Source: Thermothielavioides terrestris NRRL 8126 (lineage: Eukaryota; Ascomycota; Sordariomycetes; Sordariales; Chaetomiaceae). Taken from it: DNA of 64,000 nucleotides. The stretch is taken from the NCBI RefSeq assembly GCF_000226115.1, contig NC_016458.1, forward strand, positions 5,614,001 through 5,678,000, read 5' to 3'. Below are positions 1-64,000 of this stretch, piece after piece. How positions within the stretch are numbered: the stretch's first letter is position 1; each line of letters opens with the position of its first letter. The position numbers and the translations under genes are program-made. Under the pieces are notes generated by a model. That model had not been told where the DNA came from. It saw only the letters and a list, made by a program, of their open reading frames with translations, and did not search any database.

Positions 1-1245
1 CTGCGCGCCGCCCAGGGGAGGGAAAGGCGCGGCGTCGCTGAGGCCGCCGCTGGAGGAGGGCGGGTAGGAGGAGGAGACGGAGGACGGGGCTGCGGCGGAG
101 GCGCCGGCGTAGGGGGACCGGTCGTTGTCCGGGTCGAGCGGGTCGTCGGCGAGGGGGGAGACGTCGCTTTGGAAGGGCATGGGCGGGCCGGTGGCGATGG
201 GCGGGAGCGTGGTGCGCACTGTGGCGGCGGCGGCGGCGGCGGTGGTGGGGTTGGCGGCCATCGGCGGCTGGGGGTTGAAAACGCTGCCGCCGGGCCCCGT
301 CTCGAACGCGTCCGGGTCCTGGGCGACGGCGGCGAACCCGGTGCCGCCGCGCGGCGTGGGCGGGCTGATCACCTTGCCGCGCACGCCGCCTGGGCCGGGG
401 CCCTGGCGCACGTTGGCGTGGCGCCGCCGGAGGAAGAAGAAGGCCAGCGCGACGAGCGCGATGAGCACGGCCAGGCCGCCGATGGTGCCGCCTACGATGG
501 CACCTGTGCGGTATGTGCTGTTGGTCGCGGCGGAGGCGCCCGAGGACGAGGTGGCCGCGGCCGTCAATGCGGAGAGCGATGAAGAGCTGGGGTGTGTCCC
601 GGATGAGGAGGAGGATGTGCTGGAGATAGTGCCGAGCGTTGTTGGCTTGCTCAGGGTGCGGACGCTCTGCGTGAGCGAGAGGCTTACGGTGGGACGGGTG
701 AGGGAGGCGGTGAGGCCGCTCGCGCTGTTGAGCACCGTTGCTGCCTCGTTGCTCGCCGTCCCGCAGCCGAACTGCGAGAAGCCGCCGTCGAAGACGTTCT
801 TGTAGCAGACGGCGGCACCCGTGCAGCTGAAGACGTACGGGTTCACCTCGGTCTGCGGCCCGCTGTTCGCATCCACGCAGCCGGTGAAGACACCGGCGGT
901 GCAGGACGGCGCGCCATTGGGGCAGCAGCCCACGACGCCGTGTTCCATGTCAAGCACGCAATGCGACCCCGAGCCGCATGTCGCCGGCAGAGCGGGATCC
1001 CCGCTGATGTAGCCGCACACCGTGTTCTCCTGCCGGCGCCGAAGCGCGCGGAAATCGACCGGCGGCGGCGTAGGTCGCAGTGGCCATGAGACGACTTTCA
1101 GGGCGTGATGCGGGACCGTGATGGTCGGCGCCGGCGTTTGCCGGGCCAGTTTATGTAATGCATGGGCGCGCGCTAGGTCGAAGATGCTGCACAGGAGGAG
1201 AAGCGCCGTCGGCCGCGGGAGGCAGTCGAAGAGGTCGGGCTTCAT
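1..1245 (-). CDS. Cys-rich single-pass membrane protein, 3' end outside window
   Basis: One uninterrupted minus-strand frame runs from ATG at 1245 to the window edge, giving 415 codons with the C-terminus missing. Residues about 12-27 form a hydrophobic signal sequence (TALLLLCSIF). A Pro-rich linker follows, then a Cys-rich ectodomain from about residue 77 to 170 (CGYISGDP, CCPNG, CTGAAVCYK, FGCG). Next comes a Ser/Thr-rich stalk and a Gly-rich membrane span at about 247-270 (AIVGGTIGGLAVLIALVALA) that ends in the basic stop-transfer FFLRRRH. The cytoplasmic tail is Pro/Ser/Ala-rich. This layout matches the many fungal Cys-rich, mucin-stalked plasma-membrane proteins related in design to WSC/Mid2 stress sensors. 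No canonical WSC domain was recognised, so a sensor role is only inferred. Plus-strand frames here are antisense shadows. Confidence 0.75.
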   Translation of the reverse strand, partial: MKPDLFDCLPRPTALLLLCSIFDLARAHALHKLARQTPAPTITVPHHALKVVSWPLRPTPPPVDFRALRRRQENTVCGYISGDPALPATCGSGSHCVLDMEHGVVGCCPNGAPSCTAGVFTGCVDANSGPQTEVNPYVFSCTGAAVCYKNVFDGGFSQFGCGTASNEAATVLNSASGLTASLTRPTVSLSLTQSVRTLSKPTTLGTISSTSSSSSGTHPSSSSLSALTAAATSSSGASAATNSTYRTGAIVGGTIGGLAVLIALVALAFFFLRRRHANVRQGPGPGGVRGKVISPPTPRGGTGFAAVAQDPDAFETGPGGSVFNPQPPMAANPTTAAAAAATVRTTLPPIATGPPMPFQSDVSPLADDPLDPDNDRSPYAGASAAAPSSVSSSYPPSSSGGLSDAAPFPPLGGAQ

Positions 1246-2556
1246 TGTCGATTGTCGCCGTTCCGCTGCCAAGCGCCGTCGCCCGGCCGCTAAGTCATGC
1301 GCCCGGGAGCACTCACTGTGCGGGCCGCAATCCGAGGGCAGAAGTCGCAACCGAAAAAAGAGGGGTGGGAAAAGGAGAACGCGGCCACTGCAGCAATCAT
1401 ATACTGGTCATTCCGTTGATCAGATCAGACGACGGGAGTCCGACTGCAAGATGCGAGGAAGAATGCATGGAGCCAGAGTCGGGAGAGGCGCAGTGGCTGG
1501 GGCCACACCGAGTTGGGTATAACAGCGAAGTCCATGTGGTTGCGGCGCTGCTGCACTGTAACTGCACGGTATGTAAGGTGCTTACAGGGCCCCGCCCAGC
1601 GAGCCGGAGGAACTTGGTGAGTCTGAACTGGGCCAAGCCTCTCCATGCGACAACAACCTCCCTTGCGACAGACTTGCGTGCAGAGCGCGGCCGGGATGGG
1701 CCGCCGAGCCGTGTCAAGTTGTGCTTCCCTCAAACTGGTCCCGGTTCCTCGTCTGTTAAACACCTCTGGCTGTCAAGATAGGTCGGTGCGGAATAGTCAT
1801 ACTTTTTTAGACTAGCAGGTACTTCGACTGAACAGGGACACGATTTTATCTCGCAATCAGGTCCTGCAATGCCCAGTTTTCCATTTGCGTCCATGCTTAT
1901 TTCGTTGCATCTGCGCGGCCGCCTGTGGTGAGGCCCTTACCCCCTTGGGTACGGTCACTCAGGTTGGAGGGCAGGTAACCCAGTAAGCGCCCCTTGCTGC
2001 ACGACGGGTTGAGCTTCGTCAACCCACTCCACAGCAGACAGCACGCTGGTGAGTGTCGCGTGTCGGCCGACGGGATTTCTGATGTTTTCCGCCTTCATGT
2101 GCAACCTGAACCCAGCAACCAGGGGAGCTGAGTCGTCATTGAAACACGGGCCGGGTGGCTCAGTGGGGTCCGCAATGCTGCATGACCCCCAGTTTGTCGG
2201 GCTGTGCCGTTTGCTTGACGGCCTTTGCCGCACGAAGACCGCCAACCAAACGCAAACAATCTCCGTGCTTAGCCCCGGGCGACCACCCTGCATCTTCCAA
2301 GGGATTTTGAGATGAAGAAGCAGCGTGATGTACACGACGGATTACGGAATATTCGTGCTTATGATGAGGCCACACCCCAGCTCATCACTGCTCATCAAAG
2401 ATGGAGACCTCCTTTGCTTGTCGCAACAGACATTGGCATACACTACACTAGTTCCACAGGTATCTATCTATGGAGCTGGCTGTGCAATTGATGTTACATC
2501 TCCTGTGGAGGTGCCAACCATCTTCACACTATTTTCCTTTTTAACTAAGGTAGGTA
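1246..2556. other. Intergenic, no supported gene
   Basis: This stretch lies upstream of the membrane-protein gene and left of the first MITE. Several short open frames exist on both strands, but none shows recognisable domains, splice structure or sustained coding-like third-position bias. It presumably includes the promoter of the minus-strand gene. Nothing else was seen. Confidence 0.5.
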
Positions 2557-2564
2557 CATATCGT

Positions 2565-2966
2565 GGTCGTGGTTATAGAGGTCCCGCCAAGACTAATTTC
2601 GGAGGTTGCCGCTTACAAGTATTTACAATCGCCACGGGGTGAGCAGGGCCTCGACGACTTAGAGCAACATCGACAATGCACAATTGCGAAGACTCGTAGC
2701 AACAACTTCACTAAACCTCAACCAAATCGAAAAAAAAGAAAACGAAGTTAACCTATACCCTAACCTTGACCTTCACCCTAACCTTAACTTGAATCCTAAC
2801 TAGCGGGGGGCTAGCGCCGCCCCCCGTACCCCCGGCGAACTAACCCGTGGCTAACCCGTGGCGATAGTGCAAACCCCTTGGCGGTCTTGGCGGGGTACTG
2901 ACGTTGTAAAAACATTGCCGACAATTGGCCGAAATTAGTCTTGGCGGGACCTCTATAACCTCTAGC
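2565..2966 (+). mobile_element. hAT-like MITE, copy 1 (402 bp)
   Basis: This is a short non-autonomous element bounded by terminal inverted repeats: left end GGTCGTGGTTATAGAGGTCC, right end the near-complement closing with CCTCTATAACCTCTAGC. It is flanked by a perfect 8-bp duplication CATATCGT at 2557-2564 and 2967-2974. The interior holds an A-rich tract, then a degenerate run of telomere-like CCCTAA units (about 2752-2800), then a GC-rich stretch. It has no coding capacity. Copies 2 and 3 share its whole length. An 8-bp duplication fits the hAT superfamily; the superfamily is inferred because no transposase is present. Confidence 0.85.
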
Positions 2967-3032
2967 CATATCGTTAGTCTTCATCGGCATGGGAACACGG
3001 CATTTTGGGCGGTGGCAGAGCCCTGCGATGTA

Positions 3033-3412
3033 GGTCGTCGTTAAAGAGGTCCTGCCAAGACTAATTTCGGAGACTGCCGTGTACAAGTAATTACAAATCA
3101 GTAGGCCGCGACGACTTCGAGTAACATCAACAACGAACAATCGTAAAGACTCGTCGCAACAACTTTACGAAAACTCAACCAAATCGAAAAAAAAAGAAAA
3201 CGAGGATAACCTATACCCTAATTATAACCCACATCCTAACCTTAACCTAAACCCTAACTAGCGGAGGGCTAGCGCCACCCCTGTACCCCCGGCGAACTAA
3301 CCCTTGGCGATAGAGCAAACGCCTTAGCGATGGTGGCTATGTAATAACGTTGTAAAAACATAGCCGACAATTGGCCGAAATTAGTCTTGGCGGGACCTCT
3401 TTAACGTCTACC
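3033..3412 (+). mobile_element. hAT-like MITE, copy 2 (380 bp)
   Basis: Same family and orientation as copy 1, whose end lies 66 bp upstream. The left end is GGTCGTCGTTAAAGAGGTCC. The right end is GGACCTCTTTAACGTCTACC. A perfect 8-bp target duplication GCGATGTA sits at 3025-3032 and 3413-3420. The order of interior blocks matches copy 1: A-rich tract, CCCTAA-like run at about 3210-3260, then the GC-rich block. There is no open frame of note. Confidence 0.87.
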
Positions 3413-3420
3413 GCGATGTA

Positions 3421-4445
3421 GCTGCAGTTCTGGGTGCTGTGGGTCGCCAAGACGGGGACCACGGACTCCCGTTTCCAGCGCAGATCTGGGGACACGCTCG
3501 GTCATCGGTTTGCCTATAAAAGGTAGGGGCAGTACACAAGAGTCCGGGAAGAACTTGGCAGCTACGAGGAAAGCTGTCCGATTCACGATCAATATGGAGA
3601 CAGCAGCTTGAATACACGAGCAGGCCCTGCGAGACGCGGAAAGAATTCTCGACTCCTCCCAAACAAGCGTACAGCGCACCCGTCAACTGTTGGTCCCGTG
3701 GGGTCTCGTGATGAGACTCAGGATTGCTGAATAGGGAGAAGCGAGTGACGTAGAGGCAGGAATTCCAGAGTCGATGGACATGGTTGAGGATGTATCTCGG
3801 ATGATACAGGCGTTTGCCTGTTGCGTTAGCCTGCGTCCGGTTAACTTTGAAACTTGGTGCTTAGGTAAGAGCGGAAGCGACAACGCCAAGGCACCCCCGA
3901 GGAAGAGCGTGCTGAGTGCTTGGCAGAGACGCGCACGGACGCGACCGGCGTCAGCTCTTCTCCGCGTTTGTCGCTGGCTCGGTTGGTTCTGGGGACTCGC
4001 TCATGGCTCTTGGTAACCTCGTCCAGACCCTTCACTGTCTCTGAGAAATCTTAACCCGCGACATGGCTAAGTCGACACAACTCGAGACCCTCTTCGCCAG
4101 GCTCCCGGAATTCGCTTCTGTTTCCAGAGCCAATGGCGACACTTTCTGCAAAACGGGCTAACTTTAAACCTCGCCGCAGTAAGGCGCTAGCTCGAAGGAA
4201 TTCACATAGGTTGGTTGGTTGGGAGCGGTGCAGGGTAGGAGAGGCGCAGGGTAGGCCGCTTGGGAGAGCCAACCCACAACCACCACAATAGCAGTTATCC
4301 AACACTCTTTACATGTGCCATGCCCCCTCTGTCATAGCAGGTTTAACAGAACTAGCCTTCATCAACAATGCCCCGTTCGTATGCATCACAAGTTTGCTGC
4401 AGCCAACACCCGTCACGGACACCAGAGACCAATATCCCACATGAC
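3421..4445. other. Intergenic, no supported gene
   Basis: This stretch lies between MITE copy 2 and the 3' end of the aquaporin gene. Open frames of 60-100 codons occur on both strands, but none has a recognisable domain or credible gene structure. The part next to 4446 should hold the aquaporin 3' UTR and polyadenylation site. Confidence 0.45.
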
Positions 4446-5603
4446 CTACCGCTTCACGGGCACCCCATCCGAGCTCATCGCCGATGTTTGCGCCGCGCCG
4501 CCATCCGTCCCCGGCTCATCGTTTTCGATCATCCCGACCTTACTCAGGTGGCGCACGAGCCCGGTGTCGCCGTCGCGGTGCTGCGCGTGGCCCTTGGCGA
4601 TGATCATGAAGCTGTCCTTGAGCACGATCTCGTAGTACGCGGTGGCGAAGAGCGTCGCCGGGATGTTGACCAGGATGCTGATGGGCGAGTAGGTCATGTA
4701 CGAGAACGCCTCGCGGCCGAAGAAGATGGCGGCCACGATGCGGGTGCCCAGGTCACGCGCCAGGTTCGTGCTGATGGTGACGTTGGCGAAGCCCCAGACC
4801 ATGACGCCGTAGGCGAGGCCGATGGCGAAGGGCGCGCCCGCGGGGCTGACGAACGGGTTGGCCGGGTCGAGGCACGCCCAGATCACGACGGCCAGGAACG
4901 CGTCGACGAAGAACTCGATCAGGAAGACGTAGCCCAGGTTGGTCTGGTCCGGGTTCGGGAACGAGCACAGGATGCTGGCCGGCGCGCCGTTCGCCACGAG
5001 CGGCTTGCCGGCCTCGATGAACGCTGCCTTCATCTCCGAGATCTGCGTCCAGTACATGCCCATGAGCACCAGCCCAGCCACGAAGGCGCCGAAGATCTGG
5101 CTGAAGATGTAGTAGGGAACCTTGCGCCAGGGGAAGCCCTGCCAGATCGCGAGGGACAGGGTTATGGCCGGGTTGAAGTGGCCTCCGGACGTGGGCGCGC
5201 AGGTGATGATAGCGAAGGCGATGCCGAGCGCGAAGGCCCAGCCGATCTGGAAGAGCGAGGAAAACGTCGCGACACCGAGCGGCACGAGCGTGGGCGAGGC
5301 CGACGACAGCGTGAAATTGGCCACGGACGCAATGCCAGGCAGGACGTAGAAGAAGACCCCCGTGGCCTCCGCCATGCATTCGCGCAGCCAGCGCGGCCGC
5401 GCGTGCTCTAGGTCTAAGCGGCGCTGGGTGATGGGCCGGCGGACGGCAACGTGGCGGCTGAAGTGCCTTTGGACGGCTCGGTCACACCGACTTCCACTGT
5501 TTGGAAGGGCCGAAGAGTTAGCCGAGGACGCGTCAGTGGGACGAAGCAACGACGATGGTTGGGACCTACGATCGGCCGTGCGAAGACGCCCCAGTTCTGC
5601 CAT
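4446..5603 (-). CDS. Aquaporin / aquaglyceroporin-like MIP channel with NLA second motif
   Basis: Major intrinsic protein family member of 385 residues, a membrane channel for water or small neutral solutes. The conserved core starts near residue 70 (RWLRECMAEATGVFFYV) and alternates hydrophobic spans. The first pore motif is a canonical NPA at 144-146 (SGGHFNPAITLS). The second is NLA at 280-282 in ISTNLARDLGTR, with Leu replacing Pro; the pore Arg and following Asp are kept. The codon at 4761-4763 reads CTG on the coding strand. The C-terminal tail is short and polar. The first 65 or so residues are low-complexity and not MIP-like, so the true start may lie in an upstream exon or at a later ATG. 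A TATATA at 5798-5803 lies about 195 bp upstream of the chosen ATG. Long plus-strand frames over the gene are antisense. Confidence 0.88.
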   Translation of the reverse strand: MAELGRLRTADRRSQPSSLLRPTDASSANSSALPNSGSRCDRAVQRHFSRHVAVRRPITQRRLDLEHARPRWLRECMAEATGVFFYVLPGIASVANFTLSSASPTLVPLGVATFSSLFQIGWAFALGIAFAIITCAPTSGGHFNPAITLSLAIWQGFPWRKVPYYIFSQIFGAFVAGLVLMGMYWTQISEMKAAFIEAGKPLVANGAPASILCSFPNPDQTNLGYVFLIEFFVDAFLAVVIWACLDPANPFVSPAGAPFAIGLAYGVMVWGFANVTISTNLARDLGTRIVAAIFFGREAFSYMTYSPISILVNIPATLFATAYYEIVLKDSFMIIAKGHAQHRDGDTGLVRHLSKVGMIENDEPGTDGGAAQTSAMSSDGVPVKR

Positions 5604-7434
5604 TGTTGCGACCCAGCCACGGAGTCCCCTTGTTAGTGTTAAGACCTACGAGTAGGTTGCCAGCAAATCAACGAAAGAAAAGTAGCTTGCGTCCAAGGGT
5701 TCAGAGGTGGTGGTCCTTGAGTGTAAGGTTACTCGACAGGTGTAACCTGTGTCACCTAGAGAAGCAAGTCTCCTCGGACCGGGAATGTTCGCGATGATAT
5801 ATACGAGACGCGTGGCTAACATCCAATGTCAACTGGCATCCCTGTTTTGAGAGTCTGATTTAGGTAGGTGCAGAAGGATGCTACACCATGCTTGGTATGT
5901 GCCTCGGCTGGCCAATCGTCATTGCTAAGGGGTAAAGGGGATTGTTTTCCGGCGGGGTCTACATCGGACAAATGGCTAACGAATCTTGGTAGTTTGACCG
6001 TCCGTTATGTTCTAGGCTTTCAGGCTCTCATAGCGATTGGTTCTCATGTCCGGGGAAAGCAACTCTTTGGGGGCGAGACATGCTAGCTAGCAACGTGATG
6101 CCCCATACGTGCCATGCCAGGTTTGCGGAGGTAATCCATAGTCGTCTTAGTCTTGTGCGGAGAAGGAATGCGGGGAAGCAACATAGCCTTGTTGTGGCAA
6201 AGCAAGGATACGCAAATATCTGCGGCGATTGCCGAGGTTCTTGCCCGATGAGGAGATTGTTGCGACTTCCAGAGCTAATAGTGTTGTTTTGAGGATGAAT
6301 GGGGGGCCGCGATAAAGCTGCCTTGCAATGGATGTATCCAAGCTGAGGGAAGATGTGGGGATGGACTTGAATGTCTCGGAACACTCGGAGCCTTCAAAGA
6401 AGATGACATCGATGGAGAGTTACCAGCGGAAAGAATATTTACTCCAGGCTAGTATCAGCCGTCTGAGAAAACGAATTAGACGGGAAGGTGATTCACGCCA
6501 TTACCGGCTTGGACCTCGAGCTCCGCCTTTGCCCATTCGCAATGGGTGAAGCCCATGACGGAGCTCATACCATCACTCAGAATAGCAGTCATGGGCCATG
6601 ACAGACGCTTGGTTTCAAAAAAGGGACGGCCATTTCGTGCAAGGAATACGGCCACCCAGTGTTCTCATCCTCTAAGATGCCAGGGAGATCACATCGGGAG
6701 CAGCGACGAGGCCCGGCCACGCCGCGGAGCTGCCGCCCTCGCCCTTTATCGGGCTGTCCGCGGCCCAGGTGGCGGACGGAGCGGCTTGGCGCCCCGAGGA
6801 ACGGGTTCTTCTCGTGCTGGACGAGCGGTCCGCTGAGGACTACACGGCGCTCTTGGTCACGACGGAGACCGAGGACGGCCCGGGCTTGCTGACCGTGCGT
6901 GCGACTTTCGACTGGACAGACAAGAGGAAAGGGAAAATGTCCACGTCCATGTCCAAGGCGGAGGAAGCTGCTGAAAAACCCTGGGTCGCGAGCGCCCGCT
7001 TGGAGGAGCACAGGGCCGGTGCGAGACAGCTAATTCCATCTTCTGCAGCCGTGGCCCATTGTGATTGGGGTCATCCAAGCCTAGGTGGGGGAGGTGCTCC
7101 GTTAGTTCGGACTCGTTCTCGCAAGTGGGATGTCGGAGATGCGGCGCAATTTCGCCGCCGAGGTTTGTCTGGGCTATCCAAGATACCTAAATAATCCAGA
7201 AAGCGGGTGAAAGGTAATTTTACTTGACCCCGTGACCCCCATTTCCCTAGGCAACGTACCCGTACGTTTAACCCTGGGTCCCTGCTCCCCCTGAGCGGCA
7301 TTCAAACATCACCATCAAAGGCCAAGGAGGCACACCACTTCCGGCCGCGGACCTAGCACGGTAACCACCACAGCACGCCTAACAATCCTGCTACTTGGGA
7401 CCCGTCGCTTGATACCAAGAGACAACTACAGTCC
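5604..7434. other. Intergenic with one coding-like stretch
   Basis: This stretch lies between the divergent upstream region of the aquaporin gene and the 3' end of the mannanase gene. The 6.68-7.02 kb part is described separately. The remainder shows only short frames on both strands with no domain, splice or codon-bias support. Confidence 0.4.
6675..7011 (+). pseudogene. Possible gene fragment or single unresolved exon
   Basis: From just after a stop at about 6672, this frame runs to a stop at 7194. Its first 100 or so codons show strong G/C in third positions (ELPPSPFIGLSAAQVADGA, then WRPEERVLLVLDERSAEDY). It has no ATG at its head and no convincing donor or acceptor. After about 7015 the coding-like bias fades. 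It could be an exon of an unrecognised gene, a decayed gene, or chance. No domain was recognised and a function should not be assigned. Confidence 0.25.
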
Positions 7435-8684
7435 CTACGACTTGGAGGCAGCATCGATATCCTTCACGTGGTCCGTGACCAAGCACGTAGCATTGGCGGA
7501 GCCGTAGTAGATGGTGTTCCCGTCGTTGGGTGACGGGCCTGAGCTCAGCTGGTCGCCCCACTGCCAGAACATGTCGGCCGCCATCCCATCGTTGGCGAGC
7601 GAGAGGGAATACTGCTGCCACGGCGCCTGGATATCACACCGGGCGTAGGCGCCATCTGCGCGGTTTCGTTAGCGCTTCGTTCGGACCGGCATACTGCACA
7701 GTAATGGTTGTGGGTCGGTAGGGTTGCGCTTACACTCCTCGAGAAGACAAGGCTTGTTGGCGGCCTTGCAGGCTTCGGCATGGTTCTTAATCCAGCCGTC
7801 GCTGAAACTGTATGGGACGCCCCCTATGAAGCAGGTCAGCCATGGATGCCTAGTGAAAGCAAACAAAAGAAGAAGAGGGGCATCGCACAGCTGTCGGGAT
7901 ACATGTGGAACGTCCCGAAGTCCAGGTCCTTAATGCCAAGGTTCTTGACAAAGTCCACACCCTCGCTGTACCCATAAGGATAGCTGGTGTCGCCGGGCAG
8001 ACCGAACCCCTCGTCACCGAGGGTGATCATGTGAGTGGAATCCAGGCTACGGATGTAGGCTGAGATGTCGGTCGCCCACTTGTAGATAACGTCGGTGCTA
8101 CATCCGTGGCAGCGGGCCTCGTTGGCGAGCTCCCACGCAAACACGGCGGATGAATTGGCATAGCGGCTGATCACGGCCTTGATGTACTTCTTGTACTGCT
8201 CCTGGGCCTGGCTGTTGGTGTACCAACCCTCCTTGGTGCCGCCGAACGCCTTGACGTAGGCGTTCATGCCGCCGTAGTCGTTCCAGTTGTTGACGAAGTT
8301 GATAATCAGCTTGACGCCGCGCTTTTCGGCGGACTGCACCACGTAGTCGAGACGTTGCAAGCCGTCGGCGCCGGTGTTAATCTGCGAGCCGGCCGACGAG
8401 AGAAGCTGGAACCAGACGGTGTCGGACGGGGGTTTGGCGTTCACGTCGTTGAAGGCCCAGACGCGCAAGATCTTGAGCCCAGAGGTGTGGATGTGGTCCA
8501 AGACGGTATCGACATCCTTGTTGTTGGTCAGGAAGCCGATCCAGTACGAATTGGTGCCCGCGACGTAGCCCGTCTTGCCGCCAATGGAGAAGAGCGTCCC
8601 GTCGGCTCGGGCGGAGGCCTTCGCTGAAGGCAGAGCCTGGGCCACGGAGAGCAGGCTGAGTCCGAGGGTGAAGATGCCTTTCAT
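7435..8684 (-). CDS. Secreted GH5 endo-1,4-beta-mannanase
   Basis: Three exons, 8684-7889, 7823-7734 and 7655-7435, give 368 residues. The introns are 65 nt (GTGCGA...ATAG) and 78 nt (GTAAGC...GCAG). The start is ATG at 8684 behind a signal peptide ([17 protein letters not shown]). The TIM-barrel fold of glycoside hydrolase family 5, subfamily 7-like, is evident from RVWAFND at about 74-80, [11 protein letters not shown] with predicted acid/base Glu189, FHMYPDSWG spanning intron 1, and KPCLLEEYG with predicted nucleophile Glu295 just before intron 2 splits the Tyr codon. The enzyme should cleave internal beta-1,4-mannosidic bonds of mannan and glucomannan outside the cell. No carbohydrate-binding module is present. 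The C-terminus retains the family's [10 protein letters not shown] strand. A TATTTATT lies about 105 bp upstream. Confidence 0.95.
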
Positions 8685-9725
8685 CGTTGTTTTGGTCTTG
8701 TCGATCCGAGTTCCCAAGTCTCAAGCGCATCCGAGTGATCAGTGGCGCTGTGAAGCCGAATGCTGGGGCAGCCCGGGAGCCCCCGAATAAATACCCAGTA
8801 GAGCAGCCATCATAGCAGGGTCTGCAGTGAGGCCGGAAATATCGGTATAACTGGTCTGGTGTTGATTTGCTGCACGGGTCATTGAGTTCTGGAAAAACAG
8901 CCTTTACACGAAAATTAGCTCGGTGTTGACCTCGGAGGGGGGGCGCCCGTTCCCGGCAAGGCAATCGCCAGCTGTAAGTGGGCGAGCCATCGAGCCAGAA
9001 AGGGAGTGCAATGCCAGTCAGGTAGTGTACGGATTACTGTGTAATCAGAGTCCAAGAACCAGGGATCACCATGAGTTGCTTCACGGCGACTGGCGACACA
9101 AACAATTGTGTGCAACAGAAGACGGAGGACCTACCGCACTTAAGGTGGGGTACACTAGTCTCTGTCTCCCAAGTTGTGAGGATCTGTGGCTTCACTCCCC
9201 AATCGCTGCTTCCATGTGGCCATTCCAGGGCTGCGCTGCTTTCGATGGCCGTCAAACCGGTCGTGAGGCGAGCAAGTGGATCAAAAGCGTAACAGCGAGG
9301 GCGGCGAGTGATCCAACTCACACGGCACGATTGGAAGGGATGAAGCTGAAACAGCCAATCCCGAGACCCCAGTGGGCAATTTTTAGTGCGATGGGCCCCA
9401 AGCGCGTCCTCTCAGGAGCTTCTGAGAGACCCTGGCCCCTTAACTAGCGGGGCGGCCCTGGCCTCAAACATCCAGATCTGGTTAGGCGCGGGCCGGCATT
9501 CAGGAATCTGGACCACCGCCAACTCGATCAAAGCTCACCTTCCTCAGCAGCGCGGGCAGCTCCTCCCCCCTCTTTGATCGGAGCGTCCTCCTCCTTCCCT
9601 GCGCTTCGTCGTCGGCATTGCGACTGAGGAAGACGGTGTCGAGTATTGCCGACCCCCTACAGGTGCCTAAGGTGGTTATTTCCTTTCTGGACCAATAATT
9701 GGCCGCTGGCACCACTCGCAGCGGG
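8685..9725. other. Divergent promoter region, mannanase and channel
   Basis: The mannanase and channel genes are transcribed away from each other, so this 1.0 kb should carry both promoters. A 16-mer at 9021-9036 (GGTAGTGTACGGATTA) recurs reverse-complemented at 57291-57306. No gene is supported here. Confidence 0.45.
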
Positions 9726-12086
9726 ATGCCGATCCGCGTCAAATCGCGCCAGCAGCAGCAGGAGGCGGATGCAGCCGCCATGCTGCGGACCCCGTCCCCC
9801 TCGGCACGCCAAGCCCGGTTCGGCGCCGAGCTGCCGGACATCGACGACACGGACTGCTTCCGCGTGCTGGTCAAAAAGCTCTCCGTCTACATTGCCAACG
9901 TGATCGTGCTGCCCTCGACCTTCGAGCAGCTCAGAACCACGGCAGCCGGCGACGGCCTGCGCGTTCTGGTCGACCACCTGGCGCTCAATTGCACTCATCC
10001 TGCCGTTGTGAATGCACTGCTGTAAGTTGGCTCGTCCGGTCCAGTGCTACGTCGCGGCCGATGAATTGGCGCGCTGACCCTGACGTCTGCTGCAGTGCCC
10101 TGAAGTGGCATTATGACGCCATCAGCGAGGATAAGGGGCTGAATGAGGCCCGTGCCAATGCCTGCGAGATTGTCGCCTGGCGCTTCCTCACCCACCTCTC
10201 TGAGAGGGAGGCTGTCGACTACTGCCTCTATGAGATTCCGGATCCCAAGGCCTCTGACGTGCTTGCTCCCAACGACGAGGAAGACGCCGTCGTCGACGAG
10301 CACAGCTCTCTTCTAGGCCAGGCCCTGCGTGACACCGCCAACTCGGCCCGCCAGGTTCTCGCTGAGTCGGGGAGCAGCAAACGCAACCTCCTCCTGCATT
10401 CCCTTTCCCGGCTCACTATGAGTATGACGGGTGACTACGACGACGAGGAGGAAGAGGATCCCACGGCCCACTTCGCCAATCTCAATGCCCTCGAGATCGC
10501 AGCCATTGCCGGCGCCAAGCGATTCCTCAGCCAGAACATCGTTCAGAAGATCATCACGGGGATATGGAATGGGGACATCATTTTCTGGGATAGTTTGTCT
10601 GTCCACTCGGTCAAAAAGCCGCGCTTCTACAAACCCGCCACCGCCGACCCCTTCTCGCGCCTCCGCGTGCCCAAGTATCTCAAGTCTTTTGAGGTCCTGT
10701 TCTTCGCCAGCTTCCTCTTTCTATATTACGCCGTGTTGCTGGAGCGGAACCCGACTCGTATCACCACCCTCGAGGTCTTTTTGTGTCTCTGGCTCGCAGC
10801 GTTTGCCTACGATGAGCTGAGCGAGTGGATAGATGCCGGCTCGATCTTCTACGCTGCTGACGTTTGGGTACGCGTCGCTCAGCTCAAGAGGATCCTACGA
10901 GGTGGGCGCACGTTCCGATGGCTAATTCTGTCTTGCAGAATGTTTTCGACATGGTCATGATCGGAATTGGCGCCACCTACTTTGTCCTGAGTACGCCACT
11001 CCAGCACTCCTCCATGCTTGTGATAACTAACCGTAGCTAGGAATTGTCGGTCTGCAAACGCACAATTCTCGGCTCGTCGACTTGGCTTTTGACGTCTTGG
11101 CACTCGAGGCGCTCTTCATGGTGCCGCGGGTTTTCTCCGTCCTCAGCCTAAGCCCGTACTGGGGGACCCTTATACCCTGCCTCAAGGAGATGGGCAAGGA
11201 TTTCCTCAAGTTCATGGTTCTGGTGGTTGTCATCTACCTGGGATTCTTAACCACCTTCACGCTGGTCGGCCGCGATTCTTACTCCCTTCCGGACATGACG
11301 GGCTTCTTGACCAGGATCTTCTTCGGCTCCAGCGGCGTCGGCTTCGACATCATGCACAACATTGACCCCGTCTTTGGACCGCCCCTCATGGTCCTGTTCG
11401 TCATGCTCAGCTCCATCCTGCTCACCGGCTCCCTGACAGGTATGCTGTCCAACAGCTTCTCGCGCGTCATCACGCACGCCCGCGAGGAATATCTCCATGT
11501 CTACAGCGTCTACGTGCTCGAGGCGTCCACGAGCAACCGCCTCACGCACTTCTACCCTCCATTCAACCTCCTCGCTCTCGTCATCTTCCGCCCACTGCGC
11601 CTCTTCCTCCCCTCGGACGACAGATTTCGCCAGGCCCGCATCCTGCTCCTCAAGGCAACCCACCTCCCCATCGTCGCTGTGATCCAGCTGTACGAATGGG
11701 TCCGCGGCACCTCGGGCAAGGGCACGCAGTACAACGGCTTCCGCGGCCCGCGCCACACGACCATTGCCAGCCCGAGCAACCCGGCCAGGCGCTTGGCGCA
11801 GCAGCAGCACCGGCATTCGATGTCTTCGCTGCGCGCCGACGCGGCTGTGCCCTTCGCGCTGCAGGCGCCTCCGCGCCCGATCGGGCCCGGCGATTCGTCC
11901 CGCCTCACGCCGCGGCAGCGCCAGGCGGCCGCCGAGGCGTCCGAGGAAGAGGCCCTTGGCGAGCCGTCGACCGATGTCGAGGTGCGCATTGCCGACCTGG
12001 CGCTCAAGATTGACCGCTTGACGGAGCTGGTCGTGGCGCTGCAGGCGCAGCAGAGCCGCCGGCTAGACGATGTTTCCGTTGCGTAG
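9726..12086 (+). CDS. yvc1: Yvc1-like vacuolar TRP cation channel
   Basis: Four exons, 9726-10021, 10096-10867, 10939-10990 and 11041-12086, encode 721 residues; introns are 74, 71 and 50 nt. The start is the ATG of MPIRVKSRQQQQ. A cytosolic N-terminal region with a helical domain (DCFRVLVKKLSVYIANVIV, then ALKWHYDAISEDKGLNEARA) and an acidic stretch (YDDEEEEDP) precedes the membrane domain. Hydrophobic spans begin at KYLKSFEVLFFASFLFLYY and continue across introns 2 and 3. The pore region is read at LTRIFFGSSGVGFD, followed by the last span (MVLFVMLSSILLTGSLTGML). The C-terminal tail is Gln/Pro-rich and ends in a short coiled coil. This layout matches fungal homologues of yeast Yvc1, which release Ca2+ from the vacuole under hyperosmotic shock. 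Orthology is inferred by family resemblance. Its 3' end faces the HET-like gene 452 bp away. Confidence 0.9.
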
Positions 12087-12538
12087 GACGGGGAGATGAG
12101 GTAGTAAGTTGCCGTGATTCCATATTCCGGTGCTTCCAACATAGGTGCCTTCGGGAGTTCTGTTTCGTTCTGTCTTGCTTAGATCTGCTTTGCGTTTCAG
12201 AGCAAGCATTGAGTTGGTGTCGGGGCGTGTCGATGTGTTGTGTGACTTTTGTTCAGGATCCTTTCAGCACCAGTCATTGCTTGGGTACTAGCTTCGTTCT
12301 TACACTTGTCTGCTTTTCCGTCTCTCAGGCCCGCTATTCTGAGTTTGTGCAAGTGGCCTGCTCTTAAGGCGTGATCATAAATGCTGCATGGCTCTGCGCA
12401 GAGCTCTTGTTTGGTCATTCATGAAAACTCATTACCATCAGACTCAGCATATCAAGTTGGATTCGTCTCCCACGAACAAAGTACTGACCATTCTGCTGTG
12501 TTCCCGACACAAGAAGAGACAGCAAGGAACCACGCGGG
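12087..12538. other. Convergent 3' intergenic spacer
   Basis: This 452-bp spacer lies between the stop codons of two converging genes and should hold both polyadenylation regions. No gene, repeat or RNA was recognised. Confidence 0.5.
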
Positions 12539-14824
12539 CTAATACATGTAAATCATCCACCCGTCCCCCAACACCGACTTTACCGTCACTGCCTGGGGGC
12601 TGCCCGGGAACGTGAAATCGCCAATGCCCAGAAATATCCCACCACCGATGCGAGTATTGGCGGAACCGGTCCCCCTCATTGGCCCCGTCCTAAAATCCGT
12701 CAGCACCACGCACCGCACCACCACGACCCGTGCCACGTCGTTGGTCTCGATCGTCCCGCTGTAGACCGACACATCCTCGATCGGCAACAGCACCACGGGC
12801 ACGTTCGCGCCGAACGTGTCATTGCGGAACGCGACACCGAAATCCACCTCCTTCACGAAGCAGCGCGCCGACTTGACTGGATAGATTCCCGGGTTCTGCG
12901 GCACGTTCAAGGCCTCGCTCGCGTAGAAGCGGCAGGCCGTCCAAGCCGGCCCTTCCGGCACCACGACGGGCGTGGTCGCGCTGCCGGCGCCGGCAACGCC
13001 GCTGGCGGGGGTCGTCACTGTCAGCCCGCCGTAGCAGAAGAAGCCGTACAGCGGCGTCGCGTTGCCGAACGACGCATCCTCCGGGCCGATCACCATCGCG
13101 TCCGACGGCGCGACGAATGGCTGCACCCCCAGCTCCGCCTCCACCACGCGCGAGTGCCGCAGCTGCGGCAGCGCGATGTGGTCCCGGATGGCGGCCGCGC
13201 CCATCAGCAGCACGTTGGGCGTGTAGGGCACCAGCTGCGTGACGGAGATGTCGTCGGGAATGACGTGCGCGGCGACCGGACCGGCGGTGGGCGGCGGCTG
13301 GCTTCCCACGCGGCTGGTGATGAAGACGCCGAGCGACGAGAACTGCCAGGTCCGCTGCAGGATCGACAGCCAGTCGCCATGGCCGGCGGTGACCTCGCCG
13401 GGGAACCGGGAGTCCCACTCGCCGCGCGTCGGCTTGCTTAGCAGCACCATCTTCCAGTTGTAGCGGTCGACCAGCGTCGCGAGCAGCGCGCGCCGCCGCT
13501 CGTTGAGGTCGTCCGGCCCGCCCAGCCCGTCGGGTGCGTCGTCGGGCAGGACCACGCGCAGCGCGCCCAGGATCGCGTTGACGCAGTAGTCGCCCTCACT
13601 CATGGTTCTGACGCCGCGCGCCTTGGCCGCCTCGATCAGGCTCAGCGGCGAGTCGACGGCGAGGCCGACCAGGCCGGTCTCGTAGAGGTCTCTGTGCAGG
13701 GTCTGCAGCTCGGCGGCGATCGCGGCCTGGTTGGTCTCGATGGCCTTGGTGACGAAGCCGGCGATGTCGCAGGCCAGCAGCGACGCGCGCGCGGTGAGGT
13801 CGATCAGTGTGAACTCGTCTCGGAAGCAGGCGTCGGATCGGAAGGTGTTGCCCGCCCTGTCGACGATGCGCGCGAACTGGGACGGCGCGCGCCTAGCCAG
13901 GAGCTGGTTGTTCCTCGGGTCGATCACGTAGTCTGCGTTGAGCAGGATGCCTTCCTGGAAGGTCCACATGGACGACAGCCTGCGTCGTGATGAGGAGGTT
14001 AGTTAGCAACTTGGGTCCGCGATGAGGAGGAGATGGTGATGGCAACTCCCATACCAGTTGTCCTCCAGCTTCATGGTCCGGAAGTTCTGGACCGACTGTC
14101 TGGCTGCCGCAACGGCGGCGCCGAGGTTCTCCAACGTGCGGCCGGATTGCTCATTCTCAAGCATCCTTTGGATGCTCGTCACCTGGGGGCTGCCTGTTGC
14201 GACGAAGCGGATATCGTGCATCCAGATGAAGCCCTTCTTGGCGAGGGTGTAGATGTAGAACTGCTTGCTAATCTCCTCTGCCGAGACGGCTTTGAGCCCG
14301 TCGTCGGAGAGGGTCCCGATGATGTGTCCCCGCCTGGCCGGGTCCGGGTCAGGTGTGCCGTCGCTGTTCCAGTACTGCGGAATGCAGGCCCAATCCCTGT
14401 GCGCCGTGTGAGCCCAAATCCAAGAGGTGCTTCATCATGGTTGATGTTATCCGTCGATCGACACTCGGACATACCACCAGACATATTTCATGTTGAGCCT
14501 CTCCACAATGGCCCGGACCTCTTCAATGGTGAAACGTCCATCTTGTAGCTTCGGAATGTCCCACCGGATGGGGTTCGGGCCCGTGTCGATACGGTCAAAC
14601 TTGGGGGCATTGGGCGAAGTCTCGCGCTTTTTCTTATCCTGGAAGCGGCCCCATGTGTAAGAGATGATGCCGAAGCCGACGGCGTCAAGCTCACGGGCAA
14701 CAGTGGGGTCGTTTTCGACATCGCGGATTTCGAAGTTTGGCACCACCTGCAGGATGAACCTGGGCTTGGGAATGTTGCTGTTACCGGCGAACCGGCCCTG
14801 GATGGCACTAGCGGTGGCGCCCAT
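12539..14824 (-). CDS. HET-like (heterokaryon incompatibility) domain protein
   Basis: Three exons, 14824-14463, 14396-14055 and 13979-12539, give 714 residues. The exon 2/3 junction is clear: the Trp codon of DNWLSSMWTFQEG is split by a 75-nt intron. The exon 1/2 junction (donor GTCGAT, acceptor CACAG, 66 nt) is the only pair found that restores frame into DWACIPQYWN, but is less certain. Diagnostic pieces are AVGFGIISYTWGR near residue 50, MKYVWW followed by the CIPQ segment near 115-130, and MWTFQEG near 240. These match the ordered motifs of the HET domain, found in fungal non-self recognition and regulated cell death. The start MGATAS could be N-myristoylated. An ATG at 14908 would add 28 residues, and I prefer 14824. 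The C-terminal half is unrecognised. The gene sits 0.4 kb from the retrotransposon block yet shows no RIP damage. Confidence 0.8.
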
Positions 14825-15212
14825 GTCTGCGGTGAGGGAGAGAAAGGAAGAGAAAAGGGGTGGGCTTTGGTGGGAGATCTCGTCGCGAGGCAGGGCAAGG
14901 AGGAGCATGGGTTGGGCATACGCTCATATACGCTAATGTTGCTCCTATGCTCGTCGGCATCCTCGCGACTCAGTCACCATGGCCGGCCGGCCGCCTTTGG
15001 CCCTCATCCGGGTTGTTGACTTCCCGTGGCGCATCGTTGTGCGCCATCCAGCCCTGACCGCGGAGTTATTCCGCACGACTGCCGACAGTCGGCGGCTTGC
15101 CGCATCCGTGCTAGGTTGCGAGGGACTCTGCTACTCAGCTAGCCATGATCGATGGGGATTTGTTGTTGTTGTTGTTGTTCTTGGCACTTAACGAGTCCAA
15201 TGATCGAGGGAG
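14825..15212. other. HET-like gene upstream region
   Basis: This GC-normal DNA lies between the HET-like start codon and the target duplication of the Copia element. It contains a short GTT microsatellite (about 15161-15178). It is probably the promoter of the HET-like gene, now capped by the retrotransposon stack. Confidence 0.5.
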
Positions 15213-15217
15213 AGAGA

Positions 15218-15435
15218 TGTCAGAACCTGGGCCTCAATACCGGGGGCTCGGCACCCACAGGCCGTGCTGCCGTAATTAGGATCCACCAGAGCCACAGATC
15301 TAGATGCCCAGAGTAGCCCTCCTCTACACACACTTTGATCAATACAACGAACAACACTATCATTGATCACCATCTCTATATATTAGGCACTTCGTAATAG
15401 CTTCATTGTCTCCTTCCTATATAGTAGCTTTGTCA
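15218..15435 (+). repeat. Copia 5' LTR
   Basis: This 218-bp repeat begins TGTCAGAACC and ends CTTTGTCA. It matches 44141-44358 along its whole length with differences that are C/T or G/A. It is the boundary where GC-normal flank changes to AT-rich DNA. A short open frame inside both LTRs is not a gene. Confidence 0.92.
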
Positions 15436-18400
15436 ATTAAGAGTCTTATTTGCCTCGAGAACCCGTTAAAACACTATATAGCTCTATATACAACGATTAG
15501 TAAAATCCTTTACTAATACCCCTAAAAAGGATTATTAGAATAGCTACTATATCTTCGAAGGCCAATATAAAGATTAACATTATCCTAGCGAGCCTCAACG
15601 ACTAGGTACCCTAGTATCGCTAGTTTGTTAACAAGGCTATATACTATAAACTTATAAACTATTTCGAAGATAAGGAGGATCGCCTTCGCCCTACCTTAGA
15701 GAGCGTTAACGCCTATAATATAGTCTAGGAGTATATTAATTAGAAGCTCTAGATATATATTATTGAACTAAAGGACACCGAAGATACCAAGGCCTACTAT
15801 ATAGCTTATATTGTAGCCTATAGCGTACTTCGCAACGACCCTTATAACGAACTTTACAACGAGGTCTACGAATATACTCCCAATGTAGAAGCCAACGATT
15901 AAGGCGATCAACTACTTTATAACGAAGATCGCTAATCTATTACTATACTTAGCTACTATAATCGTAGTAACGATAGCTACTCTAACAACGAATAGCACTA
16001 TAGACCTTTGCCTACTGTTGAATCGCTTAATATAGCCTACTAGGAGGTATATAGGGCCCTTAAGAAGAAGCTTAAAAGCAATATTACTACGTTTATTATA
16101 ATAATCTATAAAGAGTGTAATAACTATAATTAGAAGTATAAGCTCTAATACCAACGGCTTAATTAGATAGAACACTTTATAACTACTACTATATTAATGA
16201 ACTACTATACTATATACTTTTTAAAGGGCTACTCCCTTCGAATATAATATTACAACCTTAAGAAGATTGTAAAACCTACTATAGAGACCGAACTCGAGCT
16301 CCGAATATATCTTCGAATCTACTTCGATATACTTAAGTACCTTAGGAATATATATATAAGGGCTACCAAGTTTAAGAGGTAGATCGTTAAATAGGAGAAC
16401 CTAATAGATAAATTGACTATCTAAGGGCTTACTAAAGCTAAGAATCTAGGTATCTAGTTTACTAAACTAATATAGGCCCTTATAAACCCTATTCTAATAT
16501 TTGTTTTATACTATTAGACAAACTAGATAGACTAGATTAAAAAGCTTAGGTTTAGAGATATTGCTACTATAGTCTATAAAGGCGCTAAACCGTTCCTCGA
16601 GAAAGCTCTTAAATACGTTAGCAAAGGCTCCTTTGTAATATATAGAGCTTAGGAGAAAGAAAACAATACCATTGACTACTAAGAACAATAGGGTGACTAT
16701 ACTTATTAGAGCCCCTATAAAGAGGGCGTTAAAGGTAGAAGATTATAGGCTAAGCAGAAGCTTAGTGCAGCTTCTATACCTACTATTCTTATAGTATAGT
16801 CCTCGAATATACCCTAGTGCTATACCTATAACCACTTCTATATAACCGAGCTATATTACTACCTATATCTAGAGAATGTACTAGAGGGCTAGGAGGCTAG
16901 ACCTTATATTAAGGCGTGTATAGGAGCGAATTTAAAGAGCGATTTATCTCTATAAGCTAAAGCGAATAGGCTCTATATAAAGAGATCTAGAACTACGATC
17001 AATAACGACTCTAAGAGCGATAGCGGCGATAAATTACATTAACTAGCTATAGTTTAAGCGGTATAACCTTCGAAGGTACTATAGCTATCGAACTAGGCGG
17101 TATTATACCAATAAGTGTAAAATACAAGTACTAAACACTAGGATTAAGATTATACTAATAGGTATAATACTAACTAAGGCACTAAAAACTATACCAATAG
17201 ACGTAGTGCTAATTAGGCTACCTAGGAGCTAAACGTTGCTCTTAAATACTAGAGTATAGGACGTAATACTAACTAGGCCGCCTAGGAGCCGAATATAGCT
17301 CTAAATAGATCGAACAATAGTACTATACCTCTAAGTAGACTAAATAACATCGCCCTATTTAGCTATTAAATAGCTCGTAGATATATATAGCGAGCTATAG
17401 GCAAATGCTTAGCGAGCTTTATAGCGATCTAAGCAATATACTAAATGGGAGAATTATATCCCCTAATTAACTTAGTGATCCTAGATTTAGGATCAACTAT
17501 TTATATTGCTAACCACCTTAGTAAGTTTAAAAGGCCTTTTAAACTAGTAGCGCTTAACGACTATATCTAGGTAGGTAAATACCCTATTTAGATCGAGGGA
17601 TATAGCAAGATAGATATTAAACTATAGAACAACGAGGGTATCGTAATCATTACGTTATACAATGTTGTATACTACCTAACTTTTATATATAATATTGTAT
17701 CGCTAAAACAACTTAACTAGCGAGGGATCTAGTAGGACAATAGCCTATAGAGCGTACTAAAGTACCCTTTTAGGCAGTACGATCACTCCCTCCTTAGATA
17801 TAGTACTAAACTTTTCTAATAGTACGTCCTTAAGTATATACTAGAGGACTATACGCCTATAGCCTTCGTAATTAGAATATAGAAGCTTAAACGCCTTATA
17901 AGACGTATAGAGAGCGTAGTAAATACTATAACGTAGTACCTACACCTTAGCTATATAGGCCCTAGAGCGCTAGAACACTTCGTTAATTGTTTAAAAGGAG
18001 GCCGAATCAAAGGCATCCCAACTGTTGAGTATAATAGCTATAGCCTCAGTAAGTTAAAACGCTACCCTAGCCGAATACTAAGACCATTTAACTTTAGCCT
18101 AGGCGATCGGATCGCCTTAGACCTTTATCTTTATAAGGAAGGCCAACAGGGTTTTAAATACTTGCTCCTAGCGATAAACCGTTATTTAGATCTTATATAG
18201 GGTTACTATCTATATAACTACGAGGTGGCTAGCATCTTAGTAGCTATTAAATACCTTGTATAGTTCCTTAGAACGTAGTATAAATTATAGATCAAAGTTC
18301 TAGAGTATAACAATGAGTTCACCTAGGCAAGTATTATTACCAACTAGGTATATAAGCAAGGTATTAAGATTGAGCTCTTTACGCCTAATACCTTTACTTA

Positions 18401-19703
18401 GAATAGTAGTGCTAAGCGCTTAGGGGGTATAATCAAGGAGAAGGCTAGAGCAATAGCCAACGGTATATAGTTGCTATAGCAACTATAGCTAGAGATTACT
18501 AGAGTAGTAGTATATCTATATAATAGAACACCTTGTTTAACTACTGAATAGAGAATACTACTAGAGCGCTTTTATAGCGCCCTAGCTACTAGAGATAGCC
18601 TTAATATATTAGAGTATAAGCTATACTAAGGCTACTTAAAGGTCTATAGCTATAAGGCGTTTACGATAATAGATACTACAAAGAAGAAGTAGAAGCGTCT
18701 AGAGCGCCTTCGACTAAGAGTATAGGTTAGGTATCTTGTTGGATATAACTCTTTGAATATCTATTGTATCTAGAACCTATCTACTAATTAGATGGTTTAT
18801 ATCTACGATATTATCTTTAATAAAAAATAAGTGTTCTCTAGCGATAAGGAGGAAATCGCTTAGAGACTTACTTAGATAGACCTTAAAGAGCTAAAGCACT
18901 GGCTTTAAGCTAAGTATATAGATAATACTAACTACGATAGTAACAACGAACTGTTGCCTACGATAGAAGAAGAAGAAGAGGAGCCTACTATAGCGATAGG
19001 TATACTATTAGAGATCAAATAAACAGAAGTGATCACTACTATTAAAGAAGCCCTAGATACTATCGTAGTAAAGGGCGATACCTTTAGAACCTTCCCTAAG
19101 TTCCTATATCTAACTCTACTACTAACACTACTAGCTATACTTATAACAGTAGCCTTCGTTGGCTTATTACCCTTATTATTACTACCTTCTCCTAAATAGA
19201 GGGAGAGCACCTCTAGTACACCCTAAACTAACGCTAAGTACAAGTTTAAACCGTAGTAGGCGGCCTTCTATATAGGAACGCTAGGCCTAAAGGCAAAGGC
19301 TAGGCGCCTAATTAGGAAGATAATCTATCTAGCCAAATAGAAGGAAAAAGAAAGAAAGCTTATATATAAGAAGGTTGCCTAACTAAAGTAAATAAATAAG
19401 CTAAATACTATCTACTAGTTATAGCTACTACTAGAGCTAAAATAGCATTTAGATCTTAGGGACCACCTACTAAAAGAGCTTTTCCTAGAGGCTAAATATA
19501 ATTACCTACGTAGCTATAAAATTAAACAATTCTAAGAGGAGGTTAGCCATTACAACGATTAAGTCAAGGGCAACTAGATCCTTAACAATATATAAGTATA
19601 TATCTATAAGCTTAATAAGATAGGGCACCTTGTCAAATATAAGGCGAGACTTATTGTTTATAGCGATCAATAATAGAAGACCTTAGTAGAAGAGAACTAT
19701 ATA
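15436..19703 (+). pseudogene. Copia gag-protease-integrase remnant
   Basis: Reading through the RIP stops, the plus strand shows in order: a gag region; a degraded zinc knuckle at about 16,815-16,870, where cysteine codons have become Tyr (TGC to TAC); a protease active-site segment ILDLGST with Asp at 17484-17486; and an integrase from about 17,930 to 18,700 (HFVNCLKGG, GDRIALDLYLY, VLEYNNEF). The sequence continues into the reverse-transcriptase lead-in (LVEENYIA), where Gypsy-2 interrupts it. It resumes at 28,006. Non-functional. Confidence 0.85.
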
Positions 19704-19708
19704 GCAAC

Positions 19709-19958
19709 TGATATAGAGAAGTGCCGTAGATGCGTAGAATAACAAGATGTAGATTTATGATAGTGGTAGATCGAAGATCTAGGCGGTAATGCGCTAAGAA
19801 ATATATATCTATAGAGCAGAACATATATGCGTACACCGCCTGCCCGAATAGGCCTAACGTTGCAAAGTCTACAACGTAGGGCGTAGGGCACCTTTATCAA
19901 ATCTATATATATAGACATATAAGTTATATAACCCCCCTATTCCTCCTGCCCTATATCA
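19709..19958 (-). repeat. Gypsy-2 LTR, 3' LTR in element orientation
   Basis: This 250-bp repeat begins TGATATAGAG and ends CCTATATCA on the plus strand. It matches 27751-28000 without indels; the differences seen are transitions. Confidence 0.92.
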
Positions 19959-22900
19959 AGTCTAGGCCTATAGGAAAAAACGGCAATGCCCTCATTGCCT
20001 TACCTATCTAGATCCTCTATATCGTTAAATACCCTTCAATCGAGTACTACGACGTAGGGCTAGAAGCGTAGTGCCGGATTAATCCGGATAGCGATTATCT
20101 GACTTCTTCTATATCTTGTCATCGCTAGTAGGAACAAGGTTCTTACAAGGCTAGCTACGCTTATAGGCCGGTTAAAGTGCCTAATTAGGTATAGGAGGCT
20201 CTTTTCGAGAGACTAGGCGATCTAGATGATCGCCTTTACGAGCCTAGTATTCGTCGATCAGGCACTACGTATAGCGTAGCTTATATATAGTCTTCTAAAC
20301 GCTCTCTTCCTAGCTATAGCCAGTCCATTTGATTAGGTATTTAAGGCCTTTATATATAACCTTGTAGTCAAGGATTATATCAACCTTATATTTGTTATTT
20401 AATTCGTTGTTATTAGAGGAGCAGTCCAATTGAGAGTCGACGATTGGGCTAGGAGGCGGCGTATTATAGCCAAAAGGATTATCTTCCTAAGGAGCTAGAC
20501 GAAGGTAAATAACGGAAATGACTAGGTAGATACCTATATTGGCTAGGAGATCTAATTTATAAGCTAGGCGGCCAACGTAGCGCTTAATCGAAAAAGGCCT
20601 AGCGTACTATTGTAAGTACTTCTAAGACAAGTTGCCTAGGAGATAGTAACTATAATATAAGCGTAAATAAACCTTGTCATCTATATTGAACTTAATGTTA
20701 TAGTGTTTACTATTGTAATAGCGTTTAATATATACTATTGCGAAGTCTATACTTAATTGAGTATCCTAATATAGAGCATCTTATAAAGCTGGAATAGTAG
20801 CTAGCTTAGTAGTAGCCTAGTTAGTAAGAGCTTCTAAAGGTCTAGAAAGCTTAAAGCTGAAGAGCTACTTATAAAGCGAGGATTTAATAGCTTTAATATA
20901 AGCGTTGTTAAAGTACTATTATAGAGGTATAATGATATCTAGCTAATTGCCTTTAGGGTATTTAAATATATAGAAGCGAATTGCAATTTCTATAGTCTAG
21001 TTCTTATACTCTAAAAGGCTATCTACTTATAGGTAGTAGGATATTGTTATTAGCAACTTAGTACCTAGAGCTTTCTAAATGCTTTGCTAAAGGTTAGAAG
21101 TAAATTTGCAATTATAGTCGAAGATAATTGTAGTAGGTACGCCCTAGTCGCTAAGAAGCAGTTAACGAATTAGAATATACCCCTATTCCTAAGCTAAATA
21201 GTTAGAATTGCTAGGAATAAGGAGGGTATACTTCGATGACTTATAAGATACTATAAGCAAACTATTGAAATAGTTATAGTTTAGGAGCTGCTAAGGCAAA
21301 CTAGTAGCTAGGACCCTTGGTAGGCCTAGAATAAAATCGATAGCGATAACGTATATCGGCAAGGTATTAGATAGTCGAATTGGTTGATAGTTGCCTAGTT
21401 CAAAGCAACAATCTATTATATTGACTTAGTACTTTAGGTATAGTTTAATATACTTCTTAACGTTATAGGTTTTATAGGCTATCGATATACCTTGTAAGTC
21501 GTATAATATTCGCTTGATACCAAAGTAGTACTTCTTATTATAGATAGCTTCTAAGATAGTCTAAATTATATTGTAAGATATATAGAGTAAACGTAATCCG
21601 TCGAGTCGAATATTATAGAGAAGGCTATCTATAAAGATAAATGGGAGGCTAGGCTAAAAGAAAACTTTGCTACTGCCCTTAATAGCCGATTCGATAATAA
21701 GATCTTTGATAATAGCGGTGTACTTAGCGTTACAAGAGTATATAGCCGTAAAGCGAGCTTAAAGGTCGTTATCTAGTTTCGCTTTTATAAAGGCGAACTA
21801 GATATTGTTAAGGACTACGTCGTTATTACTAGAGCTATTCTTGTAGTTTAGATTATTCTATAGAGCTTTTAAACGGCTAAGCGTATTAGGCACTTGGTTT
21901 AGACGGCCTAGAAGATAATAGATCTCTAAGTTGTACTACGAAAGGTAAATAGAGGCGTTGATAAGCCTATAATTAGCTCGTTTAGTAGACAATATATCTA
22001 AAATAGTCTAGTTGACAATGCCTTTTGTAGAGGTATAATCTATAAGGACGACGATAGGCTTATATAACAAATAGATTATAGTATATAGCTTTTTAACTAC
22101 TTAAATAAAGTAAGTAACTTCCTATTTGGAAGGCCTATACTAGAGTTCCTCCTTTATAAAGCACCGGCTTAAGAATATAATAGGCTGAACTTAGGTTAAT
22201 AAGATAATAGTCCTAGGCTTCTACTTATAACTATCGGCAAAGTAGAACGCTATAACGCCGAAGCTATGCTCTAGATATCTATCGATCTATAAGAAGAGGG
22301 TCTTATCAAGGTCAAAGTAAACTAAAATAGTAGGGTCTAGCTTATAGATAGTATCTTAGATAGCTTCGAAAGAGGCTTTCTCAATAGGCGTCGGTTCAAA
22401 GGAAGTCCTAGCGTAATAGGCGGCGCACTTGCTAGGGTTGCCGTTTTCTACTTAGCCAATTGCTCAGCCTTTTATAAATAGCGCTGTCTTATAGTTCTAG
22501 AGAGGCTCGATAAGCTATATATAGTATAGGATTAGATAGTGTAGAAATCCCAAGGCACTAATATACTGCTCTAAGGCCTTTAAGTTGTTCGAAAAGGCGA
22601 GGTTCCTAAAGGCGGCGACACAATGCTTAGTATTAGTTAGTCTAAATCTATCGACGTAGAAACCTAGTAGCTCTATACTAGGATACGCGATATACGACTT
22701 AGCTAGTACAATAGAGATGTTCTTTCTCTTAAATAAACTAAAAATGGTTTCTAAGTACTTAGTATACTTATCTATAGTGTTGCTAAAGATGATAATATTA
22801 TCGATAAATATATAGACGAAAGAGGTGTAAAGGCGAAGCAACTAATCTATAAAATGCTAGATATATATAGGGGTATTGCAGTAGCCTATTAGGTACACTT

Positions 22901-25900
22901 TCGGCTATTCTAATCCATGAGGGCTAATCAGGGTAAAGCGGTTGTAATAAGGAGGATATATATCGAATTAGTAGAAGAAAGATATAGCATCGATTATAGT
23001 AATAAACTTCTTACTTTGTAGGTATACGATGATGTCCAATTATAAAGGCAGAGGGTAGTTGTCGAGTACTATAACCTTGTTGAGAGTATATAAATCGATA
23101 ACTATATAGCCTTTAATTTTATTATAAAAGGTATACTAAACGACAAATACTGGGTATACGAAAGGAGTAGCCTTTGTAGCCTACTTGAAGCGCTTTTGTT
23201 AATATAGTTCGTTAAAGGTAGTGTCGAGAACTTTATAATCGCGAGCGCTTAGAGGATATTAGTAGGTACAAATCTTCTAATACTACTAGCCTTCTATAAG
23301 AGGTATTTGTATTATATCCTCTTCGTCCTAGACGACTTAGCCCTTATCCTTCTATAGATGGGGATAACGTTTAATGATATTAACAAATCGCTAAGCTAGC
23401 TTATAATCTTAGGTATATATATATACGCCCTCTAAAGTAAGTATCTTTAGTAAGTCGATAGATATCTTAAGGCCTAGAGTCGAATGCTTCTCTAGTACTA
23501 TTGGCTTATAGTTATTAGGAGGTAATTTGAGGCTAGGCTTATACCTATTAGTATAACTATCCGCCTCTAATATAGGAGGCGTATTACGCTTATTAGTAGA
23601 ATCTAGGTATATAGGCTTAGGGCTTGGATTATACCTATTGGTATAGCCTTCAATATTAGGATCCTAGATCGATTGGCGTAATGTAGGCTAGGTAGGCTAG
23701 CCTAGTGGGTACACCAATTAGTATAATATAGGTCTAGATTCGGATAAAGTAGCTAGCTAATACACTACGTCGCTATAAGGCGTCGATAGCTCTAGCGAAT
23801 CTTACGAAGATGCTAGGGTCTAGGACGAAATATCGTTTACAAGTTGTATAGAGCCTCCTAAAACGGTATAAACTAGGCTATATATATCGAATATAGTTGA
23901 TACGCTAGGGCTAGCGTACTAAATAGCGGTTTAAACTATACTAAGGCTTATAGCAATAGATAATATAGCTATTAAGGCAGTCGCTATAGTCAATACTATA
24001 AAAGCTATCTCCTAAGAATATACGATATAACCGCTATTATTAGTATCCTCGATTTGGCTAATAGGGTAGCGCTTCGGAATAGTAAGAACTCCCTTAGTTA
24101 AGTTCTTAAGAGCTACTACCTTAGGGGTCTTAGCGTTGACAACGATATTTAAAGTAGTAGGATAGCGAACGTTGAACATTATAGACCAGTCTATTGGGAA
24201 AGGCTTATATTCTATAGCAATGTATACTTCCTACTTAGGCTATAAGGTAATAACGTATATAGTCTTGACCTTATATATATAGGGGTATATCTAAGTATAT
24301 ATAGCGAAGGGTATATCGAATCCTCCTAAGATACTATATAGGCTAGCGATTTTTATACTATAATCGATAGAGGCCTAATATAGATCTAGGAAGTTGGCTT
24401 CTAATAGAAGGTTGGTAGGCAGCTTATCTACTACCTAGATGGACTAAGTGAATTTAAGGAGTGCTAGGCCAATGGCTATAACGCCTAGTAGGTAAATGAT
24501 AAAGGTCGCCTACTAGGTAGACAAAGTCTTTCCAATACTATAAATTTGGCTATTATAGCGCTTAATCGAATGTTCAAAGGTATTTAGGAAGGTCTTGTCG
24601 ACGATTGAATAGCTAGTACCTAGATCGAGGCAAACTTCTAGGTCTTTGTAGTCGGGCTAAGTATAGGCCTTGATATGTAAATAGGTATAGGCGCTATATA
24701 GGCTATCGATACTTAGATCGGCTACTTCGGGGGCCTCTTATACTTCTAGGTCGATAACGAAGTCTATAGCTAGACCAGAGCCTTTGGCAAATAGGATATC
24801 ATCCTCTAAGGCGTCTTTAGCGATAGCGATAATATACTCTAAACACTTGATAGTGCTAGAAGCGGCTACTAAATAGGTTTTCAAGTATTTAAAGAGCTAG
24901 TTCTAGGAATCGAACAAAGTATCGCAATATCTATAGGTTTGTTAGCCTAGGTTAGCCTAATTAGCTCGATAGTAGCGAATACTTTTAAGAACGATTGTCT
25001 TGCTATAAGTACAAATATATATATTGATAGCAAGTACTATATTAAAGGTCTAATAACATTTGTAATAGATCAGCTTTGAATTATACGCTATATAGGCGAT
25101 ATCCAACTCGTCGGTACTATCGAAAGTAGATAACTCGCAGTCAATATCAACGTCGTCGTCGACTTCTAAATCGGATAACGTCTTCGAATCAGTATCGTCG
25201 ACAAAGTATATTCGGTCTTAGGCTCGATCGTTACGCTTAGAATTATAGTTATCTAGACAATATTTGCCGCCTTGATTACGATCTCGATTATAGTGGTCAT
25301 CGTCGTAGTTCTAACAGTCGTCGCTATAGCGATCGATACGTCTAGAGAGCTTCTTATTAGACTTAATATTGCTAGAAGTAGTAGACTTACTAGTAAACGA
25401 AGATTTCTTTAACTCTAGGAACTTATTATAAGCTATAGTAACAAACGTAGGCTACACTTCTATAATCTTACGTATATAGTGTACTAGAGTATACTTCATC
25501 TTAGGCTATAGAAGAAAAGATATAATAGTCGAATCTAAACAGTTGTAGATAGTGCCTATAGCATTATACTAGTTGAAATTGTTATAATTAATCTAGCCTA
25601 CTATATATATAAAACGCAACTTCTTCTAAAAGAAGTTCATTAGGGCATTAGAGTTCTCTACGATATATCTAATAGTTAACTGTCCTCGGTTGAACTTGTC
25701 GATAGCTACTTGGCGATCTATTGTAAAACGCTCTACCAATTGATCAAAGACTATATAAAGGCCTACTTAACACTACTATAAACATTCCTATATAGTAACT
25801 TCGCTATTCTACTAGAGGAGGGCTTAGCTAGTAAGAACTATAGGCAGGAGGTATAGGATTTACTAGGCTACATCGTAGCCAGTGTTAGGGTCCTCTAGAA

Positions 25901-27750
25901 AAGTTGATAAACGCTAAATAAAGTAATAAATATTAGTAAAAATCACATTCTTACTATCTATAATGATACCTATATCATTAGGGTCCTTATAGCTAGGATT
26001 GAAAGTGCTGATATTATTACGCTTGATCTTAAAGGTAGAGATAGATCAGCTACCTCTAATACCGGTAGTATCGTAGGAATACTCTTGATAACTATAGTTC
26101 GGAGAAGGTGGGAATAGTAGATAGTTGTTTAGACGGTTATTCGGATAGTACCTACCGTCGCTATCGTCTAGGTCGCTTAGGTCGTTTAGATTATAGCCGC
26201 TAGCGCTAGGGAGCCGCCTAAGAAGCGATATAGCCTAGCGTTGGCTATCTCAAGATAGCTCGCCTTAGCAAGGGTCGCCTTAAGGCGACTCGGCCTAGTT
26301 TAGATCGCTATAAGGCGACATAGCCTAGCGCTAGCCGCCTAAGTACAAATTGTTAGGGTATATAATATAGGCTTAACGTACTAGTAGCGTATCTATGGCT
26401 AGGTTGTAGGCTATACCGATGTCGACGCCTTCTAGGGGAATAGGAAAGGCAGTCTATATATAAGATCGAGCAGGTTGGACTAGGGGAGACGTATAGAGGC
26501 TCTCTATTAGAGAGGCTGCTATTGCTACTGAGTAGTAGCTCTAAATCGAAGGGGTATATAGCTATAGCTCTATAGTCGATATAGAAGTAGCTAGTAGAGG
26601 CTCCTTAGCTAGTATAGGATTAGCTAATAGGTTCTTAGTAACTAATTAAGTAATAGCGTTATCGATTTTGCTTAGCTAATTATCTATATTATATATATAT
26701 TATATAAAGAGCTCTTCTTAATGCTAGACCTATTAGGCGACCTCGCTAATCTAAGTAGTAGCTACCTAAAGTTGTTCTATAATCTTTGGTAGGTCCTTGA
26801 AACGGTTGTAAAAGCTCGTCAACCTATCGAATATAGGTCGAATCTCAGTGACATTAGCCTAAAATTAATTGACTATAGCAATAATATCTTTAAGCAAAGC
26901 AGTATATTCGCTAACGGTCTAGCTAAGCTACTTGACAAAAGGCTGATTAATGCCGACCTTAATGTACTCTAGGAGGTTTAGAATATCTTCCACTTCCTTA
27001 GGATTGCTCTAAGTATCTTCGAAAGATAGCTTATCGCTTAGTTGAATATTATTGGGATTATCCTCTTAGCTAACGACGATATTGCGATAAGTATACTCCT
27101 AGGGAGTAGGCGGCTCTAGAGCTAGAGGGATAAAGCCCTTATACAAGGTGTATAACGTCTCCTCGATCTTCTTAGATATAATAGTATTATGTTTAGGGAG
27201 TTGCTTAGCTAGTAAAGAGGCGTGAGAATAAGTGTTATAGCTATGATCTGTTATCTTGACTATCGCTTTAGTTTAAACTATAGAAGCTAGGTCGAATAAG
27301 CGTATTATTGACTAGTTTAATCGGCTAATTAAGGTCGATTGAGGATAGTCGACGAAGGCCTACTAAAAGGTTCGTCGAAGGGCTGAAGAAGAAGAAGGCG
27401 TTCTAATCGCTATTGGCTATCGCCGCTATACGAGAAGAACTAGATAGTTAATCGGCCACTACTATCGACAATATTGTTGGCGATCGCCGCTATATAGACT
27501 AATCGATCGATGGCTAAAGATTATAATCGCTATCGATAGAACCGCTATACGATCGAGGCTCTTCGACTAAACCGTCGTTCGAAGTAGATTGAGTGCTTTC
27601 AACGCTATCGACCTCGTTAAGTTGCTACGCAAAGAAAGCGGAGGTTCAACCGGCTACTACTATCGGCAAAGCCACTACATAGACTAGTCGATTAATAACG
27701 AAAAAGAAGAAAATGATTAGGTTAATGATCTTATAGTCGTAGCTACCACT
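19959..27750 (-). pseudogene. Gypsy-2 gag-pol remnant
   Basis: Minus-strand landmarks, read through RIP stops, from 5' to 3' of the element: gag at about 27.2-25.2 kb; aspartic protease DLGTSYSIVD at about 24.6 kb; reverse transcriptase about 23.2-22.5 kb, with the YxDD box degraded to FIDN at 22797-22808; integrase core, first Asp near 21.33 kb and the GVPTTII segment near 21.14 kb; and a chromodomain (ILDYKVIYKGLKYLIKW) at about 20,320-20,395. The longest uninterrupted piece is 108 codons (22515-22841). Non-functional. Confidence 0.85.
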
Positions 27751-28000
27751 TGATATAGAGAAGTGCTATAGATGCGTAGAATAATAAGATATAGATTTAT
27801 AATGGTAGTAGATTAAAGATCTAGGCGGTAGTACGCTAAGAAATATATATCTATAGGGCAGAACACATATGTATATACCGCCTGCCCGAATGGGCCTAGC
27901 GTTGCAAAGTCTATAACGCGGGGCGTAGAGCACCCTTATCAAATCTATATACATAGACATATAAGTCATATAACCCCCCTATTCCTCCTGCCCTGTATTA
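27751..28000 (-). repeat. Gypsy-2 LTR, 5' LTR in element orientation
   Basis: Partner of 19709-19958, also 250 bp. It ends CCTGTATTA on the plus strand directly before the GCAAC duplication, after which the Copia reverse transcriptase resumes. Confidence 0.92.
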
Positions 28001-28005
28001 GCAAC

Positions 28006-29450
28006 ACTAGCTATATAATTGTTTAAAATAGTCTTCGCAATTATAATACAATTCAACTTTAAACTAAAGTAGTTCGATATAGTTAATATATTTATAAACG
28101 TAGAGATCGACAAAGATATCTTTATATAGATGCCCTAGGGCTATCGCAAGCCTAGAACAGTATTGAAGCTAAAGAGGGCGCTATATAGCTTATAGCAGTC
28201 TCCCCTTCTATAGTAGAGAGCATTTACTAGTATACTAGTGAACCTAGGCTTCTAAGCTATACTTTAGGAACCTTATATTATAACAAATAAAGGTATTATT
28301 ATCTTCTTCTATATCGATAACATCGTCCTTATATACTATAAAAAAGACTATAAATATATAGAAGAATTAATCAATAGCCTAAAGGCCTATTATAAACTTA
28401 TAAGTAGTAATAACCTATATTAGTTCCTTAGAACAGAGGTCTACTATAATTAAATAAAGTGCCTAGTATAGCTTAGCTAGATAGCGTATATCAAGAAGAT
28501 CTACTAGCTTATATAAAACAAGAAGACTAAGAAAACGCCTATAGATACAAAGGAATTGCTCCTATACCTAGAGATCGTAACTAGCAGCTTAGTAGGCCTA
28601 TACTAAAGGAAGATTAGCTCTATCCTGAATATAGCTATTAACATTTAGCTAAATGTTGCCTTTATAACATTATAGCTTATATAGTTTAATTAGAACCCTA
28701 GTCTAGAATATTATAAAGTAGCTAATAGAGTACTATATTACCTCTATAAGACGTAGTTCCTAGCGCTCTAACTAGGCAATAGCGATATCCTAATTGTAGT
28801 TAGCGATACTAGCTTCGCTAACAATAGCCTCGACTATAAGAGCTTATAAGGATACACTATTATACTATTTAATAGGCTTATTGTATAGCGCGTTAGTAAA
28901 TAGTACACTATTACTATATTAACTATAGAGGTAAAACTCCTCGCCCTAGCGTAGGTAGCTAAAGAAGGTATATTCCTATAGCGCCTATTAAAGGAGCTAT
29001 CGATTAAACTAGACGACTACCACCTTTCTATTTAGTATAATAACCGCTAGACGATTTAGCTAATTATAGCTAAAGTAGCTAACCTATAGACGAAGTTGTA
29101 GTATATAAATATCTATAACCACTAGCTATATTAGGAAGTATAGAATAAGAGGATTAAAGTAGAATATATACCTTCTAAGGAAATGTTAGTAGATAGCCTA
29201 ACGAAGGTACTAAGCCTAGAGCCTTATAAGAGGTTCGTTGCTAAATGCAACCTAATCGACATTAAATACCTAATCGAACTATATACTACCTAGGTATATA
29301 AAAAAGAATAACTAGTAGCTAAGCTAACAACTATAGCTAAGAAGAAGGTTCAGTTTACAACCTAAGCGTATAGAGTTGAGATAGATAGGCACTTAGAAGG
29401 ATCTAGGCGATAGAAGAACCTTAATACTATAGAGCAACTGAATTAGGAAG
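28006..29450 (+). pseudogene. Copia reverse transcriptase-RNase H remnant
   Basis: This is the continuation of the Copia polyprotein after Gypsy-2. The reverse transcriptase shows the conserved FVNA-like strand, the QMPQGYRKP loop and LKRALYSLQQSPLLW (TAG read as Gln or Trp). The YVDD box is degraded to YIDN at 28310-28321. RNase H lies at about 28,770-29,250 (IVVSDTSFANN, LTIEVKLLALAQ). Stops at TAG positions interrupt it repeatedly. It is interrupted before its 3' end by Gypsy-3. Confidence 0.85.
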
Positions 29451-29455
29451 ATCAC

Positions 29456-29789
29456 TGTCATAGCACGTGCGTGAACCGCTATCAAGTAGGAGCTAGCACA
29501 GTTCTAAGACGGAGTAAGTACCTAGAACCTAGAAGCTTATATCTATAATATACGATATAACGTATATACTCGGAGCCTAGGAACTGTAGCTAAAAGGGTA
29601 GGCAGTCGCCTACCGAGGTAGAGGAAGATTCTAGATCCTCTAAGGATTAGCCTCTAATTACAATAGGAGACGTATTTAGATAGTGTTGCCTTAGAAACTG
29701 TAATTACTTGCTTTAGTCACTACTATAGTACTATTGTACTTTTCTACTTTGAGGTATCTTACTAGTAGTATTTGAAGACTTCTATTATA
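29456..29789 (+). repeat. Gypsy-3 5' LTR
   Basis: This 334-bp repeat begins TGTCATAGCACGTGCG. Its partner at 43730 reads TGTTATAGTATATATA over the same bases: differences are C-to-T and G-to-A without indels, a clear RIP record. Confidence 0.92.
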
Positions 29790-32700
29790 GATTCTAATCC
29801 TTCTTCCTCTATTAGCTAAGATGCTATCTATTTATAGTACCTCGACTTAGATATCTATATCCTTGTCCTACTTATCGCTATTAGTTACTGTCAATTTGCC
29901 TATAAATCTAGTACGACTTTATAATTCTAAAATAGGGTCTCTTCCTAGCTTTCGCTACCTATCTCCTTTACCTTCTAGTGTTCTACTATAGGGAGAGACG
30001 CTCTCTATAGGGGACCTACTATAGAGGGTATAGGCCTATATTACTTAGCTTTAGGCTTTAAAGGAGCTTAAAGACTAGAAGTAGAAATTGCTTTAGTTGT
30101 TAGGAATAGGTAAGCTATCTAGTAAATAGAAGAGGAATAGTACTAGATCAATTGACAATAGTAAGGATAGAGGGTAGGATCGCTAAGCTATTAAGGTTAA
30201 GAATATTATACTATTAGAAGAGAACGTTACCTTTTAAAAACGCTAGATTTAGCTCTAAGATCTTTATCGAGCCTTTAAAGGTAACTCTAAACGCTTTAAA
30301 ATAGAAAAGAATTAGATCCTCTTTACTATCGATAAGATAGAGTAAACGCTATATACCTATTAGTATAGCTACTACAACAATCTACTAAAAGAAGAACAAA
30401 TAGTAGTAGAGTCAATATAGAAGGTCTTTAAAGACTAGACCACTTTATATATTAAAGACCTTGCTAATAGTTAGTTGGAAATCGCTAAAGCTATCGACTA
30501 GACAAAGCAATAAGAGGGCTAGAGCCCTTTGAACTTTCACTAATACCTTAATTCTTTAGAGGCTTAGACTAAGCGTTAAGACGATAAGAAATGGGCTCTT
30601 CTATTCTACTCTAAGTTGTCGTTATAGATTTAGTTGTATATCAACTAATACTTTTTTAAAAAACCTAAGACTTATAAGGCTATAGTTCGACTAGTAACTT
30701 AGAAGATTTAAAACGTTAAGTAGTACAATACTTGTTAAAGACCTTTAAAAGTCGATTAAGGATCTAGGTAGCCCTTTGATTATAAATAGTAAGGTCAAGG
30801 GCAATCTATACGTTAGGATCGTCATAGTTAGCCTTGCTCTAACGATATAGTAGAGAAAGAAAAGTAGAGCTATAACAACAAAGAGGCAAAGGATAAAAGT
30901 AATAATTCCTTTATCTATTAGACCTATAGTAAGATAGGTCATTTCTTCTACAACTACCTTAAGAAGCCTAAAGGTATAGGTAAGGTTAAAGGTATAAGAC
31001 GTCGAGGCTATAGAGGTACTCATTATACTTTAAGAACTAAGTGTAAAACAAGCCTTAGTTACTTATAAGACGATAGTAAAAAGGAGGGAAAAGCTTATAC
31101 CTAGTAGTAGACCTTAGTACTACTAGTGTACTCTTCCTATATAAGGACTAAGTTATAGAATACTTCTAAGCTACTACTACTCTATATACTAAAAAACCTT
31201 AGGAGGTTATAGTGGATTTAGATACTTATACTAAGATTAATATAGTTAGCCTTAAGTTTATAAGGTAGTATTATCTTCCTATAGTAAAGCCCTCTTTACT
31301 ATAGACTTATATAGTAGACGCTTAGGTGTCCTAGTCGTATAGAGTATTCTCTATACCCCTAGAGCTATTAGACGGAAGAGGTATAATATAGAGGCTCAAT
31401 GTCTCCTATATAGCTATTGACCGCCCTTTGATTAAAGGAGGGTTAGCTATTATTCTAGAGATACCTATAATAGTAGAAGAATATATCTTGCTATTTCTAA
31501 TAGCTAAAGAATAGTAGTTTATATCTAAGACCACTAAAGTTCGTTTTAAACGCCTAAAGCGGTTTATTAAAACATTGTACTAAAAGCCCTACGTTTATAC
31601 TCTATTTATATACTCCGATATACTATAAGCTTTGTTCCCTAAGGAGGAGGAAGACAAAGAGATATAGGCGAAACTGTCCTAAGGTAAAGACAAAATCCCT
31701 AAAGAGCTCTAAGACTTTATCGATATATTAGACTCTACTAAGACCAATATTCTACTGCTATATTGTAAGACTAATTATACTATCGAGCTATTGCTAAGTA
31801 TAACATTACTAGTAGAGCCTATTTACTTATTAGCTTAAAAGGAGTTAGATATCCTTAAGGAATACCTTTATAAAAACTTGGTAAAAGGGTATATCTAAGA
31901 ATCTTAGAGCCTAGCTATAAGCCTAGTTTTGTTTATATCTAAGAAGGATAGTACCTTTCGACTCTATATCGATTATTAAAGGCTTAATAAAATTATAAGG
32001 AAGAACCGCTATCTATTGCCTTTGATCTTAGAGATCTTAGACTATATAATTGGTACTAAGTACTTTAGTAAATTGGATATTAAAGAGGCCTACTACCAAA
32101 TCTATATTAAGGAGGGGGACAAATAGAAGATAGCCTTTTATACCTAATATAGCTTATTTAAATATTTGGTTATACCCTTTAGGTTAACCAACGCCCTAGC
32201 AACCTTCTAAAGTTATATTTATTAGGCACTAGGGCAACTTATAGACGATTTCTATATAGCTTTCCTTAATAACGTCCTAATCTTTTTAAAGGACTATAAT
32301 ACTTATATTTCCTATATTTAGCAAGTCTTTAAAAAGCTATAAGCTATATAGTTACATTGTAAGCTAAGCAAATGTCAGTTTTACCAATGTAAGGTCGAGT
32401 TCCTTAGATACTTAGTAACTTTCAAGAGAATTACTATAGATTTAACCTAAGTTTAAACTATTTAGAAATAGCTAGAGCCTACTATTTACTAAGATATTTA
32501 AATCTTCTTTAGGTTCTATAATTTTTATTAGCGGTTCATCTTTTACTATTTAGAATTAGTATTGCCTTTAACTACTCTACTAAAAGGACTAGAAAAAGGG
32601 AGGAAACTAAGATCCCTCTAATTCACTAGCGAGGAACGAACAGCTTTTAAATGACTTAAGCAAGCTTTTATAGAAGCATTAATATTATACTACTATAACC

Positions 32701-33648
32701 TATAGAGGAAGGTAACTATTAAGACCAATACCTTCGACTTTGCTATAGGAGTAGTCCTATCTTAAGAAGAAGACAATAGGACGAGACGACCTATAGCCTT
32801 TTAGTTAGCTAAGTTCTTTAGATTATTTAAGAATTATAGGATACCTAATAAGGAAATAATAGCGATTATTAAGGCCTTTAAACATTAGCGCTATTATATT
32901 AAAGGGAGTAACTTTCTAGTTATTATCTTCTCTAACTACAATAATTTATAGAGCTTTATAAAATAAATATACCTAAATAGACATTAAGCTAGGTAGTATA
33001 TATATCTTATAGGGTATAATTTTATTATTAAGTACTAGGCGAGTAAGTGAAACCTAGCCGACAAGCTATTAAGGAGACCCGACTACGAAGAAGGGTCGGC
33101 TTTAGAACGTATAGTATAGTTGCTAACTCTATAGAATAAGATAGTTAGACTCTAGTAAACGTTCATTAAAAAGAGGCTTCTATATATTTAATCTATTATA
33201 TAAATAGGTATAGGATACTAGATACCTAATAGCGTAGAGAGCTAACTATATATTAGCTCTAAGATAGCTATAAAACATTAGACAGTTACTATCTAGCTAG
33301 TAAAGTAGGGTATTTAAGAGCCCCCTAGTATAGATAAACTCAAAGAATTGCTTAGTTAGGAGTAAATTGTACTTAGAAAGGTTGTAGCTACTTATATATA
33401 AGGCGAAGCCCTATATAACTTAGCACTTTCTAAAACAATAAGAGAGTTGATCCTAGAGTTATAGAACTTAAATCTAATAATATAAAGAATTAAAGACCAC
33501 TTATAAACTCTATAGTAAAGAACTAACATTACCCCTAAATAGAAGTTGAGACCTAATAATAAGCTACTATATTAAGCTAAGCTTTATATCTCTACTAAGG
33601 AGGCTATAAAGTAAAAGCTCCTTAGACGACACTATAATGATCTCCTAG
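29790..33648 (+). pseudogene. Gypsy-3 gag-pol remnant, part 1
   Basis: Plus-strand landmarks: gag about 30.2-31.0 kb, with a degraded zinc knuckle near 30,918-30,965 (KIGHFFYNY, Cys to Tyr); protease about 31.2-31.5 kb; reverse transcriptase 31.9-32.5 kb (FISKKDSTFRLYIDY, KLDIKEAYYQI), with YxDD degraded to FLNN at 32262-32273; RNase H about 32.6-33.1 kb; and the start of the integrase zinc-binding region at about 33.58 kb (LLRRHYNDLLVG). Gypsy-4 interrupts here, and the integrase continues at 40,976. Confidence 0.83.
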
Positions 33649-33653
33649 TAGGA

Positions 33654-34039
33654 TGTTACGGCAAGGCAAAACAAGTGCTGGATGACTCGTAGCTAAATTG
33701 ATCCTCGATTGACGAAGACTTCAAATCTAAGAAGAGAGAGGAAAACTATCAATATATAGATGGAAAACTGTGCTCAAATACCTTAAGTGGTATATACAGA
33801 CAATTTGTAGTAGGGCTGCAATTTGTAGTAGGGCTACAAAGTCTGTGTGTTACAGGGTAAGACACGGTTCGCCTTATTAGCGCGTTTTTCCTTATCAGTA
33901 AGTCAACCCCTCCTTCCTAATCTAGAAGTCGACTCGAATCCTGTAAATCCACCAACTTAGGAGGTTATATAAGTATATAGTCATATAATAGGTCTATACG
34001 CAAGTTATATAATGGTGGTCAGTGTGCTATACTATTATA
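33654..34039 (-). repeat. Gypsy-4 LTR, 3' LTR in element orientation
   Basis: This 386-bp repeat begins TGTTACGGCAAGG. Compared with 40585-40970 (TGTTATAGTAAGG) it shows C/T and G/A differences only in the parts I compared. Each copy keeps some GC that the other has lost, so both were mutated independently. Confidence 0.92.
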
Positions 34040-37000
34040 TTACCCCCCCCTCGAAAAAGCGTTGTGCCTATACGACGGATGCGTTGCGGTCCTCTGCTAG
34101 CTGTTGGTAATCAGAAGGGTTGGCTTGCAAGCCCATTTTTTACGAAGTTTATACAATTGAGTTCTATAGGACTTAGAAATCTGCCCTATAGCCTACTAAG
34201 CTATATAAGATGCTATATCTAGGCTAGTAGGTATACGAGGGAGCTAGGATAAAATGTTATTCTACAACCTTATAGTAGATTTATATATACGCGCGACGTC
34301 TCCTAGATCGAGTTGGATCGCATTGTCCTTTAGGTACTAGTAGGTTATCATCTAGGTGTTTATTATCAAAGTAATCCTCTTTATAAGCTTTTAGCTATTA
34401 TAGTAATCGCCAAGGTAGTCTAGCTATATAGGGGAATTTCTTATAGAACTCCTAGAGGCGGTATAGTATATTCTTGAAATTAGTAGCGTCGTACTATTCG
34501 GGGTCCTCGCCCTAACCGATCTATTGAGCATAATACTAAAGTTTCCCTTTGAATATCTAAGAGGCAAGAATCTTTTCGACTTACTATTCTAATTCGCTAT
34601 CTACCTCAATCGGCGGCTTAGGCTAGGGCTCTTAACCTAGTAATAGGTTATTTAGTACCTTTTAGAGTCGATCTAAGGTAAATACTAGGTATATCTTCCA
34701 AGTCTTAGATAGCTTTAGCTTATAGGAATAACCTTTCTTAACAATAATCGGAAAAGGCCTAGCGACTAGGTAGTCAAGCTTATCGCTTAGTCGGTTTATC
34801 TACTAATGGCCCTTCGTAATATAGACCTCCTAACCAACTTTAAATTCTTCTAGCTACCGATATTTATCTATTTACTACTTTTAAGCTTTCTAGGCTTTCT
34901 ATATACTTTCTTTAGCGAATTAGATAATAGAATTGATTTTAAAGAGTATCTCCTATACTTTAGTGCAATTAAGCTTATCTTTAACGCTACTAAATTCTCA
35001 AGTATACTCCTACTAATTATAGGTTATCCAAGGGAGTATATTAGTCTCGACTTCGAATAGAGCAAGGCTAGTAGACGAGTAGAGTAAAATAGCTTAAGTA
35101 AAATCTATTGTAGGCAATAATTCTAATTAATTGTCTTAGAAATAGTTAACAAAGGGGCGTAGACGCTAGTCGAGGTATTGATTTATAATTTCGATCTACC
35201 TATCCGTCTAGGGGTACTCCGAAGAAGAGAGGTATAGGTTAATTCTAAGGATCTTATAGAACTCGTCCTAAAATACTAAGATAAACTAAGGGCCTTAGTC
35301 CAAAGTGATTGATTCTAGGGCTCTATAGGTATACCAAATATATTAGTAGTAGAATTATACTATCTCTTTAGCAATAGTAGTCTTATAGTAAGGGAGCGAG
35401 TAGCTATGCTTCCCTAGGCGGTCTACTACAACAAAGACTTAGTCGTAGCCCAACTTATCTTAGGGCATTGCATAGAAGTCTATAGTAACGTACTACTAAG
35501 GTCTTATAAGGACCTCTAAGGGTTTAAGGAGGCCTAGTAGCTTGTTATAAGGTATATAGGAACGTTGGCAAGTCTAGCAATTCTTAACGAACCTATCGAT
35601 ATCTCCTATTTACCTTAGCTAAAAGTATTGTCTCTGGACTAACTCTTATATCTTATTCCTATCTAGGTAGGCTATAGAGATTTAGTTATAGATCTTAGCT
35701 AATAGGTAGATTCGTAGGTAACTATCTAATAGAACTATTAGCCTCTCTCCCTTCAATAGGAGGCTACTATCGCTTAGGGTCTAGTCGGTATTATTCTAGT
35801 GGACAAGCTCCTAAAAACTCTCTAGGGCTTTGCTCTCCTAGTTCGCTTTAAGGATAGTATCTACTAGTTTATATCCTTCGAGTCGTTATAAGCGAGATAG
35901 CTCGGATTCGTCGGCTTCGATTTAATAGATTATACATTGTAAGTCGTACTTAACAGGCTCCTTAGGCGATAACTCTAGCTCCTTTAGGATCTATAGGTCT
36001 AGCTTGCTCTTAGGGAGGACCATCTAGGTATAATAAGCTTCTTAGACTTCCTTCTAGGTAGCGAGCTCCTTAGCCTTATAGGATAGGGCATCGGCAACAG
36101 CGTTCTATTTGCTAGGTCGGTAGACGATTTGAAAATCTAGGGCGGAGAGGAGCTTAGCCTATCCGGCTTATCGTATATTAAGTAGCCTCTTTTATATAAA
36201 GTATTGCAATATATAGTAGTTGAATAAGATGTTGAACCGCTACTAGAGGCTAAGTAGCATTAAGTACTATTCTTCAATAGTATATATAATAGTAAAGAGC
36301 TCTTTATTGTAGATAGGGTAATTGCTTTCTAGTCTAGACATTGTTCTTAAGAAGAATGTAATAAGGTGCTAACTATTGTTATATTTCTACTAGAAGACTC
36401 TAGCTACGACTCTACTAGATATATCGACTTTAATTTAACTCTCTCTAGTAGAATCGTAGTATTTAAGGAGTAGGGTATTGGTCATTCGCCTCTTAAGTTC
36501 TTAGAAGGCTTCCTTATACTCTTTAGTCTATTTGAATGGTTTTCCCTTAATAATTAGGCGCTATAGAGGATATATAATCCTTTTATACTTATAGACAAAT
36601 TAACAGTAAAAGTTGTAGAATCTAAAGAAGGCTTATACTTCCTATATAGTAGTAGGTCGGTCTTAAGAAACTATCGTCTTAATCTTCTTTAGGTCTACTT
36701 AGACGCCTTTAGTACTAACGATAAACCTAAGGAACTTAGTTTCAGTAGTATAGAATTTATATTTCTTAATGTCCACTTAGAGACCTACTTTATATAGCTT
36801 CTAGAGGATAAGTCGTATATATTTACAATGCTTTTCCTCGTTCTAAAAGTAGATAATTAGGTTATTGATATAGGCGGTTATAAATACGTCGAAGTATTCA
36901 AAGAACTAGGAATTGACAAATTGCTAGAAGATAGTAGGTCCATTGTATAGGCTAAACGGTAGGACCTTATAGTAGAATTGACTATATTAGGTTTAGAAGG

Positions 37001-40000
37001 TTGTTAGGTCTTCGTTTCTAGGGGCAAGTCGGATTTAGTAGAAGGTTTACTAGATATCGATCTTAGTAAAGATTTTAGCGTTTCCCAATTATTATAAAGT
37101 TTCGTCAATATAGGGTAGTAGATAGCAGTCCTTGACAGTGACCTTATTTAGAGCTTAGTAGTCGACGTAAAATCTCTAGGTCCTATCTCCTTTAATAGCA
37201 AAGAGTATAGAGGAGCTATATAAAATAGTACTTAGCTCGATAAAACCCTTCTATAGGTTCTCAACTAGGTACTTTTTTATAGTCTCTAGCTAGTTGAGGA
37301 TATAAGAGTATAGGGGGCTTACTTGCTAGGGTAGTGGTCTAGTGAGTTTAATCTTATAGTCGTATTTACGCCTTAGTAATATCTTATTAAATTCCTTTTT
37401 TAAGAATACAACAGTAAATTCGATAAGATAAAGGTACTTTATAATTACTTCCTCGACTCGAGCTTAGACCTCTTTGTCCTCGTCGTTAGGGAGTTTATTA
37501 ATCTTCTTAGCCTTAATAGCTTAGTTAATCTAGGCGATTGTAATAAACCCTAATATAGAATTCCCTTATTGGTTTCCCTTAAAGAATATTTTGTCAAAGG
37601 CTATAGTAGAGATGACTATAGCTTTAATCGAGTCTTCTAGAATCTGTGGTCGCTCGCCCTCTTCTACCTAGAAGGTAGCCTATTCCTCCTCTTCCTTAGG
37701 TATTATAAGTCGAGTATAAGTTCTTAGAAGGATAAATTCCTCTCCCTTTAGTGCCTAGTCCATCTTCTAGAGGCTATCGTCCTATACGCCTTTAAACGAT
37801 ACCTTCTAAAGGGGTTTCTTAGGGGGTTCAATAAGATTACTCCTAGTAGTATACGTTTCAAAGACTTCGAGTTATACCGATTAGTATAATCCTAGGCTTA
37901 TCTTAGGTTATACTAATCAATATATTTCTAGATCTTCAATAGGTTATACCAATTAGTAGGATTTATCAAGTAAAGGTTTAGAGAGTATTTCTCTACACTT
38001 TAATATTTATAGCTACTATTGAACCTTCTAACGTTAATCTTAACGCTCTATCGCTTAGTCTCTCTATTTAATATCCTTTTAATGTTTAGGGTTTAGTGCC
38101 TTAGGAATAAGGGAGTCGTAAAGAATCTTAAGGATATAATTCTATTCTAGATTATATAGTTTATCTTTAAGCTAGATCAGTCGATATTAGCGAATATCTA
38201 GTAGAATATCGTAGTAAATAAGCTACTATCGGCTTAATAATAGCTAATACTTCTTCCCTATATCGAAGGCTAAGAATAGAGTATCCTTCTATATTCTCCT
38301 ATCAATTCGAAGGTCGAGTCTTAAGATCGAGTTGATAAGGTCCATAGATCGGCCCTAGAAGTCTTTTATAGAGATCGGAGTCTCGAGTAGTATCCCTTTA
38401 ACGCTAAGTTTCTTAGCGATTCGCTTTATATAAGTTCGATTAAGGAAAGCGTATTCGTTTACTCTAAAGTCAACAAGTATAGTGATAGTAATATTAATTC
38501 TATTAATAGCTAATATATAAAGGAAAGAGAGACTTCGACTACCTATAAGCTACTAAAGGTCTACCTAGGTAACCGCTAACCTAATATCTAGCCCTAAGCT
38601 AGAGTCTACTTTTCTTAGGGCTTTTAGTTTTCTAATTCGATAGTCTTAGTCTTATTTTCTTTAATTGAATTCGTTATTTTCTCTAAGTCTACCTCTATCT
38701 TCTTAATTATAGCTGTAATACGTTTTAGGCACTACGCCTTTATATAACTAGTCTCCTAGCAATAGAAGCATTTACCCTCCTTTCTTAGGGTATTACGCTC
38801 CTTCTAAGAGAGCTTAGGAGATCTCGATTTAGCCTTACCTCTATTGGAACTATCTGGCTAAAAGGTCTTTTCTTTCTTCTTTATAAAAGCTATTCCTTCG
38901 TTTAGTTGTCTAAATCCAGTGAACTAGATTTTCTATTCTTCTAATCCTTCTTAGCTATTTCCTAAAGTAAGAAGAACTAGTATCTAAAGCGAGTAAAGTC
39001 GTTAAAGCTGATATTCGGATCGACTAGGTCTCTTACTATCTAGAAACGTAGGCTCTAAGAGAGTCGAGTATAGAATTCTTCTTTCTACTTGTCCTTAGGT
39101 TTTTTAGACTTAGTAGCAAGGTAGATAAACTTGGTAAAGAACTTATAGTAGAGTATAGATCCTATCTTTAGGACTATAAAATCGTTCTTTATACGACGGA
39201 GTTCGGTAGAATTAGTATAAAATCCATCTAGGAAGTCGAATAACTCGTTAAGATCAGTGATTAGCTTTACTATATCCTCTTCGAGGTAGGGTATAAGAGC
39301 CTTTATTACTTCGCTACTAATAAAGGATACTATATATCTAAATTTCAAGTCCTCTATTAGAAACAATTTATAGTTCTTTTTAATCTTCTAAAGTATAGCT
39401 ACCTTCTAAATTAAATACTTTAGGTCTTTACTATCGATAAACTTCTTAGGGTCGGCAATCTTTGTAGTTTTTATATAAATTGTAGGTTCGAGAGTCTTTT
39501 CAATCGTTGGGATTAGACGATCGAGGTTATATAACTCTATATATATCTTAGTTTACGTTGATTCGGTTTAGGTCGAAGGTATAGCTTAGCCCTATAGATC
39601 GATTATATTAACAATCTTCTTAAAGAGTTCCGTCCTCTCGTCTTCCAATGCTATCTTATTGTATAAGAGTACTTCGACTTAGGCGTATAAAGTAGGAAGT
39701 TCTTTAGGGTCAAGGATATTACCTTGTTCTTATTTAAACTACTGAACCTTTGTAAATAGTACTACTATCGAATTGGCTAGCGCATTGTAGATAACTTATA
39801 AGGCTATAGCCTATCCGATTACTATATCGCGCTATATAATGATCGATTGAATTATCTTAATAAGATCGTTGCTTTGTAATTGATCGACCTATTCGATGCT
39901 CAACAGCTAGATCTCCTTAAGAGCGATCAGTTCATTATCTTAAAGGAAATAGGCAATAGCAATATACTTGTTTTTAAGCCTTAGATAGCACTTAATCAAA

Positions 40001-40584
40001 TCTATCTTCTATTTCTTAGCTAAATACTCGATCTAGCTAATTCGGTTAAAAAACTTAGGAATAGGATTTATAAGTTTATATTCCTCGATTAAGTTAGCGG
40101 TTATTTAGGTTCAAGAGCTAAATAGAGTTAAATCGCTAATCTTCGATCGAATTTAGATACCTTGGTTACCTCCTACGTTAAACTCGTAGAGATCTACTAG
40201 ATTAATCTTCTAGGTGTTCTAGCTCTATTCGATAGGCCTAGGAATATAATCTACGTTCTCTGTTTTACAAGCCATTGTTGGTATCGTACCTCTTTTAGGA
40301 CTTCTTCTATCGATCGATATAGTTGAATCGCCTCGACGAGGTAATCGTACTACTTACCGTTAATCGATCAGAAGTTACTTCGCTATCGGCAATCTATTGT
40401 ACATTTAACGGTTTGTCCTCGATGCCAATTAGTTCCTAGCCAACCTATCGCACTGCACTATTAGCAAGTCGAAGGTTCTATTAGAGATTTAGGTTCCCTA
40501 GCCAACTAAATTGGTCCTGTCAAGAAAGACTATATTGGATATTATATTACCTTCGTAGGCCTATAGTAGTAAGACTTAAAGTAA
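34040..40584 (-). pseudogene. Gypsy-4 gag-pol remnant
   Basis: Minus-strand landmarks from the 5' end of the element: gag about 40.3-38.8 kb, including a 93-codon open piece at 39085-39366; zinc knuckle about 38,710-38,780 (KCFYC then H and C in CCHC spacing); protease segment ILVDFRVNEYAF near 38.47 kb, keeping Asp at 38469-38471 but having lost Ser-Gly; reverse transcriptase about 37.6-36.6 kb, with YxDD degraded to YINN at 36861-36872; integrase about 35.9-34.9 kb (IDFYAMP, LGYD, VFVVVDR near 35.45 kb); and a chromodomain-like C-terminus at about 34.56-34.40 kb (GEDPE, DATNFKNILYRL). Non-functional. Confidence 0.83.
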
Positions 40585-40970
40585 TGTTATAGTAAGGTAA
40601 AACAAGTGCTAGATGACTTATAGCTAAATTGATCCTCGATTGACGAAGACTTTAAGTCTAAGGAGAGAGAGGAAAACTATCAATATATAGGTAGAAAACT
40701 GTACTCAAATACCTTAGGTGGTACGTATAGACAATTTATAGTGGGACTGCAATTTACAGTGGGGCTACAAAGTCTATATGTTGTAGGGTAAGACGCGGTT
40801 CGCCTTATTAGCGTGTTTTTCCTTATCGGTAAGTCAACCCCTCCTTCCTAATCCGGAAGTCGACTCGAATCCTGTAAATCCACCAACTTAGGAGGTCACG
40901 TGAGTATGTAGTCACGTGACAGGTCCGTACGCAAGTCATATGACGGTAGTTAGCGTGCTATGCCGTCATA
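40585..40970 (-). repeat. Gypsy-4 LTR, 5' LTR in element orientation
   Basis: Partner of 33654-34039, also 386 bp. It ends TGCCGTCATA before the TAGGA duplication, and the Gypsy-3 integrase resumes immediately after. Confidence 0.92.
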
Positions 40971-40975
40971 TAGGA

Positions 40976-42250
40976 CACTTTAGTTATAACTAAACTAAGG
41001 AGTTAGTATAACGAAAGTACTATTAGCTAAGTATCAATAGAGAAGTAAACGAATACTATAATACCTACCTAGTATATTAGTACTAGAAATCGTCGAGATA
41101 TCGACTTTATAGTAACCTTTAATTACTACTAATATCGATATAACCTTAGAACAAGATTACTATAGATTTTATTATAGGTTTTCCTATAGTAGAATAACTA
41201 GATAGTAAAAAGGATATAATCCTAGTTATAGTCAACCAATATACGAAGATAAGTCGATTTTTCCCTATCTCAACCTCTATTTATAGCTAAGAGTTAATAG
41301 AACTCTTTTATTAAAAGATTAAGCTTAAGTATAGAGTACCTTATAGATACCTTAGCGATTAAAGCTTAGTCTTTATCTCCTAATTTTAAAGCGATCTTTA
41401 CTATTTAAACTAAGTAAACTATAGACTTTCAATAGCATTTTACCCCTAAACCAATAGCTAGATCGAACAAATAAACTAAACCCTTATCTAATACCTCCGA
41501 TATTTCACCTCTTTAAATCCTATTACTTAGGTAATATTCTTCTCTAAAGCTAAATTCGCTTATAACAATTCTATTAATACAACTATTAGCGTTACCCCTT
41601 TTTAAACACTTATAGGTTACGACTCTACAATTTCCTATTGTATTAAGGACGATGCTTAATAGAGGAAGGTACTATACCTTAATGTAGTAGAACGGATTAA
41701 GAAGCTTAAAGAGTTATACCAATAGCTAGAGCAACACTAGGATAATACTATAGTAAGTTAAAAACGGTATTACAACGAAAAATATAAGCTAATAGAGTTT
41801 TAGAAAAGAGCCTTAGTCAAGTTGTCTACTTAGAATTTAAAACTTAAGACTAGTAAGAAGCTAAAGCCCTAGTTTATTAAGCTATTCTAAGTATTAAACT
41901 AAGTAGGATCGCTAGTATATTAGTTGGCCTTGCTATATAAGTATATAAAGCTATATAATATATTCTTAGTAGCTCTGTTAGAGCTCTAGTATATACGAAC
42001 TATAGTCGAAGAAACCTAGATGCTAATACTAGACCTAGAGGATAATAAAGAATAGAAAGTCGAAGAAGTATAGGCTAAATAGCAAATCGAAAGCGAAATA
42101 TTCTTTTAGGTAAAGTAGGTAGGTTGGCTATTAAAGTATAACTAATAGGTCTATAAAGACGATATAGCAAATGTATAGTAGATAATCTATTAGTTTCAAC
42201 GAATATATAAAGCTATTACTAAAAGAAAGTAAAGGGAAGATGTCTAAGGT
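40976..42250 (+). pseudogene. Gypsy-3 gag-pol remnant, part 2 (integrase, chromodomain)
   Basis: This is the direct continuation of the frame broken at 33,648. It shows the rest of the integrase zinc-binding region, then the catalytic core (TIDFIIGFPIVE near 41.15 kb; LVIVNQYTKISRF near 41.23 kb; YRVPYRYLSD near 41.33 kb). Beyond it lie a basic/coiled region and a degraded chromodomain (GWLLKYN, YKDDIANV) at about 42,120-42,200. Stops are again at TAG/TAA. Confidence 0.8.
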
Positions 42251-42399
42251 GTATTAAGCAATATACAATATAACAATATTAAGTCGACTTAGTCGTAGCT
42301 AAAGACCGATATATATAAATTAATTTATATAGTTATATATAGATAAAACGACTAGATCCTTTCCCTAAAACCTCAATTAAACTATTAAAGAACGCTAGG

Positions 42400-43007
42400 T
42401 TAGCGACTTATAAAGTAGGTAAATTCGCTCTATTAGGTCTAAAGCGTTGTTATAGTCGCTAATATTATTAGCGATTAGTAGGATTAAAGCCTTAGCAAAG
42501 TTATATTTCACCTAAGTCTAGGCGAGGTAGCTAACGTCGTTGGGATATAGGCGATAGGCTCTCTTTAAGTCCTAGACTTACAAATTGTATTAGTACTAAA
42601 TCGCTATTAACATTTCGGTTATCTAACCTAAGGGATAAACGAGAGCGACTTACTAACGACTAAGATATATTAGCTAAACGCTTAGGGCGTAGAAAGAGGG
42701 AGATATTAAGCTCTATATACTTAACTACTATAGCTTTAAAAGCTAATTGCTAGTCGGTAGTAAGCCGTTTATTTAACGTAATACTATAGATATAGCAATA
42801 AGCCTCGTCTATAGCGTAGAATATATCGACCAACTTTTTTAACAAATATATAATACTATAGCGAGTATTGTCTAAAAGGGCGAATTCCTCGTTGTCCTCC
42901 TAACCGCTAAAGGACTTGTAATTAGATAGAACCTAACTCTCCTTAGCCTTATAGAGGAGGTAAGCAATATATAAACTGATTATTAGATTAGTTAAATCGC
43001 TAGACAT
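42400..43007 (-). pseudogene. Antisense ORF remnant in the 3' region of Gypsy-3
   Basis: From an ATG at 43007 the minus strand reads about 170 codons with only a handful of stops before about 42,480, in DNA where other frames stop far more often. The stops are TAG or TAA that RIP could have made from CAG, CAA or TGG. The reading contains plausible protein text such as DNEEFALLDNTRYS, KKLVDIFYAIDEAY and LVLIQFVSLGLKESL. It lies between the chromodomain and the 3' LTR, opposite to gag-pol. No family was recognised. It may be an accessory antisense ORF of the element, a captured gene piece, or chance. Confidence 0.4.
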
Positions 43008-43729
43008 TATACTAATAGCCTAATAGAGTTAATAGGCGAACTACTACTAAGTATTAGTCCTAAGCTACTTACTAATATATAAATATCCTTTTTCTTAATA
43101 TATTGATTATAGCGATTTAAAGAAGACTTAGTAATAATATACTTAGGAATAATAGATATTAATAAGTTAAATAAAAGATTTTTATATATTATATATAGAT
43201 ATTTAAAGTATAGCGACTTCTTATAGGTAGGAAGTATAAAGAACTCTTTAAGATCTATAATAAATCAATAGAGAGAAGGTAGTAAGTATAAAATAAAGAG
43301 AAACAACGATATATAGATAGTAATGAATATAAGAACGTAAAGCGAGTAAATAAAGAAGAAGAGGGCATTACAATTAATAAGATAATAATATATAAAGAAA
43401 AGAAAATATAAAGTACAAAGTATAGCTATAACAATATAAATTTAAAAGTAAAGAGTAGATAGTCTATATATAATAGTAAAATATAAATTATTATAAAAAG
43501 GGTAAAGTATACTATATACGTTGCCCTAGTAACTAGTCTAACTCTATAGGGACACTCTACCGAATCCTAGGCGAAGCTTATAGTTAGGTAGACAATCTAT
43601 TACCCTTTATACTACTAGTTAGCAAGTCTATATAGGTAGATAGACCTTTTCTAGAGATTAAGTAATATAGTATACTATCGACTATAAAGTCTAAACCTAA
43701 AGATAGGTTCTATAGAAGGGAGGATAAAC
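43008..43729. other. Gypsy-3 untranslated 3' region
   Basis: Very AT-rich DNA with no sustained frame. It ends in a purine-rich AGAAGGGAGGA-type run just before the 3' LTR, a likely polypurine tract for plus-strand priming. Confidence 0.5.
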
Positions 43730-44063
43730 TGTTATAGTATATATATAAACCGCTATTAAGTAGAAGCTAGCACAGTTCTAAGACGGAGTAAGTATCTAAA
43801 ACCTAGAAGCTTATATCTATAATATACGATATAACGTATATACTTAGAGCCTAGGAACCGTAGCTAAAAGGGTAGGTAGTCGTCTACCGAGGTAGAGGAA
43901 GATTTCGGATCCTCTAAGGATCAGCCTCTGATTATAATAGGAGACGTATTTAGACAGTGTCGCCTTGGAAACTGCAATTACTCGCCTTGGTCATTGCTAT
44001 AGTACTGTTGTACTTCTCTGCCTTGAGGCATCTCACCAGTAGCACTCGAAGACTCCTGTTATA
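43730..44063 (+). repeat. Gypsy-3 3' LTR
   Basis: 334 bp, partner of 29456-29789. Its right half keeps more GC than the 5' copy, for example GTGTCGCCTTGG here against GTGTTGCCTTAG there. Confidence 0.92.
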
Positions 44064-44140
44064 ATCACTAGGATAGCGATAGCATTAGGGTTACTAAATG
44101 TAGTAAATAGGCTAGAGCCACGGCTCGACCTAGGGGGGTA

Positions 44141-44358
44141 TATCAGAACCTGGGCCTCAATACCAGGGGCTCGGCACCCACGGGCCGTACTGCCGTAATT
44201 AGGATCCACCAGAGCCACAGATCTGGATACCCAGAGTAGCCCTCCTCCATATACACTTTGATCAATACAACGAACAACACCATCATTGATCACCATCTCT
44301 ATATATCAGGCACTTCGTGATAGCTTCATTGTCTCCTTCCTACGCAGTAGCTCTGTCA
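44141..44358 (+). repeat. Copia 3' LTR
   Basis: 218 bp, partner of 15218-15435. The terminal TG has become TA (TATCAGAACC). It ends CTCTGTCA and is followed at once by the AGAGA duplication and GC-normal flank. Confidence 0.92.
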
Positions 44359-44363
44359 AGAGA

Positions 44364-45105
44364 GATCCGAGTACACTCCTTGTGGGGTCACACTCCACTG
44401 AGCCAGTCAACGGGACTCACCAGAGAGCGGGTTGCTGGGCTTCCATAGTTTCTGCAGCGGTTGCTCTCAGCTCTGCCTGTGCAGGCACGCTTGAACCGGT
44501 TTGGTTCGAGCTGCAGTTGCGCGCCCAGCCCTACGGCGAGGACCCGGGTCTGGAGGGAAATCGACGGCGGCAATTGATTGGGCCGGGTTTCAATCACAGG
44601 CCAAGCGGGACACAATGGCCCAGAAGCCCTAGCGGCGTGCGGCTGGCGGCGGCCCGATCCCGTAACGGGCGTGTAGTGTCCGCTCCTCCGTCCGAGTGCT
44701 TGCACTAGCATCCCGCTTCTGTCCCGCACTGATCATAGTCCACGATGGCAACGACACCATTGATGATGCCCAGCCTCACGGAAATGGCCGCGTGATCCAA
44801 GCAGTCAAGAGCGACAAGAGGGGGAAGCTCGGAGGCTGGCTGAGGACTGCTCGCCTCTGTGCGTCGCCAGCTTGAGCATGTCTTGATTGGAAGAGTCGGC
44901 CTCGGCGACGGCAGCCTACCGCGACAACCGCCAGTTTATTGAATGCGATGTCTCACGACTGCGCGAAGGATCGCCTCCACCGCCGGAGCTTGGCGGCCTA
45001 GCGGGCTCTCGGCGGCTGAGCTTCACAGAAAACGAAACTTGGCGTTCCTCCGAGATTCGGGGCCCAGATGGAGAGGACCGGTCCAAAGTTGAGAGGACTT
45101 CAAGT
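44364..45105. other. Intergenic, right flank of the retrotransposon stack
   Basis: GC-normal DNA with no supported gene; several frames are open by composition only. The right end merges into the promoter of the gene at 45224. Confidence 0.4.
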
Positions 45106-45112
45106 TATAAAA
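45106..45112 (+). promoter_or_regulatory. TATA box of gene at 45224
   Basis: TATAAAA lies 112 bp upstream of the ATG, a usual distance for a fungal core promoter. Confidence 0.5.
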
Positions 45113-45223
45113 CAGCTCCCAGTCCCCAGTTCAGTCACCCGGGTCAACCAAGCTTCTCGCAAGCCAACGGTACAAAGCACACACGTTTACATATTACGCT
45201 ATCACACCGCACACTCCGTCGAC

Positions 45224-46027
45224 ATGGCTCAGGTCTACACGCTCAACGTCCTCATCGACAACGCCGTCCTCGCTCTCCACTCCAAGGACTCGCTCTGCAT
45301 TGCCAAGAAGGTTTGAAACTTCCCCCCCAAACTTGGCCCCGTGATTCCTCGGCCTGACTGTTTTAGGTCAACGGCGTCTACGATGTCGTCTTCCAGGGCG
45401 CTGCCCCGGTGCCTTCGGGCGACCAGAAGCTGCTTCTGGCCAACAACCAGTTTCAGTGGACTGAGGAGTACCGCGTCTTTCTGACCCAGTCGTTCGGTAA
45501 CGGAGTCATGGTTCGTCCTCGTCCGACATCCTCGCTCACCCTTTGCTCTGTCCTTTCCTAACTCGATCACACACAAGATCTCCCACAGCACCACCCCAGT
45601 CGAGATCTCTTTCGGCCAGGTCGCCATCTGGAAGGACGGCGCCCTGCAGCCGGCTGTCACCGCCGACACGAGCACGTGGGACCTGGTTGACGGCTCCAGC
45701 CCGGACACGACCTTCGCGGTCGAGTCGGCGCCCATCTCGCTGCATGCGGCTGTCGAGCAGTCGACGGGCGGCGGCCAGTACAGCACCATCTATGTCGACC
45801 CGGATATCCACATGGGCGACACCCGCATTGAGCTGACGCCCAAGAACGAGTACCTGGTCTTCTGGAAGAAGATCACCACCACCGAGGCCATGTTGGCAAT
45901 CTCGACGTCGGTCGGCCACCAGTGGAAGTTTGCCCCGGGCAAGACCATAAAGACCATCCGCTTTGGCTATGCCACGCCTGAGCAGCCCAGCAGCGCCCTG
46001 GAGATTCCCACTTGGTATGAGATGTGA
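45224..46027 (+). CDS. Unknown-family protein A, tandem paralogue of the next gene
   Basis: Three exons, 45224-45310, 45367-45510 and 45578-46027, encode 226 residues; introns are 56 and 67 nt and both junctions are in phase 0. There is no signal peptide and no membrane span. The sequence is strand-rich, with short hydrophobic segments alternating with loops (MAQVYTLNVLIDNAVLAL, then FQWTEEYRVFLTQSF, VEISFGQVAIWKDG, NEYLVFWKK). The C-terminus reads IRFGYATPEQP...PTWYE. That ending reappears in the neighbouring gene as VRYGYLTPDNP...PAWYQ, after a shared (V/L)FW strand. I do not recognise the family; an all-beta cytosolic protein is the most that can be inferred. A strong TATA box suggests regulated expression. 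Confidence 0.8.
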
Positions 46028-46384
46028 GCATAGCCAGGTATCGGGGCGACCATGAGCATCCGACCGGCAACTGCAGAGGTTGTGGTGGATATCGGGAACA
46101 TCCGAGGGAGGGAGGGATGAGTAGGCAGGATAGCTTGAATTCATCGGCATTTACCAGCCAGTAATGAGCAACAGAGCTCTGTGGCGCATCCCAAAAGAGG
46201 TAGTAGTTACGTGCATGGCTTACCTAGTGTAGGGCTGATGAGGCCACCTGGACCCTGGGGCCTCAGCACCTGCGAGGCGGCCCCCCTAAACACAGCAGCG
46301 CGCAGGCGGCCGCTCGGCACAGCTGAACGAATAGCGATGGCACGACGGGTCACGTCCGGAATGCGGACAACCTCCACTACTCCG
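46028..46384. other. Intergenic between the two paralogues
   Basis: Contains the 3' region of gene A and the upstream region of gene B. No gene recognised. Confidence 0.4.
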
Positions 46385-46392
46385 TATTTAAA
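46385..46392 (+). promoter_or_regulatory. TATA box of gene at 46529
   Basis: TATTTAAA lies 137 bp upstream of the ATG. A pyrimidine-rich tract (46430-46460) lies between it and the start codon. Confidence 0.45.
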
Positions 46393-46528
46393 CTCTTAGC
46401 CACATAAGCCACCACCCGCTCCGTTGGCCCCCTCCTCCTCCTTACTCACCCCCTTCTAGTCAATCCACCAACCCACCGAGCTCCCCGCCACCCAGCATTC
46501 CCATAAAAGCCAAAGGAAATCAAAAAAA

Positions 46529-47579
46529 ATGCCCTGCACCCCTCGCATCCTCCTGACAATCGACACCCCCCTCCTGTCAACCCCCTCCGCAGACACGCTC
46601 GTACTCAGCCGCAAAGTCAACGACGCCTTCACCTGCGCGCTGGCCGTCGCCTCGCTGCGCCCGCGCAACGGCGACGACGACCCCGACCACGGCGGCGGCG
46701 GCAGCGCTGCTGCTGCCGGCCCGCTGTTCGCGCACAACGTCTTCGCGTGGGATGACGATGATAACGACGCCGGCGGCGGCGGCGCGTTCCGCGTCGCTGT
46801 CTCGTACTCCCCCGCCGCGGCTGGTGGTGGTGGTGGGGGAGGCGCGATCAGCGCGTCGTTTACGGATGCGGTGGAGGTCGCGCACGGCGAGACGGTGCGG
46901 TTCAGCGGGAATCGGCTGGTCAAGGTTCCTACTGCGGCTGCTCCTGGCGCGGGGGTTGGGGGAGGAGGAGGAGGAGGAGGAGGTAATGGTGGCGGTGATG
47001 GGGTGGAGGGGAGTGCTGTGGTTGTGGCGAATCGTGATGCGTTTCGGGGGGCGTTGGGCGAAGGGGGTAACAGGTTGGGGAGGTTGTCGCCGCCGTCGTC
47101 GTCGGCATGCGTGTTCTCGGTGGTCGATGTGCCCTCGTCGTGCAGGGTCGAGGTCCTGCAGACCGTGGGCGGAAGGGGCTCGTTCTGTCGCGTGTTTCAG
47201 AGCGAGCTGGCAGGTTTGAGCGGGACGGTGGAAATTAATATCTCTAATACTGTGAGTTTGACTAAATCTGCTGTTCTAGTTTCTTTCTACCTCTACTTCC
47301 TTTTGCGGGTATTTCTGAGACTGACGCATACACCCGCAACTCAAGTTCATCCTCTTCTGGACAGAACGACAGGTTCCACTGGGGGGAAGGATAGTGGTTA
47401 GCGAACACCAAGGATGCGTATTCTCCGTTGGCCAGCACGACGGGGTCGTACTCGTGAGGTACGGGTATTTGACACCAGACAACCCAAGGGTTGGTGAATC
47501 ACCGGCATGGTATCAACAGCCGGCCACTTCAGCGATAGCCGATGAGCTGACAGCCGGTTTAATGAGACTTGCCATGTAG
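46529..47579 (+). CDS. Unknown-family protein B with Gly/Asp-rich insertions
   Basis: Two exons, 46529-47251 and 47346-47579, separated by a 94-nt GTGAGT...CAAG intron, encode 318 residues. The ATG follows an A-rich CAAAAAAAATG context. The N-terminus (ILLTIDTPLL, then DTLVLSRKVNDAF) parallels gene A's LNVLIDNAVL and DSLCIAKKVNGVY. Then come low-complexity insertions: an Asp/Gly run (GDDDPDHGGGG), AWDDDDNDAGGGG, and a Gly run near residue 140-152. The C-terminal exon repeats gene A's ending (FILFWTERQV, then VRYGYLTPDNP and PAWYQ), plus about 22 extra residues. I infer a tandem duplication followed by expansion of Gly/Asp codon repeats in copy B. Function unknown; no signal peptide. Confidence 0.75.
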
Positions 47580-48497
47580 TACACCCTACGATGGCGAATT
47601 TGTAGGGAGGCCCAGGCAATGAAAGGCCAACGTTTATTAAATTACCCAAATTCACCTGTTGTGCTCTTCAGGGGAGATCAATGATTTGAGAATACCGAGG
47701 TAGCTAGCAAGTACCTCGACATCACAAGAAGCGCCTGGATCATTTAATATTAAACTCCACTCAAGACAGAATAATAAGAAGACCACGGCCTCGGCTAGAC
47801 CCTTGGCCCAACGAAAGAGATAGCTGACTACTCGAAAAATGACCAGTATGCTCGATTTCTAATGAGGCCATTCAGCGTGAAGATGGAGACAATCAAGGAT
47901 GCAGAACTTGGCCAAGCTACGGCTCTAGTGTAATTAACGAGGAATTCGCTGACATCAGTTGACAACAGCAATTTACTATGACCTTGTGGTGGTACGGGCG
48001 CCGACTGTACCTCCTGAACGAGCGGGTGTTACTACTCGGCCATCGGGGCCTCTTGTACACGAAGGCAATAAACTCACCACCAACAAAATCTTATCCGCGC
48101 GATTAGGTGGTGCCTACTCGAGATGATTCGGTGAATTCGCCTCGCGACCAACACCCGTCCCATTCACTGAGAATTGCGCGCCAACAAGAGGCCTACACAG
48201 TATGCTCACGGAGCCATGCAATGCCCATGAGAACCACGGGCATCCAATCAGGTGTGTTCGCTCCTCGACGTGTTGGTGGGCCTGGGCGGCCGGGGCCTTG
48301 GACCCAATCCCTTGGGTTCGTGGCCAGTCTTCCCCTCTTTCCTCCAACGAGTCTCAGTTGTACATTCAGTGTTCAACTTTGCCATTTGGCATCCTGAGAC
48401 CTGCAGCCTTCCTTTTCTTTGACAATTCTCATCTCGCGATCTGAGGACGAGCAACACTGTCCCCAAGCGAACCTGTCAATAAGCCGACATCCCCAGA
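47580..48497. other. Intergenic, no supported gene
   Basis: 918 bp between gene B and the APH-like gene, with moderate AT content and no RIP-like stop saturation. No gene, RNA or repeat was recognised; the right part is probably the promoter of the APH-like gene. Confidence 0.45.
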
Positions 48498-50172
48498 ATG
48501 GCGCCGTCTTACGAGTTGTACGATGATGAAGCTTGGGAGCGTGGCGATGCCATGTTTGAAGCCATGAAGGAGAAGTTGTACGATGAGGATTTCTACTATG
48601 AGATCGCGAGGTTTGTCACCAAACACCGCCTAGGTGGCAGCCCGATGACGTTCTTTCCGCCGAAGAAAGGAGGCTTCAACTTCTACTACCGCATTCAGTA
48701 TTCCGACGGCAAGTCCGTCATTATACGCTTTCCCCTGCCAGGCTATCACCGGATTGCCGAGGAAAAGATCCATGCCGAGGTGGCCGCCATTCGCTACATC
48801 GCCGAACACACAACTATCCCAGTCCCCTTCATCCTCCACTACGGCATGACAGAGGAGAGCCCAGGAAAGATTGGCCCTTTCATCATCATGGAGTACATCG
48901 AGAACTCGGGCGACCTCATCGACGTGATGGCGGCGCCAGGGCTTGAGCGGGTGGTGCTCGACCCAGATATTGACGAGGACAAGCTCGAGTTCGTCTACAG
49001 CCAAATGGCCGACATTCTCCTCCAGCTGTCGCAGTGCGACTTCTCCCGCATTGGATGTCTCGGCAAGGTGGACCCCAACTGGGAGTATGGCGATGACGAC
49101 GACGGCGGATTCGACGTCACCTGCCGCCCGTTATCCTTCAACATCGCCCAGCTCGGCGAAGTCGGGGGCATCCCTCATTTTGCTCTGCCTCCCACTTCCA
49201 AAACGTACTCCACCGCGTCCGAGTATTTCTCTGCGCTGGCCGACATGCACTTGCAGCAACTATCCTTCCAGCGCAATCAGGCGGTGACGTCGGCAGACGA
49301 CTGCCGCAAAAAGTACATTGCGAGGTGAGCCGGAGAGCCAGAGCAGGCAGAAAGCGCTCTCACCATGTCCCTCCTCCTCCTTGTCCTTCCTTCACTTAGT
49401 TAACTCTGCTTGACAAAGGCAACTCTTCCGCACCCTCGCCTCCTCGCAGCGCCTCGCCTCTCCCAAAACCAATCACGGGCCCTTCAAGCTGTGGTGCGAC
49501 GACCTGCGCCCCGCCAACGTGCTCGTCGACGCCAACCACCGCATCGTCGGCGTCATCGACTGGGAATTCACCTACGCCGCCCCGGCCGAGTTCACCTACG
49601 CGCCGCCGTGGTGGCTGCTCTTGACCATGCCCGAGGAGTGGCCCGAGGGGCTCGACGACTGGGTGGAGCACTACGAGCCCCGTCTCGAGACGTTCTTGCG
49701 GGCGCTGCGCGCCAAGGAGCGCGAGTTTGTGGAGCAGGGCCTGCTTAAGGAGGGTTATCTGGACAAGCCGCTGTCGGCGCGGATGCGGCAGAGCTGGGAG
49801 ACGGGAGACTTTTGGCTGGCGTACGCGGCAAGGAAGACGTGGGCTTTCGATGGGATCTTCTGGAGGAGCATTGACGAGCGATTCTTCGGGAAGAGTGAGG
49901 CTGGGTTCATGGAGAGGTTGAAGTTGCTGCCGCCTGAGCAAGCGGCTGGGGTGGAGGCTTTGGTGGAGAGGAAGATGCGAGAAAAGGAGGAGTGTACGCT
50001 TGTGGATTGGTACGAGGAAGGCCCCGAGTCGGCCCTGTTGCCGCCGGATATTCTTGGACCAGAGCCGGAAAGGGGCGCGGACACGAGGGGAAAGCCGGCA
50101 GCAACAGCGGCCGATGCCCTCGGAGACGCGGTTCAAGGTCTGACATTGGAAGACGAGGCGAGGTCCCCGTGA
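48498..50172 (+). CDS. Aminoglycoside phosphotransferase-fold (APH) family protein
   Basis: Two exons, 48498-49324 and 49419-50172 (94-nt GTGAGC...AAAG intron splitting an Arg codon), encode 526 residues. The N-lobe has FNFYYRIQYSDGKSVIIRFP, where the beta-strand and the expected ATP-binding basic residue lie, then a Glu-containing helix (EEKIHAEVAAIRYIAEHT). A hinge-like FIIMEYIE follows. The catalytic loop is CDDLRPANVLVD (Asp304, Asn309), where most family members have HGDLHPGN. The metal-binding Asp is in VIDWEFT (Asp323). Large fungal APH-fold families are mostly uncharacterised kinases of small molecules; the substrate here is unknown, and resistance should not be assumed. The C-terminal 50 residues are low-complexity and acidic. 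Confidence 0.85.
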
Positions 50173-50364
50173 CGGCAGCCAAGCTACGGGCAGTCGTTCC
50201 GAAATACCCACCTACTCCTTTTGCCTTCTCTTCCTCCGTGTTTAAGTACTATGGTCAGTAAGAGTCGATTGAGCAACCTGAGAAGAGCGCATTGAAGGCT
50301 CCGGAGTTCCGGAGCACATAGAAAGCCACTCCAACCGCGCTGGGCCCAGGGAATTCGAAGCGCC

Positions 50365-50423
<59 letters not shown>

Positions 50424-50986
50424 GCGCTGCGATGGCAAAACAGTGTGCCACGCTGCCGCCGGAAATTTGTGCTTGCCGTCGTGGAGGGCAGATGGGCGTG
50501 CTGAAACGGCTGGCAGCCACACTCGAACGACTGGTCCGGGCCGCCACGTGCCGTCGTTTGTCTGAGAACCGAGTTGGTGGTGATAGCACTGACGGCCCCC
50601 AGGGCCGCGCGTGGTGCACATCAGGTTTGATCGGCGGGAGAGGGCTGGATTCTTGTCTTTTGCCGAATACTTGTACACTATTGAACTGTTGAACATTGCG
50701 TGGATCTGGAGCCTGCTGTCGGTAACGAATCAGGTTGTCGGCCACGTTTTTGGATGAAACAATTTCAGATGATCGATTGCGTCTGTGCGCGGCTGCAAGT
50801 GCCGTCCGTGTGGCAGATATTCTAGAAGCTCGACTTGATAAGCCACAATTTTGAACAGCCAGACGTGGCAAATCGACGATAGATCGAGCACCCTTCCCAA
50901 GTGTGTCTGTAAATATGGATCTTCTCGGCCGGAGATGCACATGCCTGATGTTGGCGTATCTGCTTGGCGTCTTTCAAGCTTCCAGC
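50173..50986. other. Intergenic with poly(A) tract
   Basis: Lies between the APH-like gene and the tRNA. Apart from the 54-bp A run described separately, no gene was recognised. Minus-strand frames reading the run as poly-Phe are artefacts. Confidence 0.45.
50367..50420. repeat. 54-bp uninterrupted poly(A) tract
   Basis: A single run of 54 A on the plus strand between GCGCCGC and GTTGCGC. No LINE, processed copy or clear flanking duplication was recognised beside it. It may be a microsatellite, the tail of an unrecognised retroposed sequence, or length-inflated by sequencing. Confidence 0.8.
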
Positions 50987-51097
50987 GGCAAGGTGGCCGA
51001 GCGGTCCAAGGCGCCAGGTTCAGGCCAACCTGAATTCCATCTCAACAGATATCCTGGTCTCAGAAATGGGGCGTGAGTTCGAATCTCACCCTTGTCA
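50987..51097 (+). tRNA. tRNA-Leu (anticodon CAG) with 27-nt intron
   Basis: The acceptor stem GGCAAGG (50987-50993) pairs with CCTTGTC (51090-51096, one G-U), followed by discriminator A at 51097 as expected for Leu. The D arm reads TGGCCGAGCGG. The anticodon stem CCAGG (51014-51018) pairs with CCTGG (51053-51057) and the anticodon CAG is at 51021-51023. An intron of about 27 nt (51025-51051) follows position 37; it contains ACCTGAA, complementary to the anticodon region, as usual in nuclear tRNA introns. A long variable arm typical of Leu precedes the T arm GTGAG-TTCGAAT-CTCAC. CCA is not encoded, as expected for a eukaryotic nuclear gene. Confidence 0.93.
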
Positions 51098-52402
51098 ATG
51101 AACTTTTGCATTTGTCTGGCTTCCAGAAGCTTGTGGGTTGCAACTCCCAGCTGCAGCATGCAGGAGTGGATTCCCGGCTTGGCGTGCAGTCCCTCAGACA
51201 CGGTGGCTCCGTGTTTCGCGGCTGGTTGGCACGAGAGACACGCAAAGTTGGTGAGCACTTCGCATCTCTTATCTCGGGCAGACGGGATGGCCGGGAGGAG
51301 GAATGCATCCGAGACACACGGGCCCGAGGACAATGTCATTGAGGTCCGTTGAGCGCAGCGGATGCCACTCAAATCCCTGGCCTTTGCATTTCGCCGGGTA
51401 GCATTAACTATCGTTAGCCCAGATGGAAAAAGAGACTCGTCAAGAAAACAACGGCAACACTTGATGATGCTTGATACATCTGCTGCATCATTAGCTACTG
51501 CTCAGACTTCTGGCTGATTGCAGCCCCGTGTTTAAGTGTCAGGTCCAGTACTTACCTTCGCTCGGAGCAGTGTGCATACACGTGGACACAGAAACTCCTC
51601 CCCTCAGGTTAACTACCCCCGGTCCCAAGCGATGGTGGGTCTCTCTGCGATCCGATCTGCACACTGAGGGAAACTTGTCTGAAACGTCAGATGTCTATCA
51701 GATGTAAGTCCGAAAAAGAGGCACGGATCGCACCGCAGTGTCAATCTGAGATGGTTGATGTGACACTGTGCTTCTTGGGAGGAGCAGCGAGCTGCACCGG
51801 GAAGTCGGCTAGGCTCAGGAACGCCTTCCTGAACCAATGGTAGCACCACGGTTGACGCTTGTTTTAATTGGCCGATGCGCCACAGCTGCGCTTTCTCGAT
51901 TGGGACGATCGAAATTAAAACATGTCGCGAGCGCTCAGGGGTGGGAGCCGCAAGGCTCTGGCAACGTCTGACTGAAGAACGCTGACAGGCGCCCAGCAAC
52001 GGTCGGCCGCGGTGAGTTGAGGCCAATTTCTCGGTCTTCTCCTTTGTCATGCGAGGGGACCCCTTCGTTCATTACAGCACCCCGTAGACACACACAACAC
52101 ATACACGCTCGTTACAGTCGCTCATTATTACCTATAACTATTTTTTTTTGTTCTTATCGCCGTCGCATGAACAAATCAGAAGACCGCGACAGGGTTCCAC
52201 GTCGCAGCAGAGCCGAACCCGTCACTCTCCGCGGTCGTGGTCGCGGTCGCCGGTGCCTCAACCAGGGCGGCGAGGGTCGACACGCCTCGGGGCCCGCGGC
52301 TTTGGTGGAGCGCGTCCTGGATTTGTCACCTTGTTACTGTTGCTGCTGCTGGTGTGGCGACTGCTCCTCGCCCGCGAGTCCTTTGCAGGGCCGTGAGAGA
52401 GG
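51098..52402. other. Intergenic / 5' region of zinc-finger gene
   Basis: No supported gene between the tRNA and the zinc-finger protein. The last 250 bp contain a T9 run (52141-52149) and an out-of-frame ATG at 52167 opening a frame that overlaps the main start, so either an upstream ORF or a spliced 5' leader is possible. A good acceptor CTTTGCAG ends at 52388. Confidence 0.45.
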
Positions 52403-55293
52403 ATGGAACCTGGTGCCAGGGGCAGGTCCCCTGTGTCCCGGCGCGTCGCACAGAAGCTCGGCGGCGACACCATCGTCTGCATCCCCTACCGTCCGCGGAA
52501 GGATGCAGCCTACGTGCGGGAGACTGCAGCTGCCGACCGCGAGTCGGTAACAAGCGCCCGGCGTCAGCGCTCCGAGGCTGACCTCAAACATCCGGCTGCC
52601 GCCGACGCCCTGTCCCTCTCCGGCACCACTCCACCGAGCAGTCCGAGGATGGCCGGCTTCCCGGCCCGCTCCAAGTCCATGACCCCGGAGTCGACCAAGG
52701 CCGGCCGCCCTCAGCTGGTCCTCGTTGACTCGCAAGGCAAGGTGGCGCTCAAGGACCGCGATGACGCGTCCTACCGAAAGCACCACCGCGGCATCGGGTC
52801 CATCGACTCACTCCTGTCCTCCACCACCTGTGTCAACACGCAGTCCGAGTGCAGCCGCCCGGAGTCGAGCTTATCCCGCGACATCCACATCGAAGCCGAG
52901 GATGCTGACGGCGGCGCTCCCCTTGCCCTTCGCCTCGCGCCTAGGAAGCAGGCAAGCAGGTGCGTCTTCCCACCGCCCGAGCAGTGTCTCTTGGGGAGTC
53001 GAATTGAGGTACTCACACTTGACATCGTTAGGACGCAGCTTGCGCCGCCAAGCACTGTTTGGTCGCCTCCCACCGTAGCTACCGGGGAGAGTGAGGACCA
53101 ACAGAGTGATGAGGAGGAGGCCAGGCTGGTCAATGAGATCTCATCTTGGGTCCTGAGGAATACGTTAGGCAAGGACGTGGATGATTGTCCCGCTCCGTTG
53201 CTGGTTTGGGACTGCACGAACCGCTACCTTCAGGAACTCCGGAGCGTAGCCCTTGAAGGGAATCTCGGATATATTCAAACGACTTCTGGTCACGGCACTC
53301 CATCATCCCGCTACGGTGGCACACCTGCTTCCGCCAACAATGATCAGCAGTCCTCGGGCCAGCAGGGCAAGGGAAAGAGGAAGGCAGATGGGGAAGGTGA
53401 CGATGGCAGCGGACTGGGAGGCCGCGACAACCAGGGGAACGATGACCGGGACGTGTCACCCGCCTCGCAAGCTTACAGCACCAAAGGAAGTGTCGTCACC
53501 AATTTCAGCTGTCCCTACCGCAAACGCAACCCCCTACGATTCAATGTGCGAGATCACTACGTCTGCGCAACACACTCGTTTGCCGACATGTCACAACTCA
53601 AGTACGCCCCAAAGGAAACTCGCTTTGCACGTCGCCGCTAACTGGATGCAGAAAGCACATCCGTGCTCACCACCCCCCTGTGCAGAGGAACGCAGGTCCA
53701 TTCCTCTGTCCCCGATGCTGTCAGGGTTTTTCATCGAAAAATGAGCTCGACTCGCATCTGCGTCAGTTGGACGTATGCCACATCTCGTACGACAGCGGCG
53801 GCTCCGATCCCGAAGACGGCATTACCCAAAAGATTATTTCGTCCTTGGAGGCAAGGAGCCTCAAAGCCAAAATCGACAACTGGGTCTCTCTGTGGAAGCT
53901 CCTTTTCCCAGCCGACCAGGTCATTCCCGATCCAGGTACGAACTCCTCCCCGAGCCGATTTCCCCATGGCTCGAAACATCGCTGACCCGGAGCAGTGTTC
54001 GTCCCAGTCATGGAGATCTTTGATTTCGTTGCCGAGTCCAAGAAGTTCCTGGGCACCTTGAAGGACCTACTCGAACTTCAATACAGGCACGTTCTGGAAG
54101 GAGCAAATCAAGTCATGAATGTCGACCTCAAGATCCACCAGGGCCTTGAACGGAGCGCCAAGTCCATCTACACCTGGATCGAGACCGTGGTGCAGGATTG
54201 GGAGCAGAGAATATCCGGGACCGTCTCGCTTTTTACGAGTTCGGCCATCAGCCAGTCCGCCACGAGCGACAGTTGGGCTTCTACTCCTCAGCTTCCTCCA
54301 TCCCCTGCGCCAACACCCACGGTCGTGCCCGGGAATGTCACTGCCGCGAGCAGCTTGCCTGGATCAGAGAGCCCCGGCGCAACTGCTCCCGCAGGCCTCA
54401 GGGGCACGTCAGTCCGCAGACGGCCCAATCCTCCGCCGAAGCGGATCAAAAGACCCGAGATCCTTCCCAAAGCACCACGGCCGACCCAAATACCAATGCC
54501 CACACAGCGAGCGCGGACTCCTCAGCCGCAGGCAAAGGTTACGAGCGCATCTTTCAGGCCGCCGGCACCCCCCGTGCTCGCAAGCCAGTCAGTTGCCCTA
54601 CAGACAGCCACCACGCAAGCCATCGAGCCGGGACCACCTTACCAGCCAAGTTGGGACCATCCCTCCGTCACGGTGGACAGCGCCTACAGTGTTCCATACA
54701 CCAGCCCACCCGACGTCTTTCCGCACCCGGCTATGACACCGACGCATTACGCACCCATGCATCCCGACCAGCTCGAAGTCCAATCGTCGTATCTCGCGCC
54801 TGAGCGGCCAGCCGAGCCCGTTAGAAGTGAAGCCCTGCAGCGCGACGTCGATCCTCGACCGCAGTCAACAGCAACCATCCACGCCAACCGACTGACCATG
54901 TCGACGACCCCCCGGTCCTCGCTCGCCAGCCTGAGCTGGATCCGCGATGAGAACAGGGATTCGAGCCAGACGCTGGTGGAAGCGCATCCGCCCGGTAGAT
55001 GCGGCAACATGTACTGTCCAAGCTGCAGCAAGACGCTCCCCGATGATATGGTGGCGCAGCCGTCGCCCGTGGGCATACACCCCGTCACCGGCGCCCCGCA
55101 TCACCATCCGGCGTTCCACACGGCCGGAACCGGGCCTGGCGGGCCGTTTCAGACCTCGCCCAGCCCCGGGGAGGTGCACGGGTTCGCGGACCAAGTTGAA
55201 TGGTCGTTCCCCGCCTCGGGAGGAATACATGGCGCGGGGGGTAATGATAATCTGTTCGGAGGAGGGCACCACGGTCCGCAGGAGGGTTACTAA
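52403..55293 (+). CDS. C2H2-type zinc-finger protein, Pro/Ser-rich C-terminus
   Basis: Exons 52403-52959, 53032-53601, 53652-53935 and 53996-55293 encode 902 residues. The 52960-53031 intron (GTGCGT...TTAG) is 72 nt and lacks stops, so retaining it would give 926. An in-frame TGA just upstream makes 52403 the first ATG. A disordered, charged N-terminus is followed by the finger pair: FSCPYRKRNPLRFNVRDHY, with the His pair just after SQLKKHIRAHH across the second junction, then FLCPRCCQGFSSKNELDSH ending VCH. A DPEDGIT segment follows, and then a helical region (FVPVMEIFDFVAES) and a Pro/Ser/Gln-rich tail. This arrangement, CPYRKRNP finger then a degenerate second finger then DPEDGI, is common in uncharacterised filamentous-ascomycete proteins. 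Nucleic-acid binding is inferred only. Confidence 0.85.
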
Positions 55294-58006
55294 TCGCATG
55301 AGATAGCAGAGGAGGCCGTTTTTGGATATCTTGTCATTGTACACTAACAGATACTTAGCCAGGCTTTCTTACTAATGTAATGCAGAAGCAACCGTTCTGG
55401 GGCTGACGGGGGCTGTTGGGGTACAAGCAAAGGACGAATCGAGCCCGTGGTGACACAGCACACTGCATGGGGTTATGACTGATGTCTCAATGTTTCTGTT
55501 GTACTACTATGGTACGATGTTTAGATACTTCCACTATTTCTTTCACTGTACCCAGGAGGGAGATGTAATTTGCGGTGGTTATGAGAGCAATAATAAAGGG
55601 AGAGGGAGCTTAATAAAGGGAGCTTATGACGGCGATACCTGGACGCTTTCTCGAACGCGTATGCCCATGTCTCTATCCGAAGCCGGTAGGTTTGAGGCGT
55701 CCCGCGGAGCTGTCCCTTCTGGCACTTTGTCCCCAATCACTTCCTCTTCTTCTTCAAAGTGGCATGTTATAGAACAGCCACCGGGCAAGCAACCCTATCT
55801 CTCTTTGCTGACGGTATTCGAGTACAACTACATGGGAAGCGTCGAGGAAGCAAAGCGATCCGGAGGACAGCACACCGATCAGAACGCACCAGCCTAGCAA
55901 GAAGTAGAACGAGAGATGCGTTTTAATGGCGGAGCAATATATGTGGCCGTCAACATCCAGCGCGAGTCCCTTCCAGGTTGTTCTTCGCCCCTCTATGTTA
56001 TTTAACACACCTCTTCTCAGTTGTCCAAAGCGAGCTTCTAGCCGGACCCAAACAAGCGGTGGTAGTCGCTGGGCTCGCAGGTGCTCTGCTAGTCGAGTTT
56101 ATGAGACTGCCTGCCTACCACTATAAGCGAGCGAGTATTGAATTGCAGTGTTGTCATTGTGCAAAGCAACGACGCCCCCAAGGGAAGCGGAGGTTGTGCG
56201 GCCTAGGTAATGTCATTACATCTCGGTCTTTCTTATATGACGGTTCATAGCGGACCTACAGGTGAAAGGAGACTATACCGCGTTCAGAATACCTGGTGAA
56301 GGGACTCAAACATACCCTCTCAGTGAAGATCACCTCATGAGCTTGCCACCTGCTGGGTACGGCTGACTTGTTGGTTTACTCTATATCAGAGCAGCGTTGC
56401 TATCAAGATTTGAAGAAGCTCTCCATCGGTGCCAGAGGTCATTGTTTCCCCTTCCGATGCGGGACGTTCATGAATTTGCGAATCGCTGACAGTTCACAGA
56501 CCATGCAGAGACAGGTGGTTGTCCCCCCGGTTCCTCGTGGGGAGCAACGGTCTTGCATCATGGTCTAGTTTTGATCACCACCCAAGTCCAGAATGAAGCG
56601 AAAGATCCCGGATGAGAGAAGCTGGTATTTATCTATCAGCCCCGTCTCGACTTTGGCCTTGGTACATGTACCTGTGCATTGGCTGGCTTGAAATGCAGAC
56701 ACACTGTTGCGCAAGCCAAGCGGCGGCATAACTGCGGAAGTCAAGCGGATTGAGGTGGATTTCTTCGCCTCGGCAAAGTTGGGGGTCAGCATTCCTGGAA
56801 GGAAGCTCGGAAGCAAGGAAGGGGCGAAGCGAAGCTCATCAAGTCACGTTGACAGCCTTGGCAATGCATGGCCCACTGCATGCTGCAAACCGCCCAGCGC
56901 TGCAACCCAAAAACCTGCACTGCGCCATGGCTGGGCAGAACACTTGCATCCCCGTGTTCCCTGGATACGAACTCGAACTCGTCCGCATCGCAAACATCGT
57001 GCATCAACGCCATCTGGAGCTTTGTCGGCGCTCTTTCAACTTGCACTTCTTCCGGTGTCGTCTCATGTTCTCACTGCCAGGCAATTTCCCCGTGCTTACG
57101 ACAAGCTCTAGATGCGACCGCCAGATGAGCAAGGAACCCCGGGACGGATGGATTCGCACGACGATCTCGGATGCACTCCGTAATCGTCCGGAGTAGTGTA
57201 CGGAGTATTCCAGGAACATGCATCGCATGCACCGTGCGAGCTGCACTAGGCGGCAAGTGGCGTAGCCATGCTTTTTCCAGGTTCCTGTCGTAATCCGTAC
57301 ACTACCTTACACTAGTTATGTCGTGTAGTTAAATAGTTACTAGTGAAGAGAACCGCCTCGGGATTTCACATGCCACATCAGTTCCGCGTTGATCTTCGGC
57401 CCGGGTAAGACAAGACACAGACACACCCAAGACAGATCCGGGTTGAGCGTGAACGCGGGAAGTTGGGATGCCGGGAACAGACAGCCCCGTTCACACGCAT
57501 CTTTCCGTCTTCTGCAGTTACAGCGCCGATCGCAAAGTAATGCTGCTTTTGGCAGGGCCGGCCGGAGCCCAGGGAAATGACCAGTTCAGTGATCATCGCC
57601 TGCACTTCGGAATCCCACCCTTCCTTCTTCCTGCTGGCGTTGACCACAGTATCCATCCCACCGCCGTTTGTTCTGCCATCTCTTCTTCTTGAATACCAAA
57701 CGAACACCTTCTTGGTGCTTCTGAGTTTCGCACGTGTAGTGTTGAAGTGTACACAGTACACGACAATAGCGTACTGTATATACACGACTTGTATCCCCCG
57801 CAACGACAGCCTTGGCTCCTTCCCACCCCATATCCCACACCTTATCCCACACCTTGGGGCCAACTAGCGTCGGTTCTTGTCGGCGCAGCCTGCCGGTTCC
57901 GACCTAGCGCCCTCCACGCCCCCGGCCGCGGTGGTGGGCGGGGGGTGGGACAAGCACCAAATGCCAAAGCACTGGGGCCAGCCGCAAGCCTCGGCAACCA
58001 CAAGCG
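55294..58006. other. Intergenic, no supported gene
   Basis: 2.7 kb between the zinc-finger gene and MITE copy 3. Many short frames exist on both strands; none carries a domain or a coherent exon structure. Small features: a direct repeat of AATAAAGGGAG-type sequence at about 55,590-55,621, and TAATCCGTACACTACC at 57291-57306, which matches 9021-9036 in reverse. A related TAGTGTACGGAGTA lies near 57,194. Confidence 0.4.
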
Positions 58007-58396
58007 GGTAGACGTTAAAGAGGTCCCGCCAAGACTAATTTCGGCCAATTGTCGGCAATGTTTTTACAGCGTCAGTACCCCGCCAAGACCGCCAAGCGGT
58101 TTGCACTATCGCCAAGGGTTAGTTCGCCGGGGGTACGGGGGGCGGCGCCAGCCCCCCGCTAGTTAGGGTAAGGGTTATAGTTAGGGTGAGGGTCAAGGTT
58201 AGGGTACGGGTTAACTTCGTTTTCTTTTTTTTCGATTTGGTTGAGGTTTCGCGAAGCTGTTGCTACGAGTCTTTGCAATTCTCGTTGTTGATGTTGCTCG
58301 AAGTCGTCGCGGCCCCGCTTACCCTATGGCGATTGTAAATACTTGTAAGCGGCAGTCTCCGAAATTAGTCTTGGCGGGACCTCTTTAACGACGACC
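58007..58396 (-). mobile_element. hAT-like MITE, copy 3 (390 bp, inverted)
   Basis: Same family as the copies at 2565 and 3033 but in opposite orientation: its left end GGTAGACGTTAAAGAG corresponds to their right end. The right end is CTCTTTAACGACGACC. A perfect 8-bp duplication CACAAGCG lies at 57999-58006 and 58397-58404. It contains the complementary TTAGGG-like run (about 58,160-58,212) and a T-rich tract. No coding capacity. Confidence 0.88.
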
Positions 58397-58404
58397 CACA
58401 AGCG

Positions 58405-59079
58405 CCTGCATGCGGGGATGGCTGACTTCTTCGTCCACACGTCCATCCATCAGTTAACGACCTTTGCAACCAGCATGCATCGTTGTGCAAAGGGACATGG
58501 CATGGGCTGGATGTTTTCGCCAGCGCTAAGGCGGAGTCTGGGAGGAAATGAGCGATCGGCCCGTGTCGAGGATATCGAATTCGGGGTTCCGAGTTCGTGG
58601 CATCCGCAGCGTGATGCAGTGCTGTGGCTTTTCACGTTATTCCCGGGCGTTTGTCTTTGTGCAGTGGCGAACTCAGCGTTCAGGGGCCCCCATCCGAGTT
58701 CAGCCCTGGCTGAAACAGTCAATGCAGCACGACTGCCGACATCAATGCGGCGTTTTCCACGGTTCCACAGCAGCTCAGAGCCGTGATACCCCGATCAGCT
58801 GTTGCTGGCCACGAACAACTGTCATGGCGGTGTGGTGTATGCCTTCACGGCAATATACCTCCTTGATATCCGGGAAGCCTGCCACCCTGTCTCAGTGTCC
58901 TTCCGATCCCTCTATGACGATTACCGATGCCAACCCGGGCGACTCCTGAGCAATCCGAAGCAACGCACGCCAAAAGGCTACGCGATTAGTTACAGTAACG
59001 GCGTCCTGAAACAAAAAAGAAGTGCAGAAGACGAAGCACGGAGGACTCCAGGTCATTACCGCGCATATCCCTCCGCCTC
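58405..59079. other. Intergenic, no supported gene
   Basis: Lies between the MITE duplication and the 3' end of the acyltransferase gene. Open frames of up to about 130 codons occur without domain or splice support. The part next to 59080 should be the acyltransferase 3' UTR. Confidence 0.4.
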
Positions 59080-60504
59080 TCATTCCACCCTCATCAATGG
59101 AGCGAGCTCAACAGGCCTGGGCTCCGGTGCTGCGCCCCCCTGAATCTGCTTGTACAACCAAGCCGAGAATTTGACCGCCGGCTCGTCCACCATCCGGGTC
59201 ACGAACTCGGCCGTCCAGAGCGTTAGCGGCAGTAGGATAATGTTCGGCAGCAGAAAGGCGATCTCGAGGCCCAACGGCCCGGTCTTGGGGAGCGGGAAAA
59301 GGTTGGCCCAGTGCGCGACCTTTTCGTGCCCGTCGTTGGCCTCGCGAACGAATCCCACGGCGTAGTAGACGCGGTCGCCGAGCGTGTACAGGATCGGACC
59401 GTGAACGAGGTAAAGCGCAAACGCGATGCGGCCGAGAAACTGGCAGAAGCGGGACTCAAAAAACCGCTTGAGCCAGCCGATGCGCGGCGCGCAGGCCACC
59501 ATAATGTTGCCGCCGAAGAAGAGGTAGAACCACTTGTAGTCGAAGACGGCCTGCGGCTTGAGGTACGACAGCCACTGCCAGCCTGGGCTCTCCTGCAGCC
59601 GCTCGAACTTGGTGGTCTCTGCCGGGACCCCGCCGAGGTACATGCCGATGAAGAAGAGGTGGTAGTAGATGACGGTCTTGTAAGGCTCAAGCCGCCGGAG
59701 GAAGCGCGGAAAGTAGCCGTCGCTCTTCGCCAGCAAGTCCAAGTCGCACTGCAGCATCCCGGCAACGAAATATGCGCAGTAATACCCGTCAACCACGTAG
59801 AGGAAGTAGAAGACCAGCGCGAGCAGGCAGAGGAGCCGAGCCTTGGTTGTCGCCCGTGATAACGCAATGCAAGCTGTGAAGATGATGAGGGACCCTCGCA
59901 TTTCCAGCGGAATCGACCACAAATGGGCGTTGTAGTCGACCCATGGCCATCCCTCCTTGAAGAGGAAGCTGAAGTTCTTGAACTGGACATACCAGTTCCA
60001 GAGCTCCTCGCCGATCGTCTGCTTGGGCTCGCATGCCGCGTTCCAAATTCCAAAAAGATGCCACGACGTGACGTAGACCAAAGTCGTTATTATGAGGGGA
60101 ATGTATAGTCGAAACCATCTGCGGAAGAAGGCGGATGCGAGGTTGTCAAAGAGCTTGAGATGCTCGCCGGCGTGGATGAGTGAGAGAGGCTTGACTGAGA
60201 GAACGTAGCCTGAGATGACGAAGAAAACTGCCACGGCGATGTGGCCGCCTATGAAGAAGTTTCGGATGCCGTGGAAAGTCGCCAGGTGATATTCCCCATC
60301 CCATCCCCATGCGTTCTCAAGGATGACCCTCTGCCTCGAGCTGTGTGCCCATAGTTGGTGATGGTGGATGTACACCAAGAATGCCGCAAATCCTCTCAGT
60401 CCGTCGAGGTACGCTGTCGGTCTTGGCGGTTTGGCGCCCTCAAGGCTGCCGGTGCTCTTCGGCCAGAGCAGTTGCCGCAGCCCGCGAAGCGTGGCCGATT
60501 TCAT
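59080..60504 (-). CDS. Membrane acyltransferase-3 family protein
   Basis: A single exon from ATG at 60504 (MKSATLRGLRQLL) encodes 474 residues; the three upstream codons begin with TTG and are not used. The N-terminal signature of acyltransferase family 3 is clear: AYLDGLRGFAAFLVYIHHH near residue 30-50, with the His cluster on the first span. Next are GGHIAVAVFFVISGYVLS, FFRRWFRLYIPLIITTLVY and LWSIPLEMRGSLIIF, then alternating hydrophobic spans to the C-terminus, about ten membrane segments in all. Members move acyl groups onto sugars or other small molecules at a membrane; the substrate is not predictable here. In fungi they often appear beside secondary-metabolite genes, but no synthase is visible nearby. 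The plus-strand frame 59311-59859 is antisense. Confidence 0.9.
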   Translation of the reverse strand: MKSATLRGLRQLLWPKSTGSLEGAKPPRPTAYLDGLRGFAAFLVYIHHHQLWAHSSRQRVILENAWGWDGEYHLATFHGIRNFFIGGHIAVAVFFVISGYVLSVKPLSLIHAGEHLKLFDNLASAFFRRWFRLYIPLIITTLVYVTSWHLFGIWNAACEPKQTIGEELWNWYVQFKNFSFLFKEGWPWVDYNAHLWSIPLEMRGSLIIFTACIALSRATTKARLLCLLALVFYFLYVVDGYYCAYFVAGMLQCDLDLLAKSDGYFPRFLRRLEPYKTVIYYHLFFIGMYLGGVPAETTKFERLQESPGWQWLSYLKPQAVFDYKWFYLFFGGNIMVACAPRIGWLKRFFESRFCQFLGRIAFALYLVHGPILYTLGDRVYYAVGFVREANDGHEKVAHWANLFPLPKTGPLGLEIAFLLPNIILLPLTLWTAEFVTRMVDEPAVKFSAWLYKQIQGGAAPEPRPVELAPLMRVE

Positions 60505-61760
60505 GGCTAGCAAGGGGACTCGGTCGGGGATCTCGCTTCATCCAGCGATGACCTGGGGCCTTTTGGGCTTTCCGGCGCTGTTCAAAGCCCCCTCCTGTCG
60601 TGCGTGCGCCTCAAAGAAATGCTGACGACCAGCAAACGCGGAGCTGGGGTGCTGAAAACTGGGGTGCGTGATTGGCGACTGCACTGCCAGGTAAGTACAG
60701 TGGTGGAGAACGAATGAAGTGGCTCCGACTGCAAAGGGCGATGAAACGGTCCTGTCAAGGCCGTTCAAACGCGCGCCGAGCCTCCACAGGAGTCGAGCTG
60801 GCGTTGGAGAGGACTGCGGCTGAGCCCAACCCCTCCGACGTCGACAGATGCGCGCATGCCCTCGACACCGCCCTGTGGCGACACCTGAGTTAGTTATTTG
60901 GATGTCTCTCAGGCCGCCATGTGGAAGGGTGACGTTATGACGAAATGCAGTGCTGCGCTAATCCGTACACTAACGTTAGACCCCAAGTCGCCGTCAACGG
61001 TGCATTACACAAGTTAGTGTACATACCACAGTACACAAAATTCCCCCCTCGATCAAGGGCCGGAAACGGGGAAAAGGGATGGGGAAATGGCTGCGACGCT
61101 GTAGCGTATCCGGAGGTACCCTTGGTGTGCACGGTGTGTTGGGACAAAGTGGTTCGGGGACTGGCCCTGTCCCTTTCCGGCAGGCTGCGCGCGTGGGGAA
61201 CGCCCCCTTTTCACTGGGTGCAGGTTCCGGTCCTCTCACTGGTCGATCCGCCTCTCCTCGAACGCCAGGATCTGGCCTGCACTGTTGGCCGGAGACGGCA
61301 GCTGTTAAATTTCCGCCTTGGTCTCGTATCCGCCATTGCCACACCTAGGCATGCCACCAGGCCTGCCAAGGAGCCGGCTGCCCCTGCTGGGGAAGAATTT
61401 TCCCAGCGGTGTGATTGGGCAAACCCCTGGGGATCCTGGCAGTGGGGAGTCGCGCTGAGTGACCAAATTGCGCGACCCCACTGACGAATTGCCAGTGGGC
61501 GGATGAGCAGAGGCCCAAGATAAGGAACCACTCGGCCGCGGATTAGGGGCGCATCGGGGACGGTTGATGATGCTTCTCGCACTCTCCTCCGCCACCCTTT
61601 TTCCATCCCACTGCATGCATAATTTTTGCTTCTCCTCCGTTCTTTTCTTGCCTGTTGCCCGCAGCCCTTTTCTTTCCTCGATTGATGTCACTCGCTTCCT
61701 TCCCCAGGGCAGCAGCACTCATTCCGGCTGAGTAGACGTTCCGTGCCTTGTTCGCCCGGC
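60505..61760. other. Divergent promoter region, acyltransferase and glycosyltransferase
   Basis: 1.25 kb between divergent start codons. It contains a perfect 10-bp inverted repeat, GTACACTAAC at 60965-60974 and GTTAGTGTAC at 61013-61022, enclosing 38 bp, with TAATCC directly before it. Short GC-rich frames are not supported as genes. Confidence 0.45.
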
Positions 61761-63212
61761 ATGATCGCCAAGCTCGGCGCGCCACTGGGTCCTCCATCCC
61801 TGGCGGCCACGACAGCCCAGTTCAGGAACCGTCTCCCGACACAGTTCCGCCGAGCGCTCCCGGTCTACATCGCTGCCGTTTGCCTTCTCCTTTTCATCTT
61901 TAACCACGGTCTCTTCCCCTCGAGCGTACGGCCGCCCCACCGTCCAGCCTCGTCGGAGCAGCAGGTACCCGGCGTCCGGAGCGAGTTTCCGAAGAAGATA
62001 TGGCAGACATGGAAGGTCAACCCACTCAAGTTTGAGGAGCGGGATCTCAACACGGCGCGGACGTGGCTCATGAAGAACCCCGATTACCGGTATGAGGTTT
62101 TGACGGACGACAATGACTTGCGCTACGTCGAATGGCATTTCGGTCCCGATGGCTTCAACCGGCCCGACATCGTCAACTTCTACCGGGACGTGAAGGCTGC
62201 CATTGTCAAGGCCGATCTCCTGCGGTATCTGATCATGTATGCCGAAGGCGGCCTGTACGCCGATATCGACGTCGAGGCCTTGAAGCCGCTGTCGAAGTTC
62301 ATTCCGGAAAGGTACAACGAGAAGGACATCGACATGGTGATCGGCGTGGAGATCGACGAGCCCGATTGGAAGGACCACCCCATTCTCGGCCCGAAGTCGC
62401 GATCATTCTGCCAATGGACCTTCATGTGCAAGCCGCGGCTCCCTGTAATGATGAGGCTTATCGAGAAGATCATGTCGTGGCTCAACGGTGTCGCGAAGGA
62501 GCAAGGGGTTTCGCTTGGCGAGGTCAACCTGGATTTCGACCAGATCATCAGCGGCACGGGACCGTCGGCGTTCACCGAGGCCATCCTGGCGGAAATGGAG
62601 CTGCGGAAGGAGGATCCTAACATGAAGATCGACTGGGATTTGTTCCACGACATGCAGGAGTCGAAGGTGGTGGGCCGGGTGCTCGTCCTGACCGTCGAGG
62701 CTTTCGCTGCTGGTCAGGGACACTCTGACTCGGGCAACCACCAAGCCAGAGCCGCCCTGGTTAGGCATCACTACCACGCGTCGAACTGGCCGAGCCGGCA
62801 CCCGCGCTTCAGCCACCCGGCGTATGGCGAGGTTGAGAAGTGCAACTGGAACGACGAATGCGTCAAGAAGTGGGACAAGGACGTTGAGGAATTCTCCAAG
62901 CTGTCCGACGAAGAGAAGAACAGGATCATCGAAGAGAAGAGGAAGGAACGTGAGGAGGCTGAGGCGAAGCAAAAAGCGGAGGAAGAGAAGAGGAAGAAGG
63001 AGCAGGAAGAAGCCGAGAGAAAAAAGAAGGAGGAGGAGGAAGCTAACCGGAAGAAGAAGGAGGCAGAGGAAGAGAGTCGAAAGAAGCAGGAATCCGAGGA
63101 GGCTTCCAAACAAAAGATCAAGGAGCTGGCCGACAACGGCAAGCAGGAAGGCGCGGAGAAGAAGCCGGAGAAGAAGCCGGAGAAGAAAACTGGGTGGTTG
63201 CACTTCCCATGA
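61761..63212 (+). CDS. OCH1-like alpha-1,6-mannosyltransferase (GT32 family) with Lys/Glu tail
   Basis: A single exon from ATG 61761 encodes 483 residues. A short basic N-terminus and one hydrophobic span at about 33-47 (LPVYIAAVCLLLFIF) give a type II Golgi topology. The catalytic region starts at FPKKIWQTWKV (about 77-87). It includes VKADLLRYLIMYAEGGLYADIDVE with the DXD-type motif Asp168-Ile-Asp170, a nucleotide-sugar and metal site, and the family strand NLDFDQIISGTGPSAFTEAI. This matches glycosyltransferase family 32 proteins related to yeast Och1, which starts the outer N-glycan mannose chain; other GT32 roles are possible. From about residue 385 a long Lys/Glu-rich predicted coiled coil follows, ending in repeated KKPE and TGWLHFP. 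The tail is not part of the GT32 domain. Confidence 0.9.
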   Translation: MIAKLGAPLGPPSLAATTAQFRNRLPTQFRRALPVYIAAVCLLLFIFNHGLFPSSVRPPHRPASSEQQVPGVRSEFPKKIWQTWKVNPLKFEERDLNTARTWLMKNPDYRYEVLTDDNDLRYVEWHFGPDGFNRPDIVNFYRDVKAAIVKADLLRYLIMYAEGGLYADIDVEALKPLSKFIPERYNEKDIDMVIGVEIDEPDWKDHPILGPKSRSFCQWTFMCKPRLPVMMRLIEKIMSWLNGVAKEQGVSLGEVNLDFDQIISGTGPSAFTEAILAEMELRKEDPNMKIDWDLFHDMQESKVVGRVLVLTVEAFAAGQGHSDSGNHQARAALVRHHYHASNWPSRHPRFSHPAYGEVEKCNWNDECVKKWDKDVEEFSKLSDEEKNRIIEEKRKEREEAEAKQKAEEEKRKKEQEEAERKKKEEEEANRKKKEAEEESRKKQESEEASKQKIKELADNGKQEGAEKKPEKKPEKKTGWLHFP

Positions 63213-64000
63213 TGGTCTTTTGTCTTCAGCATCTTCGGGAGCTGGCGGGGGGTTTGCATTTGGAGCTGTCTTGGGGTCCGGGGTCCGGGGTCCGGGGGTC
63301 CGGGGGTTTTGCTAATGAGAGACGTCATTGCTCCGGCGGGCCCGGCGACATGCCGCCCGACGGCCGTGCAAAGCCATGGCGGTGACGCGGATCGAGCCCG
63401 ACGCTCCTCCGTCTCCAAAGAGGTGCGGGGGCGAAGGGTGGTCAACGGCCGCCGCGCACACGGAACTGACCAACGTCAGGGTGAGATGCATACTTCCCTT
63501 TTGTATGTCTATATATCCGGCATTGCTTTGACCAAGCCCGGGCACTGGCTTCACTTCTGTCGGCGTTGCGGGACGGAGCCGGGGGGAACTCGCGTTGAAC
63601 CGTGGCTGTTCCCACGCTCGAGTGGACATGGCATTAGATAAGTCTAATTAATAAAATACCCATTTTTGAAGGCCGGTTTCCACCACCAGCGCGCTGCCGG
63701 TCGAGTCGACGATGCGGGACGGGGTGTGAACCCCTTGACGAGCCGGAGACCGGAGGTTTGCCGCCAGTTGGGCAACCAGGAAGTTGTGCCGGGCGAGGAA
63801 AAGGAGATTTGAGCACACTCTGTCCTTCCGCTGCGCCGGTCTTGCAGATGGCGGGAGTGAGATGGGATTGCTTTGTCTGGAGTATCGCTGGAAGCCAGGA
63901 GAACTGAGGGGTTTGTGAGTGAGGGGGGGCAGGCAACACAAAGTGCGAGTTGGAGGAGGCGGACAACACCGAGAAGCAGCAGCGGCAACGATTCCAGCAC
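63213..64000. other. Intergenic to window edge
   Basis: No supported gene. A short GC-rich tandem repeat at 63273-63306 is listed separately. Minus-strand frames reaching the edge at 64000 lack recognisable domains; a gene beginning outside the window cannot be excluded. Confidence 0.4.
63273..63306. repeat. Short GGGGTCC tandem repeat
   Basis: About four and a half units of GGGGTCC (one with an extra G) in a row, directly downstream of the glycosyltransferase stop. Probably a slippage-prone minisatellite in the 3' UTR. Confidence 0.7.

What the first reader, a model, noticed from the sequence alone, without database searches (positions are those of the whole stretch)
15213..44363. Four-element nested LTR retrotransposon stack, fully resolved with target-site duplications
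Four LTR pairs (218, 250, 334 and 386 bp) nest without conflict, and each pair is flanked by a perfect 5-bp duplication: AGAGA, GCAAC, ATCAC and TAGGA. The order of events is fixed: Copia first; Gypsy-2 and Gypsy-3 into Copia; Gypsy-4 into Gypsy-3. Subtracting guests gives normal host lengths (about 6.2 and 7.3 kb), and the broken reading frames rejoin across each insertion. A 29-kb block that looks featureless is thus explained almost base by base.
Basis: seen in the sequence. Interest (0 to 1): 0.8.

Follow-up and report, generated by a model that had tools for sequence, protein, structure and literature searches.

The report
Nested, RIP-mutated fungal retrotransposon stack

Summary
The stack is real and exact to the base. 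A Ty1/copia element (15218-44358) holds two Ty3/gypsy elements (19709-28000, 29456-44063); the second holds a third (33654-40970). Four LTR pairs and four perfect 5-bp duplications are confirmed. Uninterrupted copies elsewhere run across all three internal sites; reading frames resume in phase at the two coding sites. All 140 LTR-pair differences are transitions. LTR divergence runs opposite to nesting order, so it is no clock. Further: in 32 of 32 elements RIP is skewed away from the outer ends, and Copia beside the Gypsy-2 site shows no such sparing, so Copia was probably mutated before Gypsy-2 came; the timing of Gypsy-4 is open. The nearest flanks are RIP-mutated in 30 of 32 for gypsy copies and 1 of 10 for Copia copies. 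Ordinary kind; useful natural experiment.

The parts
15213..15217 (.). Copia target-site duplication, left (AGAGA)
44359..44363 (.). Copia target-site duplication, right (AGAGA)
15218..15435 (+). Copia 5' LTR, 218 bp, TG..CA
   Evidence: 16 differences to the 3' LTR, all transitions
44141..44358 (+). Copia 3' LTR, 218 bp (begins TA)
15436..19708 (+). Copia body, first piece (Pol_BBD about 17478-17726; integrase and start of RT only by alignment to P0079)
   Evidence: Pol_BBD E 0.00067, below cut-off; P0079 E 7e-97
28006..29455 (+). Copia body, second piece (RVT_2 about 28022-28543, from profile position 64)
   Evidence: RVT_2 E 3.4e-13; P0079 E 2e-89
44069..44140 (+). Copia body, last 72 bp before the 3' LTR
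   Evidence: the four uninterrupted copies align from 44064 or 44070 onward
19704..19708 (.). Gypsy-2 target-site duplication, left (GCAAC)
   Evidence: present once in 4 of 4 uninterrupted Copia copies
28001..28005 (.). Gypsy-2 target-site duplication, right (GCAAC)
19709..28000 (-). Gypsy-2, Ty3/gypsy-like element on the minus strand, 8,292 bp, inside the Copia RT domain
   Evidence: (RVT_1 E 5e-7, just over cut-off; SH3_Tf2-1 and Chromo below cut-off); RVT_2 spans the site in L001
19709..19958 (-). Gypsy-2 left LTR, 250 bp
27751..28000 (-). Gypsy-2 right LTR, 250 bp
29451..29455 (.). Gypsy-3 target-site duplication, left (ATCAC)
44064..44068 (.). Gypsy-3 target-site duplication, right (ATCAC)
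29456..33653 (+). Gypsy-3 first piece with 5' LTR 29456-29789; RT about 31935-32405, RNase H about 32622-33011
   Evidence: RVT_1 E 4e-13, RT_RNaseH_2 E 2e-20
40976..44063 (+). Gypsy-3 second piece: integrase remainder, SH3_Tf2-1 about 41813-41983, chromodomain about 42032-42172, 3' LTR 43730-44063
   Evidence: SH3_Tf2-1 E 3e-6, just below cut-off; chromodomain by tblastn, E 4e-7 in a small database
33649..33653 (.). Gypsy-4 target-site duplication, left (TAGGA)
40971..40975 (.). Gypsy-4 target-site duplication, right (TAGGA)
33654..40970 (-). Gypsy-4, Ty3/gypsy element on the minus strand, 7,317 bp, inside the integrase H2C2 region of Gypsy-3; RT about 36726-37187, RNase H about 36255-36527, H2C2 about 35559-35714
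   Evidence: (RVT_1 E 1e-16; H2C2 below cut-off); H2C2 spans the site in L005
33654..34039 (-). Gypsy-4 left LTR, 386 bp
40585..40970 (-). Gypsy-4 right LTR, 386 bp

Best explanation
A Ty1/copia retrotransposon integrated at AGAGA into GC-rich DNA of a filamentous fungus. Its copies were recognised as repeats and mutated by RIP (C to T, mainly at CpA and CpG), which made an AT-rich island. Ty3/gypsy elements, at least one with a chromodomain, then integrated into that island: Gypsy-2 into the Copia RT region, Gypsy-3 near the Copia 3' LTR, Gypsy-4 into the Gypsy-3 integrase region; each was mutated by RIP in turn. Shown: structure, nesting, target duplications, frame phase at two sites, RIP signature, weaker RIP towards outer ends, association of gypsy copies with RIP-mutated flanks. 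Inferred: that Copia was already mutated when Gypsy-2 arrived (about 0.75), that gypsy integration is steered by chromatin marks (about 0.5), and the species. The confidence below is for structure, nesting and RIP.
For: LTRs and target duplications. Domains. Uninterrupted copies bridge the sites with a 5-bp overlap in 17 of 17 comparisons; single domains run across two of the sites in L001 and L005. Frame phase agrees at both coding junctions. LTR pairs in the stack: 140 transitions, 0 transversions over 1,188 sites, no gaps. RIP index CRI 1.07 to 1.55 in the six large pieces against -0.50 and -0.58 in the flanks. Three DNA_methylase loci in the genome. Gypsy flanks RIP-mutated 30 of 32, Copia flanks 1 of 10. 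Copia beside its two junctions 31/81 mutated against 4/68 at its outer ends. An independent Gypsy-3-in-Copia insertion at L005.
Against: The timing is not shown for every guest. At the Gypsy-4 site the mutated fraction (13/51) does not differ from Gypsy-3's outer ends (11/57, P 0.49), although it equals that of uninterrupted copies at the same site (116/458). Beside the Gypsy-3 site Copia is less mutated than other copies at 60-120 bp on the left (5/27 against 36/112) and at 77-150 bp on the right (2/44 against 27/179), and the last 290-bp Copia piece has CRI 0.00; this fits some RIP after that insertion. The edge effect is weak in Gypsy-2. No chromodomain was found in Gypsy-4, and Gypsy-2's match is below cut-off. 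ATCAC is found letter for letter in 0 of 4 uninterrupted Copia copies and TAGGA in 3 of 9 Gypsy-3 copies. RIP in Neurospora is known to leak into flanks (PMC7296669, passage); none is visible here at 150-bp steps.
Confidence: 0.9

Rival explanations
1. The guests inserted first into unmutated hosts, and RIP mutated the whole stack later.
For: The Gypsy-4 site cannot be told from Gypsy-3's outer ends by mutated fraction (13/51 against 11/57); Copia near the Gypsy-3 site is under-mutated at some distances. If RIP pairing can bridge a looped-out guest, junctions would show no edge in either case.
Against: Copia beside the Gypsy-2 site is strongly mutated (26/57 within 60 bp, against 56/217 in uninterrupted copies), where about 3% was expected if the junction behaved like Copia's outer end. 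Gypsy copies elsewhere also lie in RIP-mutated DNA, while RIP does not visibly spread into Copia's flanks here.
Confidence: 0.2
2. The LTR pairings are chance matches among many related copies, or an assembly chimera, not true elements.
For: By bit score the right-hand LTRs of Gypsy-2, -3 and -4 match copies elsewhere as well as or better than their partner.
Against: Four perfect target duplications at exact ends, host lengths equal to uninterrupted copies, frame phase kept, and among the LTRs fetched none is free of transversions against the pair in Copia (0 of 8), Gypsy-2 (0 of 11) and Gypsy-3 (0 of 20).
Confidence: 0.03
3. Gypsy copies accumulate in RIP-mutated DNA because insertions in genes are selected against, not because integration is targeted.
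For: No data on new insertions are at hand; chromodomain evidence is firm only for Gypsy-3.
Against: Copia copies, under the same selection, survive beside DNA that is not RIP-mutated (9 of 10 flanks).
Confidence: 0.35

Closest known systems
Ty1/copia LTR retrotransposons of filamentous ascomycetes (GalEa-type anatomy as described in PMC5445492; passages seen)
   Same: There: LTRs of 235 bp on average bounded by TGT and CA, 5-bp target duplication. Here: 218 bp, TGT..CA in the 5' LTR, 5 bp, RVT_2
   Different: Clade (GalEa, FunCo1 or other) not tested; body split by guests and mutated by RIP
Ty3/gypsy chromoviruses of fungi (PMC3248453; passages seen: most fungal gypsy elements carry a chromodomain)
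   Same: RT, RNase H, integrase zinc domain, SH3 and chromodomain in Gypsy-3; best relative P0001 at 48% identity with these domains
   Different: Chromodomain not found in Gypsy-4, below cut-off in Gypsy-2
RIP-mutated nested retrotransposon blocks of filamentous fungi (recalled; papers on the theme seen only as listings)
   Same: AT-rich island, CpA-biased transitions
   Different: Small (29 kb), lying between GC-rich flanks, with every layer still delimited
crapaud LTR element of Podospora under RIP (PMC10787394; passages seen)
   Same: The authors also caution against clocks based on LTR divergence
   Different: The reasons they give are diversification of U3 and gene conversion; here it is position-dependent RIP

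Membership tests
Ty1/copia (outer element) | RVT_2-type reverse transcriptase | tested here: met
   E 3.4e-13, above cut-off
Ty1/copia (outer element) | Integrase lies before RT | tested here: met
   P0079 (listed with rve and RVT_2) aligns colinearly, aa 1-812 then 766-1190; rve itself not hit by Pfam in the window
Ty1/copia (outer element) | LTRs ending TG..CA with 5-bp target duplication | tested here: met
   (3' LTR begins TA); 5 of 5 letters duplicated in 4 of 4 other copies
Ty3/gypsy (Gypsy-3) | Order RT, RNase H, integrase | tested here: met
Ty3/gypsy (Gypsy-4) | Order RT, RNase H, integrase | tested here: met
   H2C2 E 7e-5, below cut-off
Ty3/gypsy (Gypsy-2) | Order RT, RNase H, integrase | tested here: inconclusive
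   RVT_1 just over cut-off, SH3_Tf2-1 below it; P0001 aa 217-626 aligns at 20% identity
Chromovirus | Chromodomain after the integrase, Gypsy-3 | tested here: met
   window E 4e-7 and 9 of 9 other copies (E 7e-5 or better, small database); not seen with the Pfam model
Chromovirus | Chromodomain, Gypsy-2 | tested here: inconclusive
   Chromo E 0.006-0.007, below cut-off; no tblastn hit
Chromovirus | Chromodomain, Gypsy-4 | tested here: inconclusive
   none; only 7-residue matches at E 7.6 in 4 of 10 copies; the sequence is heavily mutated
RIP | Transitions only, CpA-biased, confined to repeats | tested here: met
   140 of 140 transitions, CpA 73, CpG 45, CpT 13, CpC 9; flanks not visibly affected
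RIP | RID-type cytosine methyltransferase and a sexual cycle | tested here: inconclusive
   three DNA_methylase loci; which, if any, is RID was not tested; a sexual cycle is not testable here

The most novel reading that the evidence does not exclude
RIP fades over the last 150-200 bp before homology ends, and this leaves a readable scar: the outer ends of an element carry it, but host DNA beside a later insertion does not. Nested stacks in RIP fungi then record the order of transposition and mutation layer by layer, with paired LTRs as an internal control (same sequence, two distances from the edge). Here this says that Copia was mutated before Gypsy-2 arrived, and it suggests that RIP islands founded by Copia in GC-rich DNA become landing sites for chromodomain elements.
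Probability: 0.4. Interest if true: 0.55.

Novelty: new member of a known kind. Interest (0 to 1): 0.35.

Why it matters
The stack itself is an ordinary outcome of retrotransposition plus RIP. It matters as a worked example: the oldest layer has the lowest LTR divergence, and over four families divergence goes with LTR length, so insertion ages read from such LTR pairs in this genome would mislead. The edge effect, seen in 32 of 32 elements examined, bears on how RIP senses the limits of homology, and could help to order events in other RIP-mutated repeat blocks.

Tried and rejected
The ARAGORN scan found no tRNA; Rfam found one tRNA outside the stack. Plus-strand scan of Gypsy-2 (5 of 6 stretch-frames given) and minus-strand scan of the 5' part of Gypsy-4 gave no domains; the plus strand of Gypsy-4 and the minus strand of Copia and Gypsy-3 were not scanned. 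An LTR clock was rejected because all differences are RIP-type. A reading frame spanning the joined outer flanks was looked for; the longest stop-to-stop frame is 137 aa, so Copia is not shown to interrupt a gene. Library searches for a RIP edge effect (seen as listings, 0, 15 and 10 papers listed) gave nothing usable. One search listed PMC4858203, whose main text does not hold the word 'edge' and describes one construct with few mutations in its first ~130 bp, as well as mutation of single-copy DNA between close repeats (section 11 read). This does not show that the effect is unpublished: many older RIP papers are not in the library.
Full report
Observation. The six large pieces of the block have a GC content of 0.30-0.37, the last 290-bp Copia piece 0.49, and the flanks 0.60 and 0.58. 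The window lies on a 9.48-Mb contig of a 36.9-Mb, six-contig genome. From recall this fits Thermothielavioides (Thielavia) terrestris NRRL 8126; PMC8176577 (passages seen) gives 36.9 Mb, 54.7% GC and a telomere-to-telomere sequence for that strain. The species was not tested further.

Identity of the layers. Copia carries RVT_2 on the plus strand; its second piece begins at profile position 64, so the domain is split by Gypsy-2. Gypsy-3 (plus) and Gypsy-4 (minus) carry RVT_1 and RNase H; Gypsy-2 (minus) carries RVT_1 barely over the cut-off. Searching the RT to RNase H part of Gypsy-3 gave 78 proteins (only the 7,995 candidates sharing most words were scored); the best, P0001 (48% identity, 1,225 aa), is listed with RT, RNase H, integrase, SH3 and chromodomain, and the chromodomain is listed for 10 of the 10 best hits. 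The chromodomain end of P0001 finds a counterpart in Gypsy-3 of the window and in 9 of 9 other Gypsy-3 copies; in Gypsy-4 and Gypsy-2 sequences it gave only 7-residue matches at E 7.6, in 4 of 10 other Gypsy-4 copies. For Copia 3 proteins passed E 1e-10 among 7,984 scored; two are from Talaromyces.

Nesting tested without cutting anything out. I took 28 full-length copies, picked by eye from the hit lists as LTR pairs at full-length spacing: 4 Copia, 9 Gypsy-3, 10 Gypsy-4, 5 Gypsy-2. At least one shorter-spaced Gypsy-4 pair and some wider-spaced pairs were left out. Against uninterrupted host copies, the two sides of each insertion site overlap by exactly 5 bp in 17 of 17 comparisons, by gapless extrapolation from local alignments. 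The duplicated word itself is found letter for letter in 4 of 4 for GCAAC, 3 of 9 for TAGGA and 0 of 4 for ATCAC; the other copies have variants. In L001 one RVT_2 match runs across the Gypsy-2 site, and in L005 one H2C2 match across the Gypsy-4 site. Relatives' proteins align on both sides of these two sites in the codon phase expected after subtraction (phase arithmetic mine); the left Copia alignment overruns its junction by 136 bp. The 28 other copies also have 5-bp duplications: 23 perfect, 4 with one transition, 1 (L024) with 3 of 5 letters.

RIP. The four LTR pairs differ at 140 of 1,188 sites; all are transitions and there are no gaps. By context CpA 73, CpG 45, CpT 13, CpC 9, with the neighbour read from the copy that keeps C or G. 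Over 32 elements (the 28 plus the four here) there are 1,177 transitions, 2 transversions and no gap columns in 10,136 sites. The two LTRs of each element were thus practically identical at insertion. Only for Copia (left LTR, 33 of 33 candidates scored) is the partner the best match. Counting transversions alone restores the pairs: other LTRs free of transversions against the pair number 0 of 8 (Copia), 0 of 11 (Gypsy-2) and 0 of 20 (Gypsy-3), among the LTRs fetched, the nearest differing by one transversion. Gypsy-4 is not resolved this way (16 of 22 free of transversions); there the target duplication and the full-length fit carry the argument.

Divergence is not age. LTR divergence is 7.3% in the outermost and oldest element, 10.8% in Gypsy-2, 13.2% in Gypsy-3 and 13.7% in the innermost, the reverse of what a clock predicts. 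Over 32 elements it rises with LTR length (Spearman 0.62, P 0.00016; the copies fall into four families, so these are not 32 independent points).

Edge effect. Within one element the two LTRs began identical but lie in mirror-image positions relative to the outer ends. In 893 of 1,177 differences the mutated copy is the one farther from its outer end, and 32 of 32 elements lean that way (sign-flip P 5e-5, the floor of 20,000 flips; the four stack elements alone P 0.06, the floor with four). By quarters of the LTR from left to right the counts, left copy mutated/right copy mutated, are 47/283, 88/148, 143/90, 323/55. Gypsy-2 is the weakest family (15/24, 21/22, 22/16, 28/9), and a second measure shows little gradient in it (0.22 mutated at 0-60 bp, 0.29 at 480-960 bp). 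Relative to 200-300 bp from the end the odds of mutation are 0.19-0.23 within 60 bp (bootstrap limits 0.09 to 0.39), 0.46 at 100-150 bp (0.33-0.61) and 0.78 at 150-200 bp (0.53-1.13). The effect is seen in Copia, mostly in GC-rich surroundings, and in gypsy elements embedded in other mutated repeats, so it seems to follow the end of homology and not the end of the AT-rich block (my inference).

Order of RIP and insertion. If a guest splits a host before RIP, host DNA beside the junction should look like an outer end. I counted, for each copy, mutated sites among those where another copy keeps C or G. Within 60 bp: Gypsy-2 site 26/57 in the window and 56/217 in uninterrupted copies; Gypsy-3 site, left side, 5/24 and 17/103; Gypsy-4 site 13/51 and 116/458. 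Outer ends in the window: Copia 4/68, Gypsy-3 11/57. Copia junctions differ from Copia outer ends (31/81 against 4/68, P 2e-6); the Gypsy-4 junction does not differ from Gypsy-3 outer ends (P 0.49). Other counts at the Gypsy-3 site point the other way: 5/27 against 36/112 at 60-120 bp on the left; 8/38 against 43/167 at 0-77 bp and 2/44 against 27/179 at 77-150 bp on the right. Reading: Copia was probably mutated before Gypsy-2 came; Gypsy-3 perhaps came while Copia was still being mutated; the Gypsy-4 case is open. Caveats: RIP pairing might bridge a looped-out guest, and sites in one stretch are not independent, so the P values are optimistic.

Where gypsy elements land. Flanks were fetched for 20 of the 28 copies (4 Copia, 9 Gypsy-3, 5 Gypsy-2, 2 of 10 Gypsy-4). 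With GC below 0.45 and CRI above 0 in the 500 bp nearest the element (25 bp skipped), gypsy flanks are RIP-mutated in 30 of 32 and Copia flanks in 1 of 8, or 1 of 10 with this window; over the whole 2 kb, 27 of 32 and 1 of 8. By element with both near flanks mutated: 14 of 16 against 0 of 5, P 0.001. RIP does not visibly spread into Copia's flanks here, so the gypsy flanks were probably mutated for their own sake. A genome baseline was not obtained. L005, a Gypsy-3 copy, is flanked on both sides by Copia sequence meeting at window 16080-16084, an independent case of the same nesting.

Conclusion. The finding is right as anatomy, and ordinary in kind: nested LTR retrotransposons under RIP. The additions are that RIP, not time, made the LTR differences; that RIP weakens near the ends of homology; and that Copia probably founded the island on which gypsy elements, at least one with a chromodomain, settled.

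Noticed in passing
window 2560-3417; by eye also 58100-58213: A short dispersed repeat with a degenerate telomere-like (CCCTAA) motif and inverted arms. The genome search gave 496 first-look candidates, of which 40 were scored; the best matches are 92-97% identical over about 315 of 461 bases. It looks little touched by RIP (not measured), perhaps a MITE short enough to escape it.
   Followed up: partly
G000 contigs C1, C2, C3 and C5: Five RVT_1 matches with equal scores lie in stop-free frames of 1,324 aa, so a reverse-transcriptase family with open, unmutated-looking frames exists in this genome.
   Followed up: no
L005 (C4:686591-693874): A Gypsy-3 copy inserted in another Copia copy, independent of the stack in the window.
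   Followed up: partly
L024: A full-length Gypsy-4 copy whose flanking 5-bp words agree at only 3 of 5 letters, perhaps a recombinant.
   Followed up: no
window 50987-51097 and 50367-50420: A tRNA match of 111 bp, long enough to hold an intron, and an uninterrupted run of 54 A.
   Followed up: no
window 9671-12086: Two frames matching a TRPY1/YVC1-like calcium channel in the left flank.
   Followed up: no
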